Shown here: in pieces, positions 1 through 64,000 of the stretch
How positions within the stretch are numbered: the first letter of the stretch is position 1
Layout: each line of letters begins with the position of its first letter
From: Entrophospora sp. SA101
Lineage: Eukaryota; Glomeromycota; Glomeromycetes; Entrophosporales; Entrophosporaceae
Direction of reading: 5' to 3'
DNA length: 64,000 nt
Assembly: GCA_958430865.1 (NCBI GenBank)
Contig: CAUDNR010004156.1
Location: 102,218 to 166,217, forward strand
Notes under the pieces: generated by a model
Databases searched by the model: none
Told to the model about the DNA's origin: nothing
Seen by the model: only the letters and a program-made list of their open reading frames with translations
Program-made: the position numbers and the translations under genes

Positions 1-466
1 TTGCCTTCATCATTTTTGCAACGTGAATCTAGGAAAAAACAATATCGAAATTCTAAGAGTTATTATCTACATCTCCTCAACTTTTGTTTATAATGACAAC
101 AATAATAATAGACATTGACACTTCAAGTAGAGTGTCCACAACGAGATTAGATGACGGAGAGTGTGTAGATTTCCAATACAGAAAATCTACTTGAAGATAG
201 ATATACAATTGAACATTATTATGTTGTTGCAGGAAAGTATGTATTTCACGAATTCGCAAAGCTCATATTGCGTACACTTGTTTATAGCATGTTACTATAA
301 TATTGTAAAATTAGCATATAAACCTTTTTTCGTCATTGACCAATACTTGTTTATAATATTTCAAACCATGAAAAACATTTTTTATTACGGATATTGTTAA
401 AACCCTCCAACCAGGTTTAATTTGTAATTGAAGTATCTTCAAAATTTTCGAAAATTTTATATATCA
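1..466. other. Unassigned AT-rich sequence at window start
   Basis: I see no gene here. Short open frames on both strands lack family resemblance and splice context. The stretch ends where a small inverted-repeat element begins. Confidence 0.5.
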
Positions 467-647
467 ATTAGTGTTGGTTGCCAAAACTATTTTGAAGAGG
501 CGAAAGTCAAAACTAAAATTAAAAGTTATATGTCAAAACTAAATCAAAAGTCAATAGTCAAAAATCAAAACTAGTTTCGACTTATGGCGAAATCTTTTGA
601 CTTTCGCATGGTTGCGAAACTCTCTAATTTTGGAAACCAACACTAAT
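467..647. mobile_element. MITE-like element with terminal inverted repeats
   Basis: The left end reads ATTAGTGTTGGTTGCCAAAA. The reverse complement of the right end reads ATTAGTGTTGGTTTCCAAAA, so the ends are about 20-bp inverted repeats with one mismatch. Inside them a second inverted pair (GCGAAAGTCAAAA near 499 and its complement near 597) brings the arms closer together. There is no coding capacity in about 181 bp. This is the architecture of a miniature inverted-repeat transposable element. I could not identify a convincing target-site duplication. A similar GCGAAAC/GCCGAAAC-rich stretch lies near 17650-17820. Confidence 0.65.
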
Positions 648-700
648 ATCGATCAATGTTTAATATAAATTTTTTTATTTTGCTAAATCATAAATAAATT

Positions 701-1096
701 ATAATTAGAGTGAGGATATATAAAATAAAATAAAACAGAAGTATGCTTTAAAAAAAATTGTAAAAGCACACGAAGATTCAATTATTAAAATCGGAATCAT
801 CCGAGAATTTTTTAACCTCCTCATCTTTTTCAAACATTATACGATCATTTTTTGAATTGTCAAATAAATATCCCATTTTTTTATTAATGGATCCACATAT
901 AATTAGAGTGAGGATATATAAAATAAAATAAAACAGAAGTATGCTTTAAAAAAAATTGTAAAAGCACACGAAGATTCAATTATTAAAATCGGAATCATCC
1001 GAGAATTTTTTAACCTCCTCATCTTTTTCAAACATTATACGATCATTTTTTGAATTGTCAAATAAATATCCCATTTTTTTATTAATGGATCCACAT
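701..1096. repeat. 198-bp tandem duplication of the Nrd1/Seb1-like gene's 3' end
   Basis: Two head-to-tail units (701-898 and 899-1096) are essentially identical. The inner unit carries the last about 40 codons, stop codon and start of the 3' untranslated region of the Nrd1/Seb1-like gene. The outer unit is a spare copy of the same tail lying downstream of the functional stop. The gene itself is not interrupted. Confidence 0.9.
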
Positions 1097-4000
1097 GATA
1101 GTCCCTCGCCAACAATTATATCTGGTTCTTCCACTACCACTCCACCAACAATAGGTCTTCCGCCCGTGCCACCATGTTTACTAGTAATCAACCATTTTTT
1201 ATCAGTTTCTGTCAATTTGCTAATTTGAATTAAGGATTCTCCAGTTGCAAAATCAAAACAATCTTTAGGTCCAAATCCTACTGCCCAACGAATCTAATTA
1301 AAAATTAAAACAGATATATATATAAAGTATACTTTTTATCTCTATCTATTTATATTTGGTTTTATGATTTACCTTCATCTTTGTTCTTATATTACTAACT
1401 GCGCGGGCTGCTCCTGCACGTGTATCCATTTTTATAAATGCATGATTTTTATCATAATTAATCTAATTTAATGTCAAAAATTTTCATTTATAAATTTAAT
1501 TTTTTTTTTTAAAAAAAAAAATTATATGTATATTCATACTGTAACACTTGCGACAGAACCAAATTTTTTAAACATTTCTTGCATAACATCTTTAGGCATA
1601 TCTTCTGAAACACTACCAACATAAAGTGTCCGACTTACAACTATTTTAATTTTAACAAAACTAAAATTAGTATATAAAAAATTTTTATTTTTTATATTCA
1701 TTACCTTTGATATATTTCATTCCAACACTTTGATCTTCATATACAAGACATATGTCTTGTGGTATTGGTGTTTGTTGTGGAGATGATTGATATGTTACTG
1801 TTTGAGTAACTGGAGCAATTGGAGTAAATGTTGAAATTTGAGAAGTTGGTTGAATTGATCCTGCTATTAATGGAACACCTGAGGGAGATAGTTGACCAGG
1901 CTGCTGTTGAGGTGGATTAGGACCAGCAGCACCAGTAATATTACTCGTAGCAGAAGCATTAGTAGCAGCGGGTGGTGGTAATGAATAAACAGGTTGTGAT
2001 ACTGGTGGGACAGATGTTGGTGGACCATTATATCCAAGAGGTGTTATAAAAGGAACATTTGGTTGTTGTGAAGAATTTGAGTTCCATGGTGCAGGTTGCA
2101 TAAGATTTTGTTGAGCACCATTATTATTCCAAGGCATAGCATGAAATTGTTGTGGTGGAACATTTGTTTGTAATTGTGATGGTTGACCAATTGGTGATGT
2201 CCAAGGTTGTAATGGATTAAAAGGAAATGATGGACTAGGTTGTTGAATATTACCTGGTGAGATTTGTTGATGTTGATTTTTATGTGGTCTAGTTATTAGT
2301 TGATTAGGATCTGATGGAGTTTGTTTTGTGGTAATATCTTTTTTGTGTTGTTGATTTGATGGTGTACTATCATCATAATCAAACTCTAAAGGATTATTTG
2401 GTTCTGGCATATTTCTATCATTGCTGCCACTGCTATTATCATTAGTTGTTGTTGAATATTTGGAATTTTGAACAGTTGGTGAGTGTACATAGTTATTATT
2501 ATTTGTTGATAATGGTGTAATATTTGCAGTGTATGATGTGATAGGTAATTCTGGTTGTTGTTGCTGTAGAATTTGATGAGGCGGAGGAATTGGATGAGGA
2601 GGTTGATTGGAGTTGACAGGAACATTATTGAAAGGTGTTGGTGCATTAGGTTGCATTGATGTATTTGATATTATTGGGTTAGATGATAGAAAAGAGGGTA
2701 TGTTTAAAGTTCCCTGTGTAAGATTATTTAAAGTGGCCAATAATGCTGAGGAATCCATTGTTGTGGGATTCATATTTTTAGGATCTGTAGATGATGATGA
2801 TGGGAGCAATAATGATGATGAAGGCAATGATGATGATATGGGATTAATTACTAATAATAATAATTATTATTATTAAAAATAAATATAATAATTGAAAATT
2901 TTAGATTTTTTTCCAACTGTAAATGTTCATTATAATTTTCCTTTTTTTTTTTTAATAAAATAATATACATATTGTTCAATCCAAAGTTATAAACAATGAA
3001 AATAATAAACTAAGGTATATGATTAAAATTGTCTTTTTTCCTTTATATTTAACTGACCATTATTAGAAGAAGAAACAATTACTGATTTTGTCTCATTAAC
3101 ACTGTTAACCAATTGAGTGATCAGAGTGATTTGATTAAAATAGATGTCTTTTATCCTTTGAATAACCTCATTGTTATAAACTTCTTTGTCATACCATAGG
3201 TCAAGCACACGCTCCACTTTGTCCTGTAAAAAAGTTTTTTTTATTATATGTACGAGTTTTTAATTAATAAATATTTATTATATTCAAAAGATCACAGAGT
3301 TATCATATTCATTATTGAAATTATTGTATAATATTTAATAGGAATAATTAAATCACACATAGCATGTAAATTGTTAAATTGTTTTCCTTAATCTTCCAAA
3401 AAAATTTTTTATAAATAAAGATTTGAATTATTAATATCTGAATATACATCTACTATAATCAAGTGTTATTCTTCCTAATATTGATTAAAAATTATTTCAT
3501 CTTGATAATGATAATAATAAATTATAAACTTTCTCTGGTGTTGACGAATCACAATTATTGATGACTCTTTCTCTCTCCCAATCACTCAACATTTAAATAG
3601 ATAAAAAGGTTTTATCTATCAAAAAGCTTCCCTTGTATTGTTATTATTATTATTACTTTATCATTGTCTTGACCCCCCTGGATCTTTCTTTCTCGCTCAT
3701 AAATAACAATAATAACCAACCAATTACAATAAATAATAATAATAATGGTAATGATTTATTAAAAGACTCATACCTTATCATGTTCTGGACATTGCATTAT
3801 ATGGGTGAACATTTCCTCCAATAGTTTCTCAAATCTATCAAGATATTCTATGCCTGTCCATGATGGTGAAGATGATTGAGATGTGTTTGTGTTTGATGAG
3901 ATGTCATCAACTTTTTTTGACATTACCAATACCTTTTTTTTGAGAGCTGATTGTGATATTGAATCTAACACATATAATGCTCCCAATTTGTAATCAGATG

Positions 4001-4374
4001 GACATCTTTGAATGAATTTTTGTATACTGTATACAATATTTTTGTATTGCTATATATTATTAAAAATTAATATTTTTTTTAAAAAAAAAAAAAAGAAAAG
4101 AAAAATAAATTAATCAATGTTCTTTCCCTTAAATATATTTATGAATTGATTAATATAATTAATTAAAATTTAAAATACATCTGATTTTGATGAATGAATT
4201 TGTCAATGTTTTTCATCATTTAAATAACATATTTTTTCATACCTTTGGGGTATTAAGAGCTATTTTAGTTAGGTCTTTTATTTTTGAAGCACTAGTCCCA
4301 GGCGGTTTTCTTTCAAGTAGTTCATTTAGTTTTTTATCAAATTCAGGAAATTCTTTGGTCGTTATTTTTGTCAT
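976..4374 (-). CDS. Nrd1/Seb1-like RNA polymerase II termination factor (CID + RRM), copy A
   Basis: Seven exons close in frame: 4243-4374, 3774-4049, 3058-3223, 1705-2850, 1540-1640, 1373-1462 and 976-1293, giving 742 residues. Residues 1 to about 190 form a CTD-interacting domain: the start MTKITTKEFPEFDKKL, then KLGALYVLDSIS and HIMQCPEHDKVERVLDLW. Residues about 190-570 are a Gln/Pro/Asn/Ser-rich linker encoded by one long exon. An RRM follows, with RNP2 LYVGSV and RNP1-like NHAFIKM, then the block IRWAVGFGPKDCFDF and GGTGGRPIVGG that is typical of the fungal Nrd1/Seb1 group rather than SCAF4/8. In yeasts these nuclear proteins bind the polymerase II CTD and nascent RNA and direct termination of short transcripts. 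The third intron uses a weak GTCAGT donor but the phase fits; that junction is the least certain. No ATG lies near the start of the long exon, so it is not an independent gene. Confidence 0.87.
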
Positions 4375-4607
4375 TTTGTCTGAATGCTAAATCAAATAGG
4401 TAAGAATTTAAAACAATAAGATTTTTTTAAAATTATATATATATAATCAAAGACGAAAAAATAGTAGTTTTATTTTTTTATTTTTGTATTACAATGTCAT
4501 GCATACATTATAAAATTTTATTATTAGACAATTATTATTTTTATTATTAATAGCCCATCATTTTTTGTATCATAATTTTTTGTTGTTATGATTACTTCTT
4601 CCATATG

Positions 4608-6460
4608 AAAAGCTTCAGCTGAAGTTGATTGGGCAATTCTTTAGTTTACATAGTCTCTGTATCATTGCTAATATCAAGACCAAGTGATAACTATTGATAT
4701 TTATAGATGATATGAATATATCTTTTGGAATTTTCAACCATGCATCATGAGTCAATTGGAGAAGAAGATTAATGCGCCATGGTTTAGGTTTTTGTGCAAA
4801 TTTTTTCTTTTCAAATACAGTGCAAAACAGTTTTTTGAAGAAATCATAATGTATATGAATAACATTTTCTCTTGAATTTAAAGTAACATGCAGTGGATTC
4901 AACATTGGAACAATATTCTGAATACCTTCAAAATCACTTAATTGATAATTCATATACAATGTAATAGCCTTTCTAATAAAAAGTTGTCCTGGAAAATCAG
5001 CTATTACTGGTATTACATAAATTTTAATAAACTCTAATAATCCATCTATATTTGTTATCATTTTAATTGGCTAATAAATAATCTCTTAAGGAACAAAGGC
5101 TTTGTTGTTTTATATCAATTAATTTTATTGATTCCATAGATCTTTTTTCTTTTTTTCCTTCAATATCTGCATCATATATATGAACTGTTGAAAGTTCAAC
5201 ACAATCAAAAATTTTATCATCAAGAATTTTATTATTAATCCACTATGATTTTATATCATTGTGACTTATATCAAAAATCCCCATATATTCATTAATTAGT
5301 TAGTGTTAATTAATGAATCATCAATATTTTTAGGATTTATAATAGGTATATTATTAAATTTAGCAGGAACTGCAAGAACATTCTCAATTTTTTTAGCAAC
5401 ACATGTTGCCATATGTGTTTCTGAAGATAATGATGCCGAATCAGGTTTTCTCCACCCATGGATTGAATGATAATCATCAATATTAAAACAATGCATGTAT
5501 TGTAAATTTTTTAAAAAATATCTTTTATCATTTTTTGATGATTTTTGGCAAATTTTTTTTTTTATATAACCTTGTATTGTTTTATAGCAAGCTGAGATAC
5601 CCATGTTTGACAAAGTGTCAAGTGCCGCAGCATTTGTTCCATGTGCTTCTAGATAGAGCCCAAGATCCAGTTTAAAATTATTCACAAATTTATTTCTTAT
5701 ACTGGCTAAAAGGTAGCAATAACCTACAATAGCCTTTTTTGTTGATTCCTTATTTAAATGAGAATGATTTTTTTGAATGATATTTATTAGTTCATCAAAA
5801 AATCCTATTAATTTTGGTTCCTTAATCTACAAAAATTTGCAGGATCCAACACAATGTCATTTTGAATTTTCTTTGTTATTCATAAGAACATTTGTTAATG
5901 ATTCTATTTTATCAACAAATGATAATGTACCTATAAATAGAAAATACAATCAATACAAGTAACACAATTTAATGATAAAAAATAACATAATTACTATACC
6001 CACTTTTTTCTGATTGTTGTTGAACTGTTAAATAAACATTACTAACATCAATTAAGTTCTCAATTTCTTTGATTTGATTACTTTTTTTTCAATTGTTGAT
6101 TCTAAATTTTCAATTTTTGAAATTAATGAACCAAAGTATTCCTTTGATGGAAGAACACCATTTTCAGTAACATTTATTTTTATATTATCATTATTTTTGG
6201 AAATTTCTTCATAGATTTTATTGCTTCTTAATTTTTTCTTGTTAAACTCTACATATTTCATATAATGAATATGACAAATTTGATTTTTTTTTAAAAAAAA
6301 TAATTCATGCTTCCACAATCTGGGCTTTGTTGTGATTTATTAAGTGCAAGACCTGTCATAGTCTTAAATTTAACCTCAGTATTTTTGCAATTAATAATTA
6401 TGCAAGGACCATGATTTTCATCATTTTTTATATTAATAATGATTAATAGGAAAGAATTGT
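4608..6460 (-). pseudogene. Decayed member of a multiplied Glomeromycotina repeat family, copy A
   Basis: Read on the minus strand, several frames carry consecutive pieces of one long protein. They run from a Cys-containing N-terminal part (CHIHYMKYVEF, about 6250), through a middle part with FNIDDYHSIHG (about 5480), to YVIPVIADFPGQLFIRKAIT (about 5000) and KPKPWRINLLLQLTHDAW (about 4770). Frames shift and stops interrupt it (for example near 5840 and 5250), so it is broken. From memory, proteins with these blocks are present in very many copies in arbuscular mycorrhizal fungal genomes, usually as hypothetical proteins, and the family probably spreads as or with a transposon. I assign no enzymatic function. 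The 5' limit is unclear; open sequence to about 6760 may belong to it. Confidence 0.6.
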
Positions 6461-7350
6461 AGCTGTTTTTTAAATATTATATATAAGAATTTTTATTTGA
6501 ATTTTTGAATTTACATGAATTAATTTCCTATGAAATTTAAAATGAATTATCCTTAAAGTGTTGAATGAGATAAAGAATTACACGAATTTGTGTTACTTGG
6601 AATCTAAATTTTGGTGATTCTTTAACAAATGATTGGTGCATTTGCTTTTGATAACCATTATTGAAATAATGTTTCTGTTCATTAATACTCCCACCCTGAA
6701 AATTATTTGCATCCCGCAACTTACTGCGCCACGGCGACGAATTTTGGGAAAAAATTTCCAATCAAAAATGCAATAAAATTTGTTTTGTCATGTGATATTT
6801 CCTAGTCATTCCATAAATAGTAAAATCGGCAATAAGAATAAACATTGGGTTACCTAATATGGATGTGATCATCAACTAAAAATTCAAAAACTTTTATTTT
6901 GTTTCGATTTGTTCATTTTTATATATATACCATCAGGATGTGCAGTCAGATTAACCAAAGAAAATTTTGAGAATTCAGGCTCCAAATATCTATAATCAAT
7001 AAAAAGTTTCATGCTGGATCGTTTCCAGAGCAGTTTTCATGAGAGAGAAAAATCTTCAATGGTTAAATTGCTTCGACACTTCTTGTAATTGTTTTAACGT
7101 TAATAATGATCATGCAAAACAAATATACCAATCGTTTGTTTATTATCATGATAAAGAATCTTATAATAATTACCTATCACTATGCGATGTAAAAGACATG
7201 ATAAATATGCTCAACGTTTATGTAAGATGCTTGCACCATATTTTACACGTATATTATGGCTAAAATTTATTCAATACTCAAAATTAATTACGAATCGTTA
7301 ATCATTCGAATAAACATTATTCGAATAGAAACCCTGATTCTTTGTTGCTA
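6461..7350. other. Unassigned sequence, copy A
   Basis: This holds two short open frames (6537-6761 minus and 7039-7263 plus) with no recognisable domain, no splice partners and ordinary AT-rich composition. The first may be the eroded start of the repeat-family pseudogene next to it. I see no RNA gene. Confidence 0.4.
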
Positions 7351-7674
7351 TTACTGACCTATCGGTATAGTTTTCGGTGTCCTGTCTAGTGATAACTGTT
7401 ATAAATTTTTTAGGAACCATGCCCATTTTGCATAATAAAATTTCGAGATATATTCAAAATCAATAGTAAAATACAGATCTTTTTTTCAAATCATTTCCTC
7501 GCTTCTATTGAAAAACCACATATAATAAACAACTGTTCCATCACATTTTCATAACAGTCTTTATGTTACCTGCGCCATATCATTGTATCTAACATCCCAA
7601 TCAGTGATGGTATTTACTCCAGGGGTACTGTCGCGATAGGTTTGGATAAACTCTTTCCTAGAGCTCCCCGACAT
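7351..7674 (-). CDS. Possible small two-exon gene of unknown function, copy A
   Basis: The first exon (7570-7674) starts ATG TCG GGG and encodes 35 residues rich in polar and acidic side chains (SRKEFIQTYRDSTPG, then ITDWDVRYNDMAQ). It ends at a CAG|GTAACA donor. An acceptor ACAG at 7396 leads into 14 codons ending IPIGQ and a stop, in the same phase. Composition looks more protein-like than the surrounding DNA, which is the only support. I recognise no family. It could equally be a relic exon of a larger lost gene. Confidence 0.25.
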
Positions 7675-8088
7675 GGTTTCAGGGCAAGATTAAAAATATA
7701 TTCTGAAAACCTCAATTCAGGACAACTAGAAAAAAGACTTGTTCTACCTATAGTACCAATAAAATCATTTTATTGTTATTATTATTATTATTATTATTAT
7801 TTATTTCCTCTGATCTAATAAAATATAAAATACATATTAATTAATTAAATACATAATAAAAATACAAATATATAAATATATGAAATTATGATAAATAAAT
7901 AAGCTTATAAATTAATTATAAAACGATAAATGAATAGGTTAAATATTATTGTAATTCTTATAATTATATTTCCGCCGGTAATTCCATTAGCAATTGCATT
8001 TCAAATTTGATTACCTATCTATATCCTCTATTAAAGATAAATCATCATAGTAATAATGTCTTGATTATTATCAACAAATTATTTATAA
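7675..8088. other. Short intergenic region with ATT microsatellite and a decayed module exon, copy A
   Basis: An ATT trinucleotide run lies at about 7765-7800. At 7970-8026 (minus) there is an eroded extra copy of the repeated exon of the neighbouring modular gene: acceptor TTTAATAG, then AGGATATAGATAG and a degraded remainder with stops. It lies downstream of the gene's stop codon and is not part of the coding sequence. Confidence 0.6.
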
Positions 8089-8669
8089 TTAATCATCGCC
8101 TTCCTTTTCATCGCCATCATTACTTTTAATTTCAACGGGTAATTCTATGTCAAATTGATTATCAATATCTTCTACATAAAGACACATATAGAGGAAAACA
8201 ACATGTTATTATTATTATTATTATTATTGAATGAATAATTATTACAACTACTAGTAATAGACTATTAATTAATAAATTTACTAACCTGGGGGTTTATCAT
8301 CCTCATCAACTCGTTTTTCATCACCATCATTACTTTTGATTTCAACGGGTAATTCTATGTCAAATTGATTATCAATATCTTCTACATAAAGACACATATA
8401 TAGAAAAACAACATGTTATTGTTATTATTATTATTGAATGAAATAATTATTACAACTACTAACCTGGGGGTTTATCATCCTCATCAACTCGTTTTTCATC
8501 ACCATCATTACTTTTGATTTCAACAGGTAATTCTATGTCAAATTGATTATCAATATCTTCTACATAAAGACACATATATAGAAAAACAACATGTTATTAT
8601 TATTATTATTGAATGAAATAATTATTACACCTACTAGTAATGGACTATTAATTAATAAATTTACTAACC
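8089..8669 (-). repeat. Recent exon-intron tandem repeats inside the modular gene
   Basis: The last three exons with their introns are near-identical units spaced 178 and 210 bp apart (acceptors at about 8560, 8382 and 8172). Introns carry the same CATATATAGAAAAACAACATG and TTATTA-run sequences, so exon and intron duplicated together. The coding differences are a few substitutions and the final stop. Confidence 0.88.
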
Positions 8670-10066
8670 TGGGGGTTTATCATCCTCAACAACTCGTTTT
8701 TCATCGCCACCATTACTTTTGATTTCAACGGGTAATTCTATTGAAAATTGATCAAAAAAAAAATTTTTTTTAACTAAAATAAAAATCAATCCTTTTTTTT
8801 TTTTAATAAATAAATAATATATTTTACCTGGAGGCTCATTGTCATCAATATTATCAGGCAACTTAATTGAAAATTGATTATCAATATCCTCTAAAATAAA
8901 AAAAGTGCACATATATATAATTGTTTGTATTAAATTTACTATTTTAATTATAATTAATTAACTCATTTACCTGGTGGTTCCTCATCAACATCATTATCCT
9001 TAACTTTATCAGCCTCTATTTTTTTTTTCCAAAAAAATTTTATTAAAATTATTATCAAATTTAATTTTACATAAATAATCTTGTATCAACCAGATAACTT
9101 AATATCGTCTTCATTACCCTCGTCATTTTTAATTTCATTAGGTAATTCTATTCCAAATTGATTGTCAAGATCCTCTTAATTATAAAAAAAAAATAAAAAT
9201 GAATGTTAAATATTTTATTGAAAATTATTATATATATTCCTTCGTGATTTAATAAGTTTATATTAAATTTGCTATTTTAATTATAACTCATTGACTTGTT
9301 TACCTGGTGGTTCGTCATTACCATCATTATCCTTAACTTTATCTTTTTCAAAAAAAATTTTATTAAAATTATTAACAAATTAATTTTACATAAATAATCT
9401 TGCACCAACCTAGTAGCTTATCATCACCTTCATTGCCCTCGGCACTTTTAATTTCATTAGGTAACTCTATTCCAAATTGATTATCAAGATCCTCTTAATT
9501 ATAAAAAATAAATAAAATGTGTGTTAAATATTTTATTGAAAATTATTATATATATTCCTTCGTAATTCTCACCTTTAATTTCGTTAGGCAATTCCATTCC
9601 GAATTGATTGTCAAGATCCTCTAATTAAATCCGATAAAATAATAACATAAATAATAATATTAAAAACAAAGGAATCCTTATAAAGCAATTTATTTCCACC
9701 TGGTGGTTTATCAACTTCTTCTTTGACAACATCTTGAGTATCGTTTTGGTTGCATGATTTACACTGCCCTTTTGATGTATTATATCTATTACAAATTGCA
9801 CAAGTACCATATTCTTGTCTTCTTTCATCACTATAAATATCTTCTTTTGTTATAGATAAATTCACATCGTTTGTTGTTGTTGTTGTTGTCACTGGAGTTG
9901 TCGTTGGATTCACTACCATTGCTGGAGTTGTTAATGGACTTTGGTTTTGTAATGGTTTATCCGAGTTAATTATATTATTAAGGGAATCATTACTTTTCAA
10001 TTCTTTATGTTCATGGTCATCGTTATTGACTCCTTTCCCACTACAACAGCTTAAAGTATTACCCAT
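8089..10066 (-). CDS. Lipid-anchored modular protein built from repeated phase-1 exons, copy A
   Basis: Eleven exons (9700-10066, 9573-9620, 9410-9493, 9304-9342, 9091-9174, 8971-9015, 8828-8890, 8669-8737, 8464-8559, 8286-8381, 8089-8171) give 357 residues. Every internal intron is phase 1, so each internal exon is a self-contained cassette. The N-terminus MGNTLSCC fits N-myristoylation plus palmitoylation and suggests the plasma membrane or an endomembrane. A Thr/Asn-rich linker and a four-Cys motif (CAICNRYNTSKGQCKSC, about residues 94-110) follow. The motif resembles ones I recall near the start of Rhizophagus kinase-like proteins, but no kinase domain is present. The tail repeats an acidic module, EDIDNQFDIELPVEIKSN or close variants, usually followed by DDKPPG or DEEPPG. 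Two exons have unusual GTTGGT/GTTGAT donors, and the eighth has a shortened 5' end. Function unknown; possibly a membrane-tethered scaffold. Confidence 0.72.
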
Positions 10067-11439
10067 TGCTAATCTATGTTAATAAATAAATAAATAAATT
10101 CTTTTCGATACATATATGCTATTTATTTACAAATATATTTTACAAAATATATATTTTACAAATATATGTAACCACAATAGATATATTGTGTTTACGTGAA
10201 ATAAAAAAAATTTCCATCTTTAGAATATATATGATAATGAGTTTTAGATAAAAGAAATGTAGGGTTAGCGATTTAGCCGATTTATCAATATTGAAAAAGA
10301 GGGCTGAAAATCTTTGACCAAAACTGGACCTTACCTCATTTGTTTTTTAGTGTTGAACAAAATAATTTATTTGGGAAGACTAGACAAAATGAAATTATTA
10401 TGACGGGGCCCCGGACAATCATAGAGATTACATCTTTTAATGGTTAAAGCTCAACTCAAAAAAAACTTGAAAATTTTTAATTTTTTAAGATGATCCCTCT
10501 ATTTAAAGCAATATTGTCGGTTCGTTGAAGATCACCTTTATTATAAAATTAAAATGGGGTTTTAAGGGACTATGATCTACAATAATGTTGAACCAAAAAC
10601 AGTTAGAAATCTCACACGATCAAGTTGAATGGTATCATATGTTTATTATATAACTTTCTACAACGAAAGAATTAAACATTTATCGAACATTGCATTACAT
10701 CAACCATTCATTATTTCTCATTACCTGCGTACATGCACTATTTCATCATCATATTCTATTTATTATACTCTAAATTTTAGTAATCTATCCTTCAAATGTC
10801 AATATCATTTATTATATATATTTAAACAGAATCTGCAACGATTAATATATATTTTCCATTTATCATGCGTTAGAACTTGTATCAAGACATAAATTCATTT
10901 TTTATGTATAGAATCAACAGAAACTTTACCAAAATATGGACTTAAAATTGATAATTTTTTGTGTTTATTTATATAAACAAAAATTATATTGGTTTTACAT
11001 TATAAAAACATTATATATATATATATAGTCGTACATATATAACTCTGTCGGGAACATGATAATTCTTTTCTAAAAATGGAGGTTGTTCTTAGATGGAGTA
11101 TATAAGTTTAATAATAATTTGTTTCCAATATATCTCGTGATCAATGATTGATTAATTGCACAATTATTATTATTATCATTATCATTAGAATTTGAAGAAA
11201 TGCTGTTTTTTTTTCATGGCTTAAAATCATGTTTATTTTCAAACTTTAACAGATTCCTTTTACATCTAATATGTTCTATTAATCGAATTTGTATGGATAG
11301 TAACAACCTTTCTAACTCTTTTAAACAAATTTGCTAAAAAAAAATTGTAGATCGATTTATATGAACAATATTTTTTTTTTTTTTAAATTAAAAAATTTTC
11401 TTGGTATATATATAATATATTAAAAGAGTTTATAAAAAA
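10067..11439. other. Intergenic region between the modular gene and the oxidoreductase, copy A
   Basis: This is the shared 5' flank of two divergently transcribed genes. It contains A/T runs, an AT dinucleotide run near 11010-11028, and a more GC-balanced patch at 10270-10570 (including GACGGGGCCCCGG near 10402) that could be an old repeat. The 87-codon open frame at 10629-10892 lacks domain or splice support. I cannot define promoters. Confidence 0.45.
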
Positions 11440-13216
11440 ATGGCAAAAAAAGTTGCTATCATAGGTTCAGGTGTATCAGGACTTGGAGCAGCTTGGTTAT
11501 TAACAGAATATTCAACAGACTATAAGGTGACATTATACGAAGAGAATGATTATTTAGGAGGACATACACACACCGTTGACTATATAGTTCCATCAACCAA
11601 GAACTGCAAAGAGCCGATAATTACACCAGTGGACACTGGTTTCATTGTATTTAATCATGTGACATATCCTAATTTACTAAAATTCTTTGAATTGAAAAAA
11701 GTGGAATTTATTGACTCAAAAATGAGTTTTGCAATTTCCAGAAATCAAGGTGAATTTGAATGGTCAGGACGTACTCCAATCAGTGTATTTTGTCAAGCAA
11801 AAAATTTGTTGAGCCTAGAAATGTGGCAAACTATTTATGATATTGTTAGATTTAATTTTCATTCAACAGATTTGTTAGAGTTACCAGATGATCATCCGGA
11901 CAAAAAAATGAGTATAGGTGAATATTTGGATATTAATAAATATTCCAAGGCTTTCAGAGACAATTATCTTTTACCAATGACAGCAGCAATCTGGTCTACC
12001 CCGCCTGATAAATGTTCATTAGATTTTCCAGCATTAACGTTAATTCAATTTATGCATAATCATTGTTTGCTTCAGATTCTTCATAGAATAAAATGGTTTA
12101 CTGTGAAAAATGGAAGGTAAATTAACGTTCGTAAATAAATTAATTTATAAATCTATCTACATTAATCAACTGATTTTTTTTATAGTCACAAGTATGTTGA
12201 AGTGATAGCAGAAAAAATCCCTGATATACGTTTATCAACAAAGGTGATTCAAGTTAAACGATCAGCAACGTCAATTAAAATAATAGATGAGAAATCTAAT
12301 TGTGAAGAATATGATCATGTAATATTTGCAACACATGCAGATCAAACTTTAAAAATACTAGGCGATGAGGCAACTGATGACGAAGTTGATGTTTTGGGCG
12401 GTGTAAAATTTAATAAAAATAAAGCTGTTTTACATTGTGATTTAGAGGTAACAACAACAACATTATCATCGTAAACTAACTAACTCGATAGTCAATAACA
12501 ATAATTATTTATTTTTAGTTTATGCCAAAAAGAAGATTGGCATTTTCTTCTTGGAATTATCTTACCAAATCCACAGGAAATTCTAATATTAATGAAGTGT
12601 CATTGTATGTAAAATATGTAAATTCTAGATTTATAGTGATGGTCGATCAATTGACATTGATATTTTAATTATTTTCTTCTTCATTATTATTAGAACTTAT
12701 TCAATGAATATTTTACAGTCTATTGATGAGAAAATTTATGGGCCTGTATTGGTGACATTGAATCCATTGGATGAAATAGATCCTAGCAAAGTTCACGGTG
12801 AATGGCATTATGAACACCCACAATATTCACCTGAAACAATCAAATCCCAACAAAAACTTTACAAAATACAAAATCAACCAAACCTACATACAACTTTTGC
12901 AGGAGCATGGACTAATTATGGATTTCATGAAGATGGGTTCACATCAGGATTAAAAATTGCTAAAGAACATTTTGGTGTTGAGTGCCCATTTGAAATTATT
13001 GATGCAACCTATATTAGAGGTAAAAGAGCCAAATTGAGTTTTATTGGCAAATTACAAAAACATTCATGGATTGGATTTGAATTATTTATTTCATTTTTAT
13101 GCCATTTGATTAATTTTTTTTGTATTTTAATGGTTATGTTAATTGAAAGTTTAGAGCAATTATGTTATAATATTAGCCATGATAAACTTAATAATAATAA
13201 TATTAAGGAAGATTAA
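11440..13216 (+). CDS. FAD-dependent amine-oxidase-like oxidoreductase (COG2907 type), copy A
   Basis: Four exons (11440-12116, 12186-12447, 12519-12604, 12694-13216) join in phase to 515 residues. The N-terminus KVAIIGSGVSGLGAAWLL is a dinucleotide-binding Rossmann motif (GxGxxG at residues 9-14), with the acidic end of the second strand in TLYEENDYLGGHTHTV. Middle blocks such as PVDTGFIVFN, LPMTAAIWS and DHVIFATHADQ match the family of flavin-containing NAD/FAD-binding proteins found beside cyclopropane-fatty-acid synthase in bacteria. The C-terminal block GAWTNYGFHEDGFTSGL completes the FAD site. A hydrophobic stretch at about 467-490 may be a membrane anchor or hairpin. Substrate is unknown; a lipid-modifying role is suggested only by the family's bacterial context. 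The small third exon depends on a GTATGT donor that restores TYSMNILQ. Confidence 0.86.
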
Positions 13217-13248
13217 AAAATAAAATATCTAGTATTTAAAATATTTAT

Positions 13249-14331
13249 TTAAGAATTTGCAGTTTCAAGTAAATTCAATTTCCGTATTCTCAAACTGCTC
13301 TCATTAATTTCTGCATCATAAAGATCCCGTAATAAATTGTTACATTCTGTCAATTCTTGAAACTCTTTTTTGATATCATTACATAGATTTTGAATAGTGT
13401 CAGCAATATTTTGTACCTAAAAGAAAAAAAACCCATAAGTATTGAAATTCTCAAGATATATATAAACATCAATGTATAAATATTAATTACCAATAATGAT
13501 GATTCTGACATATTTGAAGTTTGTGGTGATAATAATTCAGATGCTACATTTAGACAATCATCTATTTCTTTTGTCAATTCAGCTAAATTATCACATGTAA
13601 ATATTGTGAAAATAATATTATTATCTTCTCTCTCTGCCATTCTTTCATCAATTTAATTTCCAAAGTAAATAAAGTTAAAAAATATTTTACCCAAATCTAC
13701 TGTTAATATATTAATTATTGGCATCGCTGTTATGGTTTTAGACAATGATGACACAAACTCGACATAATTTGGTTTAAAATTTTCCAAATATTGAATAATA
13801 CTTGTCAATATATTTTTCTATCAATTAACAAAAAATGCATATTAACAATTGAAATAATTATATGATTTATTATATAAAAAGATTTAATATATATTTTAAA
13901 CCTGAAATTCTAAAGTTTCATTTATATTAATAAGATCTTTTTCCAATTCAAACTTTCTCAAACTATTTATTAACCCAACTCTCTTTTCATATAGAACCTT
14001 CCAGGCTTGCAACAATTGTGATTCAACAGATAATTTTTGATTTTCAAATGCAAATTCATTATTTACATTCAAATAACACCATTGTATCAATCTTGCATTT
14101 AACATCATTAATTCGTCTTCATTTTTATTTATAGCAACAATTTTGGTGATTGTAGATTTAGTTGGTGATGATGATTCTTGGTTTCTGAGAAATAAATACA
14201 AATACACTTTAATCAAGTTGTCAAATATTAAAATAACCCATCGAATATAATACCTACACATCGATTTTCCTATGTTTAATTACGTTGACAATATTTTTTT
14301 CTTCGCTTCGCTTTCTTCTGCAACTGTTCAT
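13249..14331 (-). CDS. HAUS8/augmin-like (QWRF-type) spindle protein, copy A
   Basis: Five exons (14258-14331, 13902-14184, 13691-13817, 13491-13633, 13249-13416) give 264 residues with phases that close. The core reads LNARLIQWCYLNVNNEFAFE, resembling the QWRF/HAUS8 signature in which an arm-like helix carries Q-W-aromatic-N. Long predicted helices follow (LLQAWKVLYEKRVGLINSLRKFELEKD; LENFKPNYVEFVSSLSKTIT; LAELTKEIDDCLNVASELL). Augmin recruits gamma-tubulin to existing spindle microtubules, and subunit 8 contacts the microtubule. The N-terminus is short but basic (NSCRRKRSEEKNIVNVIKHRK). The first exon was chosen because its GTAGGT donor fits the phase; a shorter start at 14261 is also possible. 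The gene ends 32 bp from the convergent oxidoreductase stop. The family call rests on motif memory. Confidence 0.55.
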
Positions 14332-14540
14332 TTTATGAGCATAGCTAAAAATCCCATTTATGTCTATTTGCTTATGTCGATCAAATTAATTCATAACTAA
14401 CTAAAAAGATCGACAAATTATTATTATAAAACGACGCGACATCATGCACCTAAAGCAAGATAATTAATTCTATTAATATTAATATTTTTCTTTTCAGGGC
14501 AAATGGTTATATTTCCAGGGTAGAAACTAGAGGTTGGCAC

Positions 14541-14575
14541 TGTTAACCGTTTAACAAGAACTTAAACGGTTAACA
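14541..14575. repeat. Perfect 13-bp hairpin
   Basis: TGTTAACCGTTTA and its exact complement TAAACGGTTAACA flank a 9-base loop. It may be the end of a transposable element or a cruciform-forming site. It is embedded in an otherwise AT-only stretch, so the GC-containing stem stands out. Confidence 0.8.
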
Positions 14576-15484
14576 TTAATATTAATAATATTATGTTATT
14601 TAATTTTGATAGTGACCGATTTACCCCACCCTTAATATTAAAGATGGCCAATTATTTTGGAAGTGTTGGCTGACCAATCGTTACTATAAGCAATTAATTG
14701 ATTATAGATGATCTGTACCATAGATATTTATTTATGTTAGTATTATATGAATGCAGTAAAGGAAAAAGTGTTTGTCCAATAATTGTGTTGTTGACACAAT
14801 CAAAAAAAGTCAAATAGAGATTAATTTTGTATTTGATGATAAACAAAATTGTATTAAAAACACTGCATATACAAGATTATCTATTATGATACAGACTCGC
14901 TTAGTATTAAAAATTTCAATCAAGGATTCCAAATGTTTTTGAAAGACTGTAGGGTAGATACAATTGATGTAATGTGGAATGTTCGAGGAATTGTTCATCC
15001 TTCTTTAAGATTTTTTTTAAAAAAGGAGGCAAACTCTTCACTTACAAATTGAATTGAATTTTTTATTACTTCTTTTTTAGATTCTGCAGAAGTGTTTTTG
15101 CTGATTGCCTTTTCATTGATTATTTTCATGAACTCTTTTTTGAGCTAGATAGTTATTTTCCACCACAATGAACATCCACTGTTGATTTACGACTCCATTC
15201 TATAGAAGAAGGGTCACAATAATTACAGAATAATTCACATTAAAATCACCAGGATTTTCTTTTTACTACCCTAAAGAAAATTATTTCGCAAGTTTTTACT
15301 TGAAGACAAAAATAATTATTTGTATTTTTCTCACCAAAAAAATCTATACAACCTATGCAGACATGTTTAACTTTCAGATGTTTTTTGAATACAAACAAAT
15401 GATTTATTAACGTTATTAGTTAACGAATTAATTAACAAATTCAATTAAAAAATGTTTCACAAAATTGATCGCGTTGTATTATCC

Positions 15485-15800
15485 TGATCATCATGCCAAA
15501 ATTTTTTAAATGAAAAAACATTTTCCCACCACTAAACAATTCAGAATTAATTCATTATTGCCAAAGGAATCAAAGAAGACGCACAATAAGTTGGAATTAA
15601 TTTCCTTGTTGTTAAACAACATGTCTTTTTTGAAAATGTGAAGAAATCACTTTCCCCGCTACTAAATAACGCAGCAATTTAGAATAATTCATCATTGCCA
15701 AAGGAATCAATCAAGCTTTTTTCGAAGACTTTTTCTAATTTCTTATTGTTAATATTTAAACAATCATGCCTTTTTTTGAAAATGTGAAAAAACGTAACGA
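15485..15800. repeat. Degenerate tandem repeat
   Basis: Phrases recur in the same order: CATGCC or CATGTC followed by a T run, GAAAATGTGAA or similar, a CCACTAAA or CTACTAAA block, then ATTGCCAAAGGAATCAA. They occur from about 15490, 15620 and 15765, a unit of roughly 140 bp. Units are diverged, so this is older than the block duplication. Confidence 0.6.
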
Positions 15801-16684
15801 TTCGAATTATTAATAATTCATATTTTTTTAATTCTCGATTAAAAAATTCTATATAGGGCGGTTTTATAAGAATATAAAAGGTTAGAGGCTATGAGTATTG
15901 ATGGGTTAAAACTAACATTAATTTTTAGAAATAAAACAAAAAATTCCATATTAATATTAAAATCTTGTTTACATATAAATGATAGCAATCTTAGTTCATG
16001 ATTCATTTATGATACTATTTTTTTAAGTTAAGTGTGGTTTTTTGAATCATCATCCTTGCTTTTGGGTAATAGTAATAATAAGTGGATTACATATTAATAT
16101 GAAAATAGTTTATAACTCAAATTTTTAAAAGTAAACTGATATAAACAAAGCTTAGGTCTTTAGCTTTAATTCTGTCAGTTTACTTTTTTCAAAATTTTTT
16201 TCTTTGGGGTATAACCTCTAAGAGTCAGGTGATAAAATTGGTGGTTATAATAAGAAAAAAATTTTATAGACTTGAATGTGTAATGTTATAAAATTTTTGT
16301 AATGTTTTTTTTTATGGATGATTATGATGTATCTAATGTATCAATCAAAGTTGGGACATGTGCAAACAACCTAATAGTATTATGTGGAGGTTATTGAATT
16401 GTTAAAAATAAAAATGGATGGGAGACATTATAAAGCCATAAATATCATTAACAATTTTGATCCCTGAAATTTCTTTGTGGCATAATGTTCACTTTCTCAT
16501 TAAATAGAGAATTTTAATCAATGCACTTTCACAACTAGAGAAAACAGGTATTATATAATATATAGTATTTGGTTGATTAAATAAAATTTATTATTTAACC
16601 AATTAATTGACTGACTATATATATTATAATATATGTAAGCATTTTCAAAATCTTTTTATTTTTATTTATACATATTTATATATG

Positions 16685-17200
16685 TCAAGAGATTGCTTTA
16701 TTATCTTTCCAAACACTTCCATCATTGTAAATTTCTTTTTTCCAAATTGGTGCTTTATCTTTCAATTGATCAATCAACCATTCAACTGCATGAATTGACT
16801 CATGCCTATGAGCGCTTGAAACAGCTATTATAACACTTGTTTCACCAACAGGTACAGTATTAACACGATGATAAATTGCCACTTTTATTAAATTCCATTT
16901 TGATCTACTTTCATCAATCATTGACAATAAAATCTTTTCTGCCATTGGAATATATGCTTCATAATCCAATTGGACAACTATTTTATCTTTTAAAAAAATT
17001 TTAATTAATAAATTGATTAATTTACTATTTATATATTTATTTATTATATTTATATTTATTTACTTGGTTATACCTTTAAAAGTATTACGAGTTGTTCCAC
17101 TAAAAGTAGTAATAGCACCCGCACTGTCATCTTTTACTAAATCTACAATATCTTGAAGAATAAGAGGTTCAGGTGTAATCTTTACAAATTTATTTTCCAT
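16685..17200 (-). CDS. Molybdopterin synthase catalytic (large) subunit, MoaE/MOCS2B type, copy A
   Basis: Two exons (17074-17200 and 16685-16986) give 142 residues, close to the usual 140-150 of this family. The first exon ends in AGAITTFSGTTRNTFKG, the typical N-terminal strand and turn. The second has YHRVNTVPVGETSVIIAVSS, then AHR, and the C-terminal PIWKKEIYNDGSVW, which contains the conserved lysines of the active site. The enzyme, a heterotetramer with the small sulfur-carrier subunit, inserts two sulfurs into precursor Z (cPMP) to make molybdopterin in the cytosol. The small subunit is not in this window. The acceptor is AAAAG preceded by a T run. Confidence 0.93.
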
Positions 17201-18581
17201 CACACAAGAAAAGAATTATCTAATTGTTGTAATACCTTTTTCTAAATTTGATAAAATCAACTGCTGATCTCTTTTTAAAATTTGCGATAATAGTTTTTCA
17301 TAATAATAATAACAAAAAAATGCTAACTGGTGATCAGGTTATTCATAATCAATAACCCGGACATGTCCAAGGACTGTTATCAAAAAAAAAAAACTAAGAA
17401 AATTCAAATTTATTTTCTCAATCATTCATATATATTCATTCGTTAACTATAAATTTGCAAATCTATTTATTATATATAGATGCGGGAAAGTTCAAATTTA
17501 TTTTCATCTCAAAGACAAGGAAATTCTCAATATATTTATCTATTATAGATGTGGGAAATTCAAATATATTCGTCCATTAACAACTCTGTTTATTATAGAT
17601 TTGCTCAAAGACATGAGGAAATTCTCAATATATTAATATATTGATATTAAGGTCGTGGGCGAAACCTCCTTAGTAATTACTGAAACCACGGCAAAACTAG
17701 ATTAAAAATCCTGTTGAAACTATGCCAAAATGGCGAAACCTCAAAATGCGAAACTCTGCCGAAACTCTAATAAACAATTAATGTATAACCCTGCTGATTG
17801 ATTTCTGGAGGAGTTTCGGCAAGCAACCTTAATTGATATACTTAACAATCATATAATATAGAGTTTATATAATACATATCTTGATTACCACATACTATAC
17901 AAGGACCGAAATTTTTTCAACCTTTATTCATTTTATTAATGATAAATGATAGAAATTATTATCTATTTAACGAAAGAATATGATGAATTTAATTTAGTGC
18001 GACGTATTTAACTTTAAAAAGGAGATTTTTTTCATATAGAATTGTTTAAAAAAGGAATTTTTCGAAAAAAAAAAAGTGTTACGAAAATGATTGCGTTGTG
18101 TATAAATATATAAATATATATATATTGATATAGTAGTTAAAGTTAACGTTAAGTTAAGCGCTGCCAAAAAGTTTTTTAAACGGATGGAAGAAAAGATGTC
18201 GGACCAATAAAAAAAGCTTAAGCTGACTATGAATTACATCCCTTCCGTCCCTTTGATTTATATAATGATAGATAAACTTATATTTAAATAATTAAAGCCA
18301 CCGTTAAATGTTTCAACATTTTAATTAATTTATAAAAATAAACTTCTTAAATAGAATTAAACTTTAGTTTAAGAAATGCATTCTAAATTCGAGTAATAAA
18401 AATGAAGGAATGTTAATTGATCAAATTCATAATATTCTTTCGTTAAAAAAAAACAGATTATCTATTTTTTTATCTATGTGCTTCATTAAGACCATCTCTT
18501 CCACTGACAATGTAATTAGTGGAAGCCAAAAAATTGAATCAAATTGCTGGCCGTTTGTGCCATATATAAAACAAGCCCAAC
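17201..18581. other. Intergenic repeats and relics, copy A
   Basis: At about 17450-17640 phrases such as TTTATTATAGAT, GGAAATTCTCAATATAT and CTCAAAGACA recur two or three times as a degenerate tandem repeat. At about 17650-17820 a patch rich in GCGAAACCTC, GCCGAAACTC and the complement GAGTTTCGGC suggests another decayed inverted-repeat element. The rest is AT-rich, and I see no gene until the helicase relic. Confidence 0.45.
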
Positions 18582-18737
18582 CGCGTTGTTGAGAACATAT
18601 TTTCTGAAGGACAAATATACATTGCAATGAGCCGAGCTCCTTCGTTAAAAAACTTGAATATTCTCAGTTTTGACTCTGCTCAATTAAAGGTCTCTAGAGC
18701 AGCATTAGAAGAATATAAAAGATTGGGAAAGGGTTAA
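18582..18737 (+). pseudogene. PIF1-like helicase C-terminal relic, copy A
   Basis: An open frame of about 51 codons reads RVVENIFSEGQIYIAMSRAP, then LKNLNILSFDSAQLKVSRAA, and ends EEYKRLGKG with a stop. EGQIY-A-SRA and the following L-I-FD block are the last conserved motif and tail of PIF1-family DNA helicases, the class carried by Helitron-type elements. No upstream helicase motifs are readable, so it is a 5'-truncated remnant. A Helitron origin is likely but unproven because no hairpin terminus was found. Confidence 0.75.
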
Positions 18738-19259
18738 TACTGAAGGGTTGCAAATTTGATAAGACGGTAAAAAAAAATTAATTTATCGTGTTATGGAACA
18801 AATCAATCTTTTCTACTCGCCACTGCATTTGTAAATTTTTTTTTTTGCAATATATATTTTTTAAAAAAAAAGCAAGCTATTTAATATTAATATTTAGTGT
18901 TAATTGACGTTTACTGCTCCTAAGAAGAAAAACAATCCGTCGTTTTGTCCTGTTTTTGTTTTATTATTATTAATATTGATATTAAAATACAAATAAATTC
19001 GTGTACGTGCCTCTGCTCATTCATTGTGACGTTTAACTTAAAATCTGTTTTATCATTGATTAGATTGCAAATATCACGATCACACAAATTATTTTCATTC
19101 TAAAAAAGAATAATGATAATCTGTGTATGATTATCAGATTGAATAATCTCGCCTTGAAAAAAATCGTATAAATAAAATCTTCAAAATAATTTTACAATAA
19201 AATTGCTAATAATTTAATTAATCAATAAATAATAAAATAAATAACAAATAATAATAAAA
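18738..19259. promoter_or_regulatory. 5' flank of the argininosuccinate synthase gene, copy A
   Basis: This 520-bp stretch separates the helicase relic from the start codon. It is AT-rich, with an inverted repeat around 19104-19140 (AATAATGATAATCTG and ATGATTATCAGATTG) shortly upstream of the start. TGAC-containing sites near 18905 and 19026 could be bZIP targets, as in amino-acid-controlled fungal genes, but this is only suggestive. Confidence 0.3.
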
Positions 19260-21028
19260 ATGACAAAAGGACGTGTACTTCTTGCATACTCTGGTGGTTT
19301 GGATACTTCATGTATTCTTGTTTGGCTTATTGAACAAGGTTATGAGGTTCTCGCTTATTTAGCCAACGTTGGTCAAGATGAAGATTTTGACGCAGCTAGA
19401 GAAAAAGCTTTAAAAATCGGCGCAACCAAAGTTTTTATTGAAGTATGAAATTGTATTATTTATTATTATGGACCTATATATATATGTGACAATTAATTAA
19501 TTGATTTGAATGTTTTTAGGATTTGAGAAGTGTTTTTATCGACGAATTTATTTTCCCTGCCATTCAAGCAAATGCAGTATATGAGGTAAAATTCAACTTG
19601 ATTTTTAAAAAATCCATTATATATATTGCAAATTGATTAATGCTCAAATTATTTTTTGCTTATTAGAATATCTATTTGTTGGGCACTTCACTTGCTCGTC
19701 CACCAATTGCTCGTCGTCACGTAAACAATCTACTTTTTTAATTTTATTTTTATTAAACACGATTGATGATATTTAATTTTTTGTTTGGCTATTAGATTGA
19801 ACTTGCAATTCAAGAAGGTTGCCAATATGTTTCTCATGGATGTACAGGAAAAGGAAATGACCAAGTTCGTTTTGAATTAGGATATTATGCTTTAAACCCT
19901 GATATCAAGGTTATTGCTCCATGGAGAATGCCAGGTTAATAATAATTATTAAAGTTTTAGATGAAATTTAAGTATTTAGTTATTTCAACAGCAACTAACA
20001 AGGAAGTTCTGTTTTTAGAATTCTATGAAAAATTTCCTGGTCGTCAAGCACTTCTTGCTTATGCAGCTAAAAAAAATATACCTGTTGTTCAAACAGCTGC
20101 AAAATCATATTCAGAAGATGGTAATTTGTACCATATCTCTCATGAAAGTAGGTCCTTCGCCTTTATCATTTTGTTGAATATATATATATATATATATAAT
20201 TTTTATCAACATATTCAAATTGTTAACGTTAACTAAATGCATTTATATTTATATTGTTTTCAGGTGGTTTACTTGAAGACCCTGGATGCACCCCACCAAA
20301 AGATATGTGGAGTATGACTGTTGATCCAGAGGAAGCTCCTAATACACCTGAACATATTGTAAGATGATTTAAGATGATTTAAATATTTTCTTTTATGCGT
20401 TTTAAATATGTATATATATAATTTATATTAATCAATATAATTATATACATATTTATAGACTATTTATTTTGAAAAAGGGAACCCTGTTAAAGTTGTTAAT
20501 CATAATGACAAAACAGAGAAAAGCAATTCGCTAGATTTATTTACATATTTAAACAAATTGGCTGGTTGTCATGGCATTGGTCGTGTCGATATGGTTGAGT
20601 CAAGATTTATAGGATTGAAATCTCGTGGATGTTATGAATCACCGGCGGCCACAGTATTGCGTGCTGCACATTTGGATCTTGAGGGAATTACACTTGATGG
20701 GCAAGTTCGTCATCTTAAAGAAGTAAATCTTAGTATTCCTTATGGCAGAGTTCTTTATAATGGCCTTTACTTTTCACCTGAACGTGAATTCCTTTCACAT
20801 TCACTTGAATTCACACAACGTAATGTCAATGGTGAAGTTAAAATCAAACTATATAAAGGTAATGTCATCATTGAAGGCCGCAAAGCCTATGGGGTAGGAT
20901 CTAAACTTTATGATATGAGAGAAAGCTCAATGGATGAACATGGTGGATTGACACCTACTGATGCTGGTGGTTTCATTAATACACATGCTATTAGACTTAG
21001 AAAATGGGTACCAGCTGATAAACAATAA
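19260..21028 (+). CDS. ARG1: Argininosuccinate synthase, copy A
   Basis: Seven exons (19260-19442, 19520-19585, 19667-19720, 19796-19934, 20019-20147, 20264-20358, 20459-21028) give 411 residues, the normal length. The N-terminal AYSGGLDTS is the ATP-pyrophosphatase loop that binds [27 protein letters not shown] and [13 protein letters not shown] are the conserved citrulline/aspartate and tetramer segments. The enzyme condenses citrulline and aspartate with ATP to argininosuccinate in the cytosol, the penultimate step of arginine synthesis. In arbuscular mycorrhizal fungi arginine is a major nitrogen transport form, which would make it central if the host guess is right. All introns are GT-AG. 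The gene is intact, without stops or frameshifts. The symbol is that of the yeast gene. Confidence 0.96.
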
Positions 21029-21489
21029 TATTTATAGAACTATTTTTCTAAAAATATTACTATATAGCGCAATTATTTATTAATTAATGTAAATATATAT
21101 TTTATAATCTTTATTCCATTTTTATTTAAAAAATTATTATTTAATAAATTTGATTATTGTTATGACCAACTTCAACAGCCGCAGTGTATTAATGAAATTA
21201 TTCGCATTTCATTCCCAATACACAACAAGTAGTACATTAATATTTCTATTATGGCCTCTATATAATTGACTCTGGCATGAGCTGAAAGGTAACTCATCGA
21301 ACCCAGTAATATTATTTACAACTTTCAACATTATTGGATGATTTGGTATTAATGATGATTTCAAGGAATTTTGTAACTTTTAGCATTTTGGAATCATAGA
21401 ATCGATGAGTAAAGAAATCAGTAAACGTTTGATAAACTTGCCTTGGATTTTTATGTTTTTAATAATTTGTAAATTGTTTTCTCGCGATA
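21029..21489. other. 3' flank of argininosuccinate synthase, copy A
   Basis: AT-rich 3' untranslated-like sequence gives way near 21180 to more complex DNA with no coding capacity that I can recognise. It may include the worn 5' end of the Tc1-like element that follows. Confidence 0.4.
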
Positions 21490-22260
21490 ACCTCGTAAAT
21501 GGACGTTTCTTTTTATAAATTCAGAATCAAACAATTAATTGTCGTATTGATTAAAAGAGTATATACGAAATTTGGAAATTCTAAACAATCTTGTTACGCG
21601 GTTTTTCACATACAACATCTGCGGGCCGTGATCTTGGTAATGGTGTGGTGGTGTGTTTTGATTTCTAAACGAGAATCTTGCTCCAAGTAATGCTGGTGGC
21701 ATAACCAACGTCCTGTTTAGAAAAATACTGCATTTTTACATCATAGCCAAGGTTTCTCGGATTAAAAATCTTTTTTTTTTTTTGTATCCAAAGTTATAGA
21801 AATGATCACATACTCGATGTCCAAAATTCAACTCAAAATGATGTGCGGCACCAGCTACAGTATTGAAAATGTTGTCCCAACAGTGAAACATGGTGGCGGA
21901 GGCATAATGGTATGGGGGCGTTTTTCGGGAAAAGGGCTAGGTCCACTAATAAAAGTAGATGGAAAAAATGAATAGTCGTAACTATATAGAAATACTAGAA
22001 TTGCATGTTTATAATAAATTTAATGGAAGAGGGTATTTGTTTCAAGATGATAGTGACATAAGAATCTGTTAAACAATCTTCACCTCGACTATATGCAATG
22101 GCAAAACTTACCTCAAACATCCTCAGTTCAGGAATCCAATTAAGAATTTTGTAATTGCGGAGACAGTTATAAAAGTTCGCCCAAATCCAAAACTGAAAAA
22201 AGCACTTATGGTCTATAAAATAAATTTTCACACATACTGACCTTTACAGACGAAAAGTAA
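21490..22260 (+). pseudogene. Tc1/mariner transposase relic, copy A
   Basis: The plus strand carries NVVPTVKHGGGGIMVWGRFS followed by GKGLGPLIKVDGK, the well-known Tc1-type core between the second and third catalytic acidic residues. Around it are in-frame stops, and later pieces (YLFQDDSD, where Tc1 enzymes have the second catalytic Asp in a WIFQQDNDP-like motif) appear only after frame changes. The element is therefore inactive. Terminal inverted repeats were not found. Copy B breaks inside this relic at A position 21935. Confidence 0.8.
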
Positions 22261-22365
22261 GTATAACAAACTTTGTCCACAACAATGGTCAAAAAGAGTA
22301 CGGTTGATAATCAAGTCCCTTTAGCCATACACCTATAAAACATACTTCTTAGGCTTTGTCAACCT

Positions 22366-22560
22366 ATGAAATATGCTTTTTCGGATTCTCACCACCTACA
22401 AAACGTGTATTGCACGCGTTTTTTCGGCTTCTTGGCACCGGCCCCGTGCACCTCAAAACATAAATGTTTCTCAGATTCTCACCACCTACCAAAACACAAT
22501 AAGTGTTTCTCGGTTTCTCGGCTTCTCGGCAGATCTAGATCTAAGGGAATATTAAAAATA
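22366..22560. repeat. Degenerate 90-bp repeat with TTCTCACCACCTAC motif
   Basis: GATTCTCACCACCTAC occurs at 22384 and again at 22474, each after an AATATGC or AAATGTT phrase and before an AAAAC block. A third partial unit (TTTCTCGGTTTCTCGGCTTCTCGG) follows. The composition is unlike the flanks. It is inverted at 47853-48047 in copy C. Confidence 0.6.
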
Positions 22561-23135
22561 TTTCCTTCGACTTCGATCAGGGAAACTTGTATTATCAAGC
22601 ATAGTAGACGCTGTTGCAGATCACAAAAACAACTATTTCATTGCCAAATTTTTGTCGATCTTATTCCAAATTATCTAATTCTGATTGGGTTTAAATAAAA
22701 AATCACAGCATTAAAAAAAATTTCATATATTTCATATACAAAAATCTCTAATTGTTACACGATATACCACTTAATATTATACTTGAATCTTAAGTTTTAT
22801 ATAGCAATTTTAAGAATCCAACGGTCCCTACATATTAATATAAAATATTTTATAAGAAAGTCCCTTTGAAACTTTGTATATTGAAACTTTGGGATTCTTA
22901 TTATTTTATAAGATTCGTATAAGTAGTAGTTTTTAGGCAATTAGTAATCTGCGAAAAATTTGCGCCAAATTCTATTATGAAATTTTTGCAATTGTCTCAC
23001 GTATCACAAATCAAGGTTTGGCAAATTATATGATCTGCGATCTGCAGTTCAAAAAATTTTTTTTACAGATAATAATGAATGAGGGAATAATTTATTATCA
23101 TCATCAAGAATTTCAAGTGAGTAATAAATTTAAGT

Positions 23136-23543
23136 TTTGCTTTATTTTTTTTGTTATATAATATATGATGATAACAATTCACGACGGTCTTCTTAAACAT
23201 GTTAAAGATTAAAAATGCCACTGGCAATTTATCTGATTTGATTAATTGATTGATTATATCATAATTTTCTTTTAAAAGAAAAAATTGTATTAACAATGTT
23301 ATATATTATAATTTAGGGACTCGGTGCAATTTTAATCCATTTGCTTTATTTTTTTTGTTATATAATATATGATGATAACAATTCACGACGGTCTTCTTAA
23401 ACATGTTAAAGATTAAAAATGCCACTGGCAATTTATCTGATTTGATTAATTGATTGATTATATCATAATTTTCTTTTAAAAGAAAAAATTGTATTAACAA
23501 TGTTATATATTATAATTTAGGGACTCGGTGCAATTTTAATCCA
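23136..23543. repeat. 204-bp tandem duplication, copy A only
   Basis: Units 23136-23339 and 23340-23543 match essentially base for base. The inverted copy C has only one unit (around 47090-47280). The same small open frame appears twice here for that reason and is not evidence of a gene. Confidence 0.92.
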
Positions 23544-24349
23544 TGACTTCTAATAATAATTTATTGCTGGGTTACAATTTCTTCACATGGAGGAAATTCA
23601 ATAGAAACGAATAAAGTGAAGCATAATAAATGTCTTATTTTTTGTGAGATAAAAACTATCTTATTTAAATCTCGAGAAAGAACGATTGCTCATCTGAAAA
23701 GAGAAAACATTGTCCTAAAGGAAAAGTCAATGACCAATAAAAACCATCGTAAGTAAATATAAAAGAAACTGTTTTTTTATCTTTATCTTTTTTTATTTTA
23801 AGTATGTGGACCAACTAAGAGAATGTTGGATTGATATTAATTAGAACGATACTAGGTCAAGACCTAGATGCTCAACTAATAAAAAATTATCTGGCTAAAA
23901 AACATTCACAGATCAGTATAATCAATTCGAGAAGAAATTAACAAATAATAGTTATTATTTTTATCATTTAGATGCTACTTTATTTAGCTGTCATTTTATT
24001 ACGTTATTGTTAATCATATAGTAGAAAATTTTATTTCAGGCGACTTTTAGTGATTTTTTTTTAGTTAAACAATTTTTTTTTTTGTTAGCAACAACACCTT
24101 GCAATTGTTTATTTAATACATGATATGTTGTTATTTCAAATAATAAAAATAAACTAGCTACAAAGACATAATCGTCTGTTGGATGATGGCGTTAAATATT
24201 ATTTATTAATTATCAAATTTACTAGTGTATATTAATATAATAAATAATATAATAAAAGTTACATGATATAATTTTGAAAGATTAACTCGAATGTATGTTA
24301 TAACAAGATTTTTTTTCTAAGTATATTTTTATTCATTGAATTGATTTTT

Positions 24350-25493
24350 TTAATCACTTTCACTTCCGCTTTCACTGTATCTTCTTTCCTTTTCCTTTTC
24401 CTTTTCCTTTTCCTTTTCCTTTTCCTTTTCCTTTTCCTTTTCCTTTTCACTGTCACTGTCACTTTCGCTGTCACTGTAACTGTCTCTTTCTTTTTCCTTT
24501 CCCTTTTCACTATCTCTACCTCTGTCTCTTTCCTTTTCTCTTTCGCTATATCTGTCCCTTCCTCTGTCTCTATTCCTATCCTTTTCCCCATCCCTACCCC
24601 TATCCCTATCCCTCTCCCTATACCTATCTCTTTCTCTTTCTCTGTCTCTGTCCCTGTCTCTTTCCCTATCTCTTGCTCTATCTCTCTCACGCTCTCTTTC
24701 TTTGTATCGTTTCCATTCCTTTTCTCTGTCACTATCGAGATCTATTTCTCTGTCTCTATACCTGTCCCTGTCCCTGTCCCTATCTCTCTCCCTCTCCCTG
24801 TCTCTGTCTCTGTCCCTGTCCCTATCTCTGTCTCTATATCTGTCTCTGTCTCTTTCCCTATATCTTTCCCTGTCCCGGTCCCTGTCCCGGTCCCTGTCCC
24901 GGTCTCTGTCCCGGTCTCTGTCCCAGTCTCTGTCCCGATCCCTGTCCCTATCCCTGTCCTTGTCTCTGTCTCTGTCTATATCTCTTTCTTTGTGTCTTTC
25001 TTTGAATATATCCTTTTCTTTATCGCCATCTCTTTCCAACTCTCTTTCCTCATGCTTATCTCTTCGTAATTGTGTAGAATAGTCATGATTTCTTTTGTCG
25101 TCCCGTTCACGCTCGCTTTTTTCAAGTCTTTTTTGTCGTTCATCTCTTATTTTTTTGCGCTCTTCTATTTCTAATTCTTTTTGTTTAATACGTTCAAGTT
25201 TTTTTTGTTCTTGTAATTCTTTATCAAAGGCGGCGCCTTCAATATAAGTACCCGAGTCTATCCCCAAAGCCTTCATGATTTTTTCATTTTCAGCAGCTTT
25301 TGCTTGTGTAAGGTGATGAGTTTGATATTCTTGTAAACTGGTGTAAAAGTATTTGGAAAATCAATTAAATGAAATTATTTATTACACAAAAAATGTTCTG
25401 ATTATTTACAGTTTAAAAAGAAAGAAAATTTACGAAACCTACGTTTTATTATCTTCAACAATATCAATTGAAGAAAGCAAAGCTTGACGATGC
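24350..25493 (-). CDS. Arg/Asp/Glu-rich SR-like nuclear protein, 5' end lost in gap
   Basis: Two exons are visible. The upstream one (25443 into the gap) ends RQALLSSIDIVEDNKT at a GTAGGT donor, and the last (24350-25337) continues LQEYQTHHLTQAKAAENEKI in phase. About residues 20-90 of the visible part form a charged helix (KELEIEERKKIRDERQKRLE). After that come some 200 residues of alternating Arg-Asp and Arg-Glu, a Lys-Glu run, and a serine-acidic end (RYSESGSESD). Such RD/RE tails are typical of splicing-related nuclear-speckle proteins. I could not name the family from the visible N-terminal piece. The repetitive part is encoded by hexanucleotide repeats, so its length may be allele-variable. 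The start codon lies in or beyond the N gap. Confidence 0.7.
24385..24448. repeat. CCTTTT hexanucleotide array
   Basis: About ten tandem CCTTTT units encode the Lys-Glu run of the Arg/Asp gene on the minus strand. The fold-back junction of copy C lies in the first unit of this array, so it is a likely template-switch or misassembly site. Confidence 0.9.
24570..24985. repeat. Imperfect GTCTCT/GTCCCT hexanucleotide array
   Basis: Imperfect six-base units encode Arg-Asp/Arg-Glu dipeptides on the minus strand. The antisense frames read as Ser-Leu and Pro-Val runs and are artefacts of the repeat. Confidence 0.9.
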
Positions 25494-26493
25494 NNNNNNN
25501 NNNNNNNNNNNNNNNNNNNNNNNNNNNNNNNNNNNNNNNNNNNNNNNNNNNNNNNNNNNNNNNNNNNNNNNNNNNNNNNNNNNNNNNNNNNNNNNNNNNN
25601 NNNNNNNNNNNNNNNNNNNNNNNNNNNNNNNNNNNNNNNNNNNNNNNNNNNNNNNNNNNNNNNNNNNNNNNNNNNNNNNNNNNNNNNNNNNNNNNNNNNN
25701 NNNNNNNNNNNNNNNNNNNNNNNNNNNNNNNNNNNNNNNNNNNNNNNNNNNNNNNNNNNNNNNNNNNNNNNNNNNNNNNNNNNNNNNNNNNNNNNNNNNN
25801 NNNNNNNNNNNNNNNNNNNNNNNNNNNNNNNNNNNNNNNNNNNNNNNNNNNNNNNNNNNNNNNNNNNNNNNNNNNNNNNNNNNNNNNNNNNNNNNNNNNN
25901 NNNNNNNNNNNNNNNNNNNNNNNNNNNNNNNNNNNNNNNNNNNNNNNNNNNNNNNNNNNNNNNNNNNNNNNNNNNNNNNNNNNNNNNNNNNNNNNNNNNN
26001 NNNNNNNNNNNNNNNNNNNNNNNNNNNNNNNNNNNNNNNNNNNNNNNNNNNNNNNNNNNNNNNNNNNNNNNNNNNNNNNNNNNNNNNNNNNNNNNNNNNN
26101 NNNNNNNNNNNNNNNNNNNNNNNNNNNNNNNNNNNNNNNNNNNNNNNNNNNNNNNNNNNNNNNNNNNNNNNNNNNNNNNNNNNNNNNNNNNNNNNNNNNN
26201 NNNNNNNNNNNNNNNNNNNNNNNNNNNNNNNNNNNNNNNNNNNNNNNNNNNNNNNNNNNNNNNNNNNNNNNNNNNNNNNNNNNNNNNNNNNNNNNNNNNN
26301 NNNNNNNNNNNNNNNNNNNNNNNNNNNNNNNNNNNNNNNNNNNNNNNNNNNNNNNNNNNNNNNNNNNNNNNNNNNNNNNNNNNNNNNNNNNNNNNNNNNN
26401 NNNNNNNNNNNNNNNNNNNNNNNNNNNNNNNNNNNNNNNNNNNNNNNNNNNNNNNNNNNNNNNNNNNNNNNNNNNNNNNNNNNNNNNNNNNNN
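25494..26493. other. Assembly gap of exactly 1000 N
   Basis: The run of N is exactly 1000 bases, which points to a fixed-size scaffolding gap rather than a measured distance. It separates copy A's 3' unique end from copy B, which resumes inside an intron of the Nrd1/Seb1-like gene, so its true content and even its adjacency are unknown. Confidence 0.98.
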
Positions 26494-26550
26494 AATTTTA
26501 ACAAAACTAAAATTAGTAAATAAAAAATTTTTATTTTTTATATTCATTAC

Positions 26551-28668
26551 CTTTGATATATTTCATTCCAACACTTTGATCTTCATATACAAGACATATG
26601 TCTTGTGGTATTGGTGTTTGTTGTGGAGATGATTGATATGTTACTGTTTGAGTAACTGGAGCAATTGGAGTAAATGTTGAAATTTGAGAAGTTGGTTGAA
26701 TTGATCCTGCTATTAATGGAACACCTGAGGGAGATAGTTGACCAGGCTGCTGTTGAGGTGGATTAGGACCAGCAGCACCAGTAATATTACTCGTAGCAGA
26801 AGCATTAGTAGCAGCGGGTGGTGGTAATGAATAAACAGGTTGTGATACTGGTGGGACAGATGTTGGTGGACCATTATATCCAAGAGGTGTTATAAAAGGA
26901 ACATTTGGTTGTTGTGAAGAATTTGAGTTCCATGGTGCATTAGGTTGCATTGATGTATTTGATATTATTGGGTTAGATGATAGAAAAGAGGGTATGTTTA
27001 AAGTTCCCTGTGTAAGATTATTTAAAGTGGCCAATAATGCTGAGGAATCCATTGTTGTGGGATTCATATTTTTAGGATCTGTAGATGATGATGATGGGAG
27101 CAATAATGATGATGAAGGCAATGATGATGATATGGGATTAATTACTAATAATAATAATTATTATTATTAAAAATAAATATAATAATTGAAAATTTTAGAT
27201 TTTTTTCCAACTGTAAATGTTCATTATAATTTTCCTTTTTTTTTTTTAATAAAATAATATACATATTGTTCAATCCAAAGTTATAAACAATGAAAATAAT
27301 AAACTAAGGTATATGATTAAAATTGTCTTTTTTCCTTTATATTTAACTGACCATTATTAGAAGAAGAAACAATTACTGATTTTGTCTCATTAACACTGTT
27401 AACCAATTGAGTGATCAGAGTGATTTGATTAAAATAGATGTCTTTTATCCTTTGAATAACCTCATTGTTATAAACTTCTTTGTCATACCATAGGTCAAGC
27501 ACACGCTCCACTTTGTCCTGTAAAAAAGTTTTTTTTATTATATGTACGAGTTTTTAATTAATAAATATTTATTATATTCAAAAGATCACAGAGTTATCAT
27601 ATTCATTATTGAAATTATTGTATAATATTTAATAGGAATAATTAAATCACACATAGCATGTAAATTGTTAAATTGTTTTCCTTAATCTTCCAAAAAAATT
27701 TTTTATAAATAAAGATTTGAATTATTAATATCTGAATATACATCTACTATAATCAAGTGTTATTCTTCCTAATATTGATTAAAAATTATTTCATCTTGAT
27801 AATGATAATAATAAATTATAAACTTTCTCTGGTGTTGACGAATCACAATTATTGATGACTCTTTCTCTCTCCCAATCACTCAACATTTAAATAGATAAAA
27901 AGGTTTTATCTATCAAAAAGCTTCCCTTGTATTGTTATTATTATTATTACTTTATCATTGTCTTGACCCCCCTGGATCTTTCTTTCTCGCTCATAAATAA
28001 CAATAATAACCAACCAATTACAATAAATAATAATAATAATGGTAATGATTTATTAAAAGACTCATACCTTATCATGTTCTGGACATTGCATTATATGGGT
28101 GAACATTTCCTCCAATAGTTTCTCAAATCTATCAAGATATTCTATGCCTGTCCATGATGGTGAAGATGATTGAGATGTGTTTGTGTTTGATGAGATGTCA
28201 TCAACTTTTTTTGACATTACCAATACCTTTTTTTTGAGAGCTGATTGTGATATTGAATCTAACACATATAATGCTCCCAATTTGTAATCAGATGGACATC
28301 TTTGAATGAATTTTTGTATACTGTATACAATATTTTTGTATTGCTATATATTATTAAAAATTAATATTTTTTTTAAAAAAAAAAAAAAGAAAAGAAAAAT
28401 AAATTAATCAATGTTCTTTCCCTTAAATATATTTATGAATTGATTAATATAATTAATTAAAATTTAAAATACATCTGATTTTGATGAATGAATTTGTCAA
28501 TGTTTTTCATCATTTAAATAACATATTTTTTCATACCTTTGGGGTATTAAGAGCTATTTTAGTTAGGTCTTTTATTTTTGAAGCACTAGTCCCAGGCGGT
28601 TTTCTTTCAAGTAGTTCATTTAGTTTTTTATCAAATTCAGGAAATTCTTTGGTCGTTATTTTTGTCAT
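26551..28668 (-). CDS. Nrd1/Seb1-like termination factor, copy B, 3' truncated by gap and with shortened linker
   Basis: Exons 1-3 (28537-28668, 28068-28343, 27352-27517) are identical to copy A and encode the CTD-interacting domain. The long linker exon is 26551-27144, 552 bp shorter, and stays in frame, removing 184 residues of Pro/Gln-rich low-complexity sequence. The deletion endpoints are a direct repeat TGGTGCA, so replication slippage or assembly collapse explains it. The RRM-encoding exons 5-7 would lie in the N gap. Whether this allele is functional cannot be told here; the missing linker is not a conserved domain. Confidence 0.8.
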
Positions 28669-28901
28669 TTTGTCTGAATGCTAAATCAAATAGGTAAGAA
28701 TTTAAAACAATAAGATTTTTTTAAAATTATATATATATAATCAAAGACGAAAAAATAGTAGTTTTATTTTTTTATTTTTGTATTACAATGTCATGCATAC
28801 ATTATAAAATTTTATTATTAGACAATTATTATTTTTATTATTAATAGCCCATCATTTTTTGTATCATAATTTTTTGTTGTTATGATTACTTCTTCCATAT
28901 G

Positions 28902-30754
28902 AAAAGCTTCAGCTGAAGTTGATTGGGCAATTCTTTAGTTTACATAGTCTCTGTATCATTGCTAATATCAAGACCAAGTGATAACTATTGATATTTATAG
29001 ATGATATGAATATATCTTTTGGAATTTTCAACCATGCATCATGAGTCAATTGGAGAAGAAGATTAATGCGCCATGGTTTAGGTTTTTGTGCAAATTTTTT
29101 CTTTTCAAATACAGTGCAAAACAGTTTTTTGAAGAAATCATAATGTATATGAATAACATTTTCTCTTGAATTTAAAGTAACATGCAGTGGATTCAACATT
29201 GGAACAATATTCTGAATACCTTCAAAATCACTTAATTGATAATTCATATACAATGTAATAGCCTTTCTAATAAAAAGTTGTCCTGGAAAATCAGCTATTA
29301 CTGGTATTACATAAATTTTAATAAACTCTAATAATCCATCTATATTTGTTATCATTTTAATTGGCTAATAAATAATCTCTTAAGGAACAAAGGCTTTGTT
29401 GTTTTATATCAATTAATTTTATTGATTCCATAGATCTTTTTTCTTTTTTTCCTTCAATATCTGCATCATATATATGAACTGTTGAAAGTTCAACACAATC
29501 AAAAATTTTATCATCAAGAATTTTATTATTAATCCACTATGATTTTATATCATTGTGACTTATATCAAAAATCCCCATATATTCATTAATTAGTTAGTGT
29601 TAATTAATGAATCATCAATATTTTTAGGATTTATAATAGGTATATTATTAAATTTAGCAGGAACTGCAAGAACATTCTCAATTTTTTTAGCAACACATGT
29701 TGCCATATGTGTTTCTGAAGATAATGATGCCGAATCAGGTTTTCTCCACCCATGGATTGAATGATAATCATCAATATTAAAACAATGCATGTATTGTAAA
29801 TTTTTTAAAAAATATCTTTTATCATTTTTTGATGATTTTTGGCAAATTTTTTTTTTTATATAACCTTGTATTGTTTTATAGCAAGCTGAGATACCCATGT
29901 TTGACAAAGTGTCAAGTGCCGCAGCATTTGTTCCATGTGCTTCTAGATAGAGCCCAAGATCCAGTTTAAAATTATTCACAAATTTATTTCTTATACTGGC
30001 TAAAAGGTAGCAATAACCTACAATAGCCTTTTTTGTTGATTCCTTATTTAAATGAGAATGATTTTTTTGAATGATATTTATTAGTTCATCAAAAAATCCT
30101 ATTAATTTTGGTTCCTTAATCTACAAAAATTTGCAGGATCCAACACAATGTCATTTTGAATTTTCTTTGTTATTCATAAGAACATTTGTTAATGATTCTA
30201 TTTTATCAACAAATGATAATGTACCTATAAATAGAAAATACAATCAATACAAGTAACACAATTTAATGATAAAAAATAACATAATTACTATACCCACTTT
30301 TTTCTGATTGTTGTTGAACTGTTAAATAAACATTACTAACATCAATTAAGTTCTCAATTTCTTTGATTTGATTACTTTTTTTTCAATTGTTGATTCTAAA
30401 TTTTCAATTTTTGAAATTAATGAACCAAAGTATTCCTTTGATGGAAGAACACCATTTTCAGTAACATTTATTTTTATATTATCATTATTTTTGGAAATTT
30501 CTTCATAGATTTTATTGCTTCTTAATTTTTTCTTGTTAAACTCTACATATTTCATATAATGAATATGACAAATTTGATTTTTTTTTAAAAAAAATAATTC
30601 ATGCTTCCACAATCTGGGCTTTGTTGTGATTTATTAAGTGCAAGACCTGTCATAGTCTTAAATTTAACCTCAGTATTTTTGCAATTAATAATTATGCAAG
30701 GACCATGATTTTCATCATTTTTTATATTAATAATGATTAATAGGAAAGAATTGT
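28902..30754 (-). pseudogene. Decayed Glomeromycotina repeat-family member, copy B
   Basis: Same broken frames and same stops as in copy A, so the decay predates the duplication. Blocks are recognisable at the same relative places (FNIDDYHSIHG, then FPGQLFIRKAIT, then KPKPWRINLLL). Confidence 0.6.
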
Positions 30755-31644
30755 AGCTGTTTTTTAAATATTATATATAAGAATTTTTATTTGAATTTTT
30801 GAATTTACATGAATTAATTTCCTATGAAATTTAAAATGAATTATCCTTAAAGTGTTGAATGAGATAAAGAATTACACGAATTTGTGTTACTTGGAATCTA
30901 AATTTTGGTGATTCTTTAACAAATGATTGGTGCATTTGCTTTTGATAACCATTATTGAAATAATGTTTCTGTTCATTAATACTCCCACCCTGAAAATTAT
31001 TTGCATCCCGCAACTTACTGCGCCACGGCGACGAATTTTGGGAAAAAATTTCCAATCAAAAATGCAATAAAATTTGTTTTGTCATGTGATATTTCCTAGT
31101 CATTCCATAAATAGTAAAATCGGCAATAAGAATAAACATTGGGTTACCTAATATGGATGTGATCATCAACTAAAAATTCAAAAACTTTTATTTTGTTTCG
31201 ATTTGTTCATTTTTATATATATACCATCAGGATGTGCAGTCAGATTAACCAAAGAAAATTTTGAGAATTCAGGCTCCAAATATCTATAATCAATAAAAAG
31301 TTTCATGCTGGATCGTTTCCAGAGCAGTTTTCATGAGAGAGAAAAATCTTCAATGGTTAAATTGCTTCGACACTTCTTGTAATTGTTTTAACGTTAATAA
31401 TGATCATGCAAAACAAATATACCAATCGTTTGTTTATTATCATGATAAAGAATCTTATAATAATTACCTATCACTATGCGATGTAAAAGACATGATAAAT
31501 ATGCTCAACGTTTATGTAAGATGCTTGCACCATATTTTACACGTATATTATGGCTAAAATTTATTCAATACTCAAAATTAATTACGAATCGTTAATCATT
31601 CGAATAAACATTATTCGAATAGAAACCCTGATTCTTTGTTGCTA

Positions 31645-31968
31645 TTACTGACCTATCGGTATAGTTTTCGGTGTCCTGTCTAGTGATAACTGTTATAAAT
31701 TTTTTAGGAACCATGCCCATTTTGCATAATAAAATTTCGAGATATATTCAAAATCAATAGTAAAATACAGATCTTTTTTTCAAATCATTTCCTCGCTTCT
31801 ATTGAAAAACCACATATAATAAACAACTGTTCCATCACATTTTCATAACAGTCTTTATGTTACCTGCGCCATATCATTGTATCTAACATCCCAATCAGTG
31901 ATGGTATTTACTCCAGGGGTACTGTCGCGATAGGTTTGGATAAACTCTTTCCTAGAGCTCCCCGACAT
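31645..31968 (-). CDS. Possible small two-exon gene, copy B
   Basis: Identical to the candidate in copy A (exons 31864-31968 and 31645-31689), with the same weak support. No family recognised. Confidence 0.22.
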
Positions 31969-32382
31969 GGTTTCAGGGCAAGATTAAAAATATATTCTGA
32001 AAACCTCAATTCAGGACAACTAGAAAAAAGACTTGTTCTACCTATAGTACCAATAAAATCATTTTATTGTTATTATTATTATTATTATTATTATTTATTT
32101 CCTCTGATCTAATAAAATATAAAATACATATTAATTAATTAAATACATAATAAAAATACAAATATATAAATATATGAAATTATGATAAATAAATAAGCTT
32201 ATAAATTAATTATAAAACGATAAATGAATAGGTTAAATATTATTGTAATTCTTATAATTATATTTCCGCCGGTAATTCCATTAGCAATTGCATTTCAAAT
32301 TTGATTACCTATCTATATCCTCTATTAAAGATAAATCATCATAGTAATAATGTCTTGATTATTATCAACAAATTATTTATAA

Positions 32383-34360
32383 TTAATCATCGCCTTCCTT
32401 TTCATCGCCATCATTACTTTTAATTTCAACGGGTAATTCTATGTCAAATTGATTATCAATATCTTCTACATAAAGACACATATAGAGGAAAACAACATGT
32501 TATTATTATTATTATTATTATTGAATGAATAATTATTACAACTACTAGTAATAGACTATTAATTAATAAATTTACTAACCTGGGGGTTTATCATCCTCAT
32601 CAACTCGTTTTTCATCACCATCATTACTTTTGATTTCAACGGGTAATTCTATGTCAAATTGATTATCAATATCTTCTACATAAAGACACATATATAGAAA
32701 AACAACATGTTATTGTTATTATTATTATTGAATGAAATAATTATTACAACTACTAACCTGGGGGTTTATCATCCTCATCAACTCGTTTTTCATCACCATC
32801 ATTACTTTTGATTTCAACAGGTAATTCTATGTCAAATTGATTATCAATATCTTCTACATAAAGACACATATATAGAAAAACAACATGTTATTATTATTAT
32901 TATTGAATGAAATAATTATTACACCTACTAGTAATGGACTATTAATTAATAAATTTACTAACCTGGGGGTTTATCATCCTCAACAACTCGTTTTTCATCG
33001 CCACCATTACTTTTGATTTCAACGGGTAATTCTATTGAAAATTGATCAAAAAAAAAATTTTTTTTAACTAAAATAAAAATCAATCCTTTTTTTTTTTTAA
33101 TAAATAAATAATATATTTTACCTGGAGGCTCATTGTCATCAATATTATCAGGCAACTTAATTGAAAATTGATTATCAATATCCTCTAAAATAAAAAAAGT
33201 GCACATATATATAATTGTTTGTATTAAATTTACTATTTTAATTATAATTAATTAACTCATTTACCTGGTGGTTCCTCATCAACATCATTATCCTTAACTT
33301 TATCAGCCTCTATTTTTTTTTTCCAAAAAAATTTTATTAAAATTATTATCAAATTTAATTTTACATAAATAATCTTGTATCAACCAGATAACTTAATATC
33401 GTCTTCATTACCCTCGTCATTTTTAATTTCATTAGGTAATTCTATTCCAAATTGATTGTCAAGATCCTCTTAATTATAAAAAAAAAATAAAAATGAATGT
33501 TAAATATTTTATTGAAAATTATTATATATATTCCTTCGTGATTTAATAAGTTTATATTAAATTTGCTATTTTAATTATAACTCATTGACTTGTTTACCTG
33601 GTGGTTCGTCATTACCATCATTATCCTTAACTTTATCTTTTTCAAAAAAAATTTTATTAAAATTATTAACAAATTAATTTTACATAAATAATCTTGCACC
33701 AACCTAGTAGCTTATCATCACCTTCATTGCCCTCGGCACTTTTAATTTCATTAGGTAACTCTATTCCAAATTGATTATCAAGATCCTCTTAATTATAAAA
33801 AATAAATAAAATGTGTGTTAAATATTTTATTGAAAATTATTATATATATTCCTTCGTAATTCTCACCTTTAATTTCGTTAGGCAATTCCATTCCGAATTG
33901 ATTGTCAAGATCCTCTAATTAAATCCGATAAAATAATAACATAAATAATAATATTAAAAACAAAGGAATCCTTATAAAGCAATTTATTTCCACCTGGTGG
34001 TTTATCAACTTCTTCTTTGACAACATCTTGAGTATCGTTTTGGTTGCATGATTTACACTGCCCTTTTGATGTATTATATCTATTACAAATTGCACAAGTA
34101 CCATATTCTTGTCTTCTTTCATCACTATAAATATCTTCTTTTGTTATAGATAAATTCACATCGTTTGTTGTTGTTGTTGTTGTCACTGGAGTTGTCGTTG
34201 GATTCACTACCATTGCTGGAGTTGTTAATGGACTTTGGTTTTGTAATGGTTTATCCGAGTTAATTATATTATTAAGGGAATCATTACTTTTCAATTCTTT
34301 ATGTTCATGGTCATCGTTATTGACTCCTTTCCCACTACAACAGCTTAAAGTATTACCCAT
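32383..34360 (-). CDS. Modular phase-1 exon protein, copy B
   Basis: Complete 11-exon copy with the same predicted 357 residues: MGNTLSCC lipidation start, four-Cys motif, then alternating ED-DNQF-ELP-EIK and acidic DEEPPG/DDKPPG cassettes. Exons follow copy A shifted by 24294 (first exon 33994-34360, last 32383-32465). The eroded extra exon also recurs downstream at about 32264-32320. No change relative to copy A was seen, although this repetitive array would be the first place for exon number to differ between real copies. Confidence 0.72.
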
Positions 34361-35733
34361 TGCTAATCTATGTTAATAAATAAATAAATAAATTCTTTTC
34401 GATACATATATGCTATTTATTTACAAATATATTTTACAAAATATATATTTTACAAATATATGTAACCACAATAGATATATTGTGTTTACGTGAAATAAAA
34501 AAAATTTCCATCTTTAGAATATATATGATAATGAGTTTTAGATAAAAGAAATGTAGGGTTAGCGATTTAGCCGATTTATCAATATTGAAAAAGAGGGCTG
34601 AAAATCTTTGACCAAAACTGGACCTTACCTCATTTGTTTTTTAGTGTTGAACAAAATAATTTATTTGGGAAGACTAGACAAAATGAAATTATTATGACGG
34701 GGCCCCGGACAATCATAGAGATTACATCTTTTAATGGTTAAAGCTCAACTCAAAAAAAACTTGAAAATTTTTAATTTTTTAAGATGATCCCTCTATTTAA
34801 AGCAATATTGTCGGTTCGTTGAAGATCACCTTTATTATAAAATTAAAATGGGGTTTTAAGGGACTATGATCTACAATAATGTTGAACCAAAAACAGTTAG
34901 AAATCTCACACGATCAAGTTGAATGGTATCATATGTTTATTATATAACTTTCTACAACGAAAGAATTAAACATTTATCGAACATTGCATTACATCAACCA
35001 TTCATTATTTCTCATTACCTGCGTACATGCACTATTTCATCATCATATTCTATTTATTATACTCTAAATTTTAGTAATCTATCCTTCAAATGTCAATATC
35101 ATTTATTATATATATTTAAACAGAATCTGCAACGATTAATATATATTTTCCATTTATCATGCGTTAGAACTTGTATCAAGACATAAATTCATTTTTTATG
35201 TATAGAATCAACAGAAACTTTACCAAAATATGGACTTAAAATTGATAATTTTTTGTGTTTATTTATATAAACAAAAATTATATTGGTTTTACATTATAAA
35301 AACATTATATATATATATATAGTCGTACATATATAACTCTGTCGGGAACATGATAATTCTTTTCTAAAAATGGAGGTTGTTCTTAGATGGAGTATATAAG
35401 TTTAATAATAATTTGTTTCCAATATATCTCGTGATCAATGATTGATTAATTGCACAATTATTATTATTATCATTATCATTAGAATTTGAAGAAATGCTGT
35501 TTTTTTTTCATGGCTTAAAATCATGTTTATTTTCAAACTTTAACAGATTCCTTTTACATCTAATATGTTCTATTAATCGAATTTGTATGGATAGTAACAA
35601 CCTTTCTAACTCTTTTAAACAAATTTGCTAAAAAAAAATTGTAGATCGATTTATATGAACAATATTTTTTTTTTTTTTAAATTAAAAAATTTTCTTGGTA
35701 TATATATAATATATTAAAAGAGTTTATAAAAAA

Positions 35734-37510
35734 ATGGCAAAAAAAGTTGCTATCATAGGTTCAGGTGTATCAGGACTTGGAGCAGCTTGGTTATTAACAG
35801 AATATTCAACAGACTATAAGGTGACATTATACGAAGAGAATGATTATTTAGGAGGACATACACACACCGTTGACTATATAGTTCCATCAACCAAGAACTG
35901 CAAAGAGCCGATAATTACACCAGTGGACACTGGTTTCATTGTATTTAATCATGTGACATATCCTAATTTACTAAAATTCTTTGAATTGAAAAAAGTGGAA
36001 TTTATTGACTCAAAAATGAGTTTTGCAATTTCCAGAAATCAAGGTGAATTTGAATGGTCAGGACGTACTCCAATCAGTGTATTTTGTCAAGCAAAAAATT
36101 TGTTGAGCCTAGAAATGTGGCAAACTATTTATGATATTGTTAGATTTAATTTTCATTCAACAGATTTGTTAGAGTTACCAGATGATCATCCGGACAAAAA
36201 AATGAGTATAGGTGAATATTTGGATATTAATAAATATTCCAAGGCTTTCAGAGACAATTATCTTTTACCAATGACAGCAGCAATCTGGTCTACCCCGCCT
36301 GATAAATGTTCATTAGATTTTCCAGCATTAACGTTAATTCAATTTATGCATAATCATTGTTTGCTTCAGATTCTTCATAGAATAAAATGGTTTACTGTGA
36401 AAAATGGAAGGTAAATTAACGTTCGTAAATAAATTAATTTATAAATCTATCTACATTAATCAACTGATTTTTTTTATAGTCACAAGTATGTTGAAGTGAT
36501 AGCAGAAAAAATCCCTGATATACGTTTATCAACAAAGGTGATTCAAGTTAAACGATCAGCAACGTCAATTAAAATAATAGATGAGAAATCTAATTGTGAA
36601 GAATATGATCATGTAATATTTGCAACACATGCAGATCAAACTTTAAAAATACTAGGCGATGAGGCAACTGATGACGAAGTTGATGTTTTGGGCGGTGTAA
36701 AATTTAATAAAAATAAAGCTGTTTTACATTGTGATTTAGAGGTAACAACAACAACATTATCATCGTAAACTAACTAACTCGATAGTCAATAACAATAATT
36801 ATTTATTTTTAGTTTATGCCAAAAAGAAGATTGGCATTTTCTTCTTGGAATTATCTTACCAAATCCACAGGAAATTCTAATATTAATGAAGTGTCATTGT
36901 ATGTAAAATATGTAAATTCTAGATTTATAGTGATGGTCGATCAATTGACATTGATATTTTAATTATTTTCTTCTTCATTATTATTAGAACTTATTCAATG
37001 AATATTTTACAGTCTATTGATGAGAAAATTTATGGGCCTGTATTGGTGACATTGAATCCATTGGATGAAATAGATCCTAGCAAAGTTCACGGTGAATGGC
37101 ATTATGAACACCCACAATATTCACCTGAAACAATCAAATCCCAACAAAAACTTTACAAAATACAAAATCAACCAAACCTACATACAACTTTTGCAGGAGC
37201 ATGGACTAATTATGGATTTCATGAAGATGGGTTCACATCAGGATTAAAAATTGCTAAAGAACATTTTGGTGTTGAGTGCCCATTTGAAATTATTGATGCA
37301 ACCTATATTAGAGGTAAAAGAGCCAAATTGAGTTTTATTGGCAAATTACAAAAACATTCATGGATTGGATTTGAATTATTTATTTCATTTTTATGCCATT
37401 TGATTAATTTTTTTTGTATTTTAATGGTTATGTTAATTGAAAGTTTAGAGCAATTATGTTATAATATTAGCCATGATAAACTTAATAATAATAATATTAA
37501 GGAAGATTAA
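35734..37510 (+). CDS. FAD-dependent amine-oxidase-like oxidoreductase, copy B
   Basis: Exons 35734-36410, 36480-36741, 36813-36898 and 36988-37510, identical in translation to copy A (515 residues): Rossmann GSGVSGLG start, C-terminal GAWTNYGFHEDG FAD motif, hydrophobic segment near the end. Intact. It sits tail-to-tail with the augmin-like gene as in copy A. Confidence 0.86.
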
Positions 37511-37542
37511 AAAATAAAATATCTAGTATTTAAAATATTTAT

Positions 37543-38625
37543 TTAAGAATTTGCAGTTTCAAGTAAATTCAATTTCCGTATTCTCAAACTGCTCTCATTA
37601 ATTTCTGCATCATAAAGATCCCGTAATAAATTGTTACATTCTGTCAATTCTTGAAACTCTTTTTTGATATCATTACATAGATTTTGAATAGTGTCAGCAA
37701 TATTTTGTACCTAAAAGAAAAAAAACCCATAAGTATTGAAATTCTCAAGATATATATAAACATCAATGTATAAATATTAATTACCAATAATGATGATTCT
37801 GACATATTTGAAGTTTGTGGTGATAATAATTCAGATGCTACATTTAGACAATCATCTATTTCTTTTGTCAATTCAGCTAAATTATCACATGTAAATATTG
37901 TGAAAATAATATTATTATCTTCTCTCTCTGCCATTCTTTCATCAATTTAATTTCCAAAGTAAATAAAGTTAAAAAATATTTTACCCAAATCTACTGTTAA
38001 TATATTAATTATTGGCATCGCTGTTATGGTTTTAGACAATGATGACACAAACTCGACATAATTTGGTTTAAAATTTTCCAAATATTGAATAATACTTGTC
38101 AATATATTTTTCTATCAATTAACAAAAAATGCATATTAACAATTGAAATAATTATATGATTTATTATATAAAAAGATTTAATATATATTTTAAACCTGAA
38201 ATTCTAAAGTTTCATTTATATTAATAAGATCTTTTTCCAATTCAAACTTTCTCAAACTATTTATTAACCCAACTCTCTTTTCATATAGAACCTTCCAGGC
38301 TTGCAACAATTGTGATTCAACAGATAATTTTTGATTTTCAAATGCAAATTCATTATTTACATTCAAATAACACCATTGTATCAATCTTGCATTTAACATC
38401 ATTAATTCGTCTTCATTTTTATTTATAGCAACAATTTTGGTGATTGTAGATTTAGTTGGTGATGATGATTCTTGGTTTCTGAGAAATAAATACAAATACA
38501 CTTTAATCAAGTTGTCAAATATTAAAATAACCCATCGAATATAATACCTACACATCGATTTTCCTATGTTTAATTACGTTGACAATATTTTTTTCTTCGC
38601 TTCGCTTTCTTCTGCAACTGTTCAT
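37543..38625 (-). CDS. HAUS8/augmin-like protein, copy B
   Basis: Exons 38552-38625, 38196-38478, 37985-38111, 37785-37927 and 37543-37710, encoding the same 264 residues as copy A with the QWCYLN motif and helical coiled-coil-like remainder. Intact. The family assignment carries the same uncertainty as in copy A. Confidence 0.55.
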
Positions 38626-40978
38626 TTTATGAGCATAGCTAAAAATCCCATTTATGTCTATTTGCTTATGTCGATCAAATTAATTCATAACTAACTAAAA
38701 AGATCGACAAATTATTATTATAAAACGACGCGACATCATGCACCTAAAGCAAGATAATTAATTCTATTAATATTAATATTTTTCTTTTCAGGGCAAATGG
38801 TTATATTTCCAGGGTAGAAACTAGAGGTTGGCACTGTTAACCGTTTAACAAGAACTTAAACGGTTAACATTAATATTAATAATATTATGTTATTTAATTT
38901 TGATAGTGACCGATTTACCCCACCCTTAATATTAAAGATGGCCAATTATTTTGGAAGTGTTGGCTGACCAATCGTTACTATAAGCAATTAATTGATTATA
39001 GATGATCTGTACCATAGATATTTATTTATGTTAGTATTATATGAATGCAGTAAAGGAAAAAGTGTTTGTCCAATAATTGTGTTGTTGACACAATCAAAAA
39101 AAGTCAAATAGAGATTAATTTTGTATTTGATGATAAACAAAATTGTATTAAAAACACTGCATATACAAGATTATCTATTATGATACAGACTCGCTTAGTA
39201 TTAAAAATTTCAATCAAGGATTCCAAATGTTTTTGAAAGACTGTAGGGTAGATACAATTGATGTAATGTGGAATGTTCGAGGAATTGTTCATCCTTCTTT
39301 AAGATTTTTTTTAAAAAAGGAGGCAAACTCTTCACTTACAAATTGAATTGAATTTTTTATTACTTCTTTTTTAGATTCTGCAGAAGTGTTTTTGCTGATT
39401 GCCTTTTCATTGATTATTTTCATGAACTCTTTTTTGAGCTAGATAGTTATTTTCCACCACAATGAACATCCACTGTTGATTTACGACTCCATTCTATAGA
39501 AGAAGGGTCACAATAATTACAGAATAATTCACATTAAAATCACCAGGATTTTCTTTTTACTACCCTAAAGAAAATTATTTCGCAAGTTTTTACTTGAAGA
39601 CAAAAATAATTATTTGTATTTTTCTCACCAAAAAAATCTATACAACCTATGCAGACATGTTTAACTTTCAGATGTTTTTTGAATACAAACAAATGATTTA
39701 TTAACGTTATTAGTTAACGAATTAATTAACAAATTCAATTAAAAAATGTTTCACAAAATTGATCGCGTTGTATTATCCTGATCATCATGCCAAAATTTTT
39801 TAAATGAAAAAACATTTTCCCACCACTAAACAATTCAGAATTAATTCATTATTGCCAAAGGAATCAAAGAAGACGCACAATAAGTTGGAATTAATTTCCT
39901 TGTTGTTAAACAACATGTCTTTTTTGAAAATGTGAAGAAATCACTTTCCCCGCTACTAAATAACGCAGCAATTTAGAATAATTCATCATTGCCAAAGGAA
40001 TCAATCAAGCTTTTTTCGAAGACTTTTTCTAATTTCTTATTGTTAATATTTAAACAATCATGCCTTTTTTTGAAAATGTGAAAAAACGTAACGATTCGAA
40101 TTATTAATAATTCATATTTTTTTAATTCTCGATTAAAAAATTCTATATAGGGCGGTTTTATAAGAATATAAAAGGTTAGAGGCTATGAGTATTGATGGGT
40201 TAAAACTAACATTAATTTTTAGAAATAAAACAAAAAATTCCATATTAATATTAAAATCTTGTTTACATATAAATGATAGCAATCTTAGTTCATGATTCAT
40301 TTATGATACTATTTTTTTAAGTTAAGTGTGGTTTTTTGAATCATCATCCTTGCTTTTGGGTAATAGTAATAATAAGTGGATTACATATTAATATGAAAAT
40401 AGTTTATAACTCAAATTTTTAAAAGTAAACTGATATAAACAAAGCTTAGGTCTTTAGCTTTAATTCTGTCAGTTTACTTTTTTCAAAATTTTTTTCTTTG
40501 GGGTATAACCTCTAAGAGTCAGGTGATAAAATTGGTGGTTATAATAAGAAAAAAATTTTATAGACTTGAATGTGTAATGTTATAAAATTTTTGTAATGTT
40601 TTTTTTTATGGATGATTATGATGTATCTAATGTATCAATCAAAGTTGGGACATGTGCAAACAACCTAATAGTATTATGTGGAGGTTATTGAATTGTTAAA
40701 AATAAAAATGGATGGGAGACATTATAAAGCCATAAATATCATTAACAATTTTGATCCCTGAAATTTCTTTGTGGCATAATGTTCACTTTCTCATTAAATA
40801 GAGAATTTTAATCAATGCACTTTCACAACTAGAGAAAACAGGTATTATATAATATATAGTATTTGGTTGATTAAATAAAATTTATTATTTAACCAATTAA
40901 TTGACTGACTATATATATTATAATATATGTAAGCATTTTCAAAATCTTTTTATTTTTATTTATACATATTTATATATG

Positions 40979-41494
40979 TCAAGAGATTGCTTTATTATCT
41001 TTCCAAACACTTCCATCATTGTAAATTTCTTTTTTCCAAATTGGTGCTTTATCTTTCAATTGATCAATCAACCATTCAACTGCATGAATTGACTCATGCC
41101 TATGAGCGCTTGAAACAGCTATTATAACACTTGTTTCACCAACAGGTACAGTATTAACACGATGATAAATTGCCACTTTTATTAAATTCCATTTTGATCT
41201 ACTTTCATCAATCATTGACAATAAAATCTTTTCTGCCATTGGAATATATGCTTCATAATCCAATTGGACAACTATTTTATCTTTTAAAAAAATTTTAATT
41301 AATAAATTGATTAATTTACTATTTATATATTTATTTATTATATTTATATTTATTTACTTGGTTATACCTTTAAAAGTATTACGAGTTGTTCCACTAAAAG
41401 TAGTAATAGCACCCGCACTGTCATCTTTTACTAAATCTACAATATCTTGAAGAATAAGAGGTTCAGGTGTAATCTTTACAAATTTATTTTCCAT
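40979..41494 (-). CDS. Molybdopterin synthase large subunit (MoaE/MOCS2B type), copy B
   Basis: Two exons (41368-41494 and 40979-41280), identical to copy A, 142 residues, with the PIWKKE active-site lysines present. Intact. Confidence 0.92.
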
Positions 41495-42875
41495 CACACA
41501 AGAAAAGAATTATCTAATTGTTGTAATACCTTTTTCTAAATTTGATAAAATCAACTGCTGATCTCTTTTTAAAATTTGCGATAATAGTTTTTCATAATAA
41601 TAATAACAAAAAAATGCTAACTGGTGATCAGGTTATTCATAATCAATAACCCGGACATGTCCAAGGACTGTTATCAAAAAAAAAAAACTAAGAAAATTCA
41701 AATTTATTTTCTCAATCATTCATATATATTCATTCGTTAACTATAAATTTGCAAATCTATTTATTATATATAGATGCGGGAAAGTTCAAATTTATTTTCA
41801 TCTCAAAGACAAGGAAATTCTCAATATATTTATCTATTATAGATGTGGGAAATTCAAATATATTCGTCCATTAACAACTCTGTTTATTATAGATTTGCTC
41901 AAAGACATGAGGAAATTCTCAATATATTAATATATTGATATTAAGGTCGTGGGCGAAACCTCCTTAGTAATTACTGAAACCACGGCAAAACTAGATTAAA
42001 AATCCTGTTGAAACTATGCCAAAATGGCGAAACCTCAAAATGCGAAACTCTGCCGAAACTCTAATAAACAATTAATGTATAACCCTGCTGATTGATTTCT
42101 GGAGGAGTTTCGGCAAGCAACCTTAATTGATATACTTAACAATCATATAATATAGAGTTTATATAATACATATCTTGATTACCACATACTATACAAGGAC
42201 CGAAATTTTTTCAACCTTTATTCATTTTATTAATGATAAATGATAGAAATTATTATCTATTTAACGAAAGAATATGATGAATTTAATTTAGTGCGACGTA
42301 TTTAACTTTAAAAAGGAGATTTTTTTCATATAGAATTGTTTAAAAAAGGAATTTTTCGAAAAAAAAAAAGTGTTACGAAAATGATTGCGTTGTGTATAAA
42401 TATATAAATATATATATATTGATATAGTAGTTAAAGTTAACGTTAAGTTAAGCGCTGCCAAAAAGTTTTTTAAACGGATGGAAGAAAAGATGTCGGACCA
42501 ATAAAAAAAGCTTAAGCTGACTATGAATTACATCCCTTCCGTCCCTTTGATTTATATAATGATAGATAAACTTATATTTAAATAATTAAAGCCACCGTTA
42601 AATGTTTCAACATTTTAATTAATTTATAAAAATAAACTTCTTAAATAGAATTAAACTTTAGTTTAAGAAATGCATTCTAAATTCGAGTAATAAAAATGAA
42701 GGAATGTTAATTGATCAAATTCATAATATTCTTTCGTTAAAAAAAAACAGATTATCTATTTTTTTATCTATGTGCTTCATTAAGACCATCTCTTCCACTG
42801 ACAATGTAATTAGTGGAAGCCAAAAAATTGAATCAAATTGCTGGCCGTTTGTGCCATATATAAAACAAGCCCAAC

Positions 42876-43031
42876 CGCGTTGTTGAGAACATATTTTCTG
42901 AAGGACAAATATACATTGCAATGAGCCGAGCTCCTTCGTTAAAAAACTTGAATATTCTCAGTTTTGACTCTGCTCAATTAAAGGTCTCTAGAGCAGCATT
43001 AGAAGAATATAAAAGATTGGGAAAGGGTTAA
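42876..43031 (+). pseudogene. PIF1-like helicase C-terminal relic, copy B
   Basis: Same 5'-truncated fragment with EGQIYIAMSRAP as in copy A. The only internal base difference I found between A and B (43082) lies 51 bp downstream of it. Confidence 0.72.
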
Positions 43032-43553
43032 TACTGAAGGGTTGCAAATTTGATAAGACGGTAAAAAAAAATTAATTTATCATGTTATGGAACAAATCAA
43101 TCTTTTCTACTCGCCACTGCATTTGTAAATTTTTTTTTTTGCAATATATATTTTTTAAAAAAAAAGCAAGCTATTTAATATTAATATTTAGTGTTAATTG
43201 ACGTTTACTGCTCCTAAGAAGAAAAACAATCCGTCGTTTTGTCCTGTTTTTGTTTTATTATTATTAATATTGATATTAAAATACAAATAAATTCGTGTAC
43301 GTGCCTCTGCTCATTCATTGTGACGTTTAACTTAAAATCTGTTTTATCATTGATTAGATTGCAAATATCACGATCACACAAATTATTTTCATTCTAAAAA
43401 AGAATAATGATAATCTGTGTATGATTATCAGATTGAATAATCTCGCCTTGAAAAAAATCGTATAAATAAAATCTTCAAAATAATTTTACAATAAAATTGC
43501 TAATAATTTAATTAATCAATAAATAATAAAATAAATAACAAATAATAATAAAA

Positions 43554-45322
43554 ATGACAAAAGGACGTGTACTTCTTGCATACTCTGGTGGTTTGGATAC
43601 TTCATGTATTCTTGTTTGGCTTATTGAACAAGGTTATGAGGTTCTCGCTTATTTAGCCAACGTTGGTCAAGATGAAGATTTTGACGCAGCTAGAGAAAAA
43701 GCTTTAAAAATCGGCGCAACCAAAGTTTTTATTGAAGTATGAAATTGTATTATTTATTATTATGGACCTATATATATATGTGACAATTAATTAATTGATT
43801 TGAATGTTTTTAGGATTTGAGAAGTGTTTTTATCGACGAATTTATTTTCCCTGCCATTCAAGCAAATGCAGTATATGAGGTAAAATTCAACTTGATTTTT
43901 AAAAAATCCATTATATATATTGCAAATTGATTAATGCTCAAATTATTTTTTGCTTATTAGAATATCTATTTGTTGGGCACTTCACTTGCTCGTCCACCAA
44001 TTGCTCGTCGTCACGTAAACAATCTACTTTTTTAATTTTATTTTTATTAAACACGATTGATGATATTTAATTTTTTGTTTGGCTATTAGATTGAACTTGC
44101 AATTCAAGAAGGTTGCCAATATGTTTCTCATGGATGTACAGGAAAAGGAAATGACCAAGTTCGTTTTGAATTAGGATATTATGCTTTAAACCCTGATATC
44201 AAGGTTATTGCTCCATGGAGAATGCCAGGTTAATAATAATTATTAAAGTTTTAGATGAAATTTAAGTATTTAGTTATTTCAACAGCAACTAACAAGGAAG
44301 TTCTGTTTTTAGAATTCTATGAAAAATTTCCTGGTCGTCAAGCACTTCTTGCTTATGCAGCTAAAAAAAATATACCTGTTGTTCAAACAGCTGCAAAATC
44401 ATATTCAGAAGATGGTAATTTGTACCATATCTCTCATGAAAGTAGGTCCTTCGCCTTTATCATTTTGTTGAATATATATATATATATATATAATTTTTAT
44501 CAACATATTCAAATTGTTAACGTTAACTAAATGCATTTATATTTATATTGTTTTCAGGTGGTTTACTTGAAGACCCTGGATGCACCCCACCAAAAGATAT
44601 GTGGAGTATGACTGTTGATCCAGAGGAAGCTCCTAATACACCTGAACATATTGTAAGATGATTTAAGATGATTTAAATATTTTCTTTTATGCGTTTTAAA
44701 TATGTATATATATAATTTATATTAATCAATATAATTATATACATATTTATAGACTATTTATTTTGAAAAAGGGAACCCTGTTAAAGTTGTTAATCATAAT
44801 GACAAAACAGAGAAAAGCAATTCGCTAGATTTATTTACATATTTAAACAAATTGGCTGGTTGTCATGGCATTGGTCGTGTCGATATGGTTGAGTCAAGAT
44901 TTATAGGATTGAAATCTCGTGGATGTTATGAATCACCGGCGGCCACAGTATTGCGTGCTGCACATTTGGATCTTGAGGGAATTACACTTGATGGGCAAGT
45001 TCGTCATCTTAAAGAAGTAAATCTTAGTATTCCTTATGGCAGAGTTCTTTATAATGGCCTTTACTTTTCACCTGAACGTGAATTCCTTTCACATTCACTT
45101 GAATTCACACAACGTAATGTCAATGGTGAAGTTAAAATCAAACTATATAAAGGTAATGTCATCATTGAAGGCCGCAAAGCCTATGGGGTAGGATCTAAAC
45201 TTTATGATATGAGAGAAAGCTCAATGGATGAACATGGTGGATTGACACCTACTGATGCTGGTGGTTTCATTAATACACATGCTATTAGACTTAGAAAATG
45301 GGTACCAGCTGATAAACAATAA
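43554..45322 (+). CDS. ARG1: Argininosuccinate synthase, copy B
   Basis: All seven exons recur at a constant shift (first 43554-43736, last 44753-45322) and encode the same 411 residues: [12 protein letters not shown] loop, [13 protein letters not shown] and [11 protein letters not shown]. Intact, with its 5' flank included in the duplicate, so it should be expressed like copy A if the duplication is real. Confidence 0.95.
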
Positions 45323-45783
45323 TATTTATAGAACTATTTTTCTAAAAATATTACTATATAGCGCAATTATTTATTAATTAATGTAAATATATATTTTATA
45401 ATCTTTATTCCATTTTTATTTAAAAAATTATTATTTAATAAATTTGATTATTGTTATGACCAACTTCAACAGCCGCAGTGTATTAATGAAATTATTCGCA
45501 TTTCATTCCCAATACACAACAAGTAGTACATTAATATTTCTATTATGGCCTCTATATAATTGACTCTGGCATGAGCTGAAAGGTAACTCATCGAACCCAG
45601 TAATATTATTTACAACTTTCAACATTATTGGATGATTTGGTATTAATGATGATTTCAAGGAATTTTGTAACTTTTAGCATTTTGGAATCATAGAATCGAT
45701 GAGTAAAGAAATCAGTAAACGTTTGATAAACTTGCCTTGGATTTTTATGTTTTTAATAATTTGTAAATTGTTTTCTCGCGATA

Positions 45784-46229
45784 ACCTCGTAAATGGACGT
45801 TTCTTTTTATAAATTCAGAATCAAACAATTAATTGTCGTATTGATTAAAAGAGTATATACGAAATTTGGAAATTCTAAACAATCTTGTTACGCGGTTTTT
45901 CACATACAACATCTGCGGGCCGTGATCTTGGTAATGGTGTGGTGGTGTGTTTTGATTTCTAAACGAGAATCTTGCTCCAAGTAATGCTGGTGGCATAACC
46001 AACGTCCTGTTTAGAAAAATACTGCATTTTTACATCATAGCCAAGGTTTCTCGGATTAAAAATCTTTTTTTTTTTTTGTATCCAAAGTTATAGAAATGAT
46101 CACATACTCGATGTCCAAAATTCAACTCAAAATGATGTGCGGCACCAGCTACAGTATTGAAAATGTTGTCCCAACAGTGAAACATGGTGGCGGAGGCATA
46201 ATGGTATGGGGGCGTTTTTCGGGAAAAGG
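45784..46229 (+). pseudogene. Tc1/mariner transposase relic, copy B, cut at the fold-back junction
   Basis: Identical to copy A up to the GIMVWGRFSGKG segment, where it stops abruptly at GGAAAAGG. The next base belongs to the inverted copy C, so the rest of the relic is missing from this copy. Confidence 0.82.
46222..46229. other. Fold-back junction with 8-bp microhomology
   Basis: GGAAAAGG is shared by the end of copy B (A 21928-21935, in the Tc1 relic) and the start of inverted copy C (complement of A 24388-24395, in the CCTTTT array). Left of it the sequence is only A-forward; right of it only A-reversed. The 2.45 kb between these two A positions is therefore present once, as the spacer of a large inverted repeat. 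Confidence 0.93.
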
Positions 46230-46268
46230 AAAGAAGATACAGTGAAAGCGGAAGTGAAAGTGATTAAA
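46230..46268 (+). pseudogene. Tail fragment of the Arg/Asp-rich gene in copy C
   Basis: Only the last dozen codons (ending RYSESGSESD and the TAA stop) of the Arg/Asp/Glu-rich gene are present, right after the junction, on the plus strand. The rest of the gene is absent, so this fragment is not functional. Confidence 0.88.
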
Positions 46269-48152
46269 AAAATCAATTCAATGAATAAAAATATACTTAG
46301 AAAAAAAATCTTGTTATAACATACATTCGAGTTAATCTTTCAAAATTATATCATGTAACTTTTATTATATTATTTATTATATTAATATACACTAGTAAAT
46401 TTGATAATTAATAAATAATATTTAACGCCATCATCCAACAGACGATTATGTCTTTGTAGCTAGTTTATTTTTATTATTTGAAATAACAACATATCATGTA
46501 TTAAATAAACAATTGCAAGGTGTTGTTGCTAACAAAAAAAAAAATTGTTTAACTAAAAAAAAATCACTAAAAGTCGCCTGAAATAAAATTTTCTACTATA
46601 TGATTAACAATAACGTAATAAAATGACAGCTAAATAAAGTAGCATCTAAATGATAAAAATAATAACTATTATTTGTTAATTTCTTCTCGAATTGATTATA
46701 CTGATCTGTGAATGTTTTTTAGCCAGATAATTTTTTATTAGTTGAGCATCTAGGTCTTGACCTAGTATCGTTCTAATTAATATCAATCCAACATTCTCTT
46801 AGTTGGTCCACATACTTAAAATAAAAAAAGATAAAGATAAAAAAACAGTTTCTTTTATATTTACTTACGATGGTTTTTATTGGTCATTGACTTTTCCTTT
46901 AGGACAATGTTTTCTCTTTTCAGATGAGCAATCGTTCTTTCTCGAGATTTAAATAAGATAGTTTTTATCTCACAAAAAATAAGACATTTATTATGCTTCA
47001 CTTTATTCGTTTCTATTGAATTTCCTCCATGTGAAGAAATTGTAACCCAGCAATAAATTATTATTAGAAGTCATGGATTAAAATTGCACCGAGTCCCTAA
47101 ATTATAATATATAACATTGTTAATACAATTTTTTCTTTTAAAAGAAAATTATGATATAATCAATCAATTAATCAAATCAGATAAATTGCCAGTGGCATTT
47201 TTAATCTTTAACATGTTTAAGAAGACCGTCGTGAATTGTTATCATCATATATTATATAACAAAAAAAATAAAGCAAAACTTAAATTTATTACTCACTTGA
47301 AATTCTTGATGATGATAATAAATTATTCCCTCATTCATTATTATCTGTAAAAAAAATTTTTTGAACTGCAGATCGCAGATCATATAATTTGCCAAACCTT
47401 GATTTGTGATACGTGAGACAATTGCAAAAATTTCATAATAGAATTTGGCGCAAATTTTTCGCAGATTACTAATTGCCTAAAAACTACTACTTATACGAAT
47501 CTTATAAAATAATAAGAATCCCAAAGTTTCAATATACAAAGTTTCAAAGGGACTTTCTTATAAAATATTTTATATTAATATGTAGGGACCGTTGGATTCT
47601 TAAAATTGCTATATAAAACTTAAGATTCAAGTATAATATTAAGTGGTATATCGTGTAACAATTAGAGATTTTTGTATATGAAATATATGAAATTTTTTTT
47701 AATGCTGTGATTTTTTATTTAAACCCAATCAGAATTAGATAATTTGGAATAAGATCGACAAAAATTTGGCAATGAAATAGTTGTTTTTGTGATCTGCAAC
47801 AGCGTCTACTATGCTTGATAATACAAGTTTCCCTGATCGAAGTCGAAGGAAATATTTTTAATATTCCCTTAGATCTAGATCTGCCGAGAAGCCGAGAAAC
47901 CGAGAAACACTTATTGTGTTTTGGTAGGTGGTGAGAATCTGAGAAACATTTATGTTTTGAGGTGCACGGGGCCGGTGCCAAGAAGCCGAAAAAACGCGTG
48001 CAATACACGTTTTGTAGGTGGTGAGAATCCGAAAAAGCATATTTCATAGGTTGACAAAGCCTAAGAAGTATGTTTTATAGGTGTATGGCTAAAGGGACTT
48101 GATTATCAACCGTACTCTTTTTGACCATTGTTGTGGACAAAGTTTGTTATAC
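46269..48152. other. Spacer of the inverted repeat, no intact gene
   Basis: Inverted counterpart of 22261-24347 with one unit of the 204-bp repeat instead of two. It includes the GC-richer TCACCACCTAC repeat at 47853-48047. No gene is recognised. Confidence 0.6.
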
Positions 48153-48923
48153 TTACTTTTCGTCTGTAAAGGTCAGTATGTGTGAAAATTTATTTTATAG
48201 ACCATAAGTGCTTTTTTCAGTTTTGGATTTGGGCGAACTTTTATAACTGTCTCCGCAATTACAAAATTCTTAATTGGATTCCTGAACTGAGGATGTTTGA
48301 GGTAAGTTTTGCCATTGCATATAGTCGAGGTGAAGATTGTTTAACAGATTCTTATGTCACTATCATCTTGAAACAAATACCCTCTTCCATTAAATTTATT
48401 ATAAACATGCAATTCTAGTATTTCTATATAGTTACGACTATTCATTTTTTCCATCTACTTTTATTAGTGGACCTAGCCCTTTTCCCGAAAAACGCCCCCA
48501 TACCATTATGCCTCCGCCACCATGTTTCACTGTTGGGACAACATTTTCAATACTGTAGCTGGTGCCGCACATCATTTTGAGTTGAATTTTGGACATCGAG
48601 TATGTGATCATTTCTATAACTTTGGATACAAAAAAAAAAAAAGATTTTTAATCCGAGAAACCTTGGCTATGATGTAAAAATGCAGTATTTTTCTAAACAG
48701 GACGTTGGTTATGCCACCAGCATTACTTGGAGCAAGATTCTCGTTTAGAAATCAAAACACACCACCACACCATTACCAAGATCACGGCCCGCAGATGTTG
48801 TATGTGAAAAACCGCGTAACAAGATTGTTTAGAATTTCCAAATTTCGTATATACTCTTTTAATCAATACGACAATTAATTGTTTGATTCTGAATTTATAA
48901 AAAGAAACGTCCATTTACGAGGT
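48153..48923 (-). pseudogene. Tc1/mariner transposase relic, copy C
   Basis: Full-length version of the relic, inverted, with the HGGGGIMVWGRFS core and the same stops as copy A. Confidence 0.8.
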
Positions 48924-49384
48924 TATCGCGAGAAAACAATTTACAAATTATTAAAAACATAAAAATCCAAGGCAAGTTTATCAAACGTTTACTGATTTCT
49001 TTACTCATCGATTCTATGATTCCAAAATGCTAAAAGTTACAAAATTCCTTGAAATCATCATTAATACCAAATCATCCAATAATGTTGAAAGTTGTAAATA
49101 ATATTACTGGGTTCGATGAGTTACCTTTCAGCTCATGCCAGAGTCAATTATATAGAGGCCATAATAGAAATATTAATGTACTACTTGTTGTGTATTGGGA
49201 ATGAAATGCGAATAATTTCATTAATACACTGCGGCTGTTGAAGTTGGTCATAACAATAATCAAATTTATTAAATAATAATTTTTTAAATAAAAATGGAAT
49301 AAAGATTATAAAATATATATTTACATTAATTAATAAATAATTGCGCTATATAGTAATATTTTTAGAAAAATAGTTCTATAAATA

Positions 49385-51153
49385 TTATTGTTTATCAGCT
49401 GGTACCCATTTTCTAAGTCTAATAGCATGTGTATTAATGAAACCACCAGCATCAGTAGGTGTCAATCCACCATGTTCGTCCATTGAACTTTCTCTCATAT
49501 CATAAAGTTTAGATCCTACCCCATAGGCTTTGCGGCCTTCAATGATGACATTACCTTTATATAGTTTGATTTTAACCTCACCGTTGACATTACGTTGTGT
49601 GAATTCAAGTGAATGTGAAAGGAATTCACGTTCAGGTGAAAAGTAAAGGCCATTATAAAGAACTCTGCCATAAGGAATACTAAGATTTACTTCTTTAAGA
49701 TGACGAACTTGCCCATCAAGTGTAATTCCCTCAAGATCCAAATGTGCAGCACGCAATACTGTGGCCGCCGGTGATTCATAACATCCACGAGATTTCAATC
49801 CTATAAATCTTGACTCAACCATATCGACACGACCAATGCCATGACAACCAGCCAATTTGTTTAAATATGTAAATAAATCTAGCGAATTGCTTTTCTCTGT
49901 TTTGTCATTATGATTAACAACTTTAACAGGGTTCCCTTTTTCAAAATAAATAGTCTATAAATATGTATATAATTATATTGATTAATATAAATTATATATA
50001 TACATATTTAAAACGCATAAAAGAAAATATTTAAATCATCTTAAATCATCTTACAATATGTTCAGGTGTATTAGGAGCTTCCTCTGGATCAACAGTCATA
50101 CTCCACATATCTTTTGGTGGGGTGCATCCAGGGTCTTCAAGTAAACCACCTGAAAACAATATAAATATAAATGCATTTAGTTAACGTTAACAATTTGAAT
50201 ATGTTGATAAAAATTATATATATATATATATATATTCAACAAAATGATAAAGGCGAAGGACCTACTTTCATGAGAGATATGGTACAAATTACCATCTTCT
50301 GAATATGATTTTGCAGCTGTTTGAACAACAGGTATATTTTTTTTAGCTGCATAAGCAAGAAGTGCTTGACGACCAGGAAATTTTTCATAGAATTCTAAAA
50401 ACAGAACTTCCTTGTTAGTTGCTGTTGAAATAACTAAATACTTAAATTTCATCTAAAACTTTAATAATTATTATTAACCTGGCATTCTCCATGGAGCAAT
50501 AACCTTGATATCAGGGTTTAAAGCATAATATCCTAATTCAAAACGAACTTGGTCATTTCCTTTTCCTGTACATCCATGAGAAACATATTGGCAACCTTCT
50601 TGAATTGCAAGTTCAATCTAATAGCCAAACAAAAAATTAAATATCATCAATCGTGTTTAATAAAAATAAAATTAAAAAAGTAGATTGTTTACGTGACGAC
50701 GAGCAATTGGTGGACGAGCAAGTGAAGTGCCCAACAAATAGATATTCTAATAAGCAAAAAATAATTTGAGCATTAATCAATTTGCAATATATATAATGGA
50801 TTTTTTAAAAATCAAGTTGAATTTTACCTCATATACTGCATTTGCTTGAATGGCAGGGAAAATAAATTCGTCGATAAAAACACTTCTCAAATCCTAAAAA
50901 CATTCAAATCAATTAATTAATTGTCACATATATATATAGGTCCATAATAATAAATAATACAATTTCATACTTCAATAAAAACTTTGGTTGCGCCGATTTT
51001 TAAAGCTTTTTCTCTAGCTGCGTCAAAATCTTCATCTTGACCAACGTTGGCTAAATAAGCGAGAACCTCATAACCTTGTTCAATAAGCCAAACAAGAATA
51101 CATGAAGTATCCAAACCACCAGAGTATGCAAGAAGTACACGTCCTTTTGTCAT
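49385..51153 (-). CDS. ARG1: Argininosuccinate synthase, copy C
   Basis: Inverted, seven exons (first 50971-51153, last 49385-49954), identical 411-residue product with the [12 protein letters not shown] loop. Intact, including at least 500 bp of 5' flank. It faces copy B's gene tail-to-tail across the fold-back spacer. Confidence 0.95.
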
Positions 51154-51675
51154 TTTTATTATTATTTGTTATTTATTTTATTATTTATTGATTAATTAAA
51201 TTATTAGCAATTTTATTGTAAAATTATTTTGAAGATTTTATTTATACGATTTTTTTCAAGGCGAGATTATTCAATCTGATAATCATACACAGATTATCAT
51301 TATTCTTTTTTAGAATGAAAATAATTTGTGTGATCGTGATATTTGCAATCTAATCAATGATAAAACAGATTTTAAGTTAAACGTCACAATGAATGAGCAG
51401 AGGCACGTACACGAATTTATTTGTATTTTAATATCAATATTAATAATAATAAAACAAAAACAGGACAAAACGACGGATTGTTTTTCTTCTTAGGAGCAGT
51501 AAACGTCAATTAACACTAAATATTAATATTAAATAGCTTGCTTTTTTTTTAAAAAATATATATTGCAAAAAAAAAAATTTACAAATGCAGTGGCGAGTAG
51601 AAAAGATTGATTTGTTCCATAACACGATAAATTAATTTTTTTTTACCGTCTTATCAAATTTGCAACCCTTCAGTA

Positions 51676-51831
51676 TTAACCCTTTCCCAATCTTTTATAT
51701 TCTTCTAATGCTGCTCTAGAGACCTTTAATTGAGCAGAGTCAAAACTGAGAATATTCAAGTTTTTTAACGAAGGAGCTCGGCTCATTGCAATGTATATTT
51801 GTCCTTCAGAAAATATGTTCTCAACAACGCG
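51676..51831 (-). pseudogene. PIF1-like helicase C-terminal relic, copy C
   Basis: Inverted copy of the EGQIYIAMSRAP fragment, same truncation as in A and B. Confidence 0.72.
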
Positions 51832-53212
51832 GTTGGGCTTGTTTTATATATGGCACAAACGGCCAGCAATTTGATTCAATTTTTTGGCTTCCACTAATTA
51901 CATTGTCAGTGGAAGAGATGGTCTTAATGAAGCACATAGATAAAAAAATAGATAATCTGTTTTTTTTTAACGAAAGAATATTATGAATTTGATCAATTAA
52001 CATTCCTTCATTTTTATTACTCGAATTTAGAATGCATTTCTTAAACTAAAGTTTAATTCTATTTAAGAAGTTTATTTTTATAAATTAATTAAAATGTTGA
52101 AACATTTAACGGTGGCTTTAATTATTTAAATATAAGTTTATCTATCATTATATAAATCAAAGGGACGGAAGGGATGTAATTCATAGTCAGCTTAAGCTTT
52201 TTTTATTGGTCCGACATCTTTTCTTCCATCCGTTTAAAAAACTTTTTGGCAGCGCTTAACTTAACGTTAACTTTAACTACTATATCAATATATATATATT
52301 TATATATTTATACACAACGCAATCATTTTCGTAACACTTTTTTTTTTTCGAAAAATTCCTTTTTTAAACAATTCTATATGAAAAAAATCTCCTTTTTAAA
52401 GTTAAATACGTCGCACTAAATTAAATTCATCATATTCTTTCGTTAAATAGATAATAATTTCTATCATTTATCATTAATAAAATGAATAAAGGTTGAAAAA
52501 ATTTCGGTCCTTGTATAGTATGTGGTAATCAAGATATGTATTATATAAACTCTATATTATATGATTGTTAAGTATATCAATTAAGGTTGCTTGCCGAAAC
52601 TCCTCCAGAAATCAATCAGCAGGGTTATACATTAATTGTTTATTAGAGTTTCGGCAGAGTTTCGCATTTTGAGGTTTCGCCATTTTGGCATAGTTTCAAC
52701 AGGATTTTTAATCTAGTTTTGCCGTGGTTTCAGTAATTACTAAGGAGGTTTCGCCCACGACCTTAATATCAATATATTAATATATTGAGAATTTCCTCAT
52801 GTCTTTGAGCAAATCTATAATAAACAGAGTTGTTAATGGACGAATATATTTGAATTTCCCACATCTATAATAGATAAATATATTGAGAATTTCCTTGTCT
52901 TTGAGATGAAAATAAATTTGAACTTTCCCGCATCTATATATAATAAATAGATTTGCAAATTTATAGTTAACGAATGAATATATATGAATGATTGAGAAAA
53001 TAAATTTGAATTTTCTTAGTTTTTTTTTTTTGATAACAGTCCTTGGACATGTCCGGGTTATTGATTATGAATAACCTGATCACCAGTTAGCATTTTTTTG
53101 TTATTATTATTATGAAAAACTATTATCGCAAATTTTAAAAAGAGATCAGCAGTTGATTTTATCAAATTTAGAAAAAGGTATTACAACAATTAGATAATTC
53201 TTTTCTTGTGTG

Positions 53213-53728
53213 ATGGAAAATAAATTTGTAAAGATTACACCTGAACCTCTTATTCTTCAAGATATTGTAGATTTAGTAAAAGATGACAGTGCGGGTGCTA
53301 TTACTACTTTTAGTGGAACAACTCGTAATACTTTTAAAGGTATAACCAAGTAAATAAATATAAATATAATAAATAAATATATAAATAGTAAATTAATCAA
53401 TTTATTAATTAAAATTTTTTTAAAAGATAAAATAGTTGTCCAATTGGATTATGAAGCATATATTCCAATGGCAGAAAAGATTTTATTGTCAATGATTGAT
53501 GAAAGTAGATCAAAATGGAATTTAATAAAAGTGGCAATTTATCATCGTGTTAATACTGTACCTGTTGGTGAAACAAGTGTTATAATAGCTGTTTCAAGCG
53601 CTCATAGGCATGAGTCAATTCATGCAGTTGAATGGTTGATTGATCAATTGAAAGATAAAGCACCAATTTGGAAAAAAGAAATTTACAATGATGGAAGTGT
53701 TTGGAAAGATAATAAAGCAATCTCTTGA
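53213..53728 (+). CDS. Molybdopterin synthase large subunit (MoaE/MOCS2B type), copy C
   Basis: Two exons (53213-53339 and 53427-53728) on the plus strand, identical 142-residue product with the HRVNTVPVGE and PIWKKE motifs. Intact. Confidence 0.92.
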
Positions 53729-56081
53729 CATATATAAATATGTATAAATAAAAATAAAAAGATTTTGAAAATGCTTACATATATTATAATATATATAGTC
53801 AGTCAATTAATTGGTTAAATAATAAATTTTATTTAATCAACCAAATACTATATATTATATAATACCTGTTTTCTCTAGTTGTGAAAGTGCATTGATTAAA
53901 ATTCTCTATTTAATGAGAAAGTGAACATTATGCCACAAAGAAATTTCAGGGATCAAAATTGTTAATGATATTTATGGCTTTATAATGTCTCCCATCCATT
54001 TTTATTTTTAACAATTCAATAACCTCCACATAATACTATTAGGTTGTTTGCACATGTCCCAACTTTGATTGATACATTAGATACATCATAATCATCCATA
54101 AAAAAAAACATTACAAAAATTTTATAACATTACACATTCAAGTCTATAAAATTTTTTTCTTATTATAACCACCAATTTTATCACCTGACTCTTAGAGGTT
54201 ATACCCCAAAGAAAAAAATTTTGAAAAAAGTAAACTGACAGAATTAAAGCTAAAGACCTAAGCTTTGTTTATATCAGTTTACTTTTAAAAATTTGAGTTA
54301 TAAACTATTTTCATATTAATATGTAATCCACTTATTATTACTATTACCCAAAAGCAAGGATGATGATTCAAAAAACCACACTTAACTTAAAAAAATAGTA
54401 TCATAAATGAATCATGAACTAAGATTGCTATCATTTATATGTAAACAAGATTTTAATATTAATATGGAATTTTTTGTTTTATTTCTAAAAATTAATGTTA
54501 GTTTTAACCCATCAATACTCATAGCCTCTAACCTTTTATATTCTTATAAAACCGCCCTATATAGAATTTTTTAATCGAGAATTAAAAAAATATGAATTAT
54601 TAATAATTCGAATCGTTACGTTTTTTCACATTTTCAAAAAAAGGCATGATTGTTTAAATATTAACAATAAGAAATTAGAAAAAGTCTTCGAAAAAAGCTT
54701 GATTGATTCCTTTGGCAATGATGAATTATTCTAAATTGCTGCGTTATTTAGTAGCGGGGAAAGTGATTTCTTCACATTTTCAAAAAAGACATGTTGTTTA
54801 ACAACAAGGAAATTAATTCCAACTTATTGTGCGTCTTCTTTGATTCCTTTGGCAATAATGAATTAATTCTGAATTGTTTAGTGGTGGGAAAATGTTTTTT
54901 CATTTAAAAAATTTTGGCATGATGATCAGGATAATACAACGCGATCAATTTTGTGAAACATTTTTTAATTGAATTTGTTAATTAATTCGTTAACTAATAA
55001 CGTTAATAAATCATTTGTTTGTATTCAAAAAACATCTGAAAGTTAAACATGTCTGCATAGGTTGTATAGATTTTTTTGGTGAGAAAAATACAAATAATTA
55101 TTTTTGTCTTCAAGTAAAAACTTGCGAAATAATTTTCTTTAGGGTAGTAAAAAGAAAATCCTGGTGATTTTAATGTGAATTATTCTGTAATTATTGTGAC
55201 CCTTCTTCTATAGAATGGAGTCGTAAATCAACAGTGGATGTTCATTGTGGTGGAAAATAACTATCTAGCTCAAAAAAGAGTTCATGAAAATAATCAATGA
55301 AAAGGCAATCAGCAAAAACACTTCTGCAGAATCTAAAAAAGAAGTAATAAAAAATTCAATTCAATTTGTAAGTGAAGAGTTTGCCTCCTTTTTTAAAAAA
55401 AATCTTAAAGAAGGATGAACAATTCCTCGAACATTCCACATTACATCAATTGTATCTACCCTACAGTCTTTCAAAAACATTTGGAATCCTTGATTGAAAT
55501 TTTTAATACTAAGCGAGTCTGTATCATAATAGATAATCTTGTATATGCAGTGTTTTTAATACAATTTTGTTTATCATCAAATACAAAATTAATCTCTATT
55601 TGACTTTTTTTGATTGTGTCAACAACACAATTATTGGACAAACACTTTTTCCTTTACTGCATTCATATAATACTAACATAAATAAATATCTATGGTACAG
55701 ATCATCTATAATCAATTAATTGCTTATAGTAACGATTGGTCAGCCAACACTTCCAAAATAATTGGCCATCTTTAATATTAAGGGTGGGGTAAATCGGTCA
55801 CTATCAAAATTAAATAACATAATATTATTAATATTAATGTTAACCGTTTAAGTTCTTGTTAAACGGTTAACAGTGCCAACCTCTAGTTTCTACCCTGGAA
55901 ATATAACCATTTGCCCTGAAAAGAAAAATATTAATATTAATAGAATTAATTATCTTGCTTTAGGTGCATGATGTCGCGTCGTTTTATAATAATAATTTGT
56001 CGATCTTTTTAGTTAGTTATGAATTAATTTGATCGACATAAGCAAATAGACATAAATGGGATTTTTAGCTATGCTCATAAA

Positions 56082-57164
56082 ATGAACAGTTGCAGAAGAA
56101 AGCGAAGCGAAGAAAAAAATATTGTCAACGTAATTAAACATAGGAAAATCGATGTGTAGGTATTATATTCGATGGGTTATTTTAATATTTGACAACTTGA
56201 TTAAAGTGTATTTGTATTTATTTCTCAGAAACCAAGAATCATCATCACCAACTAAATCTACAATCACCAAAATTGTTGCTATAAATAAAAATGAAGACGA
56301 ATTAATGATGTTAAATGCAAGATTGATACAATGGTGTTATTTGAATGTAAATAATGAATTTGCATTTGAAAATCAAAAATTATCTGTTGAATCACAATTG
56401 TTGCAAGCCTGGAAGGTTCTATATGAAAAGAGAGTTGGGTTAATAAATAGTTTGAGAAAGTTTGAATTGGAAAAAGATCTTATTAATATAAATGAAACTT
56501 TAGAATTTCAGGTTTAAAATATATATTAAATCTTTTTATATAATAAATCATATAATTATTTCAATTGTTAATATGCATTTTTTGTTAATTGATAGAAAAA
56601 TATATTGACAAGTATTATTCAATATTTGGAAAATTTTAAACCAAATTATGTCGAGTTTGTGTCATCATTGTCTAAAACCATAACAGCGATGCCAATAATT
56701 AATATATTAACAGTAGATTTGGGTAAAATATTTTTTAACTTTATTTACTTTGGAAATTAAATTGATGAAAGAATGGCAGAGAGAGAAGATAATAATATTA
56801 TTTTCACAATATTTACATGTGATAATTTAGCTGAATTGACAAAAGAAATAGATGATTGTCTAAATGTAGCATCTGAATTATTATCACCACAAACTTCAAA
56901 TATGTCAGAATCATCATTATTGGTAATTAATATTTATACATTGATGTTTATATATATCTTGAGAATTTCAATACTTATGGGTTTTTTTTCTTTTAGGTAC
57001 AAAATATTGCTGACACTATTCAAAATCTATGTAATGATATCAAAAAAGAGTTTCAAGAATTGACAGAATGTAACAATTTATTACGGGATCTTTATGATGC
57101 AGAAATTAATGAGAGCAGTTTGAGAATACGGAAATTGAATTTACTTGAAACTGCAAATTCTTAA
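56082..57164 (+). CDS. HAUS8/augmin-like protein, copy C
   Basis: Exons 56082-56155, 56229-56511, 56596-56722, 56780-56922 and 56997-57164 encode the same 264 residues as in A and B. Intact; convergent with the oxidoreductase gene as in the other copies. Confidence 0.55.
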
Positions 57165-57196
57165 ATAAATATTTTAAATACTAGATATTTTATTTT

Positions 57197-58973
57197 TTAA
57201 TCTTCCTTAATATTATTATTATTAAGTTTATCATGGCTAATATTATAACATAATTGCTCTAAACTTTCAATTAACATAACCATTAAAATACAAAAAAAAT
57301 TAATCAAATGGCATAAAAATGAAATAAATAATTCAAATCCAATCCATGAATGTTTTTGTAATTTGCCAATAAAACTCAATTTGGCTCTTTTACCTCTAAT
57401 ATAGGTTGCATCAATAATTTCAAATGGGCACTCAACACCAAAATGTTCTTTAGCAATTTTTAATCCTGATGTGAACCCATCTTCATGAAATCCATAATTA
57501 GTCCATGCTCCTGCAAAAGTTGTATGTAGGTTTGGTTGATTTTGTATTTTGTAAAGTTTTTGTTGGGATTTGATTGTTTCAGGTGAATATTGTGGGTGTT
57601 CATAATGCCATTCACCGTGAACTTTGCTAGGATCTATTTCATCCAATGGATTCAATGTCACCAATACAGGCCCATAAATTTTCTCATCAATAGACTGTAA
57701 AATATTCATTGAATAAGTTCTAATAATAATGAAGAAGAAAATAATTAAAATATCAATGTCAATTGATCGACCATCACTATAAATCTAGAATTTACATATT
57801 TTACATACAATGACACTTCATTAATATTAGAATTTCCTGTGGATTTGGTAAGATAATTCCAAGAAGAAAATGCCAATCTTCTTTTTGGCATAAACTAAAA
57901 ATAAATAATTATTGTTATTGACTATCGAGTTAGTTAGTTTACGATGATAATGTTGTTGTTGTTACCTCTAAATCACAATGTAAAACAGCTTTATTTTTAT
58001 TAAATTTTACACCGCCCAAAACATCAACTTCGTCATCAGTTGCCTCATCGCCTAGTATTTTTAAAGTTTGATCTGCATGTGTTGCAAATATTACATGATC
58101 ATATTCTTCACAATTAGATTTCTCATCTATTATTTTAATTGACGTTGCTGATCGTTTAACTTGAATCACCTTTGTTGATAAACGTATATCAGGGATTTTT
58201 TCTGCTATCACTTCAACATACTTGTGACTATAAAAAAAATCAGTTGATTAATGTAGATAGATTTATAAATTAATTTATTTACGAACGTTAATTTACCTTC
58301 CATTTTTCACAGTAAACCATTTTATTCTATGAAGAATCTGAAGCAAACAATGATTATGCATAAATTGAATTAACGTTAATGCTGGAAAATCTAATGAACA
58401 TTTATCAGGCGGGGTAGACCAGATTGCTGCTGTCATTGGTAAAAGATAATTGTCTCTGAAAGCCTTGGAATATTTATTAATATCCAAATATTCACCTATA
58501 CTCATTTTTTTGTCCGGATGATCATCTGGTAACTCTAACAAATCTGTTGAATGAAAATTAAATCTAACAATATCATAAATAGTTTGCCACATTTCTAGGC
58601 TCAACAAATTTTTTGCTTGACAAAATACACTGATTGGAGTACGTCCTGACCATTCAAATTCACCTTGATTTCTGGAAATTGCAAAACTCATTTTTGAGTC
58701 AATAAATTCCACTTTTTTCAATTCAAAGAATTTTAGTAAATTAGGATATGTCACATGATTAAATACAATGAAACCAGTGTCCACTGGTGTAATTATCGGC
58801 TCTTTGCAGTTCTTGGTTGATGGAACTATATAGTCAACGGTGTGTGTATGTCCTCCTAAATAATCATTCTCTTCGTATAATGTCACCTTATAGTCTGTTG
58901 AATATTCTGTTAATAACCAAGCTGCTCCAAGTCCTGATACACCTGAACCTATGATAGCAACTTTTTTTGCCAT
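57197..58973 (-). CDS. FAD-dependent amine-oxidase-like oxidoreductase, copy C
   Basis: Four exons (58297-58973, 57966-58227, 57809-57894, 57197-57719), same 515-residue product with the GSGVSGLG Rossmann start and GAWTNYGFHEDG motif. Intact. Confidence 0.86.
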
Positions 58974-60346
58974 TTTTTTATAAACTCTTTTAATATATTA
59001 TATATATACCAAGAAAATTTTTTAATTTAAAAAAAAAAAAAATATTGTTCATATAAATCGATCTACAATTTTTTTTTAGCAAATTTGTTTAAAAGAGTTA
59101 GAAAGGTTGTTACTATCCATACAAATTCGATTAATAGAACATATTAGATGTAAAAGGAATCTGTTAAAGTTTGAAAATAAACATGATTTTAAGCCATGAA
59201 AAAAAAACAGCATTTCTTCAAATTCTAATGATAATGATAATAATAATAATTGTGCAATTAATCAATCATTGATCACGAGATATATTGGAAACAAATTATT
59301 ATTAAACTTATATACTCCATCTAAGAACAACCTCCATTTTTAGAAAAGAATTATCATGTTCCCGACAGAGTTATATATGTACGACTATATATATATATAT
59401 AATGTTTTTATAATGTAAAACCAATATAATTTTTGTTTATATAAATAAACACAAAAAATTATCAATTTTAAGTCCATATTTTGGTAAAGTTTCTGTTGAT
59501 TCTATACATAAAAAATGAATTTATGTCTTGATACAAGTTCTAACGCATGATAAATGGAAAATATATATTAATCGTTGCAGATTCTGTTTAAATATATATA
59601 ATAAATGATATTGACATTTGAAGGATAGATTACTAAAATTTAGAGTATAATAAATAGAATATGATGATGAAATAGTGCATGTACGCAGGTAATGAGAAAT
59701 AATGAATGGTTGATGTAATGCAATGTTCGATAAATGTTTAATTCTTTCGTTGTAGAAAGTTATATAATAAACATATGATACCATTCAACTTGATCGTGTG
59801 AGATTTCTAACTGTTTTTGGTTCAACATTATTGTAGATCATAGTCCCTTAAAACCCCATTTTAATTTTATAATAAAGGTGATCTTCAACGAACCGACAAT
59901 ATTGCTTTAAATAGAGGGATCATCTTAAAAAATTAAAAATTTTCAAGTTTTTTTTGAGTTGAGCTTTAACCATTAAAAGATGTAATCTCTATGATTGTCC
60001 GGGGCCCCGTCATAATAATTTCATTTTGTCTAGTCTTCCCAAATAAATTATTTTGTTCAACACTAAAAAACAAATGAGGTAAGGTCCAGTTTTGGTCAAA
60101 GATTTTCAGCCCTCTTTTTCAATATTGATAAATCGGCTAAATCGCTAACCCTACATTTCTTTTATCTAAAACTCATTATCATATATATTCTAAAGATGGA
60201 AATTTTTTTTATTTCACGTAAACACAATATATCTATTGTGGTTACATATATTTGTAAAATATATATTTTGTAAAATATATTTGTAAATAAATAGCATATA
60301 TGTATCGAAAAGAATTTATTTATTTATTTATTAACATAGATTAGCA

Positions 60347-61660
60347 ATGGGTAATACTTTAAGCTGTTGTAGTGGGAAAGGAGTCAATAACGATGACCAT
60401 GAACATAAAGAATTGAAAAGTAATGATTCCCTTAATAATATAATTAACTCGGATAAACCATTACAAAACCAAAGTCCATTAACAACTCCAGCAATGGTAG
60501 TGAATCCAACGACAACTCCAGTGACAACAACAACAACAACAAACGATGTGAATTTATCTATAACAAAAGAAGATATTTATAGTGATGAAAGAAGACAAGA
60601 ATATGGTACTTGTGCAATTTGTAATAGATATAATACATCAAAAGGGCAGTGTAAATCATGCAACCAAAACGATACTCAAGATGTTGTCAAAGAAGAAGTT
60701 GATAAACCACCAGGTGGAAATAAATTGCTTTATAAGGATTCCTTTGTTTTTAATATTATTATTTATGTTATTATTTTATCGGATTTAATTAGAGGATCTT
60801 GACAATCAATTCGGAATGGAATTGCCTAACGAAATTAAAGGTGAGAATTACGAAGGAATATATATAATAATTTTCAATAAAATATTTAACACACATTTTA
60901 TTTATTTTTTATAATTAAGAGGATCTTGATAATCAATTTGGAATAGAGTTACCTAATGAAATTAAAAGTGCCGAGGGCAATGAAGGTGATGATAAGCTAC
61001 TAGGTTGGTGCAAGATTATTTATGTAAAATTAATTTGTTAATAATTTTAATAAAATTTTTTTTGAAAAAGATAAAGTTAAGGATAATGATGGTAATGACG
61101 AACCACCAGGTAAACAAGTCAATGAGTTATAATTAAAATAGCAAATTTAATATAAACTTATTAAATCACGAAGGAATATATATAATAATTTTCAATAAAA
61201 TATTTAACATTCATTTTTATTTTTTTTTTATAATTAAGAGGATCTTGACAATCAATTTGGAATAGAATTACCTAATGAAATTAAAAATGACGAGGGTAAT
61301 GAAGACGATATTAAGTTATCTGGTTGATACAAGATTATTTATGTAAAATTAAATTTGATAATAATTTTAATAAAATTTTTTTGGAAAAAAAAAATAGAGG
61401 CTGATAAAGTTAAGGATAATGATGTTGATGAGGAACCACCAGGTAAATGAGTTAATTAATTATAATTAAAATAGTAAATTTAATACAAACAATTATATAT
61501 ATGTGCACTTTTTTTATTTTAGAGGATATTGATAATCAATTTTCAATTAAGTTGCCTGATAATATTGATGACAATGAGCCTCCAGGTAAAATATATTATT
61601 TATTTATTAAAAAAAAAAAAGGATTGATTTTTATTTTATTTAAAAAAAATTTTTTTTTTT
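60347..61660 (+). CDS. Modular phase-1 exon protein, copy C, 3' truncated
   Basis: Exons 1-7 are present (60347-60713, 60793-60840, 60920-61003, 61071-61109, 61239-61322, 61398-61442, 61523-61585) and match A and B. The copy then diverges in the T-rich intron before exon 8, so the last four repeat exons and the stop are missing. Reading on from exon 7 gives no plausible terminal exon. The break falls in a homopolymer-rich intron, a site equally prone to recombination and to assembly error. Confidence 0.7.
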
Positions 61661-61860
61661 ATTAATTTTTTTTTTAATTTTTTTTTTTTTTATTTTTTTA
61701 TTATTTAAAAAATTTATTGGTTTTTTTTTATAAAAAAGGGAAAAGGGTTGGGGAGTGGGAGTGGGAAAGTGGGAAAGTGGGAGTGTGAAAGTGGGAAGGG
61801 AAAGTGGGAAGGGAAAATGATATAATAAGGGGAGGAAAGGAAGAAAAAATGAAATGAAAA
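61640..61860. repeat. Low-complexity T tract followed by GTGGGAAA repeats
   Basis: From about 61640 to 61730 the plus strand is almost only T with A. From 61735 to 61860 it becomes G/A-only with GTGGGAAA, GGGAGT and GGGAAGG phrases. This lies exactly where copy C ends. Nothing like it occurs elsewhere in the window. Confidence 0.8.
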
Positions 61861-64000
61861 AATGAAGAAAAAAAATTGATGATATTAAATAATATATATA
61901 AAAGGGGTGGGTGGTAATAATAATAAGATGAATAATGAGATTAAAGCGATAAAGGTTATTTTCAATATTTGACGATTTATATAGAAATGTAAATTATGAC
62001 ATAAAAATAATAAAATTACAAGCACTATTGATGGTGATTCAACTAGTTGCCAAAATAAGTTAACGGTCAAATACCAAATTATGCATAGTCATATATAATA
62101 AACCTCTATTCAAATTGTTTATATATTTTAAAACTATTTTAATTTAATTTATCCTTCCCATTTCCACTATATTATTCCTCTGTTGCTTAATTAATAGCTT
62201 GAGAATTGTCTAATGAATTTATTAATTGGTTGGGATGTGGGATTTTTATTTTCAGTTGTTGATCGTTTTGGAATTTTCCTTTTTATTTGTTAACGGCAAC
62301 CTTCTGATGGCTCTCTCACGCTGCATTTGTTGAAAGTCTAGAAATGACAATTGGGTACAATTATGATAAAGAAACCCTAAAATATTTGAGAGGCTGAAAT
62401 ACCAGAATTTAGCATCAATCAACCCTTTTTTAGAATAACTAATGCTGTAATGCCATCACACATTATCAACTTATGATGCGGGAGTGCCTTGAATAAATGA
62501 TCCAGCCGTAAAATAGATTTTTTAGTTGTATGCACCGTTTGTAGACTGAATGGGTAGTAGTCAGCATAATGGACATTCAAAATGTTACACTAATTTTTTA
62601 TGTTGTGTACCGTAATTTTACAATACACTGTGAATGTTGTCTCAATAAAAAATTGCCGATAAAATGGATTTCAATTTGTTCGCAATTTTTGTTCACGAAC
62701 CTAGAGAGGCGACAACTATATACTGGTGAAGTTTCAAGAACAACGGGCTCTGTGTAACATATTGTGTAACGACGAATGTCCACTATGCTGTAGTAGTCAT
62801 TGAGGTAAAAGTGATAAAGCATAAAACAAATCATAAAGATACAGTCGTCAAGTTTATGGAAAATTCGAGACAGCAATGTTGGAAGAAACTTGTTTTTTGA
62901 TTGTGGAATCATCAAGACAATTTGTTATACCACTCCATCATTTCTACATTACCGAGCTGGACTTGTAATCTCCCGCTCTCTTAGGATTTACAGCATTTTC
63001 ACTCACAAGACCACATCCCTATTTGTTCACAACGAATGAGTAGTTATTATACCGAAGGAGGGCACAACAAATATTCCTTCATCTACATTGGATATGGCAA
63101 AAAAGTCACAATGAGACTGTGGAGTATATTATTAAACATGGTGGGAATTCAGATCTTCTTCGTCGTGAACAAGCACCAATATATTATTGAGTTACGTGGT
63201 TGTGGTAATTGGACATCTCCTTATGCAATTTTGTTGTATTATAATCAGAAACAAAACCAGTTAGTGAAGTAGATTCAGCAAGAATATTTCATATAGATTG
63301 CTTCGATAATAGCTCAATTGTTGTAATGTGAGAACTTCGACCTTGAATTAGTTGTTCAGATTTTATCTGGTTAATTCAATTATTTTGCTTTGGCTTTACT
63401 TAACCTGGCCATCGTTTGGGTCTTAAATCTTGAATAATTTCTTCTTGCCTTCCAATTCTTTAAATTTGTTTTCACTTTGAGAAATATTTTATTTATTCTC
63501 ATTAAAATGTTCTAATTAATATTATTGCTGTTTCGGTTTACCAGTATCATACTCGAGTTGCTGTTTGCTTGATCCTCTCTAGCAAATTCTTCTTGTTGTC
63601 TTTTTCTTTTTTTGAAAAGTTTTAAACACTCCCTTAGATAAAAAAAATATTGAACACCCTAAAACAATTAATTGCAAAAATGTGCCATTTAAAAATACAA
63701 ATGTGTCAAAAAATATGCATGCGAATTTCAAGTTTATATCATGTTTATGAAAAAAAAACAAATTTGTCCAAAAATATTACAACATTCACGCCACAAAAAC
63801 GTACATAATAAAACACACCTGTCAAATGATAAATATATTTATCAGTTGATATTTTTGTTGACCATCCACTATTTGAATAACAGTTTCTATTTCTCCTTAA
63901 ACTTTTCAACGCCATCTCTTTCTGGATGTTCTAACTATATTTGTTCTGGCAAGGCTAAATGTATTAGAAAGATGGTATGTAATAGAGTGTTTATTTATTT
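61861..64000. other. Unassigned region at window end
   Basis: This part is not shared with the triplicated block. Between about 62300 and 63300 the composition is less AT-rich and fragments of open frame change phase repeatedly (for example DETVEYIIKHGG-like and SFLHYRAGL-like pieces on the plus strand). This looks like a worn transposon coding region, but I cannot name the family. No intact gene, RNA gene or splice-consistent model was found. Confidence 0.4.

Follow-up and report, generated by a model that had tools for sequence, protein, structure and literature searches.

The gene block repeated at the right end of scaffold C1650 of the mycorrhizal fungus Entrophospora sp. SA101 very probably represents one genomic locus that is displayed four times on a single scaffold through two kinds of artefact. 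The stretch analyzed (64,000 nucleotides, hereafter the window) forms the end of this 166,217-bp scaffold, which belongs to an assembly of 101.3 Mb in 2,123 contigs. The preliminary description had left two readings side by side, a real triplication and a misassembly that inflates gene counts. The latter is supported by indirect evidence, whereas the former is unsupported. Our account is the likeliest one rather than a proved one, and we infer that any true duplication of the block is absent.

Self-BLAST of the window reproduced the near-identical block as described before, in two direct copies, A (1648–25493) and B (26494–46229), and one inverted copy, C (46222–61669). The copies are 99.94–99.995% identical to each other across 13–19 kb, far beyond chance. 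Positions 2639–21935 in A match 26933–46229 in B with one mismatch in 19,297 bp. Copy C matches A in inverted orientation with seven mismatches in 14,597 bp (8744–23340 to 61669–47073) and then exactly through 1,056 bp (23340–24395 to 47277–46222), and it matches B, also inverted, with eight mismatches in 13,192 bp (33038–46229 to 61669–48478). The count of three holds within the window, whereas the scaffold carries four copies, as C1650:67850–94141 upstream matches C1650:101431–127710 apart from tandem-unit differences. Similarly, the start of A was placed at 1648 because B begins at the equivalent point, right after an N run; the entire stretch 1–25493 is in fact common to the upstream copy. 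B and C lie in one continuous stretch without N. A second copy of the tail beyond C was sought across the scaffold by self-BLAST and none was found, while the first 261 bp of the tail are identical to contig C986.

Table 1. Coordinates of the copies, joins, tandem units, and exons in the window.
Feature	Positions	Strand	Evidence
Copy A, the part of segment X2 (C1650:97735–127710) in the window	1–25493	+	self-BLAST of window and scaffold
Tandem unit of ~200 bp, doubled in A and single in the upstream copy	700–1100	.	self-BLAST
Oxidoreductase exon matching NAD_binding_8 (E 7.6e-13), further copies at 35710 (+) and 58296 (−)	11416–12120	+	domain match, exact search
QWRF-family exon, the augmin-like gene of the preliminary description, repeated in B and C	13899–14279	−	Pfam QWRF, E 8e-07
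MoaE exon (molybdopterin synthase large subunit), four places genome-wide, all on C1650	16688–17059	−	
Argininosuccinate synthase (ASS) exons, the second Arginosuc_syn_C (E 3.4e-56), repeated in B and C	19961–21025	+	
Tandem unit of 205 bp, doubled in A and single in both the upstream copy and C	23136–23544	.	self-BLAST
Run of exactly 1,000 N separating A from B	25494–26493	.	self-BLAST
Copy B, direct, starting inside the block after the N run and ending at the equivalent of A 21935	26494–46229	+	self-BLAST
Join TGGTGCA in B, 552 bp of A (2087–2638) absent, frame of PQ-rich ORF intact	26933–26939	+	alignment, translation
B/C junction, 8 bp GGAAAAGG on both sides, strand flips	46222–46229	.	self-BLAST, alignment
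Copy C, inverted, differing from the upstream copy by 7 mismatches in 15,448 bp	46222–61669	−	alignment
Four C-specific transitions in the ASS exon (49478, 49487, 49577, 49583), all third-position and silent	49478–49583	−	
Terminal T-rich tract of C, holding 3 of C's 7 differences	61639–61669	.	alignment
Tail to the scaffold end	61670–64000	.	scaffold self-BLAST

Exons and ORFs of the block were counted by exact searches of the scaffold. Three exons of the oxidoreductase region, the QWRF exon (QWRF proteins are related to augmin), the MoaE exon, and the first ASS exon occur four times each, with three of the four places inside the window. For the second ASS exon there are three exact occurrences, in addition to the form in C with four changes. 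The CID exon and two adjacent ORFs occur three times (upstream copy, A, and B), as C stops short of them, and the PQ-rich and RD-repeat ORFs exactly twice each (upstream copy and A). A protein cluster for ASS at 100% identity has three members from one contig of 166,217 bp; this fits inflated annotation, though members are sequences and not necessarily separate annotated genes. The window gave no match to Rfam at the gathering score and none with ARAGORN.

The limits of the copies should be noted. The upstream copy and A belong to two gap-bounded segments, X1 and X2, which overlap end to end through 26 kb in the scaffold self-BLAST. X1 begins at 67850 just past an N run and X2 ends at 127710 just ahead of one, both ends lying inside the shared block, while each segment carries an unshared flank at its opposite end. 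The shared stretch thus reaches the segment ends at N runs, its divergence is near zero, and the differences fall mainly in tandem-repeat stretches. Judging from these alignments, the overlap looks like that of unmerged contigs from one locus. The N run between A and B is presumably a scaffolding gap, as its round length suggests.

A real multi-copy block, the product of recent segmental duplication at this site with inversion of one copy, is very unlikely. Near-identity through 13–19 kb is compatible with a very recent event, and B and C do share one N-free stretch. Every copy found of the 7.9-kb core of the block and of MoaE sits on this one scaffold, as real local amplification would give, and this counts against an artefact. 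Microhomology at joins, as between B and C, also occurs in real fold-back events, and the small differences in B and C described below look natural. Contrarily, a segmental duplication should show common limits independent of N runs, and the copies end instead at N runs, at the chimera-like B/C join, or in the terminal T-rich tract of C. The scaffold also contains an older partial copy that, unlike the block, has diverged by 11 mismatches plus 30 gap positions within 2.6 kb. A mobile element bearing the block was also considered; it is unsupported, the copies being without common limits.

Multiplication elsewhere in the assembly argues against a real duplication as well. In the MCM, Brix, and proteasome families, which are normally single-copy, 16 of 25 groups comprise two or more loci. 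Seven of the 25 are multiplied within one contig, three of these with an inverted pair; the groups were made by hand, the second copies on C1172 and C1684 score differently, and the trio on C1230 lies below the Pfam cut-off. In contig C1982, 3,206 bp are present twice, 67 kb apart, with zero differences.

The method published for this strain points in the same direction. The SA101 assemblies derive from MDA-amplified nuclei, and the Nanopore reads likewise come from amplified DNA (PMC6987183). For workflow 2, in which nuclei were assembled one by one, the authors report false gene duplication, with more duplicated single-copy genes as more nuclei were merged, and give failed merging as the cause; such false duplication speaks against a real one here. 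Their pooled assembly 3n has few duplicated single-copy genes (PMC6987183). The workflow 2 account (Montoliu-Nerin et al. 2020, PMC6987183) resembles the present case in strain designation, in duplicated single-copy genes, and in unmerged per-nucleus contigs, but in the part available it names neither this locus nor the inverted join, and the link to assembly 2n is ours. Contigs C409 (242,688 bp) and C1351 (at least 269,882 bp) are longer than any contig in the published SA101 assemblies other than 2n, and the analyzed assembly is probably 2n itself or a version derived from 2n by trimming. Counting against the artefact case, 2n as printed comprises 130.41 Mb in 4,632 contigs, unlike the 101.3 Mb in 2,123 contigs here. 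Since the analyzed assembly is smaller than the genome-size estimate of 119 Mb (PMC6987183), inflation is not demonstrable from size alone.

The B/C junction has a different character. It omits the equivalent of upstream positions 90788–93035 (2.3 kb) and joins the equivalents of 90787 and 93043, which lie on opposite strands less than 10 kb apart. Eight or more matching bases are expected in random joins at a frequency of 7.5e-5. Among phi29-MDA chimeras, 406 of 475 are inverted, and 337 of 475 are inverted with partners less than 10 kb apart; most junctions have 2–21 complementary bases, and overlaps of 5–8 nt are typical (PMC1855051; PMC4595205). By this analogy, the join, with its inversion, 8-bp microhomology, and 2.3-kb skip, would belong to the commonest class of MDA chimera. 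The inverted chimeras (Lasken and Stockwell 2007, PMC1855051; PMC4595205) share with it the inversion, the distance below 10 kb, the short complementary match, and the skipped stretch, but are known from amplified E. coli reads and a large read set of a separate study, whereas the B/C join is an assembled join only. The skip lies inside the reported range of chimeric distances, yet far off the peak at 250–300 nt (PMC1855051; PMC4595205).

The inverted join may instead have come from assembly software or a chimeric Nanopore read and not from phi29, all copies still being artefacts, but this is improbable. The merging program operates on motif spacing, and palindromic reads from MDA and Nanopore sequencing are known to damage assembly (PMC13265396). 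However, the 8 bp common to both sides seem too short for an overlap merge; the skip, inversion, and microhomology match phi29 chimeras (PMC1855051; PMC4595205); and a chimeric Nanopore read here would itself be an MDA product. The palindromic reads are like the present case in being amplification-made inverted repeats damaging to assembly, and unlike it in concerning reads of tardigrade mitogenomes and not a nuclear scaffold (PMC13265396).

The small differences between copies are unexplained by the artefact account. The four silent transitions in C fall within 105 bp; both this cluster and the in-frame loss of 552 bp in B resemble natural variation more than errors of copying. Conversion of the ASS patch in C from a 78% paralogue (C1755/C1357) was rejected for the two of the four sites that aligned, as the changes there reduce the matches to the paralogue from 224 of 289 to 222. 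Stacked contigs from genetically different nuclei, in which the copies would be true alternative genotypes, could accommodate these changes and the tandem-unit differences between X1 and X2. Outside the deletion, however, A and B differ at one of 19,297 sites, and C equals the upstream copy at every site from the ASS patch to the terminal T-rich tract. Two nuclear genotypes would be expected to differ throughout, and these near-zero differences leave this explanation with hardly any probability. There is a slim chance that the stacking is artefactual and the differences are nevertheless real variation among nuclei, perhaps in the form of short tracts left by gene conversion where the sequence is otherwise identical.

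In the preferred reading, amplification from single nuclei, followed by assembly in which the pieces stayed unmerged, would have put one locus into the scaffold several times. The upstream copy, A, and B would be overlapping contigs of the locus, assembled separately for each amplified nucleus and set side by side with intervening N runs. The B/C inversion would stem from phi29 amplification: the 3′ end of a growing strand, terminating in GGAAAAGG, may have been displaced and may have primed again at a GGAAAA microsatellite close by on the other strand, with synthesis then running back through the block. The read-depth test proposed in the preliminary description is weaker than was assumed, MDA depth being uneven. 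Since the Nanopore reads come from amplified DNA (PMC6987183), the inverted junction may be crossed by long reads without being present in the genome.

In the public scaffold C1650, a single locus is apparently counted as many as four times, and gene counts from this assembly are therefore probably too high. Studies of gene families and duplication that use it could meet false expansions. Even without reads, three signs can warn of the problem: termination of copies at N runs, short inverted joins, and single-copy families multiplied within one contig.

The preliminary description reported a gene block present three times and almost identical throughout, leaving open whether this was real triplication or misassembly. 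Comparison of the window with itself bears out the near-identity of copies A, B, and inverted C (A and B have 1 mismatch over 19,297 bp, A and C 7 over 14,597 bp, and B and C 8 over 13,192 bp). The count of three holds within the window, but comparison of the whole scaffold, C1650 (166,217 bp, of which the window is 102218-166217), with itself reveals a fourth copy upstream. Pfam matches within the block are NAD_binding_8, Arginosuc_syn_C, MoaE, QWRF, and CID. The best protein match of the second argininosuccinate synthase (ASS) exon is 100% identical and comprises three member sequences on one contig, which fits one protein annotated repeatedly.

Features of the block, its scaffold, and other contigs with multiplied gene groups (window coordinates unless prefixed)
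Feature	Position	Orientation	Remarks
Copy A	1648-25493	direct	self-comparison of window
Copy B	26494-46229	direct	self-comparison of window
Copy C	46222-61669	inverted	self-comparison of window
X1	C1650:67850-97724		segment delimited by N runs
X2	C1650:97735-127710		segment delimited by N runs
X3	C1650:128711-166217		begins within block directly after 1,000 N; contains B and C
10-N runs	C1650:67840-67849, 97725-97734		
1,000-N run	C1650:127711-128710		exactly 1,000 N, between A and B
Partial copy	C1650:45067-47683		3' part of block, 98.4% identical
Repeat at X2 left end	C1650:97735-100000		interspersed; up to 99% identical to stretches of other contigs (best 40 of 1,895 candidates)
Tandem repeats	8105-8752, 8923-9567		diverged, ~260-330 bp, 86-92% identical; unit number differs between upstream copy and A
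RD/RE-repeat ORF	24353-25360	minus	long, adjoins 1,000-N run; no Pfam match
Short ORF	21766-21972		contains HGGGGIMVWGRFSGKG; B ends inside it
C1256			four loci of one group
C2		one inverted	three loci of one group
C1230			three loci of one group; below Pfam cut-off
C714			group multiplied
C1683		inverted	group multiplied
C1684			group multiplied; second copy with different score
C1172		inverted	group multiplied; second copy with different score

Apart from long tracts of N that are possibly withheld sequence, the positions of the N runs on C1650 should be noted. The stretch 67850-94141 in X1 is the fourth copy and equals 101431-127710 in X2 except for tandem-unit differences; two additional units in X2 (~203 and 205 bp), absent from X1, fit an artefact less neatly. 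The start of X1 and the stop of X2 both fall within the shared block, each coinciding exactly with an N run, and the opposite ends are unshared (3.6 kb in X1, 3.7 kb in X2), giving the appearance of two overlapping contigs from one locus. The left end of X2 lies in sequence repeated in many contigs (best 40 of 1,895 candidates scored), which is a usual break point in assembly. Every copy detected of the 7.9-kb core, and likewise of MoaE, is on C1650 alone, though such clustering would also be expected from real local amplification. The partial copy of the block has 11 mismatches and 30 gap positions, indicating that an older repeat on C1650 has visibly diverged, whereas the block copies have not.

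In coordinates of the upstream copy, the end of B corresponds to 90787, and C begins at 93043 on the opposite strand. Both sides of the join share GGAAAAGG, which on the side of C lies within a GGAAAA microsatellite. When 200,000 inverted joins were drawn at random inside the block, with partners within 3 kb, matches of at least 8 bases turned up at a frequency of 7.5e-5. Among phi29 chimeras described by Lasken and Stockwell (PMC1855051), 406 of 475 were inverted, 337 of 475 were both inverted and under 10 kb, and more than 70% of junctions had 2-21 complementary bases. Overlaps given in PMC4595205 are mostly 5-8 nt, with distances from 0 to >5,000 nt peaking at 250-300 nt; the 2.3 kb of the B/C join is within this range, though atypical. 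A phi29 chimera is the closest match, and the junction has every feature of such chimeras that can be judged from sequence alone. A displaced 3' end would re-prime at a short match on a nearby single strand and then copy back, generating the inversion.

C ends in a T-rich tract, and three of the seven sites at which it differs from the upstream copy are located there. Self-comparison of the scaffold found no other copy of the tail that follows C; 261 bp of the tail are identical to another contig, C986. In B, 552 bp of A are missing between two TGGTGCA copies, with the frame of a PQ-rich ORF preserved. The HGGGGIMVWGRFSGKG stretch of the short ORF bears a possible resemblance to a Tc1/mariner transposase remnant.

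Fitting less neatly is a cluster of four transitions unique to C among the four copies; they lie within a 105-bp stretch of the ASS exon (49478-49583), and each is a silent third-position change. Four random changes in C would lie this close with a formula-based probability of ~1.3e-6 (none in 200,000 draws). Of the 567 transitions possible in the exon, 193 are silent, so the probability of four out of four being silent is 0.013. Contigs C1755 and C1357 contain an ASS-like stretch with 78% identity, and this paralogue was ruled out as the source at the two sites covered. Possible sources are a real difference between nuclei, or reads of a close paralogue that was left out of the assembly.

PMC6987183 deals with Claroideoglomus claroideum/luteum SA101, from which MDA-amplified single nuclei were sequenced by Illumina and amplified pools of nuclei by Nanopore. 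In its workflow 2, 24 nuclei were assembled one by one (SPAdes) and merged by Lingon, with the Nanopore assembly for scaffolding. Duplicated BUSCO genes increased as more nuclei were included in workflow 2, while the pooled 3n assembly had few; the authors attributed the duplicates to low-coverage errors preventing proper contig merging. The largest contigs given there are 176.7 kb (1n), 338.4 kb (2n), 220.2 kb (3n), and 151.8 kb (Nanopore). The assembly under study, G000 (101,348,593 bases, 2,123 contigs), contains contigs of 242,688 bp (C409) and at least 269,882 bp (C1351), and thus only 2n fits among these published assemblies. As printed, 2n differs in total size and contig number (130.41 Mb, 4,632 contigs); even so, G000 is inferred to be either 2n itself or a trimmed version. 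The genome-size estimate in PMC6987183, 119 Mb, exceeds the 101 Mb of G000, so size alone does not demonstrate inflation. Read depth, which the preliminary description proposed as a check, is poorly suited to MDA data.

Duplication in G000 extends past the C1650 block. Members of the MCM, Brix, and proteasome families are single-copy genes in most fungi. Their loci, hand-grouped by equal or near-equal scores, numbered 6 in 4 groups, 8 in 5, and 36 in 16, respectively; as 14 proteasome genes are expected, some of the 16 groups must be split or related to one another. More than one locus was found in 16 of the 25 groups, and within a single contig in 7 of the 25, none of them MCM. In C1684 and C1172, the second copy has a different score and so may be diverged. 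Among contigs met by chance in other searches, a non-random sample, C1982 has 3,206 bp twice, 67 kb apart with zero differences, C834 has an inverted pair (2,929 bp, 99.7%) flanking a 753-N run, and C1755 and C1357 share 2,404 bp at 99.96%.

The upstream copy, A, and B would be contigs of one locus that were left unmerged and then put side by side. The sequence record does contain the repeat, but the organism most probably does not have it in this form. The ASS, MoaE, oxidoreductase, and QWRF genes from C1650 should provisionally be counted as one each.
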